This document shows, in pieces, positions 1 through 64,000 of a stretch of 64,000 nt of DNA; the stretch's first letter is position 1; every line of letters begins with the position of its first letter. The DNA comes from Tetradesmus obliquus. Taxonomy: Eukaryota > Chlorophyta > Chlorophyceae > Sphaeropleales > Scenedesmaceae. Position numbers and translations under genes: made by a program. Below the pieces are notes generated by a model, which worked only from the letters and a program-made list of their open reading frames with translations, did not search any database and was not told where the DNA came from. The stretch is taken from NCBI GenBank assembly GCA_030272155.1, contig CP126194.1, forward strand, positions 868,001-932,000, written 5' to 3'.

Positions 1-302
1 AGCAAGGAGAGCAGCAGGATGCCGTACAGCCACCAGCCCTGCTGGACTGCTCCGCCTTTCTGCACCACCCCTGCGTACTCTCCGATGCAGCATCGGTTTG
101 CAGGCTGCTGTGCACTAGCAAGGCAGTCGCTGCTGCTGTAGCAACACACCTGGCAGGCCAGCTGCGCCTGCAGTATGCTGCTGCACACTCGCAGCTCACA
201 GAGTGCTTAGAGCTGTGGCTGTATAGGAACTCGGGTATGGTGCGGTCCCTGGACATCAGCTGCACCTGCAGGTGAGGCTGAAGGGTGGAGGGAGGGAGCT
301 GG

Positions 303-346
<44 letters not shown>

Positions 347-435
347 TGCATGCAGACCAGAAGGATGCATGCATGAACATGCATGTGTGCTGCCTGCGCC
401 TGCAATTGAGGTTGAGGAGTGGAGTGCGCGAGTTT

Positions 436-506
<71 letters not shown>

Positions 507-2313
507 TGGGTGCTGCCAGCAGCTGGTGCTCCATGCATCCATAGCATCATGCAGGATGTGGTGCAGCACGGCAGGGTCCTTTTAGAGCCTAACTGGTGCT
601 TTGCTGGTGCTGGCCTTGGTGCTGTTGTTGAACAAGCAGCTGACTCTCCACAAGCAGCGCTTTATGACCTCATAACGTGCCTCAGCGTCCAGTAGCACAG
701 CAGAGGGTGCTATGGCCAGTTCGCGAGTCTGGTGAAGAGCATGACATACTGCTGCCTCATAACACTGGCTGCCTTACAACCTGCCGTGAGCTGCACCAGC
801 TGCTGCGAGGTCACACTTTTAACCATATAGCCCTCTGGGGAATTTATGGCTGCAAACCATTGACTTTTTACACACTTTGCGCCCCCTGCCCTGCAGTGAG
901 CTGCACCAGCTGCTGCAGCTGGCCACCTTGCTGGACGAGCACAGCACCGCAGTCAGCAGCCTCGACCTGAGCTTTGAGCTGTGGCACAACACGCAAGTTG
1001 CTGAACTGCTCAGCAGCCTCATCGCGCAGCACGGCTCCAAGCTAGCAGGGTTAGGTATTGACTTCAGGGCCTGTGCTGCTGACCTGTCGGGCGGCCTGCG
1101 GGCTGGCAGCATTGAGGCAGCAGCAGCAGCAGAGGAGATGCTGGCGGAGGCGCTGCAGCAGGCCGGCGCGGATGCAGCACAAGGTGAGGGGGTGGATCAC
1201 TGGCAGGCAGTGGGGAAGGGGCGTTGCAGCACGATGCAGCAGAAGCAGCGCTCGGCGTAACAGTTGTGCTTTCAGGGGGAGAGGGTGTGGTGTGTTGTGC
1301 AGAGTGTGGTGGTTTGTGTGATGCCACCAACATGCTCTCTGGCTGCCAGCCTACATTCATCCAATCCAATCACAGGTCGTGCATGTGCATCTGATTGTGC
1401 ACACACACAGCAACAAACCCTTCCGTGTTGTGCTGGGTTCACTTCCTGCCACATCAACATCACACTGCTGCTGCTGCTGCCGCCTGCCTGCGTGCCCTGC
1501 AGGCCTGCAGCTGCGCTCATTCAGCAGCACCACACGCAGCGGGGGCCCGCTGCTGCAGCAGCTGCCAGCCGCCAGCCTCAGCAGCCTGCAGCTGCTGGCG
1601 CTGGACATTGCAGAGGATGAGGCAGCAGAGCTACAGCCTGTGGCTGCTGCACTGAGGAGGCTCACAGGTGACTAGGCATCCACATGTTGAAGAGTGCATA
1701 AGAGTAGCTGTTCAAAAACGTCTTTGTGTGGCTCACTGTTGCCTCCCATGCCTGTTTGTGCATGCCAGCCAGGCTGCGAGGCTCCAGCTTGAATGATTGC
1801 AACAGAGGCCTGAGCACACACATGACGCCCACTTCGGTCGAATGTTTACATCTGCTTTACATGCTAAGAACTCCGCAAATTCCTTGTTAACATGGTACGC
1901 TCAACCAAGTAACGTGCACTTAGGCTTACTGCTGCCTGTCTTGCCTTCCTGACTGCAGGGCTGCAGTCGCTGCGCATCACCACCTGCTATGGAGCCGTAG
2001 ACAGCTGCCTGCCAGCCCTTTCAAGCCTGCATCACCTCACCTCTCTGCAGCTGGACTGCCTGCGGCAGCAGCAGCTGCTGCGGCACCTTCCTAGCAGCCT
2101 ACAGCAGCTGGCGCTGAACTACGTCCCATGGGATGATGAGGATGAGGCGTTGGAAATGTCATTTGACATGTTACATTTGTCAGAGCTGTGCAGTTTGAAC
2201 CTGCAGGCAGAGTACCATCACCTCACCATTGCAGCTGGCAGCAGGCTTCCTGCAAGCCTCACAGCACTGACTGCTCCTAACGTTGGCTACAGCAGTGCAG
2301 GCAGTGCGGCAGA

Positions 2314-2347
<34 letters not shown>

Positions 2348-2914
2348 TCGTGTGTGCTGTTAGGCTTGACCAGGCTGCAGCATCTGTCGCTTGAGGAGTG
2401 CAGCTTGACTGCTGATGCTATTGCAGAAGCCAGCAATGCATTGACAGGGCTCACACAGGTGCAGCTGGCATACACTGCTGCAGCCTGCAGTGCATTTGGT
2501 GTGGGGAGTGATGAGCTAGTGGAGGCAGCAGCAGCTTGGGCACTGCTGCCGCTTGTGTCTCTCAGCTTTGGACTGCAGTGCTCCTCAAACCATGGCAAGG
2601 ATGCGTTTTGCTGTGAAGGGTTTGACAGCGCGAGTGCAGTCATGCTGGAGCAGTTGGCTCAGCTGACCAACCTCACTTCTCTTCGTACTTTTGCATTCGC
2701 TGCGCCCGATGAGGAATCAGATTCCTCTGCCGATGGTGATATGCAGTCACAGCTGCCGGCGTATGACGCAGCAGCGCTGGCGGCATGCCTGCGGCAGCTG
2801 CCTCTGCTGCAGAGCTTGCATGTTGTGGGCAGGCTGGTGGGCGGGCAGCAGGCTGTGACAGAGCTGCAGGAGGCTGTGCAGGGCCTGAGCAGCTGCGGCT
2901 TGCCCAAGCAATGA
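1..2914 (+). CDS. F-box-like leucine-rich-repeat protein, 3' part (5' end outside window)
   Basis: Four exons are visible: 1-271, 897-1183, 1503-1667 and 1959-2914 (stop TGA). All three junctions agree in phase, with GTGAG or GTGAC donors and CTGCAG acceptors. The frame is open at the left edge, so the start lies outside. The first residues resemble the middle of an F-box (LLDCSAFLHH, then DAASVCRLLCTSKAVAAAVA). The rest consists of irregular LRRs such as SLDLSFEL, LQLLALDI, LQSLRIT, LTSLQLDCL, LCSLNLQAE and LQHLSLEE. A (CAG)n run in exon 4 encodes poly-Ser near 2317-2348. By family, such proteins recruit substrates to SCF ubiquitin ligases or act as LRR scaffolds. The F-box call is tentative because only part is present; the LRR call is firm. 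Confidence 0.75.
438..503 (+). repeat. (CAG)22 microsatellite in intron 1 of the LRR gene
   Basis: An uninterrupted CAG run. A second, shorter CAG run lies at 304-345 in the same intron. The orientation is unusual for this window: most intronic runs read CTG on the sense strand and sit next to an acceptor, whereas these read CAG and lie nearer the donor. Confidence 0.95.
781..812 (+). repeat. Acceptor-edge echo of LRR exon 2
   Basis: The bases at 786-807 repeat the start of exon 2 at 897 (tgagctgcaccagctgctgc), about 110 bp upstream inside the intron. The preceding CAG acceptor has become CCG, so this copy could not be spliced in the same way. Confidence 0.6.
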
Positions 2915-2993
2915 ATGTGAGACAGATGGTGCTTGGACCGATTATTGACCACCAGACCTCTAGTGTTTCAAACCCCAAGTTGGGGTCCAGTGA

Positions 2994-2998
2994 TGTAA
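2994..2998 (+). terminator. TGTAA polyadenylation-type motif of the LRR gene
   Basis: TGTAA lies 80 nt after the stop codon. TGTAA is the usual poly(A) signal of chlorophycean algae (established knowledge); its use here is inferred from position. Confidence 0.5.
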
Positions 2999-4914
2999 CA
3001 TTTGGACACGTCTCATGCCGATTCCTTACAGATTATCATGCGGTGTGCTGCTATCAGTTGACCTCAAGCAACGCGCACCAGTGTTGGGCTACGCCATGTG
3101 GTTCTGGCTGACTAGCAAACCAACATCTGCAGCCAAATGCACAGCCGGTGGCATGGGGCAGTGTAGGCGGGAACCTCAACAACTCAACCAACCAGCCCTG
3201 CTGTTATGCAGAGCGCCGTCTTTCCACACGGAAAACGGCATATCTTGCACCTGGAGCTGTTGAATATGTTTAAAACAGCACGGGGCAAGCAAAGGCAGTT
3301 TAGCCGCGCCGGCAGAACTGCACCGCAGAAATTACAAAGCTTTGTTTGAAATCAACATGCATACTGGGCGCATACCTCAAAGCAGCAATTGCAAGGCAAT
3401 CATGTGTAATGTGTAGACACATAACACCAAACAAACCTCACCCTTTAAAACACGGCGATCATATGCAGGTCATCCAACCAGAACTGCACGTCGCCATGCC
3501 ATGGCTCTGAGAACTGCTGCAACTGCAACATGATGCTTCTCAACCGTGCTGCTACAGCCTACGCCTTGCTAGCACAGGCTGCTGCTAACAGCAGCTGTCA
3601 AATCCACCTATGCAGAGACCTCTGCCTTTGTGGAGTTATAAAAAGTTCAAGCCATCTCTGTGGCTTTCCTACTAGGTGCAAGCAAACTACTCCGACTACA
3701 ACGAAAGCTGCAGCGTCAGCTGCACAAGCAGCACGTAGTTGTGACACACCATCAGTGACTGTTGAAACATAAGCCACCAAGCACTTCATGGAACTCAGCA
3801 CAGATGCCATGTGCCAGAATAGAAGCGCTGCCCACCAAACAGGATCCTTGAAACCACAAGATCAAACAGCAGGCCCGCGGCTGACAGCCTTGCCAGTGGA
3901 ACAGAAGGCAAGGCAACTGACTGCCCAATGAGCCTGTCATTGGCTCCCCAACGGGCGAGGTCACTCTTGTGACTCATGCAGTCCAGCCTACATATGAACA
4001 GGTGTAATTCGTGTTCTGGATGTTGACTCGGCACCATGTGTCTCCCAAGAAACTGAGCAGTGATGCACTGCTGTTTTTCACAGCAACAGGCAGCATGCGT
4101 CTACCAGTCCATAGTCCTGAAAAACGCAGCGCCAACTGTGGCACTTCATCCCTTGGCCTTATGTGACGGCCCAACACACAGGGCACCACCAATATTCCTG
4201 CGTGAATGCAAGATACGGCGATCACTGTGCAGCTGCACCACCCAAACTCCAGCTCACAAGTACTCAGTCAAAGTGCACACTGCAGTCAATTCTGCTACCT
4301 GCGCTCACACAGCAGGATGGCAATCTGCAGAGTATGAAGACTCTTGCTGGCTGCCCTTGAGCAGCAGCAGCTTTGCCAATCATGTGGTAAGTAGAAGCAG
4401 CAGCATATGCTTGCTCCGAGAACTGCCCACACCACCGGAGTATGGATCATTTGTGCACATGTCAATTCAATGCTCGCTGCGCATGCAGGAAGTATGTATG
4501 ATGCTCATGCAGGGAGACAGTCTCATGCAGTCTTCAATTGACATGTATACTGCACAGTGCAGACAAGCACTGCATGCAGCAGTGCAAACAGCTTCCAAAG
4601 GTTTCATACTGAACTCGTTGCTCGATGCACACGGTGTTCAGTGAGGATGGCACGGCATAGCCGCAAGGGCAGCCGCCCGCCACAGCAGTGGTGCTGCACA
4701 TGCAGCAGCGCAGCAGTGGTGCTGCGTGAACACGGCGCAGTATGGTTGGTTCTAGTAGTGCTGTGCAGTGACAGCAGTGCAGTGCTGCCAGTGCAGTTCA
4801 TGCCAAGTGTGGCAGGGGCTAGCTAAATCCTCGACTGCAGAACAGGTTGCTGCATAAAGCCTATTTCCAAGGGGACTGCAGCCTTGTTGTCTGCAGCTAA
4901 TGGCCCTGGAAAGG
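2999..4914. other. Intergenic region, no supported gene
   Basis: Convergent spacer between the LRR gene (+) and the LamG gene (-). Open frames of up to 194 codons exist, but none shows a domain, a splice-consistent structure or a convincing start. A short direct repeat (agcagtggtgctgc) is present at 4685-4725. Confidence 0.5.
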
Positions 4915-4997
4915 TCACCAGCGCAGCAGGCGGCGCCAGGGGCTGTTGCTCCTTCCAGTTTCACACTTGGTGCCATAGTAGCCCTACGCAAGGGGGC

Positions 4998-5032
<35 letters not shown>

Positions 5033-7835
5033 TGTATCATATGACTTGATCTGACGTGCCACAGCAAGCACACTCAGTCAAGGCTTGACTGAAGGACACC
5101 AGCGTCTACCTGCCTGGCTATAGGTAGCCAAGCACGCACTGTCACTTCAGACCAGCAAATCAACATCTTCAACTATACCTGCGCTCACCTTGCTGCAGGC
5201 GCACGCGGCAGCGCAGCCGTTAGCAGGGTCCTTGAAGCAGCCTCCATGCGGCCCGCAGTCAGCCGCAGGTGTACCATATGACATGAAGCCAGCATGCCAC
5301 TGGCAGTAGATACGATCAAAGTACCAGTTAAAAGCCCGCCTAGGTAGCAAAGCAGGCACCGTCACTTACGCCCACAAGCCAGACAAAAAATAGCAGCTGC
5401 GGCTCACCTCGCTGCAGGCGCATGCGGCTGCGCAGTTGTTAGCAGGGTCCTCAAAGCAGCCTCCATGCAGCCCACAGTCAGCCGCAGGTGTGCCATATGA
5501 CATGAAGCCAATACTTCACAGCAAGCACGCTCACCCAAAGTACACAAAGTAGCACATACCTGCTTAGGGCGCAAAGCACCCGCTTTAACCCAAAGCCACC
5601 GTATCATCCTTCAAATCAGCATGCTGCGCTCACCTCGCTGCACGCGCACGCGGCTGCGCAGCCGCTAGTCGGATCTTCAAAGCAGCCTCCATGCGGCCCA
5701 CAATCATAGCCGTAACACGGCCCTGGGTAAGCTGCCTTCAGTGCATCAATCTCTTCCTGCAGCTGTGCTGTGGTGAGTGCTTCATCCCACCACTTCATTT
5801 CCCTCAAATCAATGTTGGCCAGCTCTGCTGAGTCAGCACCACCCCATGTGGATTTCCGATGTAACTGTACTGAGTGGTGTAATCGGCAGGGCTGGTGCGG
5901 ATCTGCGTGGTGTCCCAGCCGCCTTGGTCATTGATGCGGTTGATCACTGTGGTGTAACTTGTCAGTGCCGTGGCGCTTGTGGTCAGCGCAATTATGTGCC
6001 AGGTGCCGTTAATACCCAACAGGTTCATGCCAGATTGGGTGTGTGCATTCCATTGCCATCCGTAGGTGGCAAGGTACTGCCGCTCAATGCTGCCTGTGCG
6101 CATGAACGACATGGCATGTATCTCATATTGTGTAGCAACCCCGATGATCTCGTTGAAGTCGAACAGCCGCTCCCGTCTCCGATGCGGTCCTCGGAATTTG
6201 ACATAGCCGACAAACGCAAAACCCGGGTTGGCTGCACTCGCGCCATGCCAGTCAACTGAGCCAAGGCTGAAATAGCCGGCGTTGTCACCGCCATCACCGG
6301 CACCCAGTGATACCCAAGGAGCTCCACATACCGTCTTGCGCAGCACAGGAATACCAGTGTCACCTGCTGTTGCCTGTGGCACTTTGTCTGCTGCGCTGCC
6401 AATGTTTGGCCACTGTGCCACGCTGTCGCCTGCCAGGACTCCTCGGGCAGACAGTGTGGACACGCTGAGGTGAATGTAGGGTTTTGGGTTGTTCCCTGCA
6501 AATGAAGCAGGCAGGTTTCAGCAAGACACGGCATTGTGAGTCAAACAAACAGTTGGGGCATTGTCCTGGTAAGTGGGTGGGCAAGGCTCAGAGAGTGATT
6601 ACACGCCGAGGTGGATGTACGGCTTGGGCCGGTCTCCTATAGAAGCAGGCAGGCAGGGTTCAGCAAGATACGGCTTTGTGAGTCAAATGCACAGTTGGGG
6701 CATTGTCCTGCCGAGTGGGTGGGCAAGGCTCAGAGAGTGATGACACGCTGAGGTGGATGTACGGCTTGGGCAGTTCCCTGCAAAGCAGGCAGGCAGGGTT
6801 CAGCAAGATTGTGAGTCAAGCACACAGCTGGGGCATTGTCCTGGTAAGTGGGTGGGCAAGGCTCAGAGAGTGATTACACGCCGAGGTGGATGTACGGCTT
6901 GGGCCGGTCTCCTATAGAAGCAGGCAGGCAGGGTTCAGCAAGATACGGCTTTGTGAGTCAAATGCACAGTTGGGGCAGTGTCCTGCCGAGTGGGTAGGCA
7001 AGGCTCAGAGAGTGATGACACGCTGAGGTGGATGTACGGCTTGGGTAGTTCCCTGCAAAGCAGGCAGGCAGGGTTCAGCAAGATTGTGAGTCAAGCACAC
7101 AGCTGGGGCATTGTCCTGCAAAGTGGGTGGGCAAGCTGCAGAGAGTGATGACAAGCTGAGGTGGATGTACGGCTTGTGCTGGTCCCTGCAAATGAGGCAG
7201 GTAGGGTTCAGCAAGATACGGCATTGTGAGTCAAACAAACAGTTGGGGCAGTGTCCTGAGAATTGGGTGGGCAAGGCTCAGAGAGTGATGACACTGCGAG
7301 GTGGATGAACGGCTTGGGCCAGTTGCCTGCAGAGTAGCAAGGCAGCGGCAGCAATATGAAACTGAACATGAGCACACAGTCAGCTCCACAACCGTGTAGT
7401 CTGCAGGCAGAGCCGGCGCACCAGCTGAAACACGCACGCAGCCCGTCGCCAGTACATACATTCACAACTTCAAGTTAATTAGTGGTGAACGGCTGTAGCA
7501 TTTCACAGCGGCCAAGCAACGCCAGGCACAATGCAACAGTTCAGAATTTGTGGGAAATGTGAACATTCTTGGTCTGGATGTCCACTGCACTTGCAACACC
7601 ACCATGCACACACCATTGTCAGGACTGGGGCTGGGGCTGGGTTGTGGGCTGGGGCTGGGTTGCGGGCTGGGGCTGGGGCTGGGGCTGGGGCTGGGGCTGG
7701 GGCTGGGGCTGGGGCTGTTGCTAGGGTTGGGGCTGGGGCTGGGACTGGGGCTTTGCGTTGCTGGAGGTGCAGGTGAAGGTGAGGGTGATGGCTTCATGGA
7801 GGGAGAGGAAGAGGGAGAGGGCCTGCAGGAGGCGT

Positions 7836-7883
<48 letters not shown>

Positions 7884-9202
7884 TGGTTGCTTGAATGATG
7901 TTGCTTTGCAGCAACGTGCAAGAAGCTCATGATACAATGCAGTTGGTGTGCTGCTCGGCCGGCTTCGACGTCAAATATGTGTATGCTATTTCGCAGGTGT
8001 GCATGTAACCAGCGGCTCCAGGCAGGCTGTGCTAATGAACCAAACCAGGCTGGCAGCTCACGAGGGTGTTGGGCTTGGGCTGGGGTCAGGGCTTGAGCCA
8101 GGGTTTGGGCTTGAAAAGCTCACTGGCAGCAGCAACAGCAAGGGCGCAGCAAGTAGCAGCAGCAACAGAGCAGCTGCTCAGCCTGCCCTTTGTTACGCAC
8201 TTGCAGCTGCATGCACCTGGTGAATGCTAGGCTGGTCACTACTGCAACGCGCAAGCTGCAAGAACTGTTGACACAAACAAAACATTTTTTAAGGCAGCAA
8301 TGATGAGCATTGATTGCCTCATCGCAGCCGCGCAACCTTTGATACATTACAGCAGGTAACATAACGTATCGTAACACAACCTGCAGCAGCGCATGCTGCA
8401 ACGCAGCGCACACCCCGTACAGGCCACACACCAATGCACCTGCCTGGCAGGCGGCCTTGCTGATAGAGCCTGCAGGCGCCTCCGTTCCTTCTTCGCATGT
8501 TCTGCATTGCAGGTTCTTGTTGTTGCTGGCGGCCCAGCCAGCAGCCCAGCTGTTCTTGCCACATTGCAGGCACTTTGCCCCGGCACGGCCAGGCTTGCAG
8601 CCTGCAGTGGTGGCGCAGACGACGCATGATAATCAGCTAAGTTGCAAGTGACCTCGATGGCATTTGATATGTATCTGTGAAACAACTCTCAGAGAAATCT
8701 TCATCTTGAAATGCACATGAGCCTCTGTGTGTGCTGGCACGCAGTAATTTAGGTCATCAACTGCCTGGTTTTGTACTATTAGCAGTCCAAACAGGTCGAT
8801 GCTACACACGTCAAGGATGCACGGCTAGCATCAGCTATGCTGCTGCAGTTGTAACCGCAACGGCGCGACTGGCAGTGTGATAACTTTTGCAATGGCTGCA
8901 GCAGCTTGATTGAAATGTGATGCAGCAGCAACCGTAATGGCTCCCTTTGTGCAGCAGATAGCACCACCTACTCACGTGCGCAGCGGCTCCTGTTGCCGGG
9001 CGTGCTGGCGCCAGCCGTCCTGAACCCCTCAGCGCAGGGCAGGCACTCAGGGTTGTCAGACAGCAGCACCACAGATGGCTGGAAGGTGTCTGCGGGGCAG
9101 GGCCTGCAAGATTGCACCACTAGGTTTCCCTGGGTGATGTTGACAAGCTCAGTGCCGCGTGGGCAGGCTGATGGCAGCAGCAGCAGCAGCAGCAGCAGCA
9201 GG

Positions 9203-9235
<33 letters not shown>

Positions 9236-9937
9236 GAGCAGCCAGTGGAGGTCATGGCTGAGGTGTGGTACGCGAATGGCTATTGGTTTGAATGCACTAG
9301 GAGTCGTGCGGCATGGCTTTATGCAGTTTGTTGCAGTGTGGCAATGCATGCATGCAGCCTTCCTGCGGCAATTGTTTGGCATAGCGGACAGGTAGATACC
9401 TCAAAGTCAACGCACTGAGCACAGCCAATTGATCATGTCATCAGCATTGCTGATGCATATGCCGCTGATGTTTCAGGCTGAAACTAGGGTTCACTGCCAG
9501 TTGCAAGCAGGCCATGACCAGAGCCACGCACCAGTGCAGCCGCGTGCAGCCTTCCCTGTTGTTGTCGTGCCGCGCATGCAGGCTGTGCACTTGATGCTCC
9601 CCAGGCTGGGAGCATACGTGCCGACGTCGCATGCGACGCATGTTGCTACATTGCTTGTGTCGTTGAGTGCATATCCTGGCTTGCAGCAGATGCATGGCCT
9701 GTCTTCCTTCGGGGTGTCTTTGCTGATCTCACTGCATACATAGCAGCCAGTGCCGCATGCCCTGGTGGTGCCAGCACCTGGGGTGGACATACACTCAGCT
9801 TGCTCTGCTGATTTGACATGGCTGAAGGTCTGCACAGCATCAGCAGCTGCAGCGTAGCTCTGCTGCTGCACCAATAGCAGCAGCAGGCACAGGCACAGCA
9901 GGCCTGCAGCTGCAGGTGAACGTTTGCTGCTCCTCAT
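4915..9937 (-). CDS. Secreted Cys-rich / Ser-Pro-rich / LamG-like / EGF-like protein (one frameshift)
   Basis: Seven exons fit in phase: 9532-9937, 8976-9167, 8440-8601, 8062-8122, 7614-7822, 5634-6495 and 4915-4983. The ATG at 9937 opens a signal peptide (hydrophobic [11 protein letters not shown]). Next come Cys-rich modules of the ephrin-receptor-like type ([38 protein letters not shown]). Then follow a (Ser-Pro)n hinge typical of algal wall glycoproteins and a LamG/jelly-roll domain with its strand-rich start ([22 protein letters not shown]). An EGF-like module ([16 protein letters not shown]) is completed by the last exon (GYYGTKC). The frame slips by one base at 5838-5846 within the LamG domain: one G missing from a G4 run would restore about 653 residues. 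This is either an assembly homopolymer error or a real lesion. Role inferred: cell wall or extracellular matrix. Confidence 0.7.
5000..5028 (-). repeat. (CTG)n tract before the last LamG-gene acceptor
   Basis: CAG run on the plus strand, reading as CTG in gene sense, 17 bases before exon 7. This is the common arrangement in this window, where CTG runs replace a normal pyrimidine tract. Confidence 0.8.
5188..5513 (-). repeat. Two donor-edge echoes of the EGF-like exon (exon 6)
   Basis: Two copies, at about 5188-5290 and 5405-5513, repeat the end of exon 6 including its donor. Each encodes an EGF-like half-module ([16 protein letters not shown] and [16 protein letters not shown]) followed by CAAACACSK or CAAACACSE and GTGAG. 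Neither has a clear phase-matched acceptor, so I treat them as echoes; alternative exons cannot be excluded. Confidence 0.75.
6505..7345 (-). repeat. Six acceptor-edge echoes of the LamG exon
   Basis: Tandem copies of the end of intron 5 plus the first ~14 codons of exon 6. Anchored on gtgagtcaa, copies lie at 6535, 6678, 6811, 6953, 7086 and 7226 (period 133-143 bp). Two neighbouring units form a ~275-bp dimer that is itself repeated. Copies encode variants such as [16 protein letters not shown] and [15 protein letters not shown]. Some contain a stop (GTG TAA) and some are one base short between acceptor and KPYIHLS, so only the copy at 6495 keeps phase and leads into the domain. Confidence 0.9.
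7622..7757 (-). repeat. Hexanucleotide repeat encoding (Ser-Pro)n
   Basis: Tandem GGGGCT on the plus strand reads AGCCCC (Ser-Pro) in the LamG gene. It is a wall-protein hinge whose prolines are probable hydroxylation sites (family knowledge). Confidence 0.9.
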
Positions 9938-10319
9938 GTGACGTGCTTAGCGTGTCTTGTTGGCCGATCGTCTGCACAAAGAAAAAACATGCATTATTCA
10001 GGGCTGATGCATTGAGCGAGGCGGCCACCATCATGTCAGGCATGGCTGAACTGTGAGGGCTTATGTCAGATGCCTGCAAGGCATCATGCCGCTGATTACG
10101 CGACACACAAGATCTTGAAGGTTGCTGCTTGCTGCTGCATTTTGCTACGACTCAGAGACTCTTGTTACTGCTCTTCACGTCAGCAAAGCATCGAGCTAGC
10201 CGTAGGCACGGTGTGCTGGTGCTGCCCTCGTTCATCAGCTGCTGCTCTCCAGCGACCTCCGAAACCGTTAGGCTCACCTCTGTGCGTACCCTTAGGTAGA
10301 TGGTGTTATCCAGATAGTG

Positions 10320-10580
10320 ATGAGTGATGTGACAGCTGCAGCGCCAGCTGTGAACAAGCGTATGAAGCTAACGGGAATGGCCCGGGTGCCGGAATACTAC
10401 AGGGCAAAGTGTGAATTCGGGGATGAGATACTTGTCAAGCGGAACAAGTGGCTAAAACGTTTTTGGTCGACTATGTGGTGCTACCAACCATCTGAGCATG
10501 TAGCAGAGGTTTGGTTGCGTGACAGTGACATGATGAGCACGAACATGAGCGGGAGTTTCCTCTGCTCGTTCAACAAATAA
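10320..10580 (+). CDS. Unknown small ORF, 86 residues
   Basis: Single open frame from ATG 10320 to TAA 10580. It is Lys/Arg/Trp-rich (KRNKWLKRFWSTMWCYQP), unlike the Ala/Gln/Ser bias of neighbouring genes. No domain recognised. It lies 380 bp from the divergent LamG gene start. It could be a genuine small gene, an exon or a decayed mobile-element fragment. Confidence 0.25.
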   Translation: MSDVTAAAPAVNKRMKLTGMARVPEYYRAKCEFGDEILVKRNKWLKRFWSTMWCYQPSEHVAEVWLRDSDMMSTNMSGSFLCSFNK

Positions 10581-10614
10581 CAGTTTTCATCGCAAAATAA
10601 AATTCTTGATCTGG

Positions 10615-11070
10615 ATGAACGCGAGCACCGCTGCGCCAGTCACGATGTTCAACACGATCTTCAGCAGGTGAGTCTGCTTGCAAGCAATTGCGGTTGTCAT
10701 ATTCAGCCTCGCGCTTTGTGATAGGTTGCCCATGCCAACTGCAGCGAAGGACAGCTGTGCCCGTCCTGCTGTGGCTGAAATGCCGTGAGCTGCAGGTGTG
10801 GCATGCCAGCGGACCGTTGCAGCTCTGCATCAGTCTGCCTTACTGCAGATATGCTGGCAGCTACTTGCTTCACATCACATTGCCTTTTGCGACAAGGAAA
10901 GTGAACTTTGCTGGTCTCAACGTGGCAGCAAAGCATTGGTCGGGGCGTGCATGCTATGTAGTGTGCATTGGCAACTTTCTTTTAATGTGCACCACGGCTG
11001 CTTGCAGGTCCAACCGTTCAGCAGTGCTGGCAGCACTGCTGCCAGTGGCAGCTGCGTCCAGCACAATTGA
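10615..11070 (+). CDS. Candidate three-exon small gene, 55 residues
   Basis: A phase-consistent model joins 10615-10667 (ATG, donor CAGGTGAGT), 10849-10900 (acceptor TACTGCAG) and 11008-11070 (acceptor GCTTGCAG, stop TGA). The product would be short, with a mildly hydrophobic middle (YAGSYLLHITLPF). No family recognised. Several other acceptors could be used, so this is only a candidate. Confidence 0.2.
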
Positions 11071-12288
11071 CCTCTTGCGGCTCATCATGAACAGTCGTGT
11101 GTCTGTGATTGCATGGCTTGCACACAATTGATTGGCTGTCAAGACACAATGCGTAGACAATCAGCAACACCTGCAAAAAAAAATGCAGCTGACAGACGAT
11201 GAAGCTGCTGCCATCATCCATGTGCACTGCTGGCAAGTCGAGGCAACAAGAACAAATATGCAAACACGCAGGCTGATGTGTGCAGAGTGTGGACCTGGTG
11301 GTGAATGTGACTGCATTGGAACAGCAGCAAGGCAGCAGGGTGTGGTTGCACAGCAAACATGCTGACAGTGCACCCTGCAAGCTGTCTCTGCTTCCACAAG
11401 CACAACAGTTGGTTCACAACAGTTGAAACACGACAAACAACAATTGAAACACGACGAACAATTCATTGGTATAGGAGCCGAGGCCTAACTAGTAGGTACC
11501 TCAGCCTGCCAAATATTCAAACGTGGAAAACACCGTAGTGCCTTCCCATCCGCGCCGCAGGCTTAGTGCAATGCGAGCAGTCGCGAATGGGCGGGGGGCC
11601 TACGTGATCACCCCCACACCCCGTTCAGGTAAGTATGAAGAGGCAAGGCCGCTCCGCGGGGTGTGGCTACCTCGTCGTGCGAAACTCAACAGGCGGAACA
11701 GCCCGCCACCAGTAACATGCGCCACGTCAGCATTGCAGGACGGCACATGTTGCAGCTGCTACTTGCAAACACGTATCCTTGAGCCATAAATAATGAAATT
11801 GAAAGGCTAAGTTGATGGTGGACGACCTGAACACCTGCCAAATGCCGCTGTGAGGCAGGTTGTGAGCACAAAAAGCTACTAGCTTTGCAGGTAGTACCTG
11901 CTGCTGCCCTGCAGCTGCATATTGTGACAGGATGCTTACAGTGATGCATGTTTCGACGCCTCGATTGCTTCATACCTTTGCATTGATTCGAGTTCATGCA
12001 GGGTATTAACCGTTCAGGTGGGCATGGCATTCGGCAGTGAAGCATGGTATGTCAGACCGTAATTGGGGTTTTGAGTTAGCCAAGCAAGGCACGCATGCGG
12101 GCAATCAGGCGGGCAATCAGGCAGGCAAACATGCTATATGTGGAGCAGTTCTGATATGCTTTGTTTCAGCTTGCAAGGGACAACCAGCTTCTTCTGGTCG
12201 TGTTTGAGCTGTGATCATCACTGCAGTTATTGGCTGATGATCATCGCGCGCCTAAAATACGCTGAACTTCAAAATAAAATCCCTCATT
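11071..12288. other. Intergenic region upstream of the methyltransferase gene
   Basis: No supported coding exon. An open stretch at 11523-11630 ends in a good donor (cagGTAAGTA) but no partner exon was found; it may be a non-coding first exon. Short repeats (ggcgggcaatcaggc) occur at 12100-12125. Confidence 0.4.
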
Positions 12289-12916
12289 ATGCCAAGAGTC
12301 ACCAAGTTCAGCCAGACAGCATCGTCTGCTGAACCAGCCTGCCCGAAAGTGCAGCCATCCCTGGTCGACCAAATAGAAAGCGTCCTGCAGCGCATCAACC
12401 AGCAGCTGGACTCGAACATACAGGTCACACCTTCCGTACAAGGGTGGATTGATACCTGCAATGCTTCCGCTTCGGGCAGCCGCGGCTTGGATTGGGCTGC
12501 AGTGCCAGCAGCAGTAGACAGTGGCAGCACTGCCATGGGCCTTAGCACAGCCAAGTCCGACAAAAAGCGCGCCAAGAAGCTTCTCAAACTTGATATGGAC
12601 AAGGTCAACGCAAGGGTGCTTCGGAAGCGGCAGCAGGTGAGTGCTGGGCCCAGTTGAGCAAGCGGGTGCTGCTGCAGGACTTCTGTGACGCTTCTTTGGA
12701 GTCCGCAACAGCAATGTTTGCAGCAGCAGCCAAGCTCTCAGTATCAGCATGAAAAGCCTGGGGGCTTGTTAATGGCATGGCACAGCAGCTTCTGCATGTT
12801 TGTAGCGTGCGTGGGCCGCTGTGCTGCAGGCTGTGCAATTGTTGCTGTAACTGGCGCATGCTGCTTGCCGCTTTCTGCAGGTGGAAAGCTTCTTTGCTGT
12901 GCTGCAGCCCATCATT

Positions 12917-12953
<37 letters not shown>

Positions 12954-13582
12954 GCAGCCGCAATCCCACTTCAAATAGCAGCAGTGCACTGCAGCAAGCA
13001 GATGATAGTCGGATAGAAGTGCTACCACAGGCACAGCAGCCGCAGCAGCAGCCGCAGCAGCAGCAGCAGTGCAGGCTGCACATTGTGGACTTTGGGTGTG
13101 GCACCGGCAACCTGCTGCTGCCCCTTGCGGCCCTGTTCCCCTGCTGCCACTTCACTGGGGTAGACATGAAGCCAGCAGCACTGCAGCTGCTGCAGCAGCG
13201 GGCAGCAGCAGCAGGGCTGTCCAATGTTGCTGTGTTTGCCGGCATGATAGAGCAGTACACGCAGCCGTTTGATGTGGCTCTGGCGCTGCATGCGTGTGGC
13301 AACGCAACAGACCATGTGCTGCAGATGGCAGTGCACAGGGGCGCGGCGTTTGTTGTGAGCCCTTGTTGCGTAGGTGAGCAGGCGTAGCTTGTGGGCCATG
13401 TGACTTGGTCAGTGACCTAGTGATGCACGTTCGGCATGCTCGCCTGCTTTGCTGCTTGCACACCGACTGGGTGGTTTGCAGCGCACAATGTAACATGGAA
13501 GCCATAGCTGCACATCCATACGTACTAGGTCGATGCTGGAGCTGAAATGGTGACATTGTACTCTATGCTGTCGCTGCAATCA

Positions 13583-13625
<43 letters not shown>

Positions 13626-14201
13626 CAAGCTCAAGTTCTCCATGGCTGGCGGCAGCTCCTTTCACAGCAGCAGCGCCATCAGCTGGACGCCCTCGCAGCC
13701 GGGCGACAAGCCGCCAGCACGCAGGGCACGCGAACAGCAGCAGGCGGAGCAGCAGCAGCAGCAGCTGCAGGAACCTGAGCAGCAATACCGTGAGGAGCAG
13801 CAGCAGCAGCAACAGCAGCAGCAAGAACTTGAGGGGCAGCAGCAGCAACAACAGCAGCAGCAGCAGGCAAGTGCTTCTCATGCTGACCAGCAGCAAACAG
13901 AGCAGCAGCTACAGCAGCTGGAAGTGCAGCATGAAGGCGCAGCAGCAGCAGGTACATTGCCGCCGCTGCAGCATCCACGCTCCACCTGGCTGCGACAGCA
14001 GCTGCCCCAACCTGAGAAGCAGTTCAGGGTCATGGCGAGGGTGAGTAACAGCCGCAATGCTGTGTAGCTATAGCTGTATACAGGCAGTGAGTGCTGAGGC
14101 AGCAGCAACTGGGGACACAGCTGCAAAACAGTTGTATGTTTGAATGCTGCCTGTGTGAGTAATGATACCTGTATCTGCGTCTTCTTGTGCTGATACTGCT
14201 G

Positions 14202-14283
<82 letters not shown>

Positions 14284-15013
14284 AGGTTGCTGACATTGCG
14301 CATGCTCCAGCTGATCAGGCGCTGCTGGGTGAGGTGCTGGCCCAGCGCGCAGCCGTGGCGGACAGCTGCAAACGGTGAGACGCTGCCACAGGGCCTGTGC
14401 GCACCACAGCAAAGTGCTCAGCAGTCAGCATCATACAGTCCTGTTGCATGGCTCTTGCCATGTTGTACTCTTGCTTCCTGCATGCTGCACGATGCACACT
14501 TCAGCACACCAGATCTGGTGGTACAGACTCTGGCGCATGTCTGTGGCAAGAAAAAGACGCTTTGTTGGTGTTACCGCTGCCGCTGCCCCTTTGCTCAGGT
14601 TTGTTGAGCTGGACCGCTGTGCAGCAGCAGCAGAGGCGGGCTACGCTGTGGGCCTGTTCAAGGTGCTGGGCGCTGACAGCATGGCCAAGAACGACCTGCT
14701 GGTGGGCCTGCCCACACCAGCAGCAGCAGCAGGAGCAGGAGCAGCAGCAGCAGCAGGTTTTGGAGCTGAGCCAGCCAGCACAGTAGCAGAAGCAGCAGCA
14801 GCCAGCACAGCAACGGCAGCCACCACCACAGCAGCAGCAGCAGCAGCAGCTGCCAGATGTTCTGCTGGAGCTGCACCAGCCAGCAGCATAGCAGCAGCTA
14901 GTGGCAGCAGCAGCGGCGGCTGTGGTGGTGCTGTGGCTGCTGGCTTCCATGCCTGCAGCAAGCAGCTGCTGGGCCAAGGTCTGCTGTTTACAGCAGCAGT
15001 ATTGGGAGCGTGA
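12289..15013 (+). CDS. GSTCD-like SAM-dependent methyltransferase domain protein
   Basis: Five exons, all phase-consistent: 12289-12636, 12881-13373, 13625-14040, 14286-14374 and 14599-15013, giving 586 residues. Motif I of a class I methyltransferase is clear (VDFGCGTGNLLLPLAA, about residues 185-200), followed by the acidic strand end FTGVDMKPAAL. The pair HACGNATD and VVSPCCVGKLKF matches the Methyltransf_32 / GSTCD-type family, as does the C-terminal block VELDRCAAAAEAGY then KNDLLVGLP. A poly-Ala run (residues ~129-140), a Q-rich insertion (exon 3) and an Ala-rich tail are low-complexity additions. Substrate unknown; the human relative is uncharacterised (family knowledge). Two introns end in (CTG)n directly before the acceptor. 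No exon-edge echoes were seen. Confidence 0.82.
13585..13621 (+). repeat. (CTG)n tract at the intron 2 acceptor of the methyltransferase gene
   Basis: Uninterrupted CTG ends two bases before the CCAG acceptor of exon 3. Confidence 0.85.
14197..14283 (+). repeat. (CTG)n tract at the intron 3 acceptor of the methyltransferase gene
   Basis: About 87 bp of nearly pure CTG (one TTC and one TCC interruption) run directly into the CTGCAG acceptor of exon 4. Confidence 0.9.
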
Positions 15014-15467
15014 TAGCATCGTGTCACTGCGGGCCTACCTTTTGCAGTGGGGCCTTAGTTGAGCCCAGGGGCTAGGCTCCGAGCCCTAGTAGTCATCATT
15101 ACAGGAGTAGTACTCCTCTGAGGCTGTGTCTTGTTCATTGCTGCCGGCCAAACCGCATTCTGCCTTGGCGCACGCAGGATTGGCTCATGTGTGTTGATGC
15201 CGCTGGCCAATGGCAGTTGTGAGGTTGTGTTACATCTTGGACCCGGCTTCAACACATACGTCTAGGAAGTTACACACATGCCCTGCCTTGTAACGACAAA
15301 GTGCGATATTTTACAAGCGGCGCAATCACTCGGGGTGGGTTGCCAGCTCCACAGGAAGCAGTGCACTGCGGCATACCAAGCGCGAAGACGTGCTTGAAGA
15401 GACAATGCAGCCACCGTGCCATAGCAACAGCCGCTGCTTGGTACAAAAGAAACAACCAATATAGGGC

Positions 15468-15642
15468 TTTGCGCTGCTCAATTCTGCACCTTCATGGCGC
15501 TGCTTGCATGGCTCAGTGCCGCCACCGTCAGCCCGCCATCCTCACCCTGCTGCTGTTGCTGCTGTCCCCAGGGCACAGCAGCACCCACAGCCGCCAGCAC
15601 GTCCTCCAGCAGCAGCAGGCGGGACTTGAAGTGATAATGCAG
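15468..15642 (-). repeat. Copy of the terminal exon of the C12orf56-like gene
   Basis: The segment closely repeats 15710-15885 (offset about 242 bp): the last coding exon plus the start of the 3' UTR. It lies beyond the TGTAA motif, so it is a downstream remnant, or an alternative terminal exon if transcription extends further. Confidence 0.85.
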
Positions 15643-15672
15643 CCACCGTGCAACAGCAACAGCCGCCTATTG

Positions 15673-15677
15673 TTACA
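15673..15677 (-). terminator. TGTAA motif of the C12orf56-like gene
   Basis: TTACA on the plus strand (TGTAA in gene sense), 36 nt after the stop at 15713; candidate poly(A) signal. Confidence 0.45.
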
Positions 15678-15712
15678 CAAAACAAACAAAAGGCCTCAGA
15701 AGTCAGCGCAGC

Positions 15713-18700
15713 TCAATTCTGCACTTTCATGGCGCTGCTCGCATGGCCCAGCGCCGCCACCGTCAGCCCGCCATCCTCACCCTGCTGCTGCTGCTGCTGC
15801 TGCCCCCAGGGCACAGCAGCTCCCACAGCCGCCAGCACCTCCTCCAGCAGCAGCAGGCTGCTGCGGCCCAACATGCAGCTGCCGGCACGGCCCACTGCAG
15901 CAGTCATCTGGTCACGCACCTGCACGCACATGTGCATGTACATGTGCAGCCACAGCAGCAGCGTCGAGTGAGAACAGCTGCTGAATGCAGTCGCTTGAGG
16001 AGAAGGCACTGGGCATAACACTAAGCTGAGACACTCATGCAACCAAGGCTAAGGTTGCACAACTGATCTTGTTCATCAGCTTCTGCTGCCAAGTGGACTA
16101 GCCTGCATTCCTAAGAGTGAAATGCTCCTCTGTTCACCTGGACTGAACCTGACACATGTACAGCTCCTTGTTATTGCCAGCCTGCATGAGCCCAGCCTTG
16201 AGGCCAGGTGATGAAAAAAATAATTAAAAGCTCACCTGCGGCACGCTCAAGATGGCCTGCACCTCCACGCCAAACGCTGCCGCCAGCCCTGCGGCCGCGC
16301 CCCGCACACCCTCCAGCACCTCCAGCAGCAAACTGCCGTACTTGTAGGCCAGCACGGCAGCAGCAGGCGGGGGCAACACGCTCCATTCGCGGCTGCCTGC
16401 GCTGCCGCCCATGATGCACACCAGGCGCACAAACATGCAGCGCAGCAGGCCGTGCAGCTGCGGCGCAGGCACCTGCAGGGACGGGTGGTGGCATGCAGGG
16501 CGATCCAGAGATGTGCGTGCTGTGTGATGATGATGATGATTATGATGGTGATGGTCTGGTGACGGTGATGATGGTGATGGTCTGGTGACGGTGATGACTT
16601 AGTGATGGTGCTAGCTGCTTCTGTGTAAGCACACCAACTGGCAGCTCATGAGCAGCAGAAGCAGCTGCTATGCATGTTGGTCTGGAAAGCAATGGCGGCG
16701 GCTGCCATCAGCAGCAGCGCCCTACACAGTCAACCCACCTGCCGTATCACCTCCATAACCAGGCCGCCCCCCGCTGCTGCTGCTGCCGCCGCGCCCGCCG
16801 CCTCCTCCTGCTCACACATGCTGCTCAGCTCCAGCAGCACGCCCACCAAATGATCCAGCACCCAGCTGTCAGCCCCTGCCTGAGCCCACCACAACAAATC
16901 CTCCACACCACCTGGGATGAGGCCACACTGCTGCCCAGCCTGGCCAGCTTGACCTTGCTGCTGCTGCTGCTGGCTGCAGCCTGGCAGGCGCAGGGTGAGG
17001 AGTGTGGCCAGCAGCTGCTGCGTGGCGTCGCGGAAGCTCCAGGGGCTGATGAGGGCCAGGCTGGCTGGGCAGGGCCCAGGCTCCAGCGCCTGTGGGATGG
17101 GCGGCACAGGAAGACAGAGTGAAAGTCAAGAGCAAAGTGCCGCATGCATGGCCATGAGAAAGGGAGGAAGCTCCAGGAACTGGCGAGGGCCAGACTGGCT
17201 GGGCAGGGCCCGGGTTCCAGCGCCTGGCCGCAGTGATGTGAGCATCGTAGAGTATGGCAGAGAGAAAAGCAGAGGGTGACAACGGTGGCGAGCAGGTTTG
17301 CCGGGCCAGCAAGCGTGCTGAGAGCGCCAGATACGCAACGTCTTGAGCTGACCGCAGCAGCTGCAATCTCCATCGCTGCAGGCCACCACCTGCCGCATGA
17401 CCATGACCGCAGCTGCCTCATTGATATGCATTGGGCATCTGCACCGCCTCTTGCTCAGTGGCGTCACGCACTTGGACACCACACCCCGCACTGTGCTCGC
17501 TGCCGAACATGCTCATGCCTCCTGTGTTCGGGCAACATGAAAGGCAAGCTTACCTTGCCAGACAGCCAGTTGCTCCTGCTGCTGCAACCCTCCGTGAAGC
17601 CCAGCTGCAGCTGCAGCCAGTACAGCAGCAGCTGCAGCTTGCGCCCCGCCAGCTCAGCAGCCAGCCGCCCAGCCAGCCGCTCCCAGCGCAGCACCACAGT
17701 GGCCTCAGCCATGGTGCTGCTGCTGCTGCTGCCATCTGAGTCGTCGTTATCGCTGTCGGATAGGTTGTCGTTGTTGCCCGGGGTGTGCCCTGCGCCTAGC
17801 AGGTGGTTTGACTGGCCCTGCAACCATGCACCAGGCAAAAGCCGCAACTGGTGTCGACACACTTCTGTCAAGCAACTTGTGTTGAATTGCGCTGTGACGG
17901 AAAGGAATGCATATGATAGCAATGAGATATCGTTATTGTATGCGCACCTTGTCGCAGACGCTGCCCCTGCTGCTGTCCTGCAGCATCCTCCTCGCACTGC
18001 CAATGAAGGGGTACACCTGGGCCAGGTCTGCCAGGGGTGACAGGTGCAGTGGATCTGCATGGTACGTCAGGCCCATGGACGCCTCCTGCAGCGACTTGCT
18101 GCTGTTGCTGCTGCCTGCTTGTGCTGATGCCTGGCTGTGCCGCTCGTGGATCCATACAGCGGCGTTGAGCGCAGACCTACAAGCACCACCGCGAACGGCA
18201 TGAAATCGAAAGTAATGTTATTGTTTCTGTCACTGTGAGCCCCGCTGCTCCTCAGAATCCCCCATTCCCTGCTGCACTGTGCAAGCTTGTTGCAACCTCC
18301 TGAAAGCTGCTTGTATAGTAAATGCAGCATTCATATCATTGAACGGCTCAAGATGCAGCCTTTGCAAACCTGCTACTCTCCTGAAGCACGCCCTGCTGTA
18401 CCCGGTGAGCCGCAGCAGCAGGCAGGATCTGCCACACTCCGCATTCACTGCAACTGCATCTGCTACGATCTGCCACTACGGCTGTCCCACAACACCACAA
18501 AAACACATCTGCAAACATAAACCCCACCAGTAGCAGACCCTGCTGGGGCCGGTGAGCCCCAGCCGCCGCAGCAGCCGTCCCTCTGCAGTGCGCCACGCTC
18601 ACTGCAGCTGCCGCTGCTCTGCGCTGCCGCTACAGCCAGTCCTCCACCAATTGCGTTCACTCTTTATCTTTCTGGTCTCAGACCATGCGCTCATCTTGTT

Positions 18701-20676
18701 GTGGCTGATGCCGTCTAAGATGGTGTCAGGACCAACATGTAACAACCCCTGATCTCAAACGCCAGCCCCCCACCTGAAGCAGACCCTGCTGGAGCCGGTG
18801 AGCCCCAGCCGCCGCAGCAGCCGCCGCGGCCGCCCCGGGTACATCAGCAGCCCCGCCCACAGCACGCGCTTGCCGCGCCACGCCTCCAGCTTGCCTGGCT
18901 GCGCAGGGTTGTGGATGGGCGGCAGGCCCGGCGGGAACAGCGCCAGCAGGGCACCCCAGGAGGTGAGGCGCGCCAGCAGGAAGGACATCACCTGCAGCAT
19001 GATTGGCATGATGGCACACCTTCAGGCACTCAAGCCTCTGACGTAGGTACCATATTTGTGCTGACCAGCACTGTAGAGCCACAATCTCTATGAAACCTAT
19101 GAAACATGGGCTTGTGCCCCAGGAGGTGGGACAAGCCAGCAGGAAGGACATGCTTTGCAGCATTATAACGGACCGCTAGGATACTGTTGTTACGGAGCAG
19201 CAAGTGCAGAAGCAGCAGCGCGCCCCAGGAGGTAGGCGCGCCAGCAGGAAGGACATCACCTGCAGCATGAAGGGTTAGGATTGTTTGTCACCAGGGCGGT
19301 GCAAGTGATGTACTCACTAAAACTACTGACGGGGCGCGACTTGGGAGTTAGTGTGGTTGACAGAAAACAAGCAGTACTTGCGCCAGCCGTTGCTTGTTTG
19401 CTGGCTGACAACTTGCCGGTGCAAATGAAATGCACAGCAAGCATGGCAAGCAGCGGCGGTATGACATAGCCCTCGCTAATGAGGTGCCCAGCTCACGTCA
19501 GAGGCGTTGAAGAACGCCTGCTGCAGCGCCCCCAGCTGCTGCTGCCTGCAGAAGGCCAGCTCCAGCACCAGCTGCTTGATGCAGTGGGCGTCGCCCTCGT
19601 CAAACAGGCTGCAGGGCGCAAGCAGCTGCCGCGCGAGGCCCCAGAACAGCTCGCGGGTGGCGCTGGCTGCATGCTGAGCGTAGACACCAGCACCCACCTG
19701 CACAAGACACACCAGAATGGGACATACTACGTGATATGCGTGTCCAACCTGTATGCAACATTCATCACTTATGAGACGCACACAGGCACCACCTGTAGTC
19801 AAGCCTCTGCAATTGAGCAAGGACTAGAAATGCACTCCTGACATGGCACCATGCAGCAGACCCACCTGCATATATCTGCGCAGCATCACTCGCTGCCCTG
19901 CAGCATGCTTCTCCCGCTGCTGCAGCTGCTGCTGCTGCTGCAGCTGCTGCTCGAGCGTCTTGCAGCCAGTGCCCAGCGGGCCGGGTGCTGACACGCGTGA
20001 GACGCGCCGCGCCGCACTGCAGCGGGACATCAGCTTGCTGCAGTCGGCAGCATCTGCACAGGGTGGAAGGCAGTATGCAGCAGTGTTCAACCGACAGGCA
20101 CATTACCGGCTGTGGCGTTGCTCTCCCCCCTGGTGCTGGTGCTTTTGCGTATAAGTTGCATCCTCTGTATGTCATGCAAATCTGCTGCCGGCAGTACTAG
20201 GCTGCCTGCCGTCAATGTGTGCTAGATACACGCACACTTCCGTGTGCCCACGTACACTTACATGAAGGGCTGACAGCAGAGCCAGCTGGTGTGAAGGCAG
20301 ACAGGGGGACGAGCGCCACTGGGCTGCTGCTGGTGTTGCAGGCCTGCTGCTGCTGCTGCCTGAGGCGCTGAGCAGAGCTGCAGCATACAGCAGCGGCCCA
20401 AGGCATTGTCAGAGTCATCAGCACACCTGACATACCCAGCTTCGCTCAATACAATGTGCTTTGTTTGTGTGGTTTAGCAGTTGTTGCGCAGCGGCATCAT
20501 GACTTTATTTACATTGTTGTGGCTGATGTTGACAGTCCATTGGTGCCGCAGCCGCGCAAACCAGTATGCTGCCACCTGCCTGCCCCCACCTTATCCGGTC
20601 ATCTAGCAGGGGGTCATTCTCCCACAAACTGCTGCGCATGCGGCCAGGCGACCCGTTGGGCACCACATGCATCTCA

Positions 20677-20708
<32 letters not shown>

Positions 20709-23198
20709 GGTTGATGGCTGTGCTGCTGCTGACGCTAGAGCAGTGCAGCTTCCTGGACCGTTGCCGCACTGCTTATTGCTGTAATGCTGCTGCTGCCAGA
20801 GTGACCCGTCACCTGGGAAGGGTCCTGCCAGCTGCCTGGCTGCAGGGTGCTCCCTACGAAACACACAGCGGCGGGAATCACAAACAGCAGACATCAACGG
20901 TAGTATGTGCCAACATAGTTAAAGGCGACAAACGAATGACAAGGACATGCAGCGCCGCCTAACAGGCAAGCAGACCGCAGTTTGCAGACATCCACTATCT
21001 AGCATGCTCGCTTCCGTAGCAGCAGTGTGCTGCTGCTCACACTGCTGCCCGCACCTGTTGAAGCCAAAGAACTTGACCATCTCCGCCTGCAGCACTGCCT
21101 GCGCCTCACTCGACAGCGATGAGCAGCCGCTGCCAGTCAAACTGGAAGTCTGCTGGCCAGACAGGCAGGCCCTGCTGTCACCGGCTGCAGCGCCAGCTGC
21201 TGCTGTTGCCCGTGGGCTGGAAAAGCCTCCAAACAGCCCACGCAGGCCAAAAGGTGATGCTGGCCTGCTGTGCTGCTGCGGCATTGACATGTAAGACTGC
21301 TGCTGATGATGATCAGGGCCCGTGGTTTGCTGCTGGTCTTGGTCTGCTAAGAAGAGGTTGGCTGGTGGCGGCAGCCATGCCGGCAGCCCTGCAGGATGCA
21401 ACATACAATGTCTGCCTAGGTCAGCACGCCGCTGCAGAAACTTGTTACTAAACAGTTACCATCAAGAGTGCTGTACACGACTGCAGCTTTGCAGGGTGTT
21501 TTTGCGGCCTTTCAACCAGCATTCAGCAAGGAGCCAGGCGCTGGCTAAGGTGTCCTGCCCTTCCCAACAAGTAACTTGAAGTCTACCCAAGCAGGACAGG
21601 TGCTATCTCGGCTCACCAGGTGTGTTAGTCTTTGCCAGGGCTGCCCTGATGTGGGCGCTGACCCAAGCTTTGTGGATGTGGAAGAACAGCCGGCTGGCTC
21701 GCTCCACAGTAACCAGCCTCACGTTGTAGCCAGCATCAGGCGCGGCTGCAGCCGCCTCACTCTGCTGTGCCAGCGACTCATCCTGCTCATGAATCCACTG
21801 CGGCTGCTGCTGCTGCTGCTTCTGCCCATGCTGCTGCATGCACAGCACGTGCTGCACCTGGGGGCGGTTGCATTGCTGTGCGCCCTGCTGCTGTGTGGTT
21901 TGGGATTGCCAAGGAGCTCTGCCATCTCGGCAGCTGCCAGGCGGCTGCTGCACTGCTGCAGGAGCTGTCTCCACTGTCAGGCGGCCCTTGAGCTGCGTCT
22001 GCCTGCTGCTGGTTGCCGCACAGCTGCTGCTTTGGCTGTTGCCAGCGTGAGCAAGCATGGCTTCTGCTGCCACAGCTGGTGCCTGTGCTACCTCAACAGC
22101 CTCTGCCAGAGGCCTGGGCAGCCTGAGCAGCTGGTGCTGCTGCTCCTGCTGCTGCTGCTGCTGCAAATGCGGCTGTGCCTGCAGCTGGTTGACAGGTGTC
22201 TGCAAGCGCTGCATGATATGCCGTGTCAGCTGCTGCTGCTCTTTCTTTTGAGCAGGCGACAGCTGCTGACGCACAACACTTGAAGCACTTGCCTGGTCTA
22301 ATGGCATTGCTCTGCTGCTGACAGATGAGCTTGGTCGTTGCAGCGCTTGCTGTTGCTGTTGGTGAGATGGTCTGCAATCACTTGGGCTGCTGCATTGTAC
22401 TAGCTGCTTGATGCCTTGTAGCAAAGCCCAAGGTCTGGTTGGTGACTGCTGCTGTTGCTGCTGCTGCTGTTGCTGCTGCTGCTGTGTTGATTGGTAGGCT
22501 TCATTCTGTTGTCCTGCAAGTGCACGTGGCTGGTACACATGCTGCTCTTGTGGCAGCTGTTGCGCTGGAGGTTGTGACAACTGCAGCGGCGACTGGTCAA
22601 GCTGAAGGGGCCAATTTGTATGCTGCTGTTGCCAGTTAGGTGAAGGGTTCCGCTGCTGCTGTGGGTAGAGGCTGATGCAGGCTGAGCGCACAGTGCCTCT
22701 TGAATCATTTGCAAAGTCTCCCACATCAAGAGCATCAACATCCTGCAAGCAGGTGAAAGATATGCAGATGGGAATGCACTGGTAGGCATGGCATAAGGCT
22801 CTGCTGTAACAGCATGCAGGTCAAAAAGTCTGTGTCATGGCTTACAAACTGCACATGCTCTGTTCATGCAGCACAATCTGCTGCTCTGCTGTGCCGGTGC
22901 ACGCTGTGCTCACTGCAGTGCAACTCACCACGTCATCAATGAGCAGCAGCGGCAGCTCCAGCAGGATCCTGGCTTCCTGCTTTGCTGACAGAGCAACCAC
23001 AAGCAGCGACCAGTCGCTGACAACCACGTAAGCAAAGCAGCGCGGCACGCTGCTACCTCGCAGAGGAGGGCAGGGCTGGAAGGGCATTACTGCTGCAACT
23101 TCATAGTGGCGTAGCCTGCTGCGCACAGCTGCAGGCAAGCTGGTGAGCAGCTTGTTGCCCTGTCCCCTGATGAACTCCAGGTGTTGATGAGAATCCAT
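15713..23198 (-). CDS. C12orf56-like (DUF4551-like) large protein, about 1350 residues
   Basis: Thirteen exons: 22929-23198, 21617-22742, 21055-21388, 20590-20853, about 20262-20426, 19866-20053, 19497-19697, 18774-18991, 17948-18176, 17554-17817, 16739-17089, 16236-16472 and 15713-15919. All joins agree in phase except around the fifth exon, where one boundary is off by one base. The N-terminus (RSRLRHYEVAAVM, FAYVVVSDWSLLVV, LLLIDDVVD) resembles the PH-like start of C12orf56/DUF4551. Further matches are RLFFHIHKAWVSAHIR, the helical block LVLELAFCRQQQLGALQQ and VMSFLLARLTSWGALL. Exon 2 (375 codons) is mostly poly-Q/Ser insertion. Function is unknown in any organism. It is divergent from the coiled-coil gene 485 bp away. 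Homology is from recalled family pattern; confirm with a profile search. Confidence 0.6.
16523..16605. repeat. GAT-rich microsatellite and short tandem repeat in an intron
   Basis: (GAT)n-like run followed by two copies of a ~27-bp unit (gatggtgatggtctggtgac...), in the intron between exons 16472 and 16739. Confidence 0.85.
17160..17235 (-). repeat. Acceptor-edge echo of C12orf56-like exon 11
   Basis: Repeats the first ~17 codons of the exon at 17089 (gcgctggagcctgggccctg) with a nearby CCAG acceptor, about 137 bp upstream in gene sense. A second internal CAG follows. Confidence 0.85.
18378..18600 (-). repeat. Two donor-edge echoes of C12orf56-like exon 8
   Basis: Segments at about 18545-18585 and 18380-18430 repeat the end of exon 18774-18991 (residues LLRRLGLTGSSRVCF and its donor). 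The first keeps GTGGGG; the second is more diverged (LLLRLTGYSRACF). Confidence 0.8.
19115..19272 (-). repeat. Two acceptor-edge echoes of C12orf56-like exon 8
   Basis: Segments at 19115-19165 and 19218-19272 repeat the acceptor and first codons (VMSFLLARLTSWGA) of the exon starting at 18991. This exon therefore has echoes on both sides. Confidence 0.85.
20678..20708 (-). repeat. GCT/GCA triplet run encoding poly-Ala
   Basis: Pure triplet run inside the fourth exon of the C12orf56-like gene; an in-frame low-complexity insertion. Confidence 0.8.
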
Positions 23199-23682
23199 CA
23201 GGTGCTGCTGCTCACAGTACAGTATGCTTGCACAGGTGTTGTCTGCTGCAGCAGGAGCGCATTACAATCCTGTCATCATTGGCCTGAAAGTACATTATCA
23301 TATACAGTTGCCTCTGTGTTGCTATTCGCTTGCAATACGTTCTGCTGGCACGCGATATGCAAAAAGCCCGCCTGACACATGACATGTGACGATGCATACG
23401 GACCCAACGCAGCCGGGCTGAGCTGGACGCAGATTTTTCGTTTTCTTCGATTTACTTCATGCGTTTCGTAGCTTGCTGATGCCTCTTTCAGGAGGGAAGC
23501 ATCACACACGCAGCTGTTGTCGGTTTCGTAACTCTCAGACGAGACGGGCTGCACAGCACAACGCTGCATACATGTAAAAGTACCCTTGAATGTATTGTTG
23601 CAGTGTCTGGTAATAAACGCTGCTGTCAAGGGCCGTGCTGCTGCGAGGGCTCAGCTTGCTGCTGTGCACAAGAATATTTGAC
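23199..23682. promoter_or_regulatory. Shared divergent promoter region
   Basis: 484 bp separate the start codons of the C12orf56-like gene (-) and the coiled-coil gene (+). No clear TATA box; AT content is somewhat higher than in flanking exons. Co-regulation is inferred from head-to-head arrangement only. Confidence 0.4.
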
Positions 23683-25515
23683 ATGGACGTGCTGGAGCTA
23701 GAACACTATGCACAGCTTCTGCAAACAGGACACAGGTGCGTTGGGGTGTGGTTGATCTGCATGTTCACTCTCACGGGCTGCTGTCACACTCGTGGCACAG
23801 TACACCGTGTGTGATGTGACTTTCTCTGCTGATGCTGGCCAGCTGTGCTCATGCTGCTGCTCTGTTCGTCTCAACTCAACGCAGGGCCAAGGACCAGCTG
23901 AAGCGGATGGTCAAAGCTCACCAGACTGCTGTGATGCGGCTCTCAGCGGCACAGCTGGAGCTGCAGTCAGCCAAGGCAGCAGCTGCAAACGAGCTGAAAC
24001 AGCACATGACAAGGCTGCAGGACAAGCTGCAAGACAGGTAGGCAGTTCAAGAGATACGCTGTGGTGTACACCAACAGGCACAACACAAAACACCATGCAA
24101 GCGCTGTTTCACCGCTGTTCTTGACTTGTTGCAGGTACCGCAAGGCGCTGCAGCTGCTGGATCAGGAGTGTGAGCTACAGCAGCTCCCAATCAGCAGCAG
24201 CATGCAGCTACTGGGGCGCTCCATATCATCTTTGGAGCAGTCAGTTGCTGTGCTACAGGGCTCAGGACTGCAACAGGCAGCTAGCCCCAAGCAGTCCATC
24301 AAAGTCCTCACAACATCAATGCAGCAGATCCACAACCTGGTGCAGCAGGGGCAGGCAGCACTGGAGCACAGCAGCAGCCAAGCAGAGAGTGCAGGCCAGC
24401 ACCGGTTTGAGGTGGTTGAGCAGTTCAAACAGCTGCGGGTGTCAAGCAGCAGCAAAGCCAGCCTGCAATGCAGGGCTCCTGCAGGATGCGGGGGCACTGG
24501 CACTGCTCCATGCTCAGCAGCCAATGCCGTTGACGACTATGAACAGTTATGTAGAGGCGAACACTTCAGCAGTAGCAGCAGGCACCAGCTATGGCCCAGT
24601 GCACCTGCAGGGCAGCTGATGTCTGGCTACCATCCACAGCAGTGCAGCTGCTGGGACTGTTGCGGCGGCTGCCCTGAGCAGCAGCTGAGCCAGCAGCAGC
24701 AGGAGCAGCAGTGCAGCAGGCGGCAATTCTCCCACCATAACAAAATAAACTCCCAGCAAGCACAGCAGCTACACAATGCATCAGCCAGTGCAGAGCTACT
24801 GCCTGAGCGCTGGCAGTCCGCACCTAGGCCTGCCAGGCAGTCAGTGCCTGGCCCTCAGCAGGTGGCTGCAGGGGCCCCAACACATGCCAGCCAGTATGAC
24901 AGCCACACCCTGCAGCAGCTTGCAGCTGAACGCCAGTACGAGCAGCAGCAGCAGTTGGCAGCTAGGGAGGCCTGGCAGGCGCCAGCAGCAGCAGCATCAG
25001 ATTGTGCATGCTGCAGTCAGCAGGATGCTGAGGCAGCCGCCCACATGCACAGTTCCTGGAGGCTCATGGCTGCACCAGAGCACATCAGTGCCGTGCAAGA
25101 GCAGCAACAGCAGCAATGGCGGGCAGCACAACATCATGACAGGAGCGCAGAATGGCTGCCAGCTGCTGCAGTCCATGGCAGGCCTGCTGCAGCAGCAGCA
25201 GCAGCAGAGGCTCAGGCAGCAACAGGGTTGACAGCCAACAGACAATCCTTGGACACTGGCCGGCTCAGTGGCGGAAGGCCATCATTACAACCGCCACAAC
25301 AACCTCAGCAGGTGCCACCTGAGCAGCAGCAGCAGCAGCAGCGTAAGGCATCTGGAGCCGGCTTCCTTTCAGGCGTTGCTGCGGCTGATGCTGTGCCTGC
25401 TGCTGACAAGAGGCTGCGGCATGCTGTGCAGCAGCAGCAGCAGCAAGGCGCCCAGCTGGGGCTCCTGGAGGGAGCATGCAGCACAGGTACTGGGGGACAG
25501 CCAGGTGGCACCTGA
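23683..25515 (+). CDS. Gln-rich coiled-coil protein, 528 residues
   Basis: Three phase-consistent exons: 23683-23735, 23885-24037 and 24135-25515. The N-terminal ~90 residues are a heptad-like coiled coil (LKRMVKAHQTAVMRL, ANELKQHMTRLQDKLQDRY). A helical stretch follows around SIKVLTTSMQQIHNLVQQG, and then about 350 residues of Q/S/A-rich low complexity. No recognised domain. Another frame continues past the stop with plausible coding character (LVRRRSTLRQALAGQQ, ending at 25624), so a one-base shift or unrecognised small intron near 25490 may hide the true C-terminus. It starts head-to-head with the C12orf56-like gene. Confidence 0.6.
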
Positions 25516-25612
25516 CGGCAGCACACAGCAGCTTCCCAGCGCAGCACAGCTGGTGAGGCGGCGGTCCACGCTGCGGCAGGCACTGGCTGGCCAGCAGCAC
25601 ACGCCAGACACA

Positions 25613-25669
25613 AAGGAGGACTAGCTAGCAGGACTTGCAGGAGGACTAGCTAGCAGGACTTGCAGGAAC
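25613..25669 (+). repeat. 27-bp direct repeat, two copies
   Basis: gaggactagctagcaggact plus flank occurs twice back to back just past the coiled-coil gene, covering the alternative stop TAG. Confidence 0.95.
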
Positions 25670-25764
25670 AGCAAGACTAGCATTACCGCTGCAGCAGTGC
25701 TAGTGATAGCAGCTACAGCTGCATGACAAGGATCCTTGTAAAAGACCAAGTCGTTATCTTTTTT

Positions 25765-25769
25765 TGTAA
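25765..25769 (+). terminator. TGTAA motif of the coiled-coil gene
   Basis: TGTAA after a T-run, 250 nt past the stop at 25515 and 141 nt past the alternative stop at 25624. Confidence 0.4.
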
Positions 25770-26254
25770 CGTTGGTTTTAGAACCATAAAATTTCATTTG
25801 AGGCCCTATGTTCCCAGTCCAATTGCTTGCCCGGCGTTTCGGTTGCCCTGGTTGCTCAGAGTTTATATGCTGGCTCAGTCTAGCTGATTTGTTATAAAGC
25901 GAGTAATAGACATCAGTGTTGGTCTGGCCGTAATTCCCTAGATAACTTGACGAAACTGTTGATGCTATGGCTTGATGGGTAACATGATGATGATGAAACT
26001 GTCAAGTTGTCAGACCTGAAACTAGGTTACCTCTGCTGTGCTCGACCTGAGCAGTGCCTGTCCGATATGCGTACGCATGACATTGCCTGTATGTTCCTGA
26101 ATGCTTTGCATGTCTATGTGCTCGTTTTTTGTTTCTTTCTCAGTGTGATCAAAGGCCCCGGAAGTGACCAATGCTTCGGGGCGGCTAATATGGCGCGAAG
26201 CTTCTCATGGCAGCTTCGGGCATAATCCCGGCTCCAGCCGAGGCCTAGACGGAC

Positions 26255-26262
26255 TATATAAG
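26255..26262 (+). promoter_or_regulatory. TATA box of the small unknown gene
   Basis: TATATAAG in a locally GC-rich context. A start site ~30 bp downstream would lie near 26285, just before a good donor at 26316 (CTGCC|GTAAGT). Confidence 0.5.
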
Positions 26263-26265
26263 TCC

Positions 26266-27310
26266 ATGTCTCAGTCTTCAACTGTAACGAGCCAACATCT
26301 GAGCTTCCGTCTGCCGTAAGTCTACTTCACACCAGGCCATAACCGTTAACAGCGAGTATCAGGTGCCTTCAACTATTGAGACATTTAGAATCCTGAGAAC
26401 AAGCACACAATATTGGGTGCAGCTCAACGACAGCAGGCAGGTAAAGTTGCAACCGATAAGTGCAGTTGTATAGTGATTGCTTGTGGCAGGCTGACCCATC
26501 TTAGCTAGACACTATACTTATTCACGATGGTGTTGCATGACATTAATATGTGAGATGACTAGTGAGTGTACATGTGCACCCAGCGAGACTGTACTCAGCA
26601 ATTGCTTGTGTGCCTCGCAGGTTGCTCAACAATCCTCACCAAACGGGTGGTAGCAGGGTGCTCTCAGTGGAACACTCAGGCTTCACGATGTCATCTTGGG
26701 TGAGTCATGCTTTACATGCAAGGCGGTCCTACCAAGCAACACCCATGACTAAGAGGTTGCAAGGCATACAGTACAGCTGGGGCTACCCATCTTGGCTTGT
26801 TGCTGATGCATTACCCATCCTTTAATCAATCTCATTGCGTGTGGTCTCATGTAATTGACTGCATCAGAGGCACTGGCAGGCTTGATACGAGCCCTGTTCA
26901 CATGTTGCACAGAAGGCAACTGAAATGTCATGGCCATGATCACTGGGCCCGGTGGTGCATATCTGTGGCAAGGCTCAACCAGGTGTCATTGACAGTGCGC
27001 ACCCAGCAGCGTGACTCATGTGTGACGTGGGTACATCAGGCAGCATACATAGCATCAGTAACAATGGCACGCGAGTCCGCAGGCACCAACATCGATGCTG
27101 TCTAAACAATTGCTGCAGGCGCCTTACCCCAAGCCCGGCACTGACTTGAGTGGCCAGGTGTGGAGGGCTAACGGGGAGATAACGGGTAACAGCCACCCTG
27201 ATCATGCCTGGAACCCAGAAAGGGATGGCTTGAAGAAGACAGACCCCCGTGCGCCTGGCCCTGCTGACAGGGGCGGCAACCACACCAAGCGTGGTGACAG
27301 GTTTGACTGA
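26266..27310 (+). CDS. Small unknown protein, 67 or 106 residues
   Basis: Three exons join in phase: 26266-26315, 26621-26699 and 27119-27310 (stop TGA). The full frame from ATG 26266 gives 106 residues, but that ATG is only 4 bp after the TATA box. If the TATA is used, exon 1 is probably untranslated and translation starts at ATG 26688 (MSSW), giving 67 residues. The C-terminal 63 residues are hydrophilic, Pro/Gly/Arg-rich and free of the triplet-repeat bias of other genes (KPGTDLSGQVWRANG, HPDHAWNPERDGLKK, KRGDRFD). This looks like a compact conserved protein, but I do not recognise the family. Confidence 0.5.
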
Positions 27311-27419
27311 CGTGATTACTAATGAAACTCTGCAACGGCATGCTGACTGTAGAAGATGGCAGTAGCATGGGGCCAGGCTGCAGGATTGAGCTACAGCGAT
27401 ACCAATCGAACTTAGGGTT

Positions 27420-27627
27420 TTGGGCCTGCGTGTAGCTCTGCTACTGATACTTTGTCCCACTTTGTTTTGGAGTGTCCTGACAGCTCTGATTTGAGGGAAG
27501 CTATGTATGCAGAGCAAAGAAGGCTGCGGGTTGCGCTGAAAAACTGCGCAAGTTACTTGCCATGGCTGAACCGTCTGACATGGTGTTGCGTTTTGTTTCT
27601 GACGATGTCCGGGGTGGTGGTTGCAGG
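27420..27627 (+). pseudogene. Retroelement-like remnant (zinc-binding end of a reverse transcriptase)
   Basis: A frame from 27431 reads CSSATDTLSHFVLECPDSSD followed by LREAMYAEQRR. This resembles the C-x2-C...H-x4-C segment after the reverse transcriptase of many non-LTR elements. A stop lies just upstream in the same frame and no polymerase motifs are visible nearby, so at most this is a decayed fragment. Confidence 0.35.
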
Positions 27628-28839
27628 CTGACGGCTTCAAGCCGTTGGTAACATGATGATGACAGGGTAATGGTACAGTTGATGTCAACGTCCGACGGTG
27701 TATGTGTGTAAAAATTTTCAAGACATGCTGGCATGGCAGCCCAGCTACAACAGTCACTGCTCTAGGTTGCAACCCTGGTGCCTGTGACGGCATCAAGCAC
27801 CGGACGTGGTTGGTGGTTGCGAGGCCAACTGGAGCTACACGTGGTGTGCAGCGTTGTCAACATACCGCTGGCTGATCAGCACCGCATTCGAGGCAGCAGC
27901 ACACGTCCTGCTATCAAGAGTTCCAACCCTGCTTCCTGCTTACGAGACCTCCAGATTATTATGCAACAAGCAAATGTTGTTACACTAGCCATAGCTGCAG
28001 AATGCGCCACTCAATTGGAGGTGGCTGCTGCTGCAGGCAGCATGCTCAACAACACCTCCGCTGCCGCTGCCGGCCCCACACACAGGTAGCTACAAGCGCT
28101 AAATCCAGCCAACACGTCACGTCTGTTAGCCTGGCGCAGTCGCAAGACTGCTAGTGGCAGTGCTGAGCAGCAGCAATAATACGGCTACAACTTGATCAGA
28201 TTTGTCATGACGAGCGATTTGCTGGCTGCTTGGCACAATGGAAGATCCATCTGCTGCTATGATAGCATGCATAATGAATCACGCGCACCCATTGAACAGG
28301 GCATGAAACATTGTGACAGGCACACCCAAGTTAGACGCTAAATGCAGCAAGAAAAGAAGAATTGCAACAAGGCCTGCTGTTGCTCAGCATGGCAGCAAGT
28401 GGAAAGGAAAGAGGCTGCCATGTACATGCCAAACAGCTGAGTTCCATCATGAGGCTGAAGCTGCAACCTCCAACCACGCATACACTTGCGAATACAACAC
28501 CTGCTGTCACTGTATACCAGCTACACGTTGCTGCCTGAATGCACGATGCGCTCATCCCTGCCTACGTCACCAGCGCCTGATCTGTACTGGGTTCAGCATC
28601 GCTCACCACATGCACAACAGTCACAATCAAACCAGCCAGGCAACACTGGCCCACCAAGCTACACAAGCCAGAAACCCGGCAATTTTATCTGGATATCTAG
28701 CTAGCTCGCTGCAAAGTCCAGCTGAGCAGCCAAGCATTTACACGCCGCACGTGCCTATACCACACATATGCAACACGCAGCCCCACACACTTCAACCCCA
28801 GCCCTAGATGCTCTCCAGCCTACTGACACAACGCTAATG
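27628..28839. other. Intergenic region, no supported gene
   Basis: Contains frames of up to 164 codons without domains or convincing splice structure. A short motif (ggtaacatgatgatga) at 27648 also occurs at 25979 and may mark ends of old mobile sequences. Confidence 0.35.
28738..28742 (-). terminator. TGTAA motif of the CDP-DAG synthase gene
   Basis: TTACA on the plus strand, 98 nt after the stop codon in gene sense. Confidence 0.45.
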
Positions 28840-30705
28840 TCACAACCCTGCTGCAGCGTGCACCCCTGCATGTGCCTTGCGCAGCCCCCAGCGCCCCGCT
28901 GCTGCTGCACTGCTGTTGGCTGCCGCCAGTGCCGCCTGCAGCGCCGGCTCCATGTCACCCGGCAGCAGCCCCTCACCAAGCAGCAGGTTGCCCAGCCGGC
29001 CCCACAGCACCAGCAGCTCCGGCTGCTCCAGCCGCAAGGCAACCTGTACACACCAGCGGCATCAAAAGGATGATTGAGAAACACTTCAGTACACCATCAG
29101 TGGCCAGCCGGCGCCACAGCACCAGCAGCTCCAGTTGCTCCAGCTGCAGCGCAACCTGCAGGGTTGAAGACAGCACCAGCGGGGTTTTACGTCAATCAAT
29201 GCACTGCGCATCTGTCCAGCCGACATCAGCAAATAGCCGCAACGCAACATGCCAGCGGCAGCAGCAGCAACGTGCAGTGATGTGCAGGTGTCAAGATTCG
29301 TGCAGTTGGTGCAGTACCCAGTACACACAAGTGGCCAGCCGCCCCCACAGCACCAGCAGCTGCGGGTGCTCCAGCCGCAGCGCAACCTGCGACGCCAGTA
29401 AAGGTTGCACAATGCATAGTTGGTAGGTGCATTACGCATCAGGCCCTCAGCACAACGCGCCAGGCAAGAGGTTGCTCCAAAAGCCCCGCTGTAGAACTAC
29501 GCTGCTGCCCACCTCGTCCCGGACATAACAGCACATGCCTACTAGCATAGGATATGTTGACACTCCTTGCCTGCCTGCAGCCGCTTTGTCACCACCGCTG
29601 CTGCTGCTGCCACCCACCTCCAGTGCGTCCCCAAGGCTGGCTGCTGGCGCCGCCACATAGTTCCAGTAGTACAGGTACGCAAAGACCGCCATGATCATCT
29701 GGCAGTCGAAGCGGTCGGTGACGCCGCCGTGGCCCGGGATCGTGTCGCCAAAGTCCTTCATCTTGAATGCACGCTTGAAGCCGCTGCCGAAAAACCCGCC
29801 TGCATACAGCATTGCAACACACCCAAATATAAACGCGTCGAATAACATACCATACCGCAATGTGGGGACCTGGAGCTGACGTTTATCACATGCAGCACGC
29901 AATGAAAGCGAAACATGCACGTTGTTGGGTTCTTAACGCAGACACCATAGCACTGGCATAACAGCAGCAAGCCATCCCTTTCTCCCTTGTCTTCAAAACA
30001 ACTCACCAAAACAACTCACCAAAAGGCGCCACAAACGACGCAAATGCCGCCAGCACCATCGCGTGCAGCTCCATGGGCCGCATCGTCACACTCAGCCCAG
30101 CCAGCCACTGCCGTAGGCCTGCAGGCAGCTGCGCAGCAACAGCAGCAGCCACGTCCAGCAGCGCCGGCGGCAGCTGCTCTGCCACTGCCTGCAGGGTGTA
30201 GGTGTTTGGGGAGTAGATGGGGTCCGGCGTGCAGTCGAGCCGGCCCATGGACAGATCCTGCAGGTTGCAGCAGGAGACAGCAGGGCAACCAGTCCTGAAG
30301 ACATTGCAGGGTGTGGTTGCTGGCCGGGAGTGGAAGGGAAGGATGAGGCCATATTCGCGGGGCGATTGCAATGGCTGGAGCAATAATACTCGCAGAAATT
30401 CACCAAAGCATGTGCGGGACACCGCTTGAACACACTTATTTTACCCCTGTTCTTCTTCATTGCCATGGCCTGCTGCTAAAGCCTGAACTGACTGAAGCTC
30501 AACCCACACAAAAGCCACACATTGCATAATCACATAGCACCAAGGCGCACCTGGCGCGGGCAGGTCATCCACTTGAAGCGCGACAGCACGTTGGCCAGCA
30601 GCGCCGCGCACACCACGGTGCCGAAGAAGCCGCCGATGAAGCCCTCCCAGGTCTTCTTGGGAGACAGCTTGATCAGCGGCGTGCGGCCCCACGCGTAGCC
30701 TGCGC

Positions 30706-30745
<40 letters not shown>

Positions 30746-32461
30746 CCAGTTACGCATAGCCTGACCAGGCGCAGCAGCACAGCGCAAGGCAGCACACCAG
30801 AGCATTGCACAGCAAGCCACAGGAGCGCAGCCAACACCGCCTGCATGTGCCGCATCAGTAAGCACACGCAAACCGCACCCCGCGACAGGACTTTCAACAC
30901 GTAGCTGGCATTCAGGCTGCACACACCTGGCTGGTGCCTGCTGCTTGCTGCTGTCAGGCAGCCGGCCGCCACACAAGCTCTATCACAGGCCCTGCACAGC
31001 TCTGCATCATGCAACACATGGATTACTCCGCAGCCTAGACAATGCAAGCTATTTGCCGCAGCTTTTTGAAAAAACAGCATGCAAAACAGCCGCACGCCGC
31101 ACCCGCGAGGTATGCCATGATGTCGTTGGTGATGATGAGCGCGCTAGCTAACGATGTGACAAAACTGCCGCACAACTCGCCGGTCCCGCAAGTCCCACCA
31201 GCTGCAGGTCCACACAGCTGAGTGTTGCAATCTAGTAAGACACAGAAGTAGTTCCAGGTCCAAGCGACCGTCACAGCGTTCACAATACATGCAGCAACCA
31301 CAGGCTGTCGCCGCACCCGCGAGGTAGGCCATGATGTCGTTGGTGATGATGAGCGCGCAGGGCAGCAGGAACCAGATCAGTCCCTCGAATATGTTGCTCA
31401 CGAAGAAGCTGCTGGGCACAAAGATGGTCAGCAGGATCATGTGCGTCCACGCGTACTGCCCAAACTGGTACAGGTACATGCCCTTCTTCAGGCTCAGCAC
31501 AAACGCCACAAAGCCTGCGGGGTAGGGGGAGGGGGTGGCAGCAATGTGTTGAAGGCAGAGGGAGGGTCAGCAGGATGGTCAACAGGGACGCGACATAGCC
31601 TGCACATCGCTGGTTTCATGGAGCAGGCGCACAAACAGCCAAGCCTACGCACCTGCAGACAGGTGGGCTGTGCAGGAGCTGAGGCTGAAGACACCACCAA
31701 ATGCAAGAATCAGCTCACACACACATCAAGTTTAAAATCAACATATCACAATGCAGTGTACAGCAGGCTGCCTGCCGCACCTGCCATGTACAGGCTGTAG
31801 GCCAGGATGGTGTGTCTCCGCAGCAGCCAGGCAAAGGCGCTGGCATACTTGCTGGAGGTGAGCTCCACCAGCAGGTTGTTTTTTATGAACCTGGACACAC
31901 AGATAACATGGACAACAAGAGTAATACACAAAGCGTCAGGCAATCCCTTTTTACCATGTTGGAAATGAGCTCCACCAGCAGGTTGTTCTTGATAAACCTG
32001 GACAAACAATATAAACATGGGCAACAACAGAAGTACAACAAGTGTTGAGCAGTCCCTCTCAATCGTGGCAGCCTACACACACGTCTACTTTCACACTGCA
32101 GGTGTGCTGGTGGTGCTGGTGCTGCTGCTGGTTTAGCAATCGCCAAGGTACGCTGTCGCTGCTGCCGTAAGGTCGCACTGCTGTTTGTACCTGTTGCCAA
32201 TCCTCTAGTACTGCTGCTGCTGCTGCTGCTGCTGGTGCTGCAAGTCTTGCTGGTTGTTTGACTTAGTTACATCGACAACCGCTGCTGCTGCAGTGAGTTG
32301 TGCTGCTGCTGGCGTGCATCTTTCCTGCAGCCTGCCGCTGCTGCCTCCGCCGCTATCAAGCCGCCACCTTGGTGCCGCTCTTCGCTGCTGCTGCTGCTGC
32401 TGCCTCCTTACTTCTATTCCTGCTGCTGCTGCTGCCACCGCCACTGCTCTGCTGCCTATGT

Positions 32462-32497
<36 letters not shown>

Positions 32498-32629
32498 TCC
32501 GTGCCCCACCTGAGGTACAGGTGGAAGGCTGCCACAAACAAGAAGTACCACTGCCGCTGCTGATGCTACGCGGCTGCTGCCACTGCTCTGCTGCTGCTGC
32601 CGCTGCTGCTGCTGCCTCCTTACTTCTAT

Positions 32630-32671
<42 letters not shown>

Positions 32672-32805
32672 GCACCCCACCTGAGGTACAGGTAGAAGGC
32701 CGCCACGAAGAAGAAGTACCACTGCTGCGCGCGGAAGCCCGGCACCTTGCGGTCCTTCTGAGCCACGCGCGCCATCATGAACAGCTCCTTGACAATCAGG
32801 TACTG

Positions 32806-32838
<33 letters not shown>

Positions 32839-33951
32839 CCAGGAGCAGGAGCAGCAGCAAGGGAAGGTTAGAACAAGAACAAGAAGCAGCTGGAGCTGGT
32901 GCAACAGGTAGCCGGCGACAGGGTCTTGGTGACTTGGCATTATGGTGTGCAGCTTGAACTGGGTGTGGCATGGCATGAGGAATGCCGTTGTGTGTGGCAT
33001 GGGTTCAGAAATGCTGTTTGCTTGCTGACACTGCTGCAGCCAGCATGCCAGCCTGGCATGCTGAGCATGCCCGGGAGGCGCTTGTGTCCTGGCCATTCTA
33101 TGCTATAGCTTGTAGCCGGGCGTTGCATCGTACTGGTGGCTACATTCAACTCAAACTGCCTTGTGCTTGCACTGTGCATCTACTGTGCCTGTGGTGGTTG
33201 CCCTCTTAATGAGCCTCCACCATGCTGCCACTGGCGTGACCGCAAAACAGACACGCCACTGCTGTGAGGCTGCAGCATCTAAGTGCAGACTCGGCCATCC
33301 CCTGCAATACAGCTGCTGCTGCCTGATCTGTAGGCAGCTGTACCGCTGCTGCTGCTGCCGCCACAAGAGACGCATAAAGTAACACTGCAGCGGCATGTGG
33401 GGAAAGCAGCCATCTGCGGGCTCACCTGCAGGCCTAGCACCAGGAACACCAGCGGCACATGCCCTGCATAAATAACGCCCAGGAAGCCAGCAATCATTGC
33501 CACTGTGCTGACTGTGCGGGTTCGTAACGATGCCACCCGCTTTTGCTGCAGGAAGGCAAGGGCAGGCAGCAGCAACGGACACACAGGGGCAGGGTGGAGT
33601 GAGGTGCTGGTGCTGTTGCTGCTGCCAGCGTACAGCTGATGTTCAGTTGTGCTTCTATGCAGAGCTATGCAGGCATATGAGGCTGTGAGGAATAATCAGA
33701 TTGATGATGTCCGGGTTTGCTGCCCACCTGCTTCTCCTGGACAGTCTCCTCCTGCTCCTTGTCAGTAGCTTCTGCTTCAGTGTCCCTGTCCGTTCCATCC
33801 TGCAGCGAGCAGCCGGGGACCAAGCAGCGTTGATCAGGGTGACACGCTGTCGAAATCACGCTTAATTTATCTTCAGCATCTTGCTGCGTACTTCGCTAGC
33901 GGCAATCTTGAGCCTCTCTCTTCTTCTGCTCGTGCTGTTGTTTCGTCTCAT
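28840..33951 (-). CDS. CDS1: Phosphatidate cytidylyltransferase (CDP-diacylglycerol synthase)
   Basis: Ten exons, every junction in phase, total 1455 nt and 484 residues: 33892-33951, 33728-33799, 33426-33545, 32681-32802, 31781-31890, 31317-31514, 30551-30699, 30020-30257, 29618-29799 and 28840-29043. The enzyme makes CDP-diacylglycerol from CTP and phosphatidate in the ER or plastid envelope, feeding phosphatidylinositol and phosphatidylglycerol synthesis. The family signature is complete at about residues 362-388: SGFKR, four residues, KD, then PGHGG and DRFD. Other conserved blocks are [45 protein letters not shown] and [12 protein letters not shown]. Multiple membrane spans are visible. 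The short charged N-terminus ([12 protein letters not shown]) suits a cytosolic tail, and the length is normal for eukaryotic members. Introns contain five exon-edge echoes. Confidence 0.93.
29080..29415 (-). repeat. Two acceptor-edge echoes of CDP-DAG synthase exon 10
   Basis: Copies at about 29330-29415 and 29095-29160 repeat the start of the last exon at 29043 ([17 protein letters not shown]): [19 protein letters not shown] and [19 protein letters not shown]. Each has a CAG-type acceptor and soon leaves the frame. Confidence 0.9.
30001..30020 (-). repeat. Duplicated splice donor after CDP-DAG synthase exon 8
   Basis: The donor GGTGAGTTGTTTT occurs twice, 16 bp apart. Only the first preserves phase; use of the second would add 16 nt and shift the frame. 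Confidence 0.8.
30705..30741 (-). repeat. (CTG)n tract before CDP-DAG synthase exon 7
   Basis: CAG run on the plus strand, reading CTG in gene sense, ending within a few bases of the CGCAG acceptor. Confidence 0.85.
31080..31140 (-). repeat. Donor-edge echo of CDP-DAG synthase exon 6
   Basis: Repeats the exon end ([14 protein letters not shown] plus donor GTGCGGC) about 235 bp into the following intron; nearly identical to 31315-31365. Confidence 0.9.
31955..32003 (-). repeat. Acceptor-edge echo of CDP-DAG synthase exon 5
   Basis: Repeats CCAG plus [10 protein letters not shown] of the exon at 31890, about 110 bp upstream in gene sense. It keeps frame for ~12 codons and is followed by a GTAAAA donor-like site. 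Confidence 0.85.
32505..32562 (-). repeat. Donor-edge echo of CDP-DAG synthase exon 4
   Basis: Repeats the exon end at 32681 ([15 protein letters not shown] plus donor CAGGTGGGG) about 170 bp downstream in gene sense, flanked by CTG runs. Confidence 0.85.
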
Positions 33952-36499
33952 GGCCCCTCCTGAAGCCCGGTAAGGACCTGTTACGTGCGGAGTTGTATCA
34001 GAGTGCAGAAGACACTCTAATTGCTGCTTGGGCGCACACGGTTGCAGAAACAACTGCACTCTGTGACAGGTGGCGAGTGCTGTTGCTGTGCTGGAACCAA
34101 GTAGCTCAATCCGTGTACAGAGTTGCACTCCAACTGGCAATGGACATGAATGTTGACAAAATACACATTGCTGCTTACTTCGGTCATCACAGCTTCCACA
34201 GCAGGCATGCCGCCTGAACCTGTGCTTGTACCCTGGCATGACTAACCCCAACATGGACATGACCACCACCCAAGCGCCAGTGGCTCAACAGCATACTTGA
34301 AACTGCAGACCAGACACCACCATGTGCTGGACTTCTCTAAAAGCAACAGCGCTGAAGCCCACCTGGCGTTTGGATGCAACAGCAGCAGCGGCAGCAGTCT
34401 GACATGGCTGCCGCGCACTACGTGGCACTTAGCCCATAGCTTTCAACCTATAGCCACCATGCCTGCCACTGCTGCTGATACCATCTAGACACACAAAGCT
34501 TCTATGCAAAACTACTGTTGGCTGCACAACGTCACTGTGCACCGCTGCATCTAGCGCCGCCCATGCGCGCTCACACCAGATAACAGCTGCGCAACCCACC
34601 ACACCACATTCAGAGTAGCCTATTTTGAACTCCTCTCATTCATTTGTGACACTCTGGCGGCAGAAAACCAGCAGCCTAAGTAGCTGCAGGTGACTCCGCC
34701 CCAGCAGTGCGCCCACAAATGAAAGTTCAACCACGACCTTCTCTGAAGTGACGCCACACTGTACATGTAGCCACTGGCAGCCAGGCAAGCAACTCGATGC
34801 TGCATGCTACACTAGTGCTAAAAGCGCAAGACAACGATACATACTAGTAAGACGGTGCGTGTCGCTAGCACGCCAAGACACAAAATACAGCAGTCTACTG
34901 CCGCCCAGCATGCGCTGCCCTTTCCAACCTTGCAGGGAACTCCACGCCTACAGCCCTCAGCCCCGTTGTCCTTTCTGCAACAGACCTGCATACACTGTGT
35001 ATGCCCTTGTAGACTTGCAGCAGCAGCGGCAGCATGCTGTAGCTGCGCTCTTGCTGCTGCTGCACCATTGTGTATGCAAGGCGACCCAACACACATGTGT
35101 GTGCAAGTGTGCAGCACACACCGCGGCACAGCATGCAACAGCAGCAAGCCGGGAAACCTCATATGTCGTGAAGTTGGGAGCCGTAGCAGCTGTCACAACG
35201 CCAGATCATCAAAGCCTAAACCCCCACAGCCACCACCAGTGTTCTCAGCACACACAGCTACAGCCCAACACCAGCTGCAGCCTAGCACAACGCTCAAATC
35301 CTTGGCATGTGTTGCTAATGCACGCAGCTGCTAATGCCTGCAGCTGCTCAGTGCGGATCACCTGCATTGTGTCTTGTGTGCACCCGCGTGTTGTTGTTGG
35401 CAGGCTTGCAGGCTACGGTTGTTGGCAAGCCTGCCGCACACCACAAGCACCGCAGCAGTACAACAGCAGTACTGCAGCAGGACAACAGCAGTACTGCAGC
35501 AATACTGAAGCAGTACTCCACTGGCAGCACTGCAGCAGTATCCTGATAGTGCTCTAGCAGTACGTCATATTGGTACTAGTACTGGTAGAGTACCCTAGCA
35601 GTACCCCAGCATCACGCATCCCCTGCTGATCCTTCATGGTTTGCTGCGCAGCAGCTGCAGCAAGCACCTGAACCCTAATGCTTGAACAATGACTGCATGC
35701 GGAATCATTGCCACCACACTGCAAACCTCAAGCACGGCTGCAACCCCAGCCCTGTTTCTGCAATTGCACAGTCTGAGCAGTGCCCAGCACAACAAAGACA
35801 GCAACACACACGCTGTTCAGCATTTGATGTGCTACATATGTGACAGTACACAACGTACAACTATCATGTGCGTTGCAACGGATAACCCAGCTGTATGCCA
35901 AAGCAGGAAAAGCAGGCAGTACGTGTATGTGTGGCCCTAACTGGATTGGATCACTACACAGCTGCAAGCGTTACAGCCAAACTGGTGTCATCGCATTCAA
36001 ACTGGTGTCAACCAGGGTAACAAAGCAGTAGCGCTTCCTGGTGCTGTGAGGAGGAGCTACAGCACCGCATGCTCAGCCTCACTTGCTGCACGGGACAAGG
36101 CAGCACATCAGGCGGCAAAGCAGACAACCAAACAAACTACCACGCTGAAGAGCCGCTGCCAGCTGGTCATCAGCATCACTAGCTGCTCTCTCTGCAGCCT
36201 CGCCAAAGCAGAGAGAAATTCATCGAGGACAAAAGAAAGAAAGTCAAGTACTGTACCGCGGCATCACCTCCGCAGCTCAAGTTGAGCTGGGTGGCGGCAC
36301 GCATGCATTTCAGCCATGTCACTTGATGCCCGTGCGTTGCACCGACTGTTGTGGCATCAAGTACAAATCAACCCAACCATTGCTGTCATCAGCTGGCAGT
36401 AACAGCCCAGCCAAGTGCTGCTGCATGGAGCCAATGCAGCACCACTGGCAGGCTACCGGGCAGTGGCAATGATGACACCATCAGCACCCTCAACAGCTG

Positions 36500-36533
<34 letters not shown>

Positions 36534-36540
36534 CAACTGC
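33952..36540. other. Intergenic region, no supported gene
   Basis: Lies between the start of the CDP-DAG synthase gene and the end of the cyclase gene. A 269-codon frame at 34748-35557 (+) is compositionally repetitive, lacks domains and is not accepted as a gene. Confidence 0.45.
35448..35605. repeat. AGTACT/CAGTAC-rich imperfect repeat
   Basis: At least ten copies of cagtac or agtact, often as CAGCAGTACT, in 160 bp. AGTACT is self-complementary, so small hairpins are possible. Confidence 0.8.
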
Positions 36541-36596
36541 CTAACCACTGACATCATGAGCGCCTGCTGCATCATTGCGGCTGGCGCCATTCGACC

Positions 36597-36639
<43 letters not shown>

Positions 36640-36745
36640 TCCCTGCTGCAGCTTCAGCTGCTGCTTTGGCGCAGCAGGTGCCCCTCCTGCTTGTGACAAC
36701 CCCTTGCCAGAGCCATTGGCCCTGACTGCTGTGGGCCTTGCAGCT

Positions 36746-36783
<38 letters not shown>

Positions 36784-39401
36784 CTCGCCGACAACAAGCA
36801 GCTGCTGCAGCTGCAGCTGATCCGCCAGCTCAACATCCCGCTGCTGCTGCTGCTGCGGACTGCCAGCCTGCCGGCCGCCCCTGGCAGCAGCAGCAGCAGC
36901 AGCATCCACAGCCGGCAGCGGCGCGCTGCGCGCCGCAGCAACAGGCGTCTGCGGCTGCGAGCCGTCTGCTCTGCTGCCGCCCCTATTGGAGCCCTCCTGG
37001 CCGCCGCTGCCGCTGCTGCGCCCCTGCAGCAGCTGCTGCAGGCCCTCCGCAAGGCTACGCAGGCCATCTACTGCCTTACTCCGCTCAAGGCTCGCAAGCC
37101 CGCTGCTGCCGGCAGGAAGCGAACCCCGGTACAGGTATGCCGGCCGGGGCAGCGTCCCGCCGCTGCTGCTGCCAAGCGCCGGCGGCAGCGGTGCACTGCT
37201 GCCGCTGATAGCACCTCCTCCCCCAGCAGCAGCAGCAGCAGCAGCAGCAGGATTGCGATTGCTGCTGCCCAGGCTGCTGCGCATCAAGCTCATTGACCGC
37301 CGCCGGAAGCTGCTGCTGCTGCTGCCGGCCAGCCCAACTGCATTGCCCAAGCCTCCTCCTATACTCCTCCGCATGTCCGGCGGCAGCCTGAACATGTCGA
37401 AGCTTGGGCTGGTGACTTGCTTGCGCAGCACGCGCGCATGCTCCACAGGCGCTGCCTTCTTCGCTACTGCTGTCCACGCCTGCCGCAGTGCCGGCAGCAC
37501 CTGAGGAAGCAGGATGGGGCAGTCTTGCAAACCCACTACAGGGCCATCCTTCTGCAGCAGCAGCACGCCCTTGCCGCTGCTGCGCGGCTGGGAGCCCTGC
37601 GGCAGCTGCTGCTGGTGTGGCGCGTCTGTCGAGAATGCGACCATGTCGAGGGCACCGCAGCCTTTGAAGGCGTAGGTGCCGATGTGGCTGCAGCTGACGA
37701 GGGTGCGGCGCAGCTGGTACTCTGGCGCGTCCTGCAGCATCATGCCTGCGGGGAGCAGCAAGGCAGGCAGGCAGGCAGGCAGCAGCAGCCAGGAAGTCTC
37801 AGAAAGATCAATAGTGTAAAACAGTTGCATGCCTGCTAGGATACAGGTCGGCAGGCATTGCAGCATCATGCCTGCGGGGCGCAGCAAGGCAGGCAGGCAC
37901 GCAGCCGAGCAGTCAGATTCAGCAATGGGTGTGAGCAGCAGCGTCAGCAACAAGCATTAGCGGCATGTAACTGCACAACTACTGCCATATGAACTTGAAG
38001 TGTGCTTGAAGTGTGCTGGACGTTACCATGGTCATCGTTGGACCGCACAACTGCAGTGGTGGCCACCAGAAGTGCACTATTGAAGATCAGGTGCGACACA
38101 GCGGATCTGCCCTGTTCACTGTGAAGCATATGCGCCTACTCAACAGATACTTGTGCCTCTGCAGGACCCTTCACACACTGTGTGCTGCTCAAGCTGTACA
38201 ACACATTCGCCAGTTATGCAACGCAAGCAAAGGCACTCACTGCGCTGCAGGAGCTCCTTCAGCAGATCCCTCCTCGAGCTCGAGGGCTTCATGCCGCCAC
38301 CGTGGCCAGCCAGCGGCCCCAGCGCCTCACACGCATCAGCTGACACAAACAGGCCATGCATGCAACCCACACACACACAACGCATGCTTGCAGCTCTGCG
38401 TGGTCATCCACAGACGCTTCCCCGCTCCAGCTGCCTGCGACACACCAAAGCTCTGCAACACAAACATCGCAAAAGGCACTCACTGCGCTGCATGAGCTGC
38501 TTGAGCAGGTCCCTCCTCGAGCTTGAGGGCTTCATGCCGCCACCATGGCTGCCCAGCGGCCCCAGTGCTGGCATCACACCAGAGCCAACACCACCAGACG
38601 CCAAGCGTCCAGACGCCGCGCCAGCAGATGCTGCTGCTACTGTAGACCCCACAGGCGAAGCCATGTGAGGCGTCTCCGCACCACCCACAGCGCCAATGCC
38701 TTCGCTTACACAAGGTAGCAGGAAGCTGACCGAGCAGCTGCTGCCGTCTGCTGCAGCCGGCTGCTGCTGCTGCTGCAGCTGCAGCTGCCTTTGCAGCTGC
38801 TCCATGCGCTGCTCCAGCGGCGAATCAAACGACGGCAAGTCACCGCTCATGTGCTGCTGCTGCTGCTGCTGCTGTTGCTGCATGCCTGCCGCTTGTTGAT
38901 CAGCGAGAGACGCCACTGCTGCAACATTGCTGTCAGCAGCAGCATATGCAGCATGAGCCTCCCCTTGCTGCTGCTCCGGCTGCTGCTGCTGCCCTTCGGC
39001 TGCTGCTGCTGCAGCTGCTGTCTGGTCTGGTGGATCATACAGCCCTAGCTCTGCCTCAAAGCGCCACGTGCTGCACATGCAAACGGCAAAAAAAGCAAAG
39101 ATGGCATGCAGCATGCCAACAAGCAGCAGCAGCAGCAGCAGCAGCAGGGTCAGCACCACGAGCCTGTCAGCAACACGCTGCATGTGCCGGAGGCTCATAG
39201 CTCACACACACGCCGCCACGCGCATGTGCAGTACATCCCAACAGCGGATGTCGCCGCAGGGTGGGCCGTGGTGGTTATCCTCTCATGAGGTGATGAGGTC
39301 AAGCAACCGCCATATCCGCTGCCACCAAGCATTACTGTTGACAAAGGAGCCACCCAGAGGCACCTCATTTTGAAGCAGCCAACAACATCCAGCACGATGA
39401 G

Positions 39402-39434
<33 letters not shown>

Positions 39435-39557
39435 CCCACCAGAAGATCCTGTCGGCCAGCTCAGCGCTGGTCACGATGAGCCCGCCATGCGCAGCAGCAT
39501 CCATTATGCGCGCCGCCAGGTTGACGGACGGCCCGTGGTAGTCCGCGCGGCCCTGCA

Positions 39558-39623
<66 letters not shown>

Positions 39624-42600
39624 CATCAGTCACTTGCACGCACCTCTGCAGTCGGCTGCAATCGGCCTCATTCACAGCAGCTGGCTCTCGTGAACACCAC
39701 ATCTGCACGGCGCTGGCGGCAGCTAGCTCAAATGACAACTCAAAGGATTGCCCGGTTGCCATCGCTGCTGAGCTCAACAGGTCACGTGCCACATCCTGCT
39801 GCTGCTGCTGCTGCCGCTCACCAGATGGTCAGGCAGGATGGAGTGTGGTATGCTGTCAGCTGTCTGCTGCAGACTTTGTGCCAGTACCCATAAGTTACTA
39901 GAGCAGCCCTCTCACAAAGGCAGGCTGCTGCAGTGTGCCGCATGCTCACCAGGTGGTCAGGCAGGATGGACGTGGCGTGCTCTCAGCTGTCTGCTGCGGA
40001 CATGGTGCCAATTCCCACAACTAACCAGCCCTCTCACAACAGCAATCCGATGCAGTGTGCCGCATGCTCACCAGGTGGTCAGGCAGGATGGAGAGGATCG
40101 TACTCCGAGCTGTCTGCTGCAGACTTGGTGCCAGTACCCACACGCCACTAGCCTTTCTTACAGTTTAGTCCGCTGTATCATGCAGTATGCTCACCAAGTG
40201 GTCGGGCAGGATGGAGTGTGTCTGCTGCAGACTGGTGCCAAAACCCACAATCAACTAGCCCCCTCACAATGGCAGTCTGCTGTAATATTAAATTATCAAA
40301 GTGCCGCATGCTTACCAGGTGATTGGGCAGGATGGAGTGTGGCGTGCCCTCAGCTGTCTGCTGCAGACTGGTGCCGAAACCCACAACTAACTAGGCCCTT
40401 CACAAAAACCATATGCTGCAGTGTGCCGCATGCTCACCAAGTGGTCAGGCAGGATGGAGAGGATCGTACTCTGAGCTGTCTGCTGCAGACGTGGTGCCAG
40501 GACCCACACGCCACTACCCTTTCTTACAGTTTAGTCCGCTGTATCACGCAGTATGCTCACCAAGTGGTCAGGCAGGATGGAGTGTGGTGTGCCCTCAGCC
40601 AGCCCCATGCGCAGCACAGGGCCCCTGCTGCTGCTGCTGCTGCTGCTGCCCAGCGCCTCTGCCGCCACTGGAGCATAGTCCTCCAGCACGTCATTGGGCC
40701 ACGGCACGGCAGACAGCAGCTCCTGCGGCAGCAGAAGCAACCGCTTTGAAAAAATAAGGCTGCATTAATCGGTTGCTGCATATCAGGAGATGCATGTTGC
40801 AATCAAGTGCACTAAGCAACTTGGAATGTGAATGCAGCGATGCGGTTCAACACATGCGTGGCGATGGCGCCTCACGCTGTGCTGTGCTGCACACCACAAC
40901 ATAATCAAGCGTGCATTCCCTTCACCCCGCACCTGCACCAGCAAGCACCACTCCACAGCGCGCGCGCTGTCCCTGAAGGCGGCCATGAACTTGAGCCCGC
41001 CCTCCTGCTCACGGCACACGTAGCCGTCAGGCCGCCCGTCACGCTCCGGCAGCGCCAGCAGCGCCACCTGCAGCACGGCACAGAACACAGATCCGGTGTC
41101 AGCAGGAGGCAGCCTCGACCAGCATTGAAATTGCATGCAGTTTAACATCGGCTGTCACGCCACTTGTCACGCTCCGGCAGAGGCAGCAGCGCCACCAATA
41201 TGGGTTGTTTGCGAGCGGATAACAGCAGCGCAGGCAGCCATGATGTTGAGCGGACTGGTCAGCAATGCACGCAGCGGACAACTTACAACGCACCAGGCAG
41301 TGCGCAGGATGACGCTGCAGGAACAGCGCCAACACCTCAACAATAGCCCGCCGAAACCTCGGCAGCCCAAGCAAACCGCCCCGCACCTGATCACCGTGTG
41401 CACCAGCAGCCCCGCGTCCTGCTGTACTGCCACCACGTAACACAATCAACACCATGCTGCTTCCTACTTCAAAAACCTTTATTCCTGCGCCTGCATCAGC
41501 CGCCCAATCACCGCGTGCACCAGCAGGCCTGCATCCTGCCACCATGCAACACAAGTAACATCACGCTACCCCAGAAAACCCAACCAAAGCACCTGCATCA
41601 GCCGCCCGATCACCGCATGCACCAGCAGGCCCGCGTCCTGCCGCCGCCGCAGCAGCGCGCGGCCGCCCTCCACGGCCGCAAACACCATCGTCACGGGTGG
41701 CAGCGGCGGCCGCTCCAGCTCAGGAGACTGCTGTTGGCTGCTGAGGTCAGCCACGCCAGCGCCTGCAGCAGTGCAGCGTTACAAGAGCAATAGGCATTCT
41801 GTGAAGTGAAAGAAGTCAGCACAATGTCCAGCCCAGGGGACTGCTGCTGGCTGCTGAGGTCAGCTACGCCAGCGCCTGCAGCAGTGCAAAGCGGTACATT
41901 TCAGTACATAGCGGTACAAAGCAGTAGACAGCAGTTGAAGAAGGGTGTGCAATGTCCAGATCAGGCGGCTGCTGCTGGTTGCTCAAGTCAGCCACGCCAG
42001 CGCCTGCAGTGTGCAGTGCAGCAGTGCAGAGCAGTACATTGAAATACAACATCAGCCTGCTACAGTTGCTGTGCAGAGCTCAGCTAGGTACAAGCAGCTC
42101 CAGGAACTGCTGCCGGCTGCTCAGGTCAGTCACGCCAGCGCCTGCAGCAGTGCAGCACGGTACAGAGCCGTACAAAGCAGTACAGACGAGTGAAAGAAGG
42201 GTGCACAATGTCCAGCTCCTTGGACTGCTGCTGGCTGCTCAGATCAGCCACGCCAGCGCCTGCGGCAGTGCAGCGTTAAAGAGCAACAGGCCGGTTGAAT
42301 TCTGCGCAGTGACAGAAGTGAGCACAATGTCCAGCCTAGGGGACTGCTGCTGGCCACTGAGATCAGCCACGCCAGCACCTGCAGCAGCGAAGCGCAGTAC
42401 AAGCATTGAGCAGCAGGATAAAGCAGTACGGCACAGTTTCCAGGACACATCAGGTTCATCCCTCAGCAACCCTGCTCTACCCTGGTTTGGCGGCAGCCAG
42501 GCATGACACCACCATTCACAACGTTTCTGCTAAAGATTTTCTGACTTTCTGCATGTGTGGTCTCGCCCACGTGCACGTGCATGCACACCACCATTACAGT

Positions 42601-45600
42601 CCCTTTTTTATAGGCGCAAACAGCTTGTTACAAAACATGTTATAACACACAACATTTTGATGCATGATGACGCACCTGGCGCACAGAAGTAGCTGACGCG
42701 CGTCTGCTGCGTGGGCTCCCAGGACGTCAGCTTGCCACAAAACATGTTTCAAAAACATGTTGCCGCCAAGTCATATCAAATATCAGACACAAATGTGCCG
42801 CACCTGGCACACAGAAGTAGCCGACGCGCATCTGCTGCGTGGGCTCCCGGAACGTCTGCTCGCCACAAAACATGTTAGATAACAAAACTCAAGTTGCCGC
42901 CGCACCTGGCGCACAGAAGTAGCCGACGCGCGTCTGCTGCGTGGGCTCCCGGAACGTCAGCTGCCCCATCCACACCTTGGCATTCGCCTGCAGGCAGCGC
43001 GGCAGCACGCTATACAGCTGCAGTTGGAAGGCCGGCGCGGGGCTGCGCACCATGGCGCCCGCTGCTGCTGCCACTGCTGCATCCTCCACATCTAGTGCTG
43101 AAGGGCTGAGGTCCACTGCTGTGTTGGCGAGCTCTCCGCTGGCTGAGGGGATGATGGGGCCGAGGCTAGGCTGGTAGTATTCGCCCATGTCAAGGACGAG
43201 GGCGTCTGTCTCCAGCGGGGCGGCCTCACGCGGCTTGCCCACAATGCCTCTGAGGCAGCTGCAAACGGCACAGAAAGACAGAGGGGCACAGCAATGGCAG
43301 GTCAAAGAATAGGGACGATGGGGTCCAGGCTGGGGCTGGTATTATTCGCCCATGTCTAGGACGAGGGCGTCTGTCTCCAGAGGGCGGCCTCGCGCGGCTT
43401 GCCCACAATGCCTCTGAGGCAGCTGCGCAGGCAACGGAAACAGAAGGAAGGTAGCAGAGCACACAGCAAGGCAGGCTAGGTGGCGAAGCAGTCGTGTGTC
43501 TGTCTCCAGTGGGGCAGCTGGTGTGCTGAAATACAGGTACCTTTACACTGCAGCCGACCGCAAACGCAAGCATGCACAGAGCAGCAGCGTACACAGCCAA
43601 TCCGCTGACACACGTACGCACCCCAGCAGGTTGAACAGGCAGCTGTGTGCTGCTGCATGGCTGCCTACTGACTCTATACGCACCCAAGCAGGTTGAAGAG
43701 GCAGCTGGTGTGCTGCTGCATGGCTGCCTTGGTAGCAGAGGCCAGCAGCTTGTGATTGTAGCCCTTGTGGTCGACAGTGCCCAGCTCAGTTAGCCAACTG
43801 CACCTAGTTAACAAAACTTTAAGCATGCTGCAAGCCAAACAAAGGTATGTTTACACTGCAGCCAACCGCCAATGCGAGCATGCACATAACAGCAACGTAC
43901 AGCCCATCCGCTGACACACGCACGCACCCCAGCAGGTTGAAGAGGCAGCTGGCGTGCTGCTGCATGGCTGCCTTGGTTGCGCTCGCCAGCAGCTTGTCAT
44001 TGTAGCCCTTGTGATCCACAGTACCCAGCTCCGTGAGCCAACTGCACCTATTCTATAAAACTTTATGCATTGCAAGCCAAACAAAAGTATGTTTACACTG
44101 CAGCCAACCGCCAATGCGAGCATGCACGTAACAGCAACGTACACAGCCAATCCGCTGACACACTGCACGCACCCCAGCAGGTTGAAGAGGCAGCTGGTGT
44201 GCTGCTGCATGGCTGCCTTGGTAGCAGAGGCCAGCAGCTTGTCATTGTAGCCCTTGTGGTCAACAGTGCCCAGCTCAGTGAGCCGGTTGCGCACGTCAGC
44301 AAAGCAGCACGCGTCCAGCAGCACCTGGCCGCCGTTGGCCATGTCGGACACGGCTGCAGGGGACAGCAGCAGCAGCAGCAGCAGCGGCAGCAGGAGTGTG
44401 ATGTTGAGGGAAGTGTGACAGCAGGCGTCCAGCAGCACCTGGCCGCCGTCGGCCATGTCGGACACAGCTGCAGGCAGCAGCAGCAGCAGCAGCAGCAGGA
44501 GGAGAGCAGCAGCGCGACTTCGATGGCCCAATTGCAGGCAAGCAGGCATGACAGACACGTCAGCCACGGCACATGCATGCAAGGCGGAGCGGTGGCCCAG
44601 GAAGGGCAGAACCAGCGCCAATGTGCTGGTCTGGAACTGTAATGCTCAGGCAGGCGCCGCCCTGCACGCTGCCCAGCTTCAAAACACACCTTTCATGAGC
44701 TCAATCAGTGGGCAGTGCAACACGTTCCAGCAGCTTTAAAACCCTTGGACCTCAGCCTGCTGTACAGCACACACGTGCGCTGATCGCGTCATGCTCAGGC
44801 AGGCAGTGTTTTTACATGCTGCTGTGCTTCTTTTGGCGCGCCTGGCGCTCACCTTTTGCGAGCTCAAACAGCGCGCAGCGCGCGATGTTGGTGTTGCGCG
44901 GCACGTAGCCGCTGGCCACACCCATGCGCACACGCAGCCCGCGGATGCTCTTGCCATCCGCCAGCCTGCTGCTCTTGCTGCTGTCGCCGCTGGCCGCAAA
45001 CCCAATTGCGGACCAGAACCTACTTGCTGAGCCCTGCTGCTGCCCCTCTGCAGCAGCTTGCGGCCCGCCAGCTGCTGTCAGCCCGCTAATCATCGTGCCG
45101 CTTGTCCGGTTTCGCGGCACAGATAGCGACAAGTTGCTGCTGCGGCCTTGGACGGGATCACTGGCCCCTGAGAGCTGCTGGATCTCACTCGCAGACACTG
45201 CTGCAGCGCCGCCTGCGCCACCTGTGAAGCTGTTGCAGCTGCGCTGGGGGACCACGAGGCCGGTCAAACTGTCCCCAGAATGCATACGGCTGCGCAGGCT
45301 TGCGAGGAAGCTGCGGATGCTGCTGTTCGGCTCGCTGGTGTTGCCGCCTTGCATGCTGAGCGCGCTGCTGCGGCTGCTAGCTACGCTGAAGGACGGAGTC
45401 TGGCCAGTGACCTGGCTGATGAGCTGCTGCTGCTGCAGCAGCTGCCCGCGCGAGATGCTGAGGGCGTTGCCGGCCCTGCCGCGCAGGTCAAATGAGGGGC
45501 TGCGCTGACCCTCGACGGCCAGCATGCCGGCCGACATGCTGCTACTGTCACTCTGCTCCCGCAGCACCATGAGGTTGCTCAAGCTCGCCGACTGCTGCTG

Positions 45601-48600
45601 CTGCTGCTGCTGCTGATGCTGATGCTGATGCTGATGCCCTTCGCTGTGCATCAGCGGCAGGTTCGCGGACTTCACATCCCGTGCCGGCCGCCGCAGCATG
45701 GTGATCGGCGCCGACGCCGCCGACCCCGCTGCTGCTGCTGCCGCTGCTGCTGCCTGCACAGATCCCCCGGAGCCGCCAGAGCCCAGCACTACTGCAGACA
45801 TGCTGTGGATCCAGGATGACATGCCTTGGCTGCTGCTGTTGCGCCTGTGGCCATCACCGCCAAGCGCTGTGCTTGATCCGGAGGTCCTGCGGACGTCTCC
45901 GGGGGCGCCGTCGCGCAGGTTGATGCGTGACCCAGAGTTGCGCTTATAGCCGGCGACGCTGGGCCAGTTGGTCTTGGCCAGACACTGCTGCACCTGCAGC
46001 ACGGCAGCACAGCGAGAGTGCACATGAGCACATGTTGCAGGGATGTTTTGAAACAAGCGTGGAGGGTGCGTGACTTGGAGTTGCGCTTATAGCCAGCAAC
46101 GCTGGGCCAGTTGGTCTTGGCCAGGCACTGCTGCACCTGCAGCAGGAAACAGCAGTGGTAAACAGTTGCAGGGATATGTTGTGACAAGCATGAAGGGTCA
46201 ACCATCGGCAGCGGCTGTAGCTGGCGACGCTGGCCAGTCGGTCTTGGCCAGGCACTGCTGCACCTGCAGCACGGCAGCACAGTGAGAGTGCACATGTTGC
46301 AGGGATGTTTGGTAACAAGCATGAAGGGTGCGTGCTCGGAGTTGCGCTTATAGCTGGCAACGCTGGGCCAGTTGGTCTCGGCCAGGCACTGCTGCACCTG
46401 CATTCAATCAAGGTTTTTAGGATACAGTGTTACCTCATGCCGGACTGTGAAACCAAGGGCAGCGGCTGCAGCCGCCGGCCAGGCATTGCTGCACCTGCAG
46501 CAGGACCACCAGGGAGAAAAACACCATTGTGTCTCTGGCAGTCCACCGCCGTGTGCAGGTACAGTATGCAGTACGGCATGCAGTACAGTATGCCCTGTAT
46601 GCGCCGTACAGCATGCAGTACAAGATGTCGTACAACATGCAGCACAAACCCCTGTATCGCTCACCTGCAGGCAACATGCCACCGCGTCCACTGGCGTATG
46701 GCACGCCCCATCCCAGCCCCCCTGCTCCACCAACCACACAACCAATGCATACATTACATCACCCCGCCCACCCACGCAACTGCAGGCAAAATGACACCGC
46801 GTCTACCGCCAAGCGAAACACCACGCTCCAGCTGTCACCCTCCTGCAGTTCCGGCACAACAACAGTACAACAACCAGCATACAACGCAGCCCAGGAATCC
46901 TAAACCACTCACCTGCAGGCAAAATGCTACGGCATCTACTGCAGTGTGGAAGGCCACGCTCCAGCTGTCCCCCTCCTGCTCAATCACGTGGCCCGCATGC
47001 GCAGCAGCGGCGCGCCGCAGCAGTGCATTGTGGATGCCCAGGAAGCGCGTGGCCAGGGGTGCGTTAATCGTCATCAGCTCTGTTGGCGGCGGCAGCAGCA
47101 GCAGCAGCAGCACATGTTGGATGCCCAGGAAGCGCGTTGCCAGGGGGCATTGATCGTCATCAGCTCTGTTGGCGGCAGCAGCAGCAGCAGCAGCGCGTTG
47201 TGCACACACCATCACTGGCAGCTTGCCAGGACACTCCTCGCCCAAACCCAGCACTAGGACGCAACAGCCACGACCATGTTGGCAGAAACTGCAGCAAACC
47301 CATTGCCGACGCAGCCACTGCGGCAAAAATGCCCATGACTCACCCGAGCAGCACTCGATATCCGTCACAACAATGGTAGCAGGCCCTCCACTGCGCACGC
47401 CCTTCTTCCTATTCTCCGCGAGCTCCTTCTCGCGCAGCCAGCGCGGCCGCAGCTGCACTTTCATGCGCAGCCACACAAACAGGCCCTTGGCCGCCAGCAC
47501 CCCAACACAACAACCACGACCAAAACCGCACCATACGAATGATGCCGCCGCCGCTGCAGCAAATATTCGGCCGCCTTCACTCACCCGAGAAGCACTCAAT
47601 GTCTGTCACCACAATGGTAGCAGGCCCCCCACTGGGCACGCCCTTCTTCCTGTTCTCCGCGAGCTCCTTCTCCCGCTGCCAGCGCGGCCGCAGCTGCACC
47701 GTCATGCACAGCCACACAAACAACCCCAGCGCCGCCAGCACCCCAACACAACAACCACGACCATAACCGCAGCCTATGAATGATGCCGCCGCCGCTGCAG
47801 CAGATATATGGCCGCCTTCACTCACCCGAAAAGCACTCGATATCGGTCACAACAATCGTGGCAGGCCCTCCACTGGGCACGCCCTTCTTCCTGTTCTCCG
47901 CGAGCTCCTTCTCGCGCTGCCAGCGCGGCCGCAGCTGCACCGTCATGCGCAGCCACACAAACAGGCCCACCGCCGCCAGCAGCGCCACCCCGATCACGCA
48001 CAGCAGCGCGGTCACAGGCGTCACCCAGGCTGCTGGCGCGTCTGGCATGGCCTCGCAGGTAAGCTTGGTGCCGTTGTTGAGCCAGACTGCACGGTGACCC
48101 TGCAGAAAGGAGGTTTCGGAGCAGCAGGCACAAGGTTGCAGATGTTACAGATGTGTGTGCTGCAGTGTGTGAGCAGCAGGATGATAGGCCAACAGCCACA
48201 CAAACAAGAACACCGCCGCCAGCAGCGCCACGCCGATCACGCACAGCAGCGCAGTCACGGGCGTCACCCAGGCTGCTGGGGCGCCTGGCATGGCCTCGCA
48301 GGTGAGGCGGGTGCCGTTGTTCAACCAGACTGCACGGAAGCCCTGCAGGATGTGTACGCAGCAGTGTGTGAGCAGCAAAATGTCAGGCTTATGCGTTTGG
48401 CAGGGGCTCGAGAGTGAGGCGGGTGTCTTGTTGAGCCACACTGCACGGAAGCCCTGCAGAGCAGCAGCAGCGCAGTGTGCAGGTGATGATGCAGTTGTGC
48501 GCGGTCACGGGTGTCACCCAGGCTGCTGGCGCGTCTGGCATGGCCTCACAGGTAAGCTTGGTGCCGCTGTTGAGCCACACGGCACGGTGACCCTGCAGAC

Positions 48601-49849
48601 AGGAGATGATGGAGCAGCAGGCACATGGGTACTAACCATGTAGTACAGATGTTGCAGTTGTTGACGCAGCATTGTTGAGCCACAAAGCTAAGGGCCCCTC
48701 CAGGTTGGGGTAACGTAACGCCTGTTCACCTCCCTGTCTCTCTTCCTGTGGTGTCCAGCCCTCACCTCGAGGCGCCTGGTGCGTACCTGAGATCTATCTT
48801 TGCTGCAAACCAAGCAAGCTGCGCTCCACATCAGGCACTGAAACAGGTGGCGAACCAGACACCACACTGGTCCACTCCCCTGCCTTGCCCTCACCTCCAG
48901 ATGTACTGCTGTGACATATTATAGCTGCAGAGCAACCTGCCCTCCTGTTCACAGAATTTACGCGTGTCCATCTCCCCCTGCCTTGCCCTCAAAGTACATC
49001 AGAAACTCAAACAAATACTGAAACACAAACCCCGCCGCCCCGCCGCCCCGCCGCCCTGCCTTGCCTTCTAAAACAATGGGTGCTCACCTCAAGGCATCTG
49101 CAGGGGCGGAACTGGTAGTAGCTCGGGTCGATGTCCCACGTCTGCTGCGCAGCTGCCACCTCAGCAATGTTGCCCGCCTGCTCGCCCAGCTGGCTGGCAC
49201 TGTCCCCCTAACACGCCGCAAGCCGCACCTCAAGCTCTGCTAGACATCAGAACTCAAACAAATACCAAAACAGAAAACCGCGCCGCTCCGCCGCCCTGCC
49301 TTGCCTTCATAAAACACAATGCGTGCTCACCTCAAGGCACCTGCAGGGCCGGAACTGGTAATAGCTGGGATCAATGTCCCACGTCTGCTGCGCAGCCGCC
49401 ACCTCAGCAATGTTGCCCGCCTGCTCGCCCAGCTGGCTGGCACTGTCCCCCTCACACGCCGCTACAGCCTCATCCCGCGGCCGGCGCAGGATCACAGGGC
49501 AGGCCATGTTGCTGTTGTCCGTGCGCGGCAGTGTGACCTTGCTGAAGAACAGGAAGCATGGCAGTAGCGCACTGTCATCACACTGCTGTGGATCACCATC
49601 TGCTTTTGAATTTGAATTCGAATCCACTGCAGTAGCGTTGGCTGTAGCGTTGGCTGCAGCGTCAGCTGTGCTGCTGGGTGGTGCGGCCGCAGCTGCTGCA
49701 TCTTCAGTTGTGCCCAGGCAGCTCATGCTGCTGTTGCGCAAGTCCACCTCGTGCAAGTTCTGCAGCACACCCATCTGTGGAGGGATGGCCCCTGTGAGGC
49801 TGTTGGTGCCCAGCAGCACGTCAGTCAGGCCAAACGTGAGCCTGCAAGC

Positions 49850-49892
<43 letters not shown>

Positions 49893-50212
49893 GTGCATTG
49901 GCTCAGTCAATGCGGCACACCCATCTGTGGGGGAATAGCCCCTGTGAGGCTGTTGGTGCCCAGCAGCACGTCAGTCAGGCCAAACGTGAGCCTGCAAGCA
50001 GCAGCAGCAGCAGGTGTGTTGGCTGAGTGAATGCGGCGTTGTGGAAAGCAGTGGCAGTTGAATGCGCAAAGTGGCAAAACAATTAGCAGGGCGCTACATG
50101 CAGCATGCAGCCGCTCCTGTATGCAGGCGCGACACAAATGGCTCAAAGCCAGCCCAAGCGCCTCAACACTCCAGCCCTGCCACATCTGTTGCCTCACCCG
50201 ATGGCTGATGCT

Positions 50213-50249
<37 letters not shown>

Positions 50250-53200
50250 CACCGTCGTACTCACCCAATCGCCGAACTGATGCTGCCAGTCAAGTTGTTG
50301 CGGCTCAAGTCCAGGCTGCGCAGCTGCGGCAGGAACCAAAGGTTCTCATCGATGATGCCCGTGAGCTGGTTGTTGGCCAAGTAGAGCTCCGTGAGGAACG
50401 TCATCAGCGTCACTGCGCGCTCAATGCTGCCGCTGAACCTGCAGCAGCATCAGCAGCAGCAGCAGCAGCAGGTGTGCGGCACCAGCAGCCAGAGCAATAG
50501 CAGCACCAAGAGTTTTAGTGTGGTGCTTGTATACAGTGCACACAAACCCATGCAGTGCCACACCCACAGCAACCAATGACACGCATGGAGTGCAACGAGG
50601 TGAGTTTAGGACGCCGGAAACATGGCATGGTGCACGCTAGCTGCGTTTTGAGACTCCGGCTGTTACAGCGCTGACCTGTTGTTGGCCAGGTTGAGGTATC
50701 CCAGCACGGGCAGGCTGTACAGCGCGGGCGTGAGCGGCCCGTGGAAGTCGTTGCTGCGCACATGACCTACCGCATGCACGCGCAGCCACAGCCACAGCGC
50801 CAAGCCACGCGCATGCAATCACCCAGCCACACCCACAGCAGCCCAACCAGTCGCAGTCAGTCGCCTGTTGTTGGCCCGGATGGGGCAGCCAGACACGCAG
50901 CCAGGCACACACACCCACAGCAGCCCACCCACACTTACACACCTGTTGTTGGCCAGGTTGAGGTATCCCAGCACGGGCAGGCTGTACAGCCCGTACACAC
51001 AGCAACCCACGCATGCAAGCCCAGCCACAACCACAGCAGCCCAACCACACTCACAAGCACGCCGGCGCCACCCACAGCAGCCCAGCCGCACCTGTGCACT
51101 TGAACAGCCACCCGATTTTGGCCAGGTTGAGGTGGCCAGGCACACAAGCACGCACAACACGCACGCACAGACGAACACTCATGCACGCGTAGCATAACCT
51201 ACAGCAACCCACCCACAGCAACACCCACACTCACACAAGCACCTGTTGTTGGCCAGGTTGAGGTGTCCCAGCACCGGCAGGCTGTACAGCTGCTGCAGGT
51301 TGGCAGGTACAACACCAATAAACAGCAGCACATCCACACCCATCCACCCACCCACCTGTTGTTGGCCAGGTTGAGGTATCCCAGCACGGGCAGGCTGTAC
51401 AGCGCGGGCGTGAGCGGCCCGTGGAAGTCGTTGCTGCTGGCGTCCAGCACCGCCAGCTGCGGCCAGCTCATGTTGGCGGGCATGGGGCCGCTGAACCTGC
51501 GGCGGCAGCAGCAGCGGCAGCAGCAGTAACTTCCAATCCTTGATGGTTCACGGCAGCACTGTCAGAGTCTAACTGAACTTTCTGGTTGCTTTGCAGAAGG
51601 TTTGCATGCCGCATGCACGCCAGCTGCAACTGTGCAAAGGCGTTGCAGCGCACCGCAATAGGCCAAAGTACTGCGCGGTTGCTGCCGGCTACAATGCAGC
51701 CGCCCTTCCAATGTGCACGCAACATACTTGTTGCAAGCTGGTGCCCCGGCACAAGCACCAGCACCAGCACAGCCGTAAGAACCAGCGACAACCTTGCCTA
51801 CATACGCTGCTGCTGAGTTCCAGCTGCCTACCGCATGGACGCTACATTATCCAACAGGCACATCAGACTCCTGACAGCGTGCTACACTTGGCAAATCCCT
51901 GCCTTTGCAGTAAACTAAGATGCTGCTGCTGCTGCTGCTATTGCTGCTGCTGCTGCTGCTGCCGCTCACCTGTTGTTGCTGATGTCCAGCTGCGTGAGCT
52001 CCGTGCACTGCGTGAGGTATTGCGGCACGCCGCCCAGCCTGTTGCTGCGCAGCTTCAGCACCTTCAGCTTGTTGCGGCTGCACAACGCTGCAGGAATGCT
52101 GCCTGTCAGCGCATTCGTCTGCACATTCAGCACTGCCAGCTGCGGCAGCTGAGATAGTGCCTCAGGCAGAGTGCCAGTTAAGCCCTGCGAGCCGTCTGCA
52201 TTATCGCCTGCATTGGCTCCGAGGTTTAGGACTTGTAAAGCTGTGAGCTCGCCTAGCCAACTGGGGATGGGCCCTGACAGGAAGTTGGTGCCCAGGCCTA
52301 GGGTTTGCAGGCGCTTGAGGGAGCGCAGCGCAGCTGGGATGGTGCCGTTGAGCCAGTTGTTGGCTGCGCAGGACATACAGAGAGGCGGAGCAGCAGCAGC
52401 AGCAGCAGCAACAGGCGCGTGTGAAGGTTGATTACAGCAGTGTTTGAGAGCACAGATGCTAGTACGGGCGTGAAGGCACTGTTGGCGTTGCGCCATACGC
52501 CCCCCTGTCCTGATATGCTGCTGCTGCTGCCGCTGCTGGTCTCCTTGTGCAGCCATTCACTGCAGCTTGCCGGCCCTCTGACCAGGATCAGCCTACTTGA
52601 CACCAACACCAAATGCTGCTGCACGACAAACACCCCACAGCTGCTGTTACATTGCTTGTGCTGCAACTGCTGACACAACTCTGCCGCAACTGCTGACACA
52701 AGCTGGTGGGTTTGATGTAGGTTTGAACTGCTTTGCTGCTGGTGCCGCTGCCACAAAGCGCCGCAGCATGCTTGCAACAGCCGTTGCTGGCAACGTCACG
52801 GTGCATTGCTGGCAGGGGCGCTCGCACAGCTCAGCAACATCGCCGCGGCACGCGATGCTGGCCTCTGCTACTAACACGGCTGCCATCAGCAACAGCAGCA
52901 AAGCCCCCTGTTGCTACTGCTACTGCTACTGCTACAGCTACTGCTGCTGCTGCTGCTGCTGCCGGGCACTCACAGAGGTCCAGCACCACCAGATTCGTCA
53001 TCAGGCCCCATTCTGGCGTCATGCTGCCGCTCAGGTCGTTGCCCTGCAGGTTTAGCCGCGTCAAACCACACGCGTGCAGCTGCAGCAGGTTGTTGATGAT
53101 GCCAGGGCTGCCCAGCGTGCCATTCAGGCCGTTTACTTGCACCTTGAGCTCGCTGACACTGTGCACGGCGCTGCACTGCTTTCCTGCAAGGGATGTGGAG

Positions 53201-53760
53201 TCGCAGCAGCTGACGCCGTTCCACGAGCAGTAGCTCGGCGCGCGCGCAGGCGCAGCCAGCAGCTGCTGGCAGCTGCGGGTTGCTGTCAGCTCCCAGCCCT
53301 GCTTGTTTGCCCATGGCTTGGTGTCCCTGCAGCGGCAACGGCATTGGTAAACAACAGGTACAACCTGAGCAGGCTGCTGCAGCTCCAGGCCATCTACAAC
53401 ACAGGCAGCGCCATGCACAAAACATGCACAGCTGTATGGCATCATGCTGCTGTGCTGAGGCATCACAAAGCTGCTGCAGAGACAAGGTGGATGCATAGAT
53501 TCCTCTCACCATGGCTTGTCAGGGTTGAAGGTGCTGTTGTAAAAGGCAGCGAGCGCACTGCAGGTTGCCAGCTGACAAGCAGCAGTGCATACGCCTTGCT
53601 GCAGCCCTGGGCATGTGCTGGGTGCTGCTGCAGCAGCCCTGGGGGCACCAGCAGCACGCTGCGTGCTGCCCAGGCACAGCAGCAGCAGCAGCAGCCAGTA
53701 GGCACCCCATACCGCCGCATCACGACAGGCAGCCCTGCCAATGCCTTCAAGCATGATCAT
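36541..53760 (-). CDS. LRR receptor-type class III nucleotidyl cyclase with two cyclase domains
   Basis: Seventeen exons, all phases consistent, 6312 nt, 2103 residues: 53510-53760, 52974-53326, 51970-52363, 51356-51496, 50265-50438, 49331-49841, 47826-48099, 46913-47079, 44853-45993, 44173-44353, 42906-43258, 41593-41762, 40933-41067, 40561-40722, 39440-39552, 38484-39070 and 36541-37745. Order: signal peptide (YWLLLLLLCLG), LRR N-cap (YCSWNGVSCC), about 12 LRRs (residues ~170-470), linker, one membrane span (~636-658), cyclase domain 1 (~690-1240) and cyclase domain 2 (~1335-1740), then an S/Q/A-rich tail. Domain 1 has both metal aspartates (TDIE, D694; EQEGDSW, D737) but a poor catalytic Asn/Arg site. 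Domain 2 lacks both (FAAVEGG; REQEGG) but has ADYHGPSVNLAAR with N1480 and R1484. Expected to convert ATP or GTP to a cyclic nucleotide upon extracellular sensing. Most introns contain exon-edge echoes. Confidence 0.9.
36597..36638 (-). repeat. CAG run encoding poly-Gln near the cyclase C-terminus
   Basis: CTG on the plus strand, in frame as Gln in exon 17. A second run at 36741-36780 encodes poly-Ala. Confidence 0.85.
37858..37902 (-). repeat. Acceptor-edge echo of cyclase exon 17
   Basis: Repeats the acceptor region of the exon starting at 37745 (gcagcatcatgcctgcgggg followed by a GGCA-rich tract), about 120 bp upstream in gene sense. Confidence 0.85.
38236..38336 (-). repeat. Donor-edge echo of cyclase exon 16
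   Basis: Repeats about 95 bp of the end of the exon at 38484 (GGMKPSSSRRDLLKELLQR then AGTGAGTGCC), about 240 bp into the next intron. Confidence 0.9.
39556..39621 (-). repeat. (CTG)n tract before cyclase exon 15
   Basis: About 66 bp of CAG on the plus strand (CTG in sense) abut the CTGCAG acceptor at 39553; one CAA interruption. Confidence 0.9.
39819..40505 (-). repeat. Six donor-edge echoes of cyclase exon 14
   Basis: Copies begin at about 39821, 39946, 40068, 40191, 40315 and 40436 (period 121-125 bp). Each repeats the last codons of the exon (HSILPDHL or variants) and a GTGAGCAT-like donor, then a shared intron part (ctgcagaca(g)ctgagg...). The intact exon end is at 40561. Confidence 0.93.
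41155..41200 (-). repeat. Acceptor-edge echo of cyclase exon 13
   Basis: Repeats cacgctccggcag...cagcagcgccacc from the start of the exon at 41067, but the CTGCAG acceptor is lost. Confidence 0.65.
41383..41548 (-). repeat. Two donor-edge echoes of cyclase exon 12
   Basis: Copies at 41485-41545 and 41385-41440 repeat the exon end (DAGLLVHAVIGRLMQ plus donor). The first is nearly intact; the second retains LLVHTVIR. Confidence 0.85.
41820..42400 (-). repeat. Five acceptor-edge echoes of cyclase exon 12
   Basis: Copies at about 41823, 41951, 42095, 42208 and 42328 (period ~113-144 bp) repeat CTGCAG plus AGVADLSSQQQSP of the exon at 41762. Four keep a CAG acceptor and the same first codons, so they are strong decoy acceptors. 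Confidence 0.93.
42670..42862 (-). repeat. Two donor-edge echoes of cyclase exon 11
   Basis: Copies at 42675-42735 and 42802-42862 repeat the exon end (FREPTQQTRVGYFCAPG plus GTGCGGCA). Confidence 0.9.
43310..43445 (-). repeat. Acceptor-edge echo of cyclase exon 11
   Basis: About 125 bp repeat the start of the exon at 43258 (CLRGIVGKPREAA... to GEYYQPS), with a one-base loss in the gcggggcgg region that shifts the frame. A shorter scrap of the same sequence lies at 43497-43515. Confidence 0.88.
43616..44052 (-). repeat. Three donor-edge echoes of cyclase exon 10
   Basis: Copies at about 43920-44050, 43680-43805 and 43618-43665 repeat up to 130 bp of the end of the exon at 44173 (WLTELGTVDHKGYNDKLLAS... 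CLFNLLG plus donor). The first two are ~240 bp apart and nearly intact. Confidence 0.9.
44398..44482 (-). repeat. Acceptor-edge echo of cyclase exon 10
   Basis: Repeats CTGCAG plus AVSDMADGGQVLLDAC of the exon starting at 44353, 117 bp upstream in gene sense; in frame and with an intact acceptor. Confidence 0.9.
46070..46503 (-). repeat. Four acceptor-edge echoes of cyclase exon 9
   Basis: Copies ending near 46140, 46270, 46402 and 46500 repeat CTGCAG plus VQQCLAKTNWPSVAGYKRNS of the exon at 45993 (period ~130 bp). Three retain the acceptor and phase. Confidence 0.92.
46655..46850 (-). repeat. Two donor-edge echoes of cyclase exon 8
   Basis: Copies at about 46778-46850 and 46660-46720 repeat the exon end at 46913 (DSWSVAFHTAVDAVAFCLQ). 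Both have diverged; the first lost the donor GT, the second keeps GTGAGC. Confidence 0.8.
47103..47190 (-). repeat. Acceptor-edge echo of cyclase exon 8
   Basis: Repeats the acceptor AACAG and ELMTINAPLATRFLGI of the exon at 47079, 76 bp upstream in gene sense. Confidence 0.88.
47340..47740 (-). repeat. Two long donor-edge echoes of cyclase exon 7
   Basis: Copies at 47342-47505 and 47583-47740 repeat ~150 bp of the exon end at 47826: membrane-proximal residues and the start of cyclase domain 1 (ATIVVTDIECFSG) with donor GTGAGT. Both remain almost fully open, so the first metal-binding motif exists three times in a row in the DNA. Confidence 0.93.
48190..48605 (-). repeat. Three acceptor-edge echoes of cyclase exon 7
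   Basis: Copies at about 48190-48345, 48425-48455 and 48505-48595 repeat CTGCAG plus the exon start at 48099 (AVWLNNGTKLTCEAMPDAPA) and, in the longest, the membrane span. With the donor side included, this exon has five echoes. Confidence 0.92.
49085..49215 (-). repeat. Donor-edge echo of cyclase exon 6
   Basis: About 120 bp repeat the exon end at 49331 (SASQLGEQAGNIAEVAAAQQ... CRCLE plus GTGAGC). Confidence 0.92.
49910..50003 (-). repeat. Acceptor-edge echo of cyclase exon 6
   Basis: About 90 bp repeat TTGCAG plus LTFGLTDVLLGTNSLTGAIP of the exon at 49841, preceded in sense by a CTG run. Confidence 0.93.
50676..51302 (-). repeat. Five donor-edge echoes of cyclase exon 4 (one LRR)
   Basis: Copies at about 51240-51290, 51110-51140, 50940-50990, 50868-50890 and 50676-50768 repeat the LRR end YSLPVLGYLNLANNR plus donor of the exon at 51356. 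The most distal copy is the longest (SNDFHGPLTPALYSLPVL...). Confidence 0.9.
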
Positions 53761-53840
53761 AGACCTGTCATAGGGCCAGCCTGGCCCTCAAAGGCCGGTG
53801 TGCAGCATTTGTAGCCAGCCGAGACTGCCAGCCAGTAGCA

Positions 53841-53848
53841 TTATATAA
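53841..53848 (-). promoter_or_regulatory. TATA box of the receptor cyclase gene
   Basis: TTATATAA, 81-88 bp upstream of the ATG in gene sense, predicting a start site near 53815 and a ~55-nt leader. Confidence 0.55.
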
Positions 53849-54254
53849 GTTGCGAGTGTCCCTAGCCGTCAATGATTGTGATATGTGGTAGAAATATTTG
53901 TTTTGAAGGCCAGAATCATGGTCCGTGCTTAAAGTCCCGTGGGTGTGTCGTGATCACTGTCTGCCGCGATCGCCTGCTGCCAGCTTGCCAATACCGAGCA
54001 GTTTGTAACCATTTGAGTATTTTGACAGCTGGTGCGAACAGCTGACCAGTTGTCATCATCACTCTATTATGTTTTACATCGCTGACCACAGACATGCTTT
54101 GTGCGGTACGACAAACAAGCTGATTTGATCAGTACAAAAGCATGCACTTTATTCAACAGCCGTCTTTCAGGTAATAACCTACTACGAACTCTCCGACTGT
54201 GTTTTCAAACTTGGAACTTCGTCGTCCCTGCTGCTGCCTGCGCCGTTCCTTGAC

Positions 54255-54261
54255 TATAAAA
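54255..54261 (+). promoter_or_regulatory. TATA box of the Kelch-BTB gene
   Basis: TATAAAA, 39-45 bp upstream of ATG 54300. It predicts a very short leader. With the TATA at 53841 it defines a compact divergent promoter between the two genes. Confidence 0.5.
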
Positions 54262-54299
54262 CCTTGAAACATCAACAGGTGCTTTGGCATCACGAGGCC

Positions 54300-57200
54300 A
54301 TGGTTGAGGCCAGCAGCAGCACAAACTGCTTGGCAGCTTTGGACTTGCTGCCTGATGCTGCTCTGAGTTTGCTGGCATCACACTGGGGCGAAGGTGCCAT
54401 TGACGCGCATGCATCTCGGAGCTCCTTGCTTGTACAGCTGCGGCAACAGTTGCAGCAGACTGAGCTGGATCCGACCCTTGAGCCTAGCCTGCTGCCACAG
54501 CTGCAGCTGCCAGCATTGTTTGGCTTCTCAGCAGCTGTGTATAATGACAACATCTATGTGTGAGCACCTGCACGAGGAATTTTGTTTTCAATCTCTTCAT
54601 ATTGGCTTAACCAAGCTGCTGCTGCTGTTGTGGAGCATGTTGAATGAGATACAGCGCACGCTGCAAAAACAGTGGTGCGCGTGCAGGCTAGCGCAGCATC
54701 AGGCGCTTTAATTGTGAGCCATAGAGTCAGGTCTCACACTTGCATCACAAGAATACCAGTTACACCCTGGCATGATGCACTCAACAGCAATGAACGTAAT
54801 CAACTTGATGTGTGCATATGCGCTGCATGTGCCTGCCCTGCTTCCTGCAGCTACGGCGGCCGATCAAGCAGCGACACAGCCAGCAGTGGTGTGCGCAGCC
54901 ACCTCTACTGCTACGACACCGCACAGCAGAAGTGGGTGGCAGTCAAGCAGTACCACGCCCCAGCACCACGCAGGTGAGTCTTCCTGCAAGCAGGTCCTGC
55001 TGAGTAAGCAGCTCACCTGCTTCTGCTGCCCTGCAAGCATGCATGTGCAGCCAGGTGTGGCATTAACAACACCCGTGGCAGCTCCTTACATGTTGGGGAA
55101 GGGGTGCTGTCCGCTAAGGCCCATGTGTGCTTTGCAGCCCCTGGTGACTTGCTGTCACCCCATTTGCTGCCGTCCTGTTGTTGTGTGCATGGCTGCAGGT
55201 GGCACACATCAGTGGTGCATGGCGAGTGCATGTACATATACGGTGAGTGCAAGCCACATGCGCCCTAGCTCGTGGGCTGTAGCTGTAGTGCTGGCCAGGC
55301 GCTGGCTGTATGATGCGCTTCCTGCAAGCATGCAAGCGTCAGCAGCGTGCATGGGCGCGGCAGCAGCCCATGTTCAGCAAGCCTCAGTCAATCAGCAGCG
55401 ACACCACACCCAGCACATCAGAGCACTTGCCCTATAAACCATGGCCGCCCGTTATTCCTGTAAGCTGCCAGCTTCTGAACATACGACTATACACACAATG
55501 CCTGTCCTGCAAGCACACGGTCAACCTGCAGGACACATTTTACACTGCCTGCAGGCGGCCAAGCCTGGGATGAGGCAAGGGGAGAATGGGAGGCCTGCTC
55601 AGCCATCAGCTGCTACTGCTTCAGCACCTGCAGCTGGTCAGAGACAGCACAGGCAGGCTGCGGGCCCAGCTGCAAAGCCAAGCGCGCAGCAGCTGCTGTG
55701 GGCCCGACCCTGTATGTGCTGCCAGCACCACATGCCGCACAGGCAGGGGCGAGCCAAGGCTACAACATGCTGCACTCCTTCGACTTGGAGAACGGATGCT
55801 GGAGCATGCGGTGAGCAACGCGTTTTAGTGCCGCCTGGCAGCGCTGCTCCATGCTGCAAACTTGTTTCACGTGGGCAGATCCGCATGCAGGGCTCAACAA
55901 AAGCAGCAGCCAGCTTTGCTCAGCACAAGAAGTCACAGTGTAGCCCCTTGCAGGCACCAGGCATCGCCACAGATTGATGGATGAAGCGACGTTCATGCAT
56001 GTCTCCGGCTACCCACCATGCCATCCTGCCTGCTTCCGCTGTTCTTCCTGCAGTGTCTGCTTTGGGCCTGACATCCCTGACTGCCAGCAGCTGCAGCTGG
56101 AGCAGCTGCTGCACCACCAGGGCTCCCTGCTAGCTGTCTTCTCCTGCAACCCAGCAGCAGCACCACCATCAGCCTCACTCACTCACCCATCCCCACAACA
56201 GCAGCAGCAGCACCTGAGCGTGTACTCGCTGTCGCTGGGAAAGCTGCGCTGGCACAAGTTGGCCACGCATGGTGCTGCTCCAGTCAGCCGCACCCAGAGC
56301 TGCATCGCGCTGCTTGATGATCTGCTGCTGGTGTCAGGTGGCGCGAGGCCTGGCACTGCAGGCGCAGAGCAGGTGCGGCTACGCGGGGTGCTGGTGGGCT
56401 TTGCTTGCAGGAAACTTGGACAACATCAGCGTCCTGCACTGGAAACACAAAATCGGGTCTGTCTTGCACAAGCCATGCCTAAAGCTGCCATAGTACAAGT
56501 TGATGGTAAACTAGCAATGGCCGGCCATGCAGTGCCCTCTGTTGCCACGTTGCGCTGGTGCAATGGTGTCAACCTGGAAGCAGAGCAGAATTCTGGCTGC
56601 ACCGGATGTAGCAGTATCTGGCCATGCAGTGGCATCGGTTGCCGTGCCCAAGCCCCCTGCCCCGTCCACATCGCTCCTGCAGGCACTACTGCCTGACCTG
56701 GCATTCCTGCACCTGCCTAGCAAGAAGTGGCACGCCCTGCAGCTGCCAGCCAGCAGCAAGCCAGCGCGTGCGTGCCATGCTGCAGCAGTGATGCCTGGTG
56801 GTGCCAGCATCTGCCTGCTAGGTGGATGGCACGAGGCGTGGCCGCAGCCAGCACCAAGCCTCGTGCTGCAGCAGGGGTACATGCGCAAGCAGCAGGGCAG
56901 CATGCAGCAGCCTGAGGGCATCGCTGCGAGCAGAAGCAGCAGCAGCAGGCCGGTCATAAACACGGAGCTGCGCACAGCGCTGCTCAAGACAGCTAGCAGC
57001 AACAGCTTTGCATCTGGCAGACCCAGCAGCAGTAACAACCACCATATTGATGACCCCGCAGCCAACAGCAGCACAGTTGACCTCAGCGACCCCAACAACA
57101 GCAGCGCTGCTCTGTTCCACTTCAGCCGCAACATGCCATTCACTGATGTGACCATCACTTCAGCAGACGGCGACGCCTTTGCTGCACACCGCTTCATCCT

Positions 57201-58398
57201 GGCGTCCCAAAGCCCTGTCTTCGAAGCCATGCTGCAGCCTGGCGGCATGTCAGAAGCTGCCAGCGGCTGTGTAGCCCTGCCAGACATCAGCAGTGCAGCA
57301 CTGGAGGCCTTGTTAGGCTACATGTATGGAGGCCTGCCTGGCGGGGTGCCTCGAGAGCTTGTGCTGCCGCTGTTCTCTGCTGCGGACCGCTTCCTGCTGC
57401 CTGGCCTAGCGGGGGAGTGCGTGCTGCAGCTGCTGGCCTGCCTGAGCGCAGAGAATGTGAGCCTTGTGGCTGACCTGGCAAGCACACACAGGTAAGGAGA
57501 AGAAGAGGGTGGCGGTTATGACCTAGAAGGATAGAGGCTCCTGCACAGAACATGCAAGTAACCAGAATACGCCCTGTAGTTGATGCTGTTGAGTGAACTC
57601 CTTCCAGTGCACACTGGTGTAGGTCTTGACCAGCCTGCATGATGTGCTGCTCTCCCTGCATGCTGCCGGCCGATGGCGTGGTTGCTACTGTAATGTTAAA
57701 GATGTTGCCACATGCTGCTGGCCTGCTTGCCGCCTGCAGGCTGCAGGACCTGTGGCAGGCGTGTGTAGCCTACGCCGCCTCGCCGGAGGTGCAGCTGCAG
57801 GTGTTCAACAGCGCAGCATACGCGGCCATGTGGAGCGACAGCCCAGCCACAGCGCAGGCCTTCACCTCACAGGTGGGGTTGGTGGCAGCTTCTTGCACCG
57901 GCCATCATGATGATGCTGTACACAACCCTGCACCCAGCAGCATCTCACGGAGTGGCAAAGCAAGTCGTATGTGATGTTGTTTTGGTTCCATGGCAGCATG
58001 TGCTGCAGACGTGCTGCAGATCGCAGGTTGTCCTAGCCAGTGCATAGACTACCGAGCACTCAGCATGCCACATCAGCTGCAGCAGCCAAATCTGTTTGCT
58101 ACAGTGACTTTGCCAAGCCAAGCCAGGGTTCCGATGAGAGTAGAGTTGCTGTCACCACTGTCATGTACACTGACGAGGCATTGCTGGCGCTGCTGCTGCC
58201 GCTGCGCAGGTGGTTGCCCTGTCTCAGAAGGCACTGGGCCGCATGAAGCAGCAGCTGCCCGCAGCAGCTGCAGGGGCAGCAGGCAACGACACAGCTGGCT
58301 GCCTGCTGCCGCCGCTGCAACAGGTTGACGAAGCAGCTGCTGAGGAGGGCACGCTTGGTCAGCATGCGAGGGGTGTGAAGCGCCACCGCACCGAGTAA
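54300..58398 (+). CDS. Kelch-repeat BTB/POZ protein
   Basis: Eight exons in phase: 54300-54559, 54851-54973, 55199-55242, 55555-55810, 56054-56372, 56683-57491, 57740-57872 and 58210-58398; 710 residues. Kelch blades fill residues ~75-385 (DNIYVYGGRSSSD, WVAVKQYHAPAPRR, GECMYIYGG, LLLVSGGARPG, ASICLLGG). A BTB domain occupies ~485-590 (FTDVTITSADGDAFAAHRFI, LEALLGYMYGG, LLPLFSAADRFLLPGLAGEC-like block), followed by a BACK-like helical piece (DLWQACVAYAASPEV) and a basic tail (RGVKRHRTE). Such proteins typically link Cullin-3 ubiquitin ligase to substrates, although plant/algal members vary. The short third exon leaves one blade thin, so an extra exon may be missing between 55242 and 55555. 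No exon-edge echoes seen. Confidence 0.85.
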
Positions 58399-58799
58399 AG
58401 TAGCACGATTGTTGCTTGTGCAGAAAGCTTAGTGCGGCGGCTTGACCTGTTTTGGCGAGTTCGTGCAGCCCTGGAGACACTCGCGCAATGTGGCTGTACA
58501 CCGAGCGCTGGTATGGTGTCATTTGTTGTCGTATGCACGGCCTCAGCAGTGCTGCATGCGGCCTGGCAGCGCAGTAAGGATCAACCAGAGCACAGAGATC
58601 TTGACCATATGCTTGCGGAGCATGTGTGCTGAAACCTTGCCATTTTTTGCAGCGTTATCGACCTGTGCCTGCGTGCTGCACTGCGGGAAATTGCAAAGCT
58701 GCAGCACATGCTGCTGTAATTGGTAACATCTTGGGGGCTGCTGTAGCTTCTGCATCGTATGACAAGTTGAAGGCTTGCGCTGTGCCTGACCAAGCAGCG

Positions 58800-59672
58800 T
58801 CAGCCGTCACAGCAGCATCTAAGATGCCGGCGCTGCAACCAGGGCTAAAGGGCACCTATTGCGGCCTTGTTGCCAGCAGGCAGGATCTTAGACTGCCCGG
58901 GCACATCACAGTCGACAGTTGTCTGCTGCAGAGCTGCAGGCCCCGCTGCTGCTGTGCCTGCCCAAACAGCATCAGCCGTCACAGCAGCACCATAGCAGCA
59001 TCTAAGATGCCGGCGCTGCAACCAGGGCTAAAGGGCACCTATTGCGGCCTTGTTGCCAGCAGGCAGGATCTTAGACTGCCCGGGCACATCACAGTCGACA
59101 GTTTTCTGTTGCAGAGTTGTAGGCCCCGCTGCTGCTGTGTCTGCCCTGACAGCGTCAGCCGTCACAGCAGCACCATAGCATCATCTAAGATGCCGGCGCT
59201 GCAACCAGGGCTAAAGGGCACCTATTGCAGCCTGGTTGCCCGCCGGCAGGATCTTAGACTGCCCGGGCACATCACAGTCGACAGTTGTCTGCTGCAGAGC
59301 TGCAGGCCCCGCTGCTGCTGTGCCTGCCCAAACAGCATCAGCCGTCACAGCAGCACCATAGCAGCATCTAAGATGCCGGCGCTGCAACCAGGGCTAAAGG
59401 GCACCTATTGCGACCTTGTTGCCAGCAGGCAGGATCTTAGACTGCCCGGGCACATCACAGTCAACAGTTCAAGACAGTGTCTGCTGCAGAGCTGCAGGCC
59501 CCGCTGCTGTGCCTGCCCTGACAGCGTCAGCCATCGCAGCAGCACCATAGCAGCATCTAAGATGCCGGCGCTGCAACCAGGGCTAAAGGGCACCTATTGC
59601 AGCCTGGTTGCCCGCCGGCAGGATCTTAGACTGCCCGGGCACATCACAGTCGACAGTTGTCTGTTGCAGACT
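58800..59672 (+). repeat. 183-bp tandem repeat, five copies, open reading frame throughout
   Basis: The word aagatgccggcgctgcaacc occurs at 58821, 59004, 59187, 59370 and 59559 (spacings 183, 183, 183, 189). A frame from 58626 to 59861 stays open across all copies; each 61-codon unit contains SKMPALQPGLKGTY, DLRLPGHITV and a Cys-rich RPRCCCAC. All length differences are multiples of three. No start, promoter or family is evident. Confidence 0.95.
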
Positions 59673-59765
59673 GGAAAAAATGCAACCGGAGTGCAACGGG
59701 AGTGCAATTTTGGGCCAATGGCGATGGCGGATTTTGGCCAAAGGGAAACCCTATGCTTACCGCTT

Positions 59766-59785
59766 CCCCCCCCCCCCCCCCCCCC
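59766..59785 (+). repeat. Poly-C run, 20 bases
   Basis: Uninterrupted C20, far longer than any other C/G homopolymer here. Length is likely unreliable or variable. Confidence 0.9.
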
Positions 59786-59885
59786 TCAAGCGCATTCCAG
59801 CCAAACCTCGCTTGTCGCTTACCCCCCGTACCAAGCATCTGGGTGTCTCAGCTTCAACTAAACCGCCCCCTAAATAAGTGAGTCG

Positions 59886-60612
59886 GCGGTTTACTTACAC
59901 GGGTAACAGTGGTGGCCTCTTAGCTGTAAAGAATCGCGGGTAATGGAATGCCATGTTGCTGTTGGTCCTGCACTGCCAGACAAGTACATGAATGCCACCC
60001 TACCTTGATGGAAATGTCTGCGTGAGAACAAGGTGGTGCGAAGACAGTTTTGTTCAAACGTTACACAAAGGTCAGGACACTCTTTGCCAAGCCAATGATG
60101 CCATTGCCCGTCTGCAGCCATGCTGGGCAACCACCTAATCAACCGGATCTGGCAGTCCCAAACCAGCAACCAGCATGCCACAGTTGCTGCAGTGGCCGAG
60201 TGCAGTACAAGACTGCAGTGGTACGCTATCGGCCTGCGCAGGCATGCCAGATTATAACACCATCATACTTGAACATTCACGATTTGTATGTTACACGACG
60301 GGAACACAGCCCGTTTTCGAGCCAATGACAGGCTCATTGGGCAACCACTACATTCACATGCCGCTGCATATGTCGCCTAGTACAAGTGGGCTTACACAGT
60401 CGGCTGCAGAAGAGGCCGACTGTATAAGCTACTATAGACACCAGCATGGGTGGGTGCTGCATAACCCTCCCAACACACCAGCACAGCAGAGCTGTCATGT
60501 TGTCAGAAGTTGGGGTGCCTGACTCCTCAACAACCAGCTGCCTGATCGCCTACCGCCACACAGTTGGCAACTGTATCCCCTGCTCCTCTCAACCGCAGGC
60601 TGCCTTCACAGC
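59886..60612. other. Intergenic region, no supported gene
   Basis: Convergent spacer between the tandem repeat and the six-span membrane gene. It contains TTACA (TGTAA in minus sense) at 60392, 217 nt past the stop of the membrane gene. Confidence 0.4.
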
Positions 60613-61345
60613 TCACTGCAGCTCGCGCTGGCGCGTCAGCCACAGCACCACTGGCAGCTGGAACATGATGAACACGAGCACAGTCGTGACAAAGGTCTCC
60701 TGCACGGACAGACAGCAGCAGCACCACAGCGCGGCAGTGAAAACCCTAGCATGCCCAGGCACTAGCTGGAGTGCACCAAGATGCATATTTGCGTTGGCGC
60801 ATGTCGAAAGCGCGGAACTTGACAGACCTGCCTGCAAACCAACCAAAGCAAGCACGCATAGACATATAGAGGTGTAACGTTGTGCGCCGACTGTCCCCAC
60901 ACAGAGCGCAGCCACTGGCAGCATCAGTCAGAAGCTCAGGCCGCATCAATCTATCAGCAGTCCACGCAGGCTTAGCCGTACTCACCAGCGGGAAGTGGAA
61001 GTACTTGGCATCAATCACAAGCGAACGCCATACTACGCTGCAAACAGCATTCACTGCAGGCCAACCTAATGCCACCCTGATGCCAGCCGCACTCACCAGT
61101 GGGAAGTGGAAGTACTTGGCCGTGTAGTACATGTCCGCTGCCGTGAACAGGTACAGGAACAGCGCAGCCACAAACAGCAGCGTCAGCGCGCCCTCGCGCC
61201 ACGACACCGCATCACTGCTGCCGCCGCTGCCGCTGCGGATGGTGCGCAGCATGTCTGACATGAGGCAGACCAGCTCCGCGTGCAGGCAGATGAGCATGGT
61301 GGCTGCCAGGAAGATGTGGTCCGACACGATGTGGAACTCCAGCAG

Positions 61346-61390
<45 letters not shown>

Positions 61391-61544
61391 GTAGGGACAG
61401 TAAGCATGGTGGCTGCCAGCAAGATGTGATCAGATGTGGTCAGACACGGCGGCGGCGGCAGCAGCTGGAGCAGTAGCAGTGCAGGCAGATGAGCATGGTG
61501 GCTGCCAGGAAGATGTGGTCCGACACGATGTGGAACTCCAGCAG

Positions 61545-61595
<51 letters not shown>

Positions 61596-61686
61596 GACAG
61601 CAGCAGCAGCAGTGCAGGCAGATGAGCATGGTGGCTGCCAGGAAGATGTGGTCCGACACGATGTGGAACTCCAACAACCTGGCAGC

Positions 61687-61723
<37 letters not shown>

Positions 61724-61809
61724 CAGCAGCAGTGGCAGCAGCATTGCAGGCAGATGAGCATGGTGGCTGCCAGGAAGATGTGGTCCGACACGATGTGGAA
61801 CTCCAACAA

Positions 61810-61878
<69 letters not shown>

Positions 61879-62701
61879 GCCAGACGCAGCCCGTGAGTGA
61901 AATGAAACTGGCAAATGTATGACATATCAGGCAGGCAATACGAAGCGGTCGAGCAGCAGGTGTGCAGAAGCTGTTTTGCAGTACCTGCTTGGCACCTCAT
62001 GCATGCATGCATTTGATGGCACCGAGCACCCAACAGCTGCATCGCTGATCACACATCAGCAGCAGCGCTCACCTGTTCTGCAGCAGGAAGTAGTGCGTCA
62101 AATACACCGCCAGCCTCGCCACAGCCATGCTGCTGTACACCGCCATGCAACCCAGCGCCAGACTCCCCAGCTTCACTGCCCGCCACTGCTTCTGCTGCTG
62201 CTGCTGCTGCACCACACCCCTGCCGGCCTCTCCAGACTGCAGCTGGTGTGCTAGCCAGTGCACACCTGCGCGCGCTGCAAGCACCGCAAAGGGCACCAGT
62301 GGCCCTGCAGGCCGCAGCAGGCCCCGGTCAAACCACAGCATCACGTGGTAGACCTTTTGACCATGTGGCAGTCCCTCATACACCCACATGCCCATTAAAA
62401 TGGCCAGCCACCACACTACAAGTGGTGCCAGCAGCAGCGCCTGAAAGGCTGTGTGGGACTCCAGTACCAGTGGGTCGCTGTAGCTGCTGAGGGCCCAGCT
62501 GCTGCTGCTGCTGCTGTTGCGGGTAGAGGTGGTGGTGGGGCCAGATGGCTTGCTGCTGTTGAGTGGGAAGGTCTCCTCAAGTTCAAAGGCTGCTTCTGCT
62601 GCTTGGCAGCTGCCGTGGCTGCCTGCCATGTTTGCTGCAGGGCTGCCTTGCTGCTGCTGCTTGCTTGCACGTGTGCCGCGGTTGGCGACGGCCGTAGCCA
62701 T
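60613..62701 (-). CDS. Six-span membrane protein of unknown function
   Basis: Three phase-consistent exons: 62073-62701, 61097-61346 and 60613-60699; 321 residues. A polar Ser/Gln-rich N-terminus (~90 residues) is followed by hydrophobic segments: ALLLAPLVVWWLAILMGM; VPFAVLAARAGVHWLA (weaker); SLALGCMAVYSSMAVARLAV; FLAATMLICLHAELVCLM; LTLLFVAALFLYLF; and TVLVFIMFQLPVVLWL. The block HIVSDHIFLAATMLICLHAE at the start of exon 2 holds charged or polar residues (H, D, H, E) inside a membrane segment and may be functional. The protein ends in a basic tail (TRQRELQ). I do not recognise the family. Exon 2 has echoes on both sides. Confidence 0.65.
60974..61015 (-). repeat. Donor-edge echo of membrane-protein exon 2
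   Basis: Repeats the exon end at 61097 (AKYFHFPL plus GTGAGT) about 113 bp into the next intron. Confidence 0.85.
61350..61876 (-). repeat. Four acceptor-edge echoes of membrane-protein exon 2, separated by (CTG)n
   Basis: Copies at about 61400-61455 (partial), 61483-61553, 61613-61688 and 61745-61821 repeat CCAG plus LLEFHIVSDHIFLAATMLIC of the exon at 61346. CTG runs (sense) of up to ~60 bp separate them. Three copies are nearly identical to the exon and in phase for 24 codons. Confidence 0.95.
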
Positions 62702-63017
62702 CTAAACACGAGGTAACTGAAGACCAAGCAACCCTGTAAGCTACTGCAGAGCCAGAAGTGCTGCTGTGTTGCTCAGCAGCACTCGAATGTCACCGCGCTG
62801 CTGCTGCGTCTGCTGAACTGCAGCTGCCTGAGGAGCTTATCGCTGATATGCCAAGTTTTAAGCGCACCAGTGCTGACACTGCACTCCAAAATCACACTGG
62901 TGCTGGTTCCTCGCTGCTGTTACTACTCTGCGGGCTCAGTGGCCTGCTGCTGCACTTGTGATATGTGCAGTTGAAGCAGGGCACGTCATAAGCAGAGCAA
63001 GATGCCCTTGCCTGCTT
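62702..63017. other. Spacer upstream of the six-span protein gene
   Basis: Holds a plus-strand frame (62758-62961) ending in a hydrophobic tail. It lacks a clear start or partners and probably is promoter and 3' flank of the two minus-strand genes. Confidence 0.35.
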
Positions 63018-63595
63018 TCAATGCTTTGAAAGCAAGAAGTACAGCAGGCCCAATAGTAGGAAGCAGTTGACCAGAATGATTGGCACGATGTACCTGCAGG
63101 AGCGAAAGCAAGGCAGCAGCAGGGCATCATACAGGTGCAGCTGCTTGCATGCGCATCTGATGTAGCAGCCGGTTGGTGCTGAAGTATGGCTGTTGCTTTC
63201 GCGCCAGGTGCCACTTCATTGCGTTTACGACAAAAGACTAGTTGTTGCCTGCTGCACTCAGCCAAGCACCTGCCCTACAGTAGCTGCTGATCCGGCACCT
63301 GTGTAGCTCTGCACCCGTGCCGAGCATAGCTACCATCCACAAACTCACTGTGCGTATCAGATGAACTCGCTCCAGCAGTGCCGAAGCTGTATGCGCAGCG
63401 ATCCGGGTCGATGCCTGCTCGACTGTTCACCAGCTGTGGGGATCAGCAGAGGAGCTGCAGCGGGGTCCTCCACGTCCTCAGGTATATTGATAGTGGTCAC
63501 GCTGTGCATGCGATCGCTAGACTGGAAGGTGAAGGCCTTGCAGGTGCACAGAGCGAGCAGTGGTTCGTCAGAGTTCAGCCCTAGAAGTTCTAGTG
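63018..63595 (-). CDS. C-terminal exons of an unidentified membrane protein
   Basis: Three exons join in phase: a first one ending at 63431 (start uncertain, ~63595), 63299-63347, and 63018-63093 with stop TGA. Together they encode a soluble segment (LELLGLNSDEPLLALCTC, FQSSDRMHSVTTINIP, PAAAPLLIPTA) and a C-terminal hydrophobic region (SLWMVAMLGTG, then YIVPIILVNCFLLLGLLYFL) ending SKH. The gene probably continues beyond the right edge. It looks like a single- or two-span type protein with a very short tail. Family not recognised. Confidence 0.45.
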
Positions 63596-64000
63596 TAACA
63601 GCAGCTTATAAGCATGCAGCTACACCTCTGCATATGCATGCACACTGGCTTTCACACAACATTTTCTGCCAGCTGGCAACACGTGCTCTCATCATATCCT
63701 GACAACCCAGGGCAGAGGGTTCTATGGCATTACCAACAGGCACTCTCACAGTGCCCCAGGCTCAGGTGCCACACTGTCGCCCTCATTCCCAGCGACCAAC
63801 AACTGTTTACCCGAAATGTCTATGTCCCGAGCATCCCAGCCGCTGGAAAAAGTGATGCATGCGCACATGGGCAAGTGAATGCCTGAACCATCTGTCAAAT
63901 GTACCATGCTGCAAACGAGCCAGCATTGTTGACGTGTCTTCCATCACACGCAGATGGCGTAGCATGATTATGCACGCTGGCAGGAACAACAAGCGCGCTG
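63596..64000. other. Right-edge region, no supported feature
   Basis: May contain an intron or upstream exons of the minus-strand membrane gene; no frame could be joined with confidence. Confidence 0.3.

What the first reader, a model, noticed from the sequence alone, without database searches (positions are those of the whole stretch)
1..64000. Exon-edge echoes: tandem copies of exon boundaries fill the introns of six genes
About 65 intronic segments repeat, head to tail, the nearest exon edge together with its splice site. Acceptor-edge copies lie only upstream of the real acceptor and donor-edge copies only downstream of the real donor, as expected if a unit spanning an exon-intron border were tandemly duplicated and only the copy continuous with the exon stayed functional. 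Units are about 45-245 bp and copy number 1-6. They occur in the LRR, LamG, C12orf56-like, CDP-DAG synthase, receptor cyclase and six-span genes. Tandem exon duplication is well known; such systematic duplication of exon borders is not something I know as a described class.
Basis: partly seen in the sequence, partly recalled or inferred. Interest (0 to 1): 0.88.

Follow-up and report, generated by a model that had tools for sequence, protein, structure and literature searches.

The report
Intron arrays of copied exon edges
In this green alga many introns have grown by repeatedly copying the neighbouring exon edge together with its splice site, so real splice sites sit beside rows of look-alike decoys that the known proteins do not use.

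Summary
The window lies in Tetradesmus obliquus. In three genes with protein-based models (42 exons, 39 introns), 24 of 78 exon edges have 48 recognisable copies ("echoes") in their own intron, 0.03 edges expected. Copies lie on the right side in 23 of 70 tests, on the wrong side in 1 of 70. Echo introns are about three times longer. Local direct repeats occur in 16 of 20 random loci; pooled over 18 loci, their mismatches show a coding-type 3-base rhythm.

Short tandem duplication across splice borders fits best. But the apparent border preference (25 of 27 families) is largely accounted for by geometry and by the exon half staying recognisable longer. Echoes are not mini-exons and not coding now: 15 of 16 indels shift the frame.

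Two results go beyond simple duplication. In 27 of 48 echoes homology stops within 12 nt of the splice site. In the 18 with continuing intron homology, 56 of 80 differences from the exon are at third codon positions, as if both copies diverged as coding alleles.

The parts
28843..33951 (-). CDP-diacylglycerol synthase gene, 10 exons, protein-supported model
   Evidence: spliced alignment of P0001; PF01148
32504..32557 (-). donor-edge echo of exon 4 (real edge 32681)
31957..32057 (-). acceptor-edge echo of exon 5 (real edge 31890)
31095..31144 (-). donor-edge echo of exon 6 (real edge 31317): 50 bp at 98%, homology ends 8 nt past the splice site
29087..29390 (-). two acceptor-edge echoes of exon 10 (real edge 29043)
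36456..53720 (-). LRR plus nucleotide-cyclase gene (OEZ86_006000), 20 exons
   Evidence: spliced alignment of P0121, translation identical to the record; four LRR Pfam families over cut-off, cyclase PF00211 just below its cut-off
50676..51290 (-). three donor-edge echoes of exon 5 (real edge 51356), one of 82 bp at 100%; two more decayed copies seen by eye
49911..49996 (-). acceptor-edge echo of exon 7 (real edge 49841)
48996..49219 (-). donor-edge echo of exon 7 (real edge 49331), intron homology continues
48193..48592 (-). three acceptor-edge echoes of exon 8 (real edge 48099); two carry residues of the other strain's exon
47344..47740 (-). two donor-edge echoes of exon 8 (real edge 47826), unit about 241 bp
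47118..47174 (-). acceptor-edge echo of exon 9 (real edge 47079)
46660..46846 (-). two donor-edge echoes of exon 9 (real edge 46913)
46067..46402 (-). three acceptor-edge echoes of exon 10 (real edge 45993)
44419..44473 (-). acceptor-edge echo of exon 11 (real edge 44353)
43615..44039 (-). three donor-edge echoes of exon 11 (real edge 44173), unit about 244 bp
43312..43426 (-). acceptor-edge echo of exon 12 (real edge 43258)
42668..42867 (-). two donor-edge echoes of exon 12 (real edge 42906)
41827..42401 (-). five acceptor-edge echoes of exon 13 (real edge 41762)
41386..41543 (-). two donor-edge echoes of exon 13 (real edge 41593)
41151..41196 (-). acceptor-edge echo of exon 14 (real edge 41067)
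39816..40460 (-). six donor-edge echoes of exon 15 (real edge 40561), unit about 122 bp
38229..38325 (-). donor-edge echo of exon 18 (real edge 38484)
   Evidence: spliced alignment of P0241, translation identical to the record; no Pfam family
18380..18577 (-). two donor-edge echoes of exon 8 (real edge 18774)
19116..19270 (-). two acceptor-edge echoes of exon 8 (real edge 18991)
17166..17226 (-). acceptor-edge echo of exon 10 (real edge 17089)
6448..7357 (-). tandem array (about 133-142 bp) of acceptor-edge copies of a predicted exon edge at 6495 (LamG-like gene, model unverified); 3 copies over threshold
5189..5480 (-). two donor-edge echoes of a predicted, unverified exon edge at 5634
61403..61808 (-). 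four acceptor-edge copies (three of 64-67 bp, one decayed of 32 bp) with CTG runs between them, predicted edge 61346 (six-span gene, model unverified)
60986..61009 (-). one donor-edge copy, predicted and unverified proximal edge 61097

Best explanation
The echoes are short-range tandem duplications (nearest spacing 87-246 bp, 13 of 24 at 100-150) whose unit happens to span an exon-intron border. The spliceosome keeps using the exon-continuous site, i.e. the outermost donor and acceptor, so the added DNA is removed with the intron and the change is tolerated. Repeated rounds build arrays and lengthen the intron. Unused copies then decay without coding constraint; the copied exon half stays recognisable longer than the intron half because its partner, the real exon, is held by selection. 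SHOWN: local origin, direction, longer introns, frameshifting decay, lack of partner splice sites, local repeats with a coding signature in random loci. INFERRED: the DNA-level mechanism (fill-in and joining at staggered breaks, or unequal exchange), and that the copied sites are ignored in the cell, since no read data were available.
For: Own-intron copies at 24 of 78 edges against 0.03 expected. No near inverted pairs in the window. Four of the 17 echo introns searched in the whole genome: echo segments matched only their own exon, though in two of the four only 40 of 210 and 40 of 174 candidates were scored. Echo introns: 17, median 746 bp, against 22 without, median 224 bp, P = 2e-5; collapsed from the edge to the farthest copy, 15 of 17 fall to 178-500 bp. 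Decay: 15 of 16 gaps are frameshifting; splice dinucleotides kept in 42 of 48, 43 expected at neutral decay of 5.6% per site. No excess of acceptors near donor-echo starts (mean rank 0.59, n=26) or donors near acceptor-echo ends (0.42, n=22). In 18 random 10-kb loci 59 of 90 local repeat families touch a predicted exon border against 32.7 +- 3.8 by shifting; mismatches pooled over 67 families show 3-base periodicity (325 against 290 +- 6.6, none of 2000 shuffles; 7 of 67 families significant singly). Known process: small tandem duplications at staggered breaks (PMC8355091, abstract and introduction read).
Against: In a tandem unit the whole spacer must be copied, yet in 27 of 48 echoes homology ends within 12 nt past the splice site. 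Exon identity hardly differs between copies that kept and lost intron homology (0.92 against 0.90, P = 0.36), although positions 1+2 are more diverged where it was lost (0.073 against 0.036, P = 0.011). Between two echoes the exon-derived part is more alike than the intron-derived part (0.870 against 0.691, 43 of 44 pairs); echoes were found by their exon half, which favours this. Changed codons are 132 synonymous and 96 not, where random change predicts about 41 and 112. Stops are 2 against 4.8 or 7.0 expected (P = 0.10 or 0.03). Among the 18 copies with intron homology 56 of 80 differences are at codon position 3, more than a neutral copy of a constrained exon should give (P = 1.5e-5 under a simple model, copies treated as independent).
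Confidence: 0.7

Rival explanations
1. Echoes are fossil alleles: copies put side by side by unequal exchange between diverged haplotypes, or overwritten by gene conversion from another copy, so that exon and echo had already diverged as coding sequence.
For: Copies with intron homology differ from the exon at codon positions 1/2/3 by 4.4/2.2/15.3%, the pattern of two coding alleles; it persists outside CpG contexts (3.5/1.6/11.7%). Two echoes of exon 8 carry residues of the other strain's exon (F537 and R547, one also G555); R547 and G555 look derived, because the outgroup has K and D. Echoes without intron homology carry the other strain's residue in 7 of 16 echo-by-site comparisons, 5 distinct sites.
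Against: Copies with intron homology, the ones with the coding pattern, carry the other strain's residue in 0 of 6 comparisons (0/6 against 7/16, P = 0.12). Differences from the compared proteins are not enriched in echo-covered codons but rarer (12 of 550 against 99 of 2460, P = 0.044, pooled with P0001). Five of the seven shared residues come from one exon.
Confidence: 0.2
2. Echoes are working alternative or mutually exclusive exon parts kept by selection.
For: Third-position excess and synonymous excess, only 2 in-frame stops, strong splice sites. The other strain's annotated protein P0122 includes one 13-residue echo-like segment.
Against: 15 of 16 gaps shift the frame. No partner splice sites beyond chance. 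The same-genome proteins omit the echoes: P0121 and P0241 match the models letter for letter; P0001 differs at 1 of 484 residues.
Confidence: 0.07
3. Assembly artefact: alleles or repeat copies falsely laid in tandem.
For: The allele-like pattern of the 18 copies with intron homology would also arise from false duplication of two haplotypes.
Against: Copies are mostly diverged (mean exon identity 0.91), in arrays of up to six. Local direct repeats occur in 16 of 20 random loci. The other strain's annotated protein, from a separate assembly, holds an echo-like piece.
Confidence: 0.04

Closest known systems
Potato RdRp intron gained by tandem genomic duplication (PMC4974935; abstract passages and the Results and Discussion section read)
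   Same: The duplicated unit spans an intron 3' end and the start of the next exon
   Different: There the second copy is used and yields a new intron and inserted exon, one event; here copies stay inside one intron, unused in the protein models, in arrays at 24 of 78 edges
Rogers-type tandem genomic duplication intron gain (passages in PMC3443670 and PMC4974935)
   Same: Tandem duplication brings extra splice sites
   Different: That duplicates an exonic AGGT segment and makes a new intron; here existing introns grow
[quoted passage not shown] 2007; seen only as a reference in PMC2586383, content recalled)
   Same: Splice borders lie in tandem arrays
   Different: There the arrays yield alternatively spliced introns; no use of the copies is shown here
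Small tandem duplications at staggered breaks (PMC8355091, abstract and introduction read)
   Same: Direct, local, head-to-tail copies
   Different: Described there as the commonest short (<100 bp) insertions in the human genome; here 59 of 90 families have spacings of 95-155 bp and some reach about 245

Membership tests
Tandem genomic duplication (mutational class) | direct, local copies; no inverted or remote copies | tested here: met
   window 95 near direct, 0 near inverted; echo segments of four echo introns matched only their own exon among the candidates scored
Tandem genomic duplication (mutational class) | whole unit copied, including the intron part | tested here: inconclusive
   18 of 48 copies continue >=21 nt into the intron, 27 of 48 stop at <=12 nt
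Rogers-type intron gain | new intron formed from duplicated exon sequence | not testable with these tools
   needs orthologous gene structures in relatives; none held
Tandem (mutually exclusive) exon duplication | copy has its own acceptor and donor | tested here: not met
   partner-site ranks 0.59 and 0.42, near chance
Introners | same element at many unrelated loci | tested here: not met
   echo segments of four of 17 echo introns found only at their own locus; in two of the four only part of the candidates was scored

The most novel reading that the evidence does not exclude
Echo arrays are a reservoir of exon-edge alleles: copies from diverged haplotypes are laid beside the working edge by unequal exchange, and array contraction or conversion can later swap an echo's edge into the coding exon, so introns store and return protein variation.
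Probability: 0.15. Interest if true: 0.85.

Novelty: new variant of a known kind. Interest (0 to 1): 0.62.

Why it matters
At 24 of 78 exon edges in three genes a real splice site has one to six similar copies beside it, and the protein models use the outermost pair. For acceptors the unused copies would be met first by a scanning or first-come machinery, so these introns are a ready-made natural test of exon definition against intron definition in a single-celled alga. By the collapse the arrays also account for much of the extra length of the 17 echo introns, a route of intron growth other than transposons. And they are a trap for gene prediction: my gene finder called echoes as exons, and the other strain's annotated protein contains an echo-like piece.

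Tried and rejected
Ab initio gene finding: a first version drifted onto CAG repeats. Later versions call echoes as exons and recover 25 of 42 verified exons exactly, so it was used only for the random-locus border test, where it can inflate 'border' counts; one search is the check without gene models. Mini-exon idea rejected. Present coding constraint in echoes rejected on the frameshifts, although stops and non-synonymous changes are fewer than random change predicts. Enrichment of protein differences in echo-covered codons not found. A border-specific mechanism is not needed after correction, but at the upper bound of detectability the shortfall of internal families would be significant (P = 0.011). 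One of the 25 border families (15393-15844) lies at the stop-codon end of P0241's last exon, not at a splice border, and one (37733-37912) has only 13 nt of exon. Dropped rows: loci L025 (two near inverted pairs, no near direct pair) and L027 (repeat-rich) left out main counts; run apart they gave 2 usable families without signal (P = 0.51). Of 90 families, 67 were usable. Literature: nine answered searches showed nothing describing such arrays in the titles and abstract starts listed; the lists are capped and subscription papers are mostly not held. PMC12571836 (found passages only) has no occurrence of 'intron' in its main text.
Full report
Where it is. The window is C4:868001-932000 of a 104.66 Mb, 17-contig genome. 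C4 has the length 7,755,718, which is also the contig length given for the T. obliquus protein OEZ86_006000, P0121. A 104.70 Mb T. obliquus assembly of 17 scaffolds is listed in PMC12571836. The species is therefore inferred with good confidence; the exact accession is an inference.

Gene models. Three proteins were aligned with splicing to the window: P0001 (10 exons), P0121 (20 exons) and P0241 (12 exons). P0121 and P0241 bear this genome's contig length and are reproduced letter for letter; P0001 differs at 1 of 484 residues. P0001 is an uninterrupted 484-residue frame from contigs of at most 3,652 bases, whereas the gene spans 5.1 kb with nine introns, so it probably comes from a transcript (inference). 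First and last exons of P0121 may be annotation guesses.

Observation. Exon-edge queries (up to 200 nt of exon only, simple repeats masked) against their own intron: 24 of 78 edges hit, 48 copies; against non-adjacent introns 1 of 2820. Orientation holds: 23 of 70 right side, 1 of 70 wrong side (one search's version of the test was invalid). Introns with echoes number 17 of 39 and are longer, median 746 against 224 bp. The genome as a whole behaves alike: 16 of 20 random 10-kb loci have near direct pairs; near inverted pairs occur in 2 of 20, L025 and L027. In the other 18 loci the smallest spacing per family is 95-155 bp in 59 of 90. In the window six of 24 nearest spacings fall at 241-246 bp, which I cannot explain.

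Is it a border phenomenon? In the three genes 25 of 27 local repeat families include an exon border, one of them at the stop-codon end of a last exon. Placing units of the observed sizes at random on the collapsed genes, and discarding those inside or swallowing an exon, gives 60% border events. Using the intron halves of the real echoes as a yardstick, a copy without an exon half would be recognised in 8 of 24 cases. Together 5.0 of 27 internal families are expected and 2 seen, P = 0.10, with 0.51 to 0.011 over the range of that 8 of 24; geometry alone would have given P = 0.00015. In random loci 59 of 90 families touch a predicted border against 32.7 +- 3.8 by shifting, but that test rests on imperfect gene calls and does not correct for ascertainment. 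Mismatches between copies have a 3-base rhythm without any gene model: 325 against 290 +- 6.6 in 67 families of the 18 loci (7 of 67 significant singly) and 128 against 110 +- 4.2 in 24 families of the window, so many repeats are exon-derived.

What the echoes are now. 22 of 26 donor echoes and 19 of 22 acceptor echoes score above the 5th percentile of real sites. Splice dinucleotides are kept in 42 of 48, close to the neutral expectation of 43; by class 18 of 18 and 24 of 30. They lack partner sites beyond chance and their indels shift the frame in 15 of 16 cases. The simplest reading is that they are neither kept nor purged by selection. Against it stand the excess of synonymous codon changes (132 to 96; about 41 to 112 expected for random change) and few stops (2; 4.8 or 7.0 expected, P = 0.10 or 0.03); part of the synonymous changes must lie on the exon's own branch.

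Two classes. Measured past the splice site, homology runs >=21 nt into the intron in 18 copies (class A) and less in 30 (class B); 27 of 48 stop at <=12 nt, about the splice consensus. Divergence from the exon at codon positions 1/2/3 is 4.4/2.2/15.3% in A and 7.3/6.4/14.4% in B; without CpG contexts 3.5/1.6/11.7 and 6.2/5.4/10.1. Class B fits a neutral copy beside an exon that changes synonymously (91 of 179 differences at position 3, P = 0.12); class A does not (56 of 80, P = 1.5e-5; copies in one array are not independent). By positions 1 and 2 class B is older (0.073 against 0.036, P = 0.011). At residues that differ between the two strains, class B echoes carry the other strain's residue in 7 of 16 echo-by-site comparisons (5 distinct sites, most in one exon) and class A in 0 of 6 (P = 0.12); the residue of the outgroup P0123 is carried in 2 of 65 and 0 of 53 comparisons where it differs. 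So most of the cyclase gene's echoes probably arose after the split from Scenedesmus sp. NREL 46B-D3, and class B may be about as old as the strain split or exchanged since (inference).

Mechanism. Best supported: repeated short tandem duplication, tolerated because splicing keeps the outer sites. The DNA step is not shown. One array (61403-61808) has CTG runs between its units (by eye), which hints at repeat-mediated joining there; the exon 6 echo of the CDP-DAG gene, for one, has no such run beside it. The class A pattern suggests that some duplications joined diverged haplotypes. Both points need the second strain's DNA.

Known relatives. The nearest published event that I saw is the potato RdRp duplication of an intron end with the following exon start (PMC4974935), which made a new intron. 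Rogers-type duplication, tandem exon duplication and introners differ as listed in the membership test. Nine answered literature searches in the held open library listed no description of such arrays; only the listed titles and abstract starts were seen.

Noticed in passing
window 11477-11636 (-): A U1 spliceosomal RNA gene (Rfam RF00003, 79.9 bits) with ATACTTACCTG at its 5' end, the usual U1 start (recalled).
   Followed up: partly
window 18668-18743: A ~75-nt dispersed element in the donor-proximal part of P0241 intron 8; 39 further places at 80-88% identity, on both strands and many contigs, with 40 of 210 candidates scored. No tRNA or Rfam match there.
   Followed up: partly
window 58779-59670 (+): About five copies of a 183-bp unit at 91%, open in one frame of 418 aa, inside the BTB/Kelch-like gene prediction (name by eye); not shown to be an exon edge.
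   Followed up: no
P0122 (other T. obliquus strain): Annotated protein contains a repeated LRR piece SLPVLGYLNLANN that matches an intronic echo here, so gene prediction seems to take up echoes.
   Followed up: partly
window 15716-53720 and random loci: Spacing of copies clusters at about 95-155 bp and, in the window, also at 241-246 bp; no reason found.
   Followed up: partly
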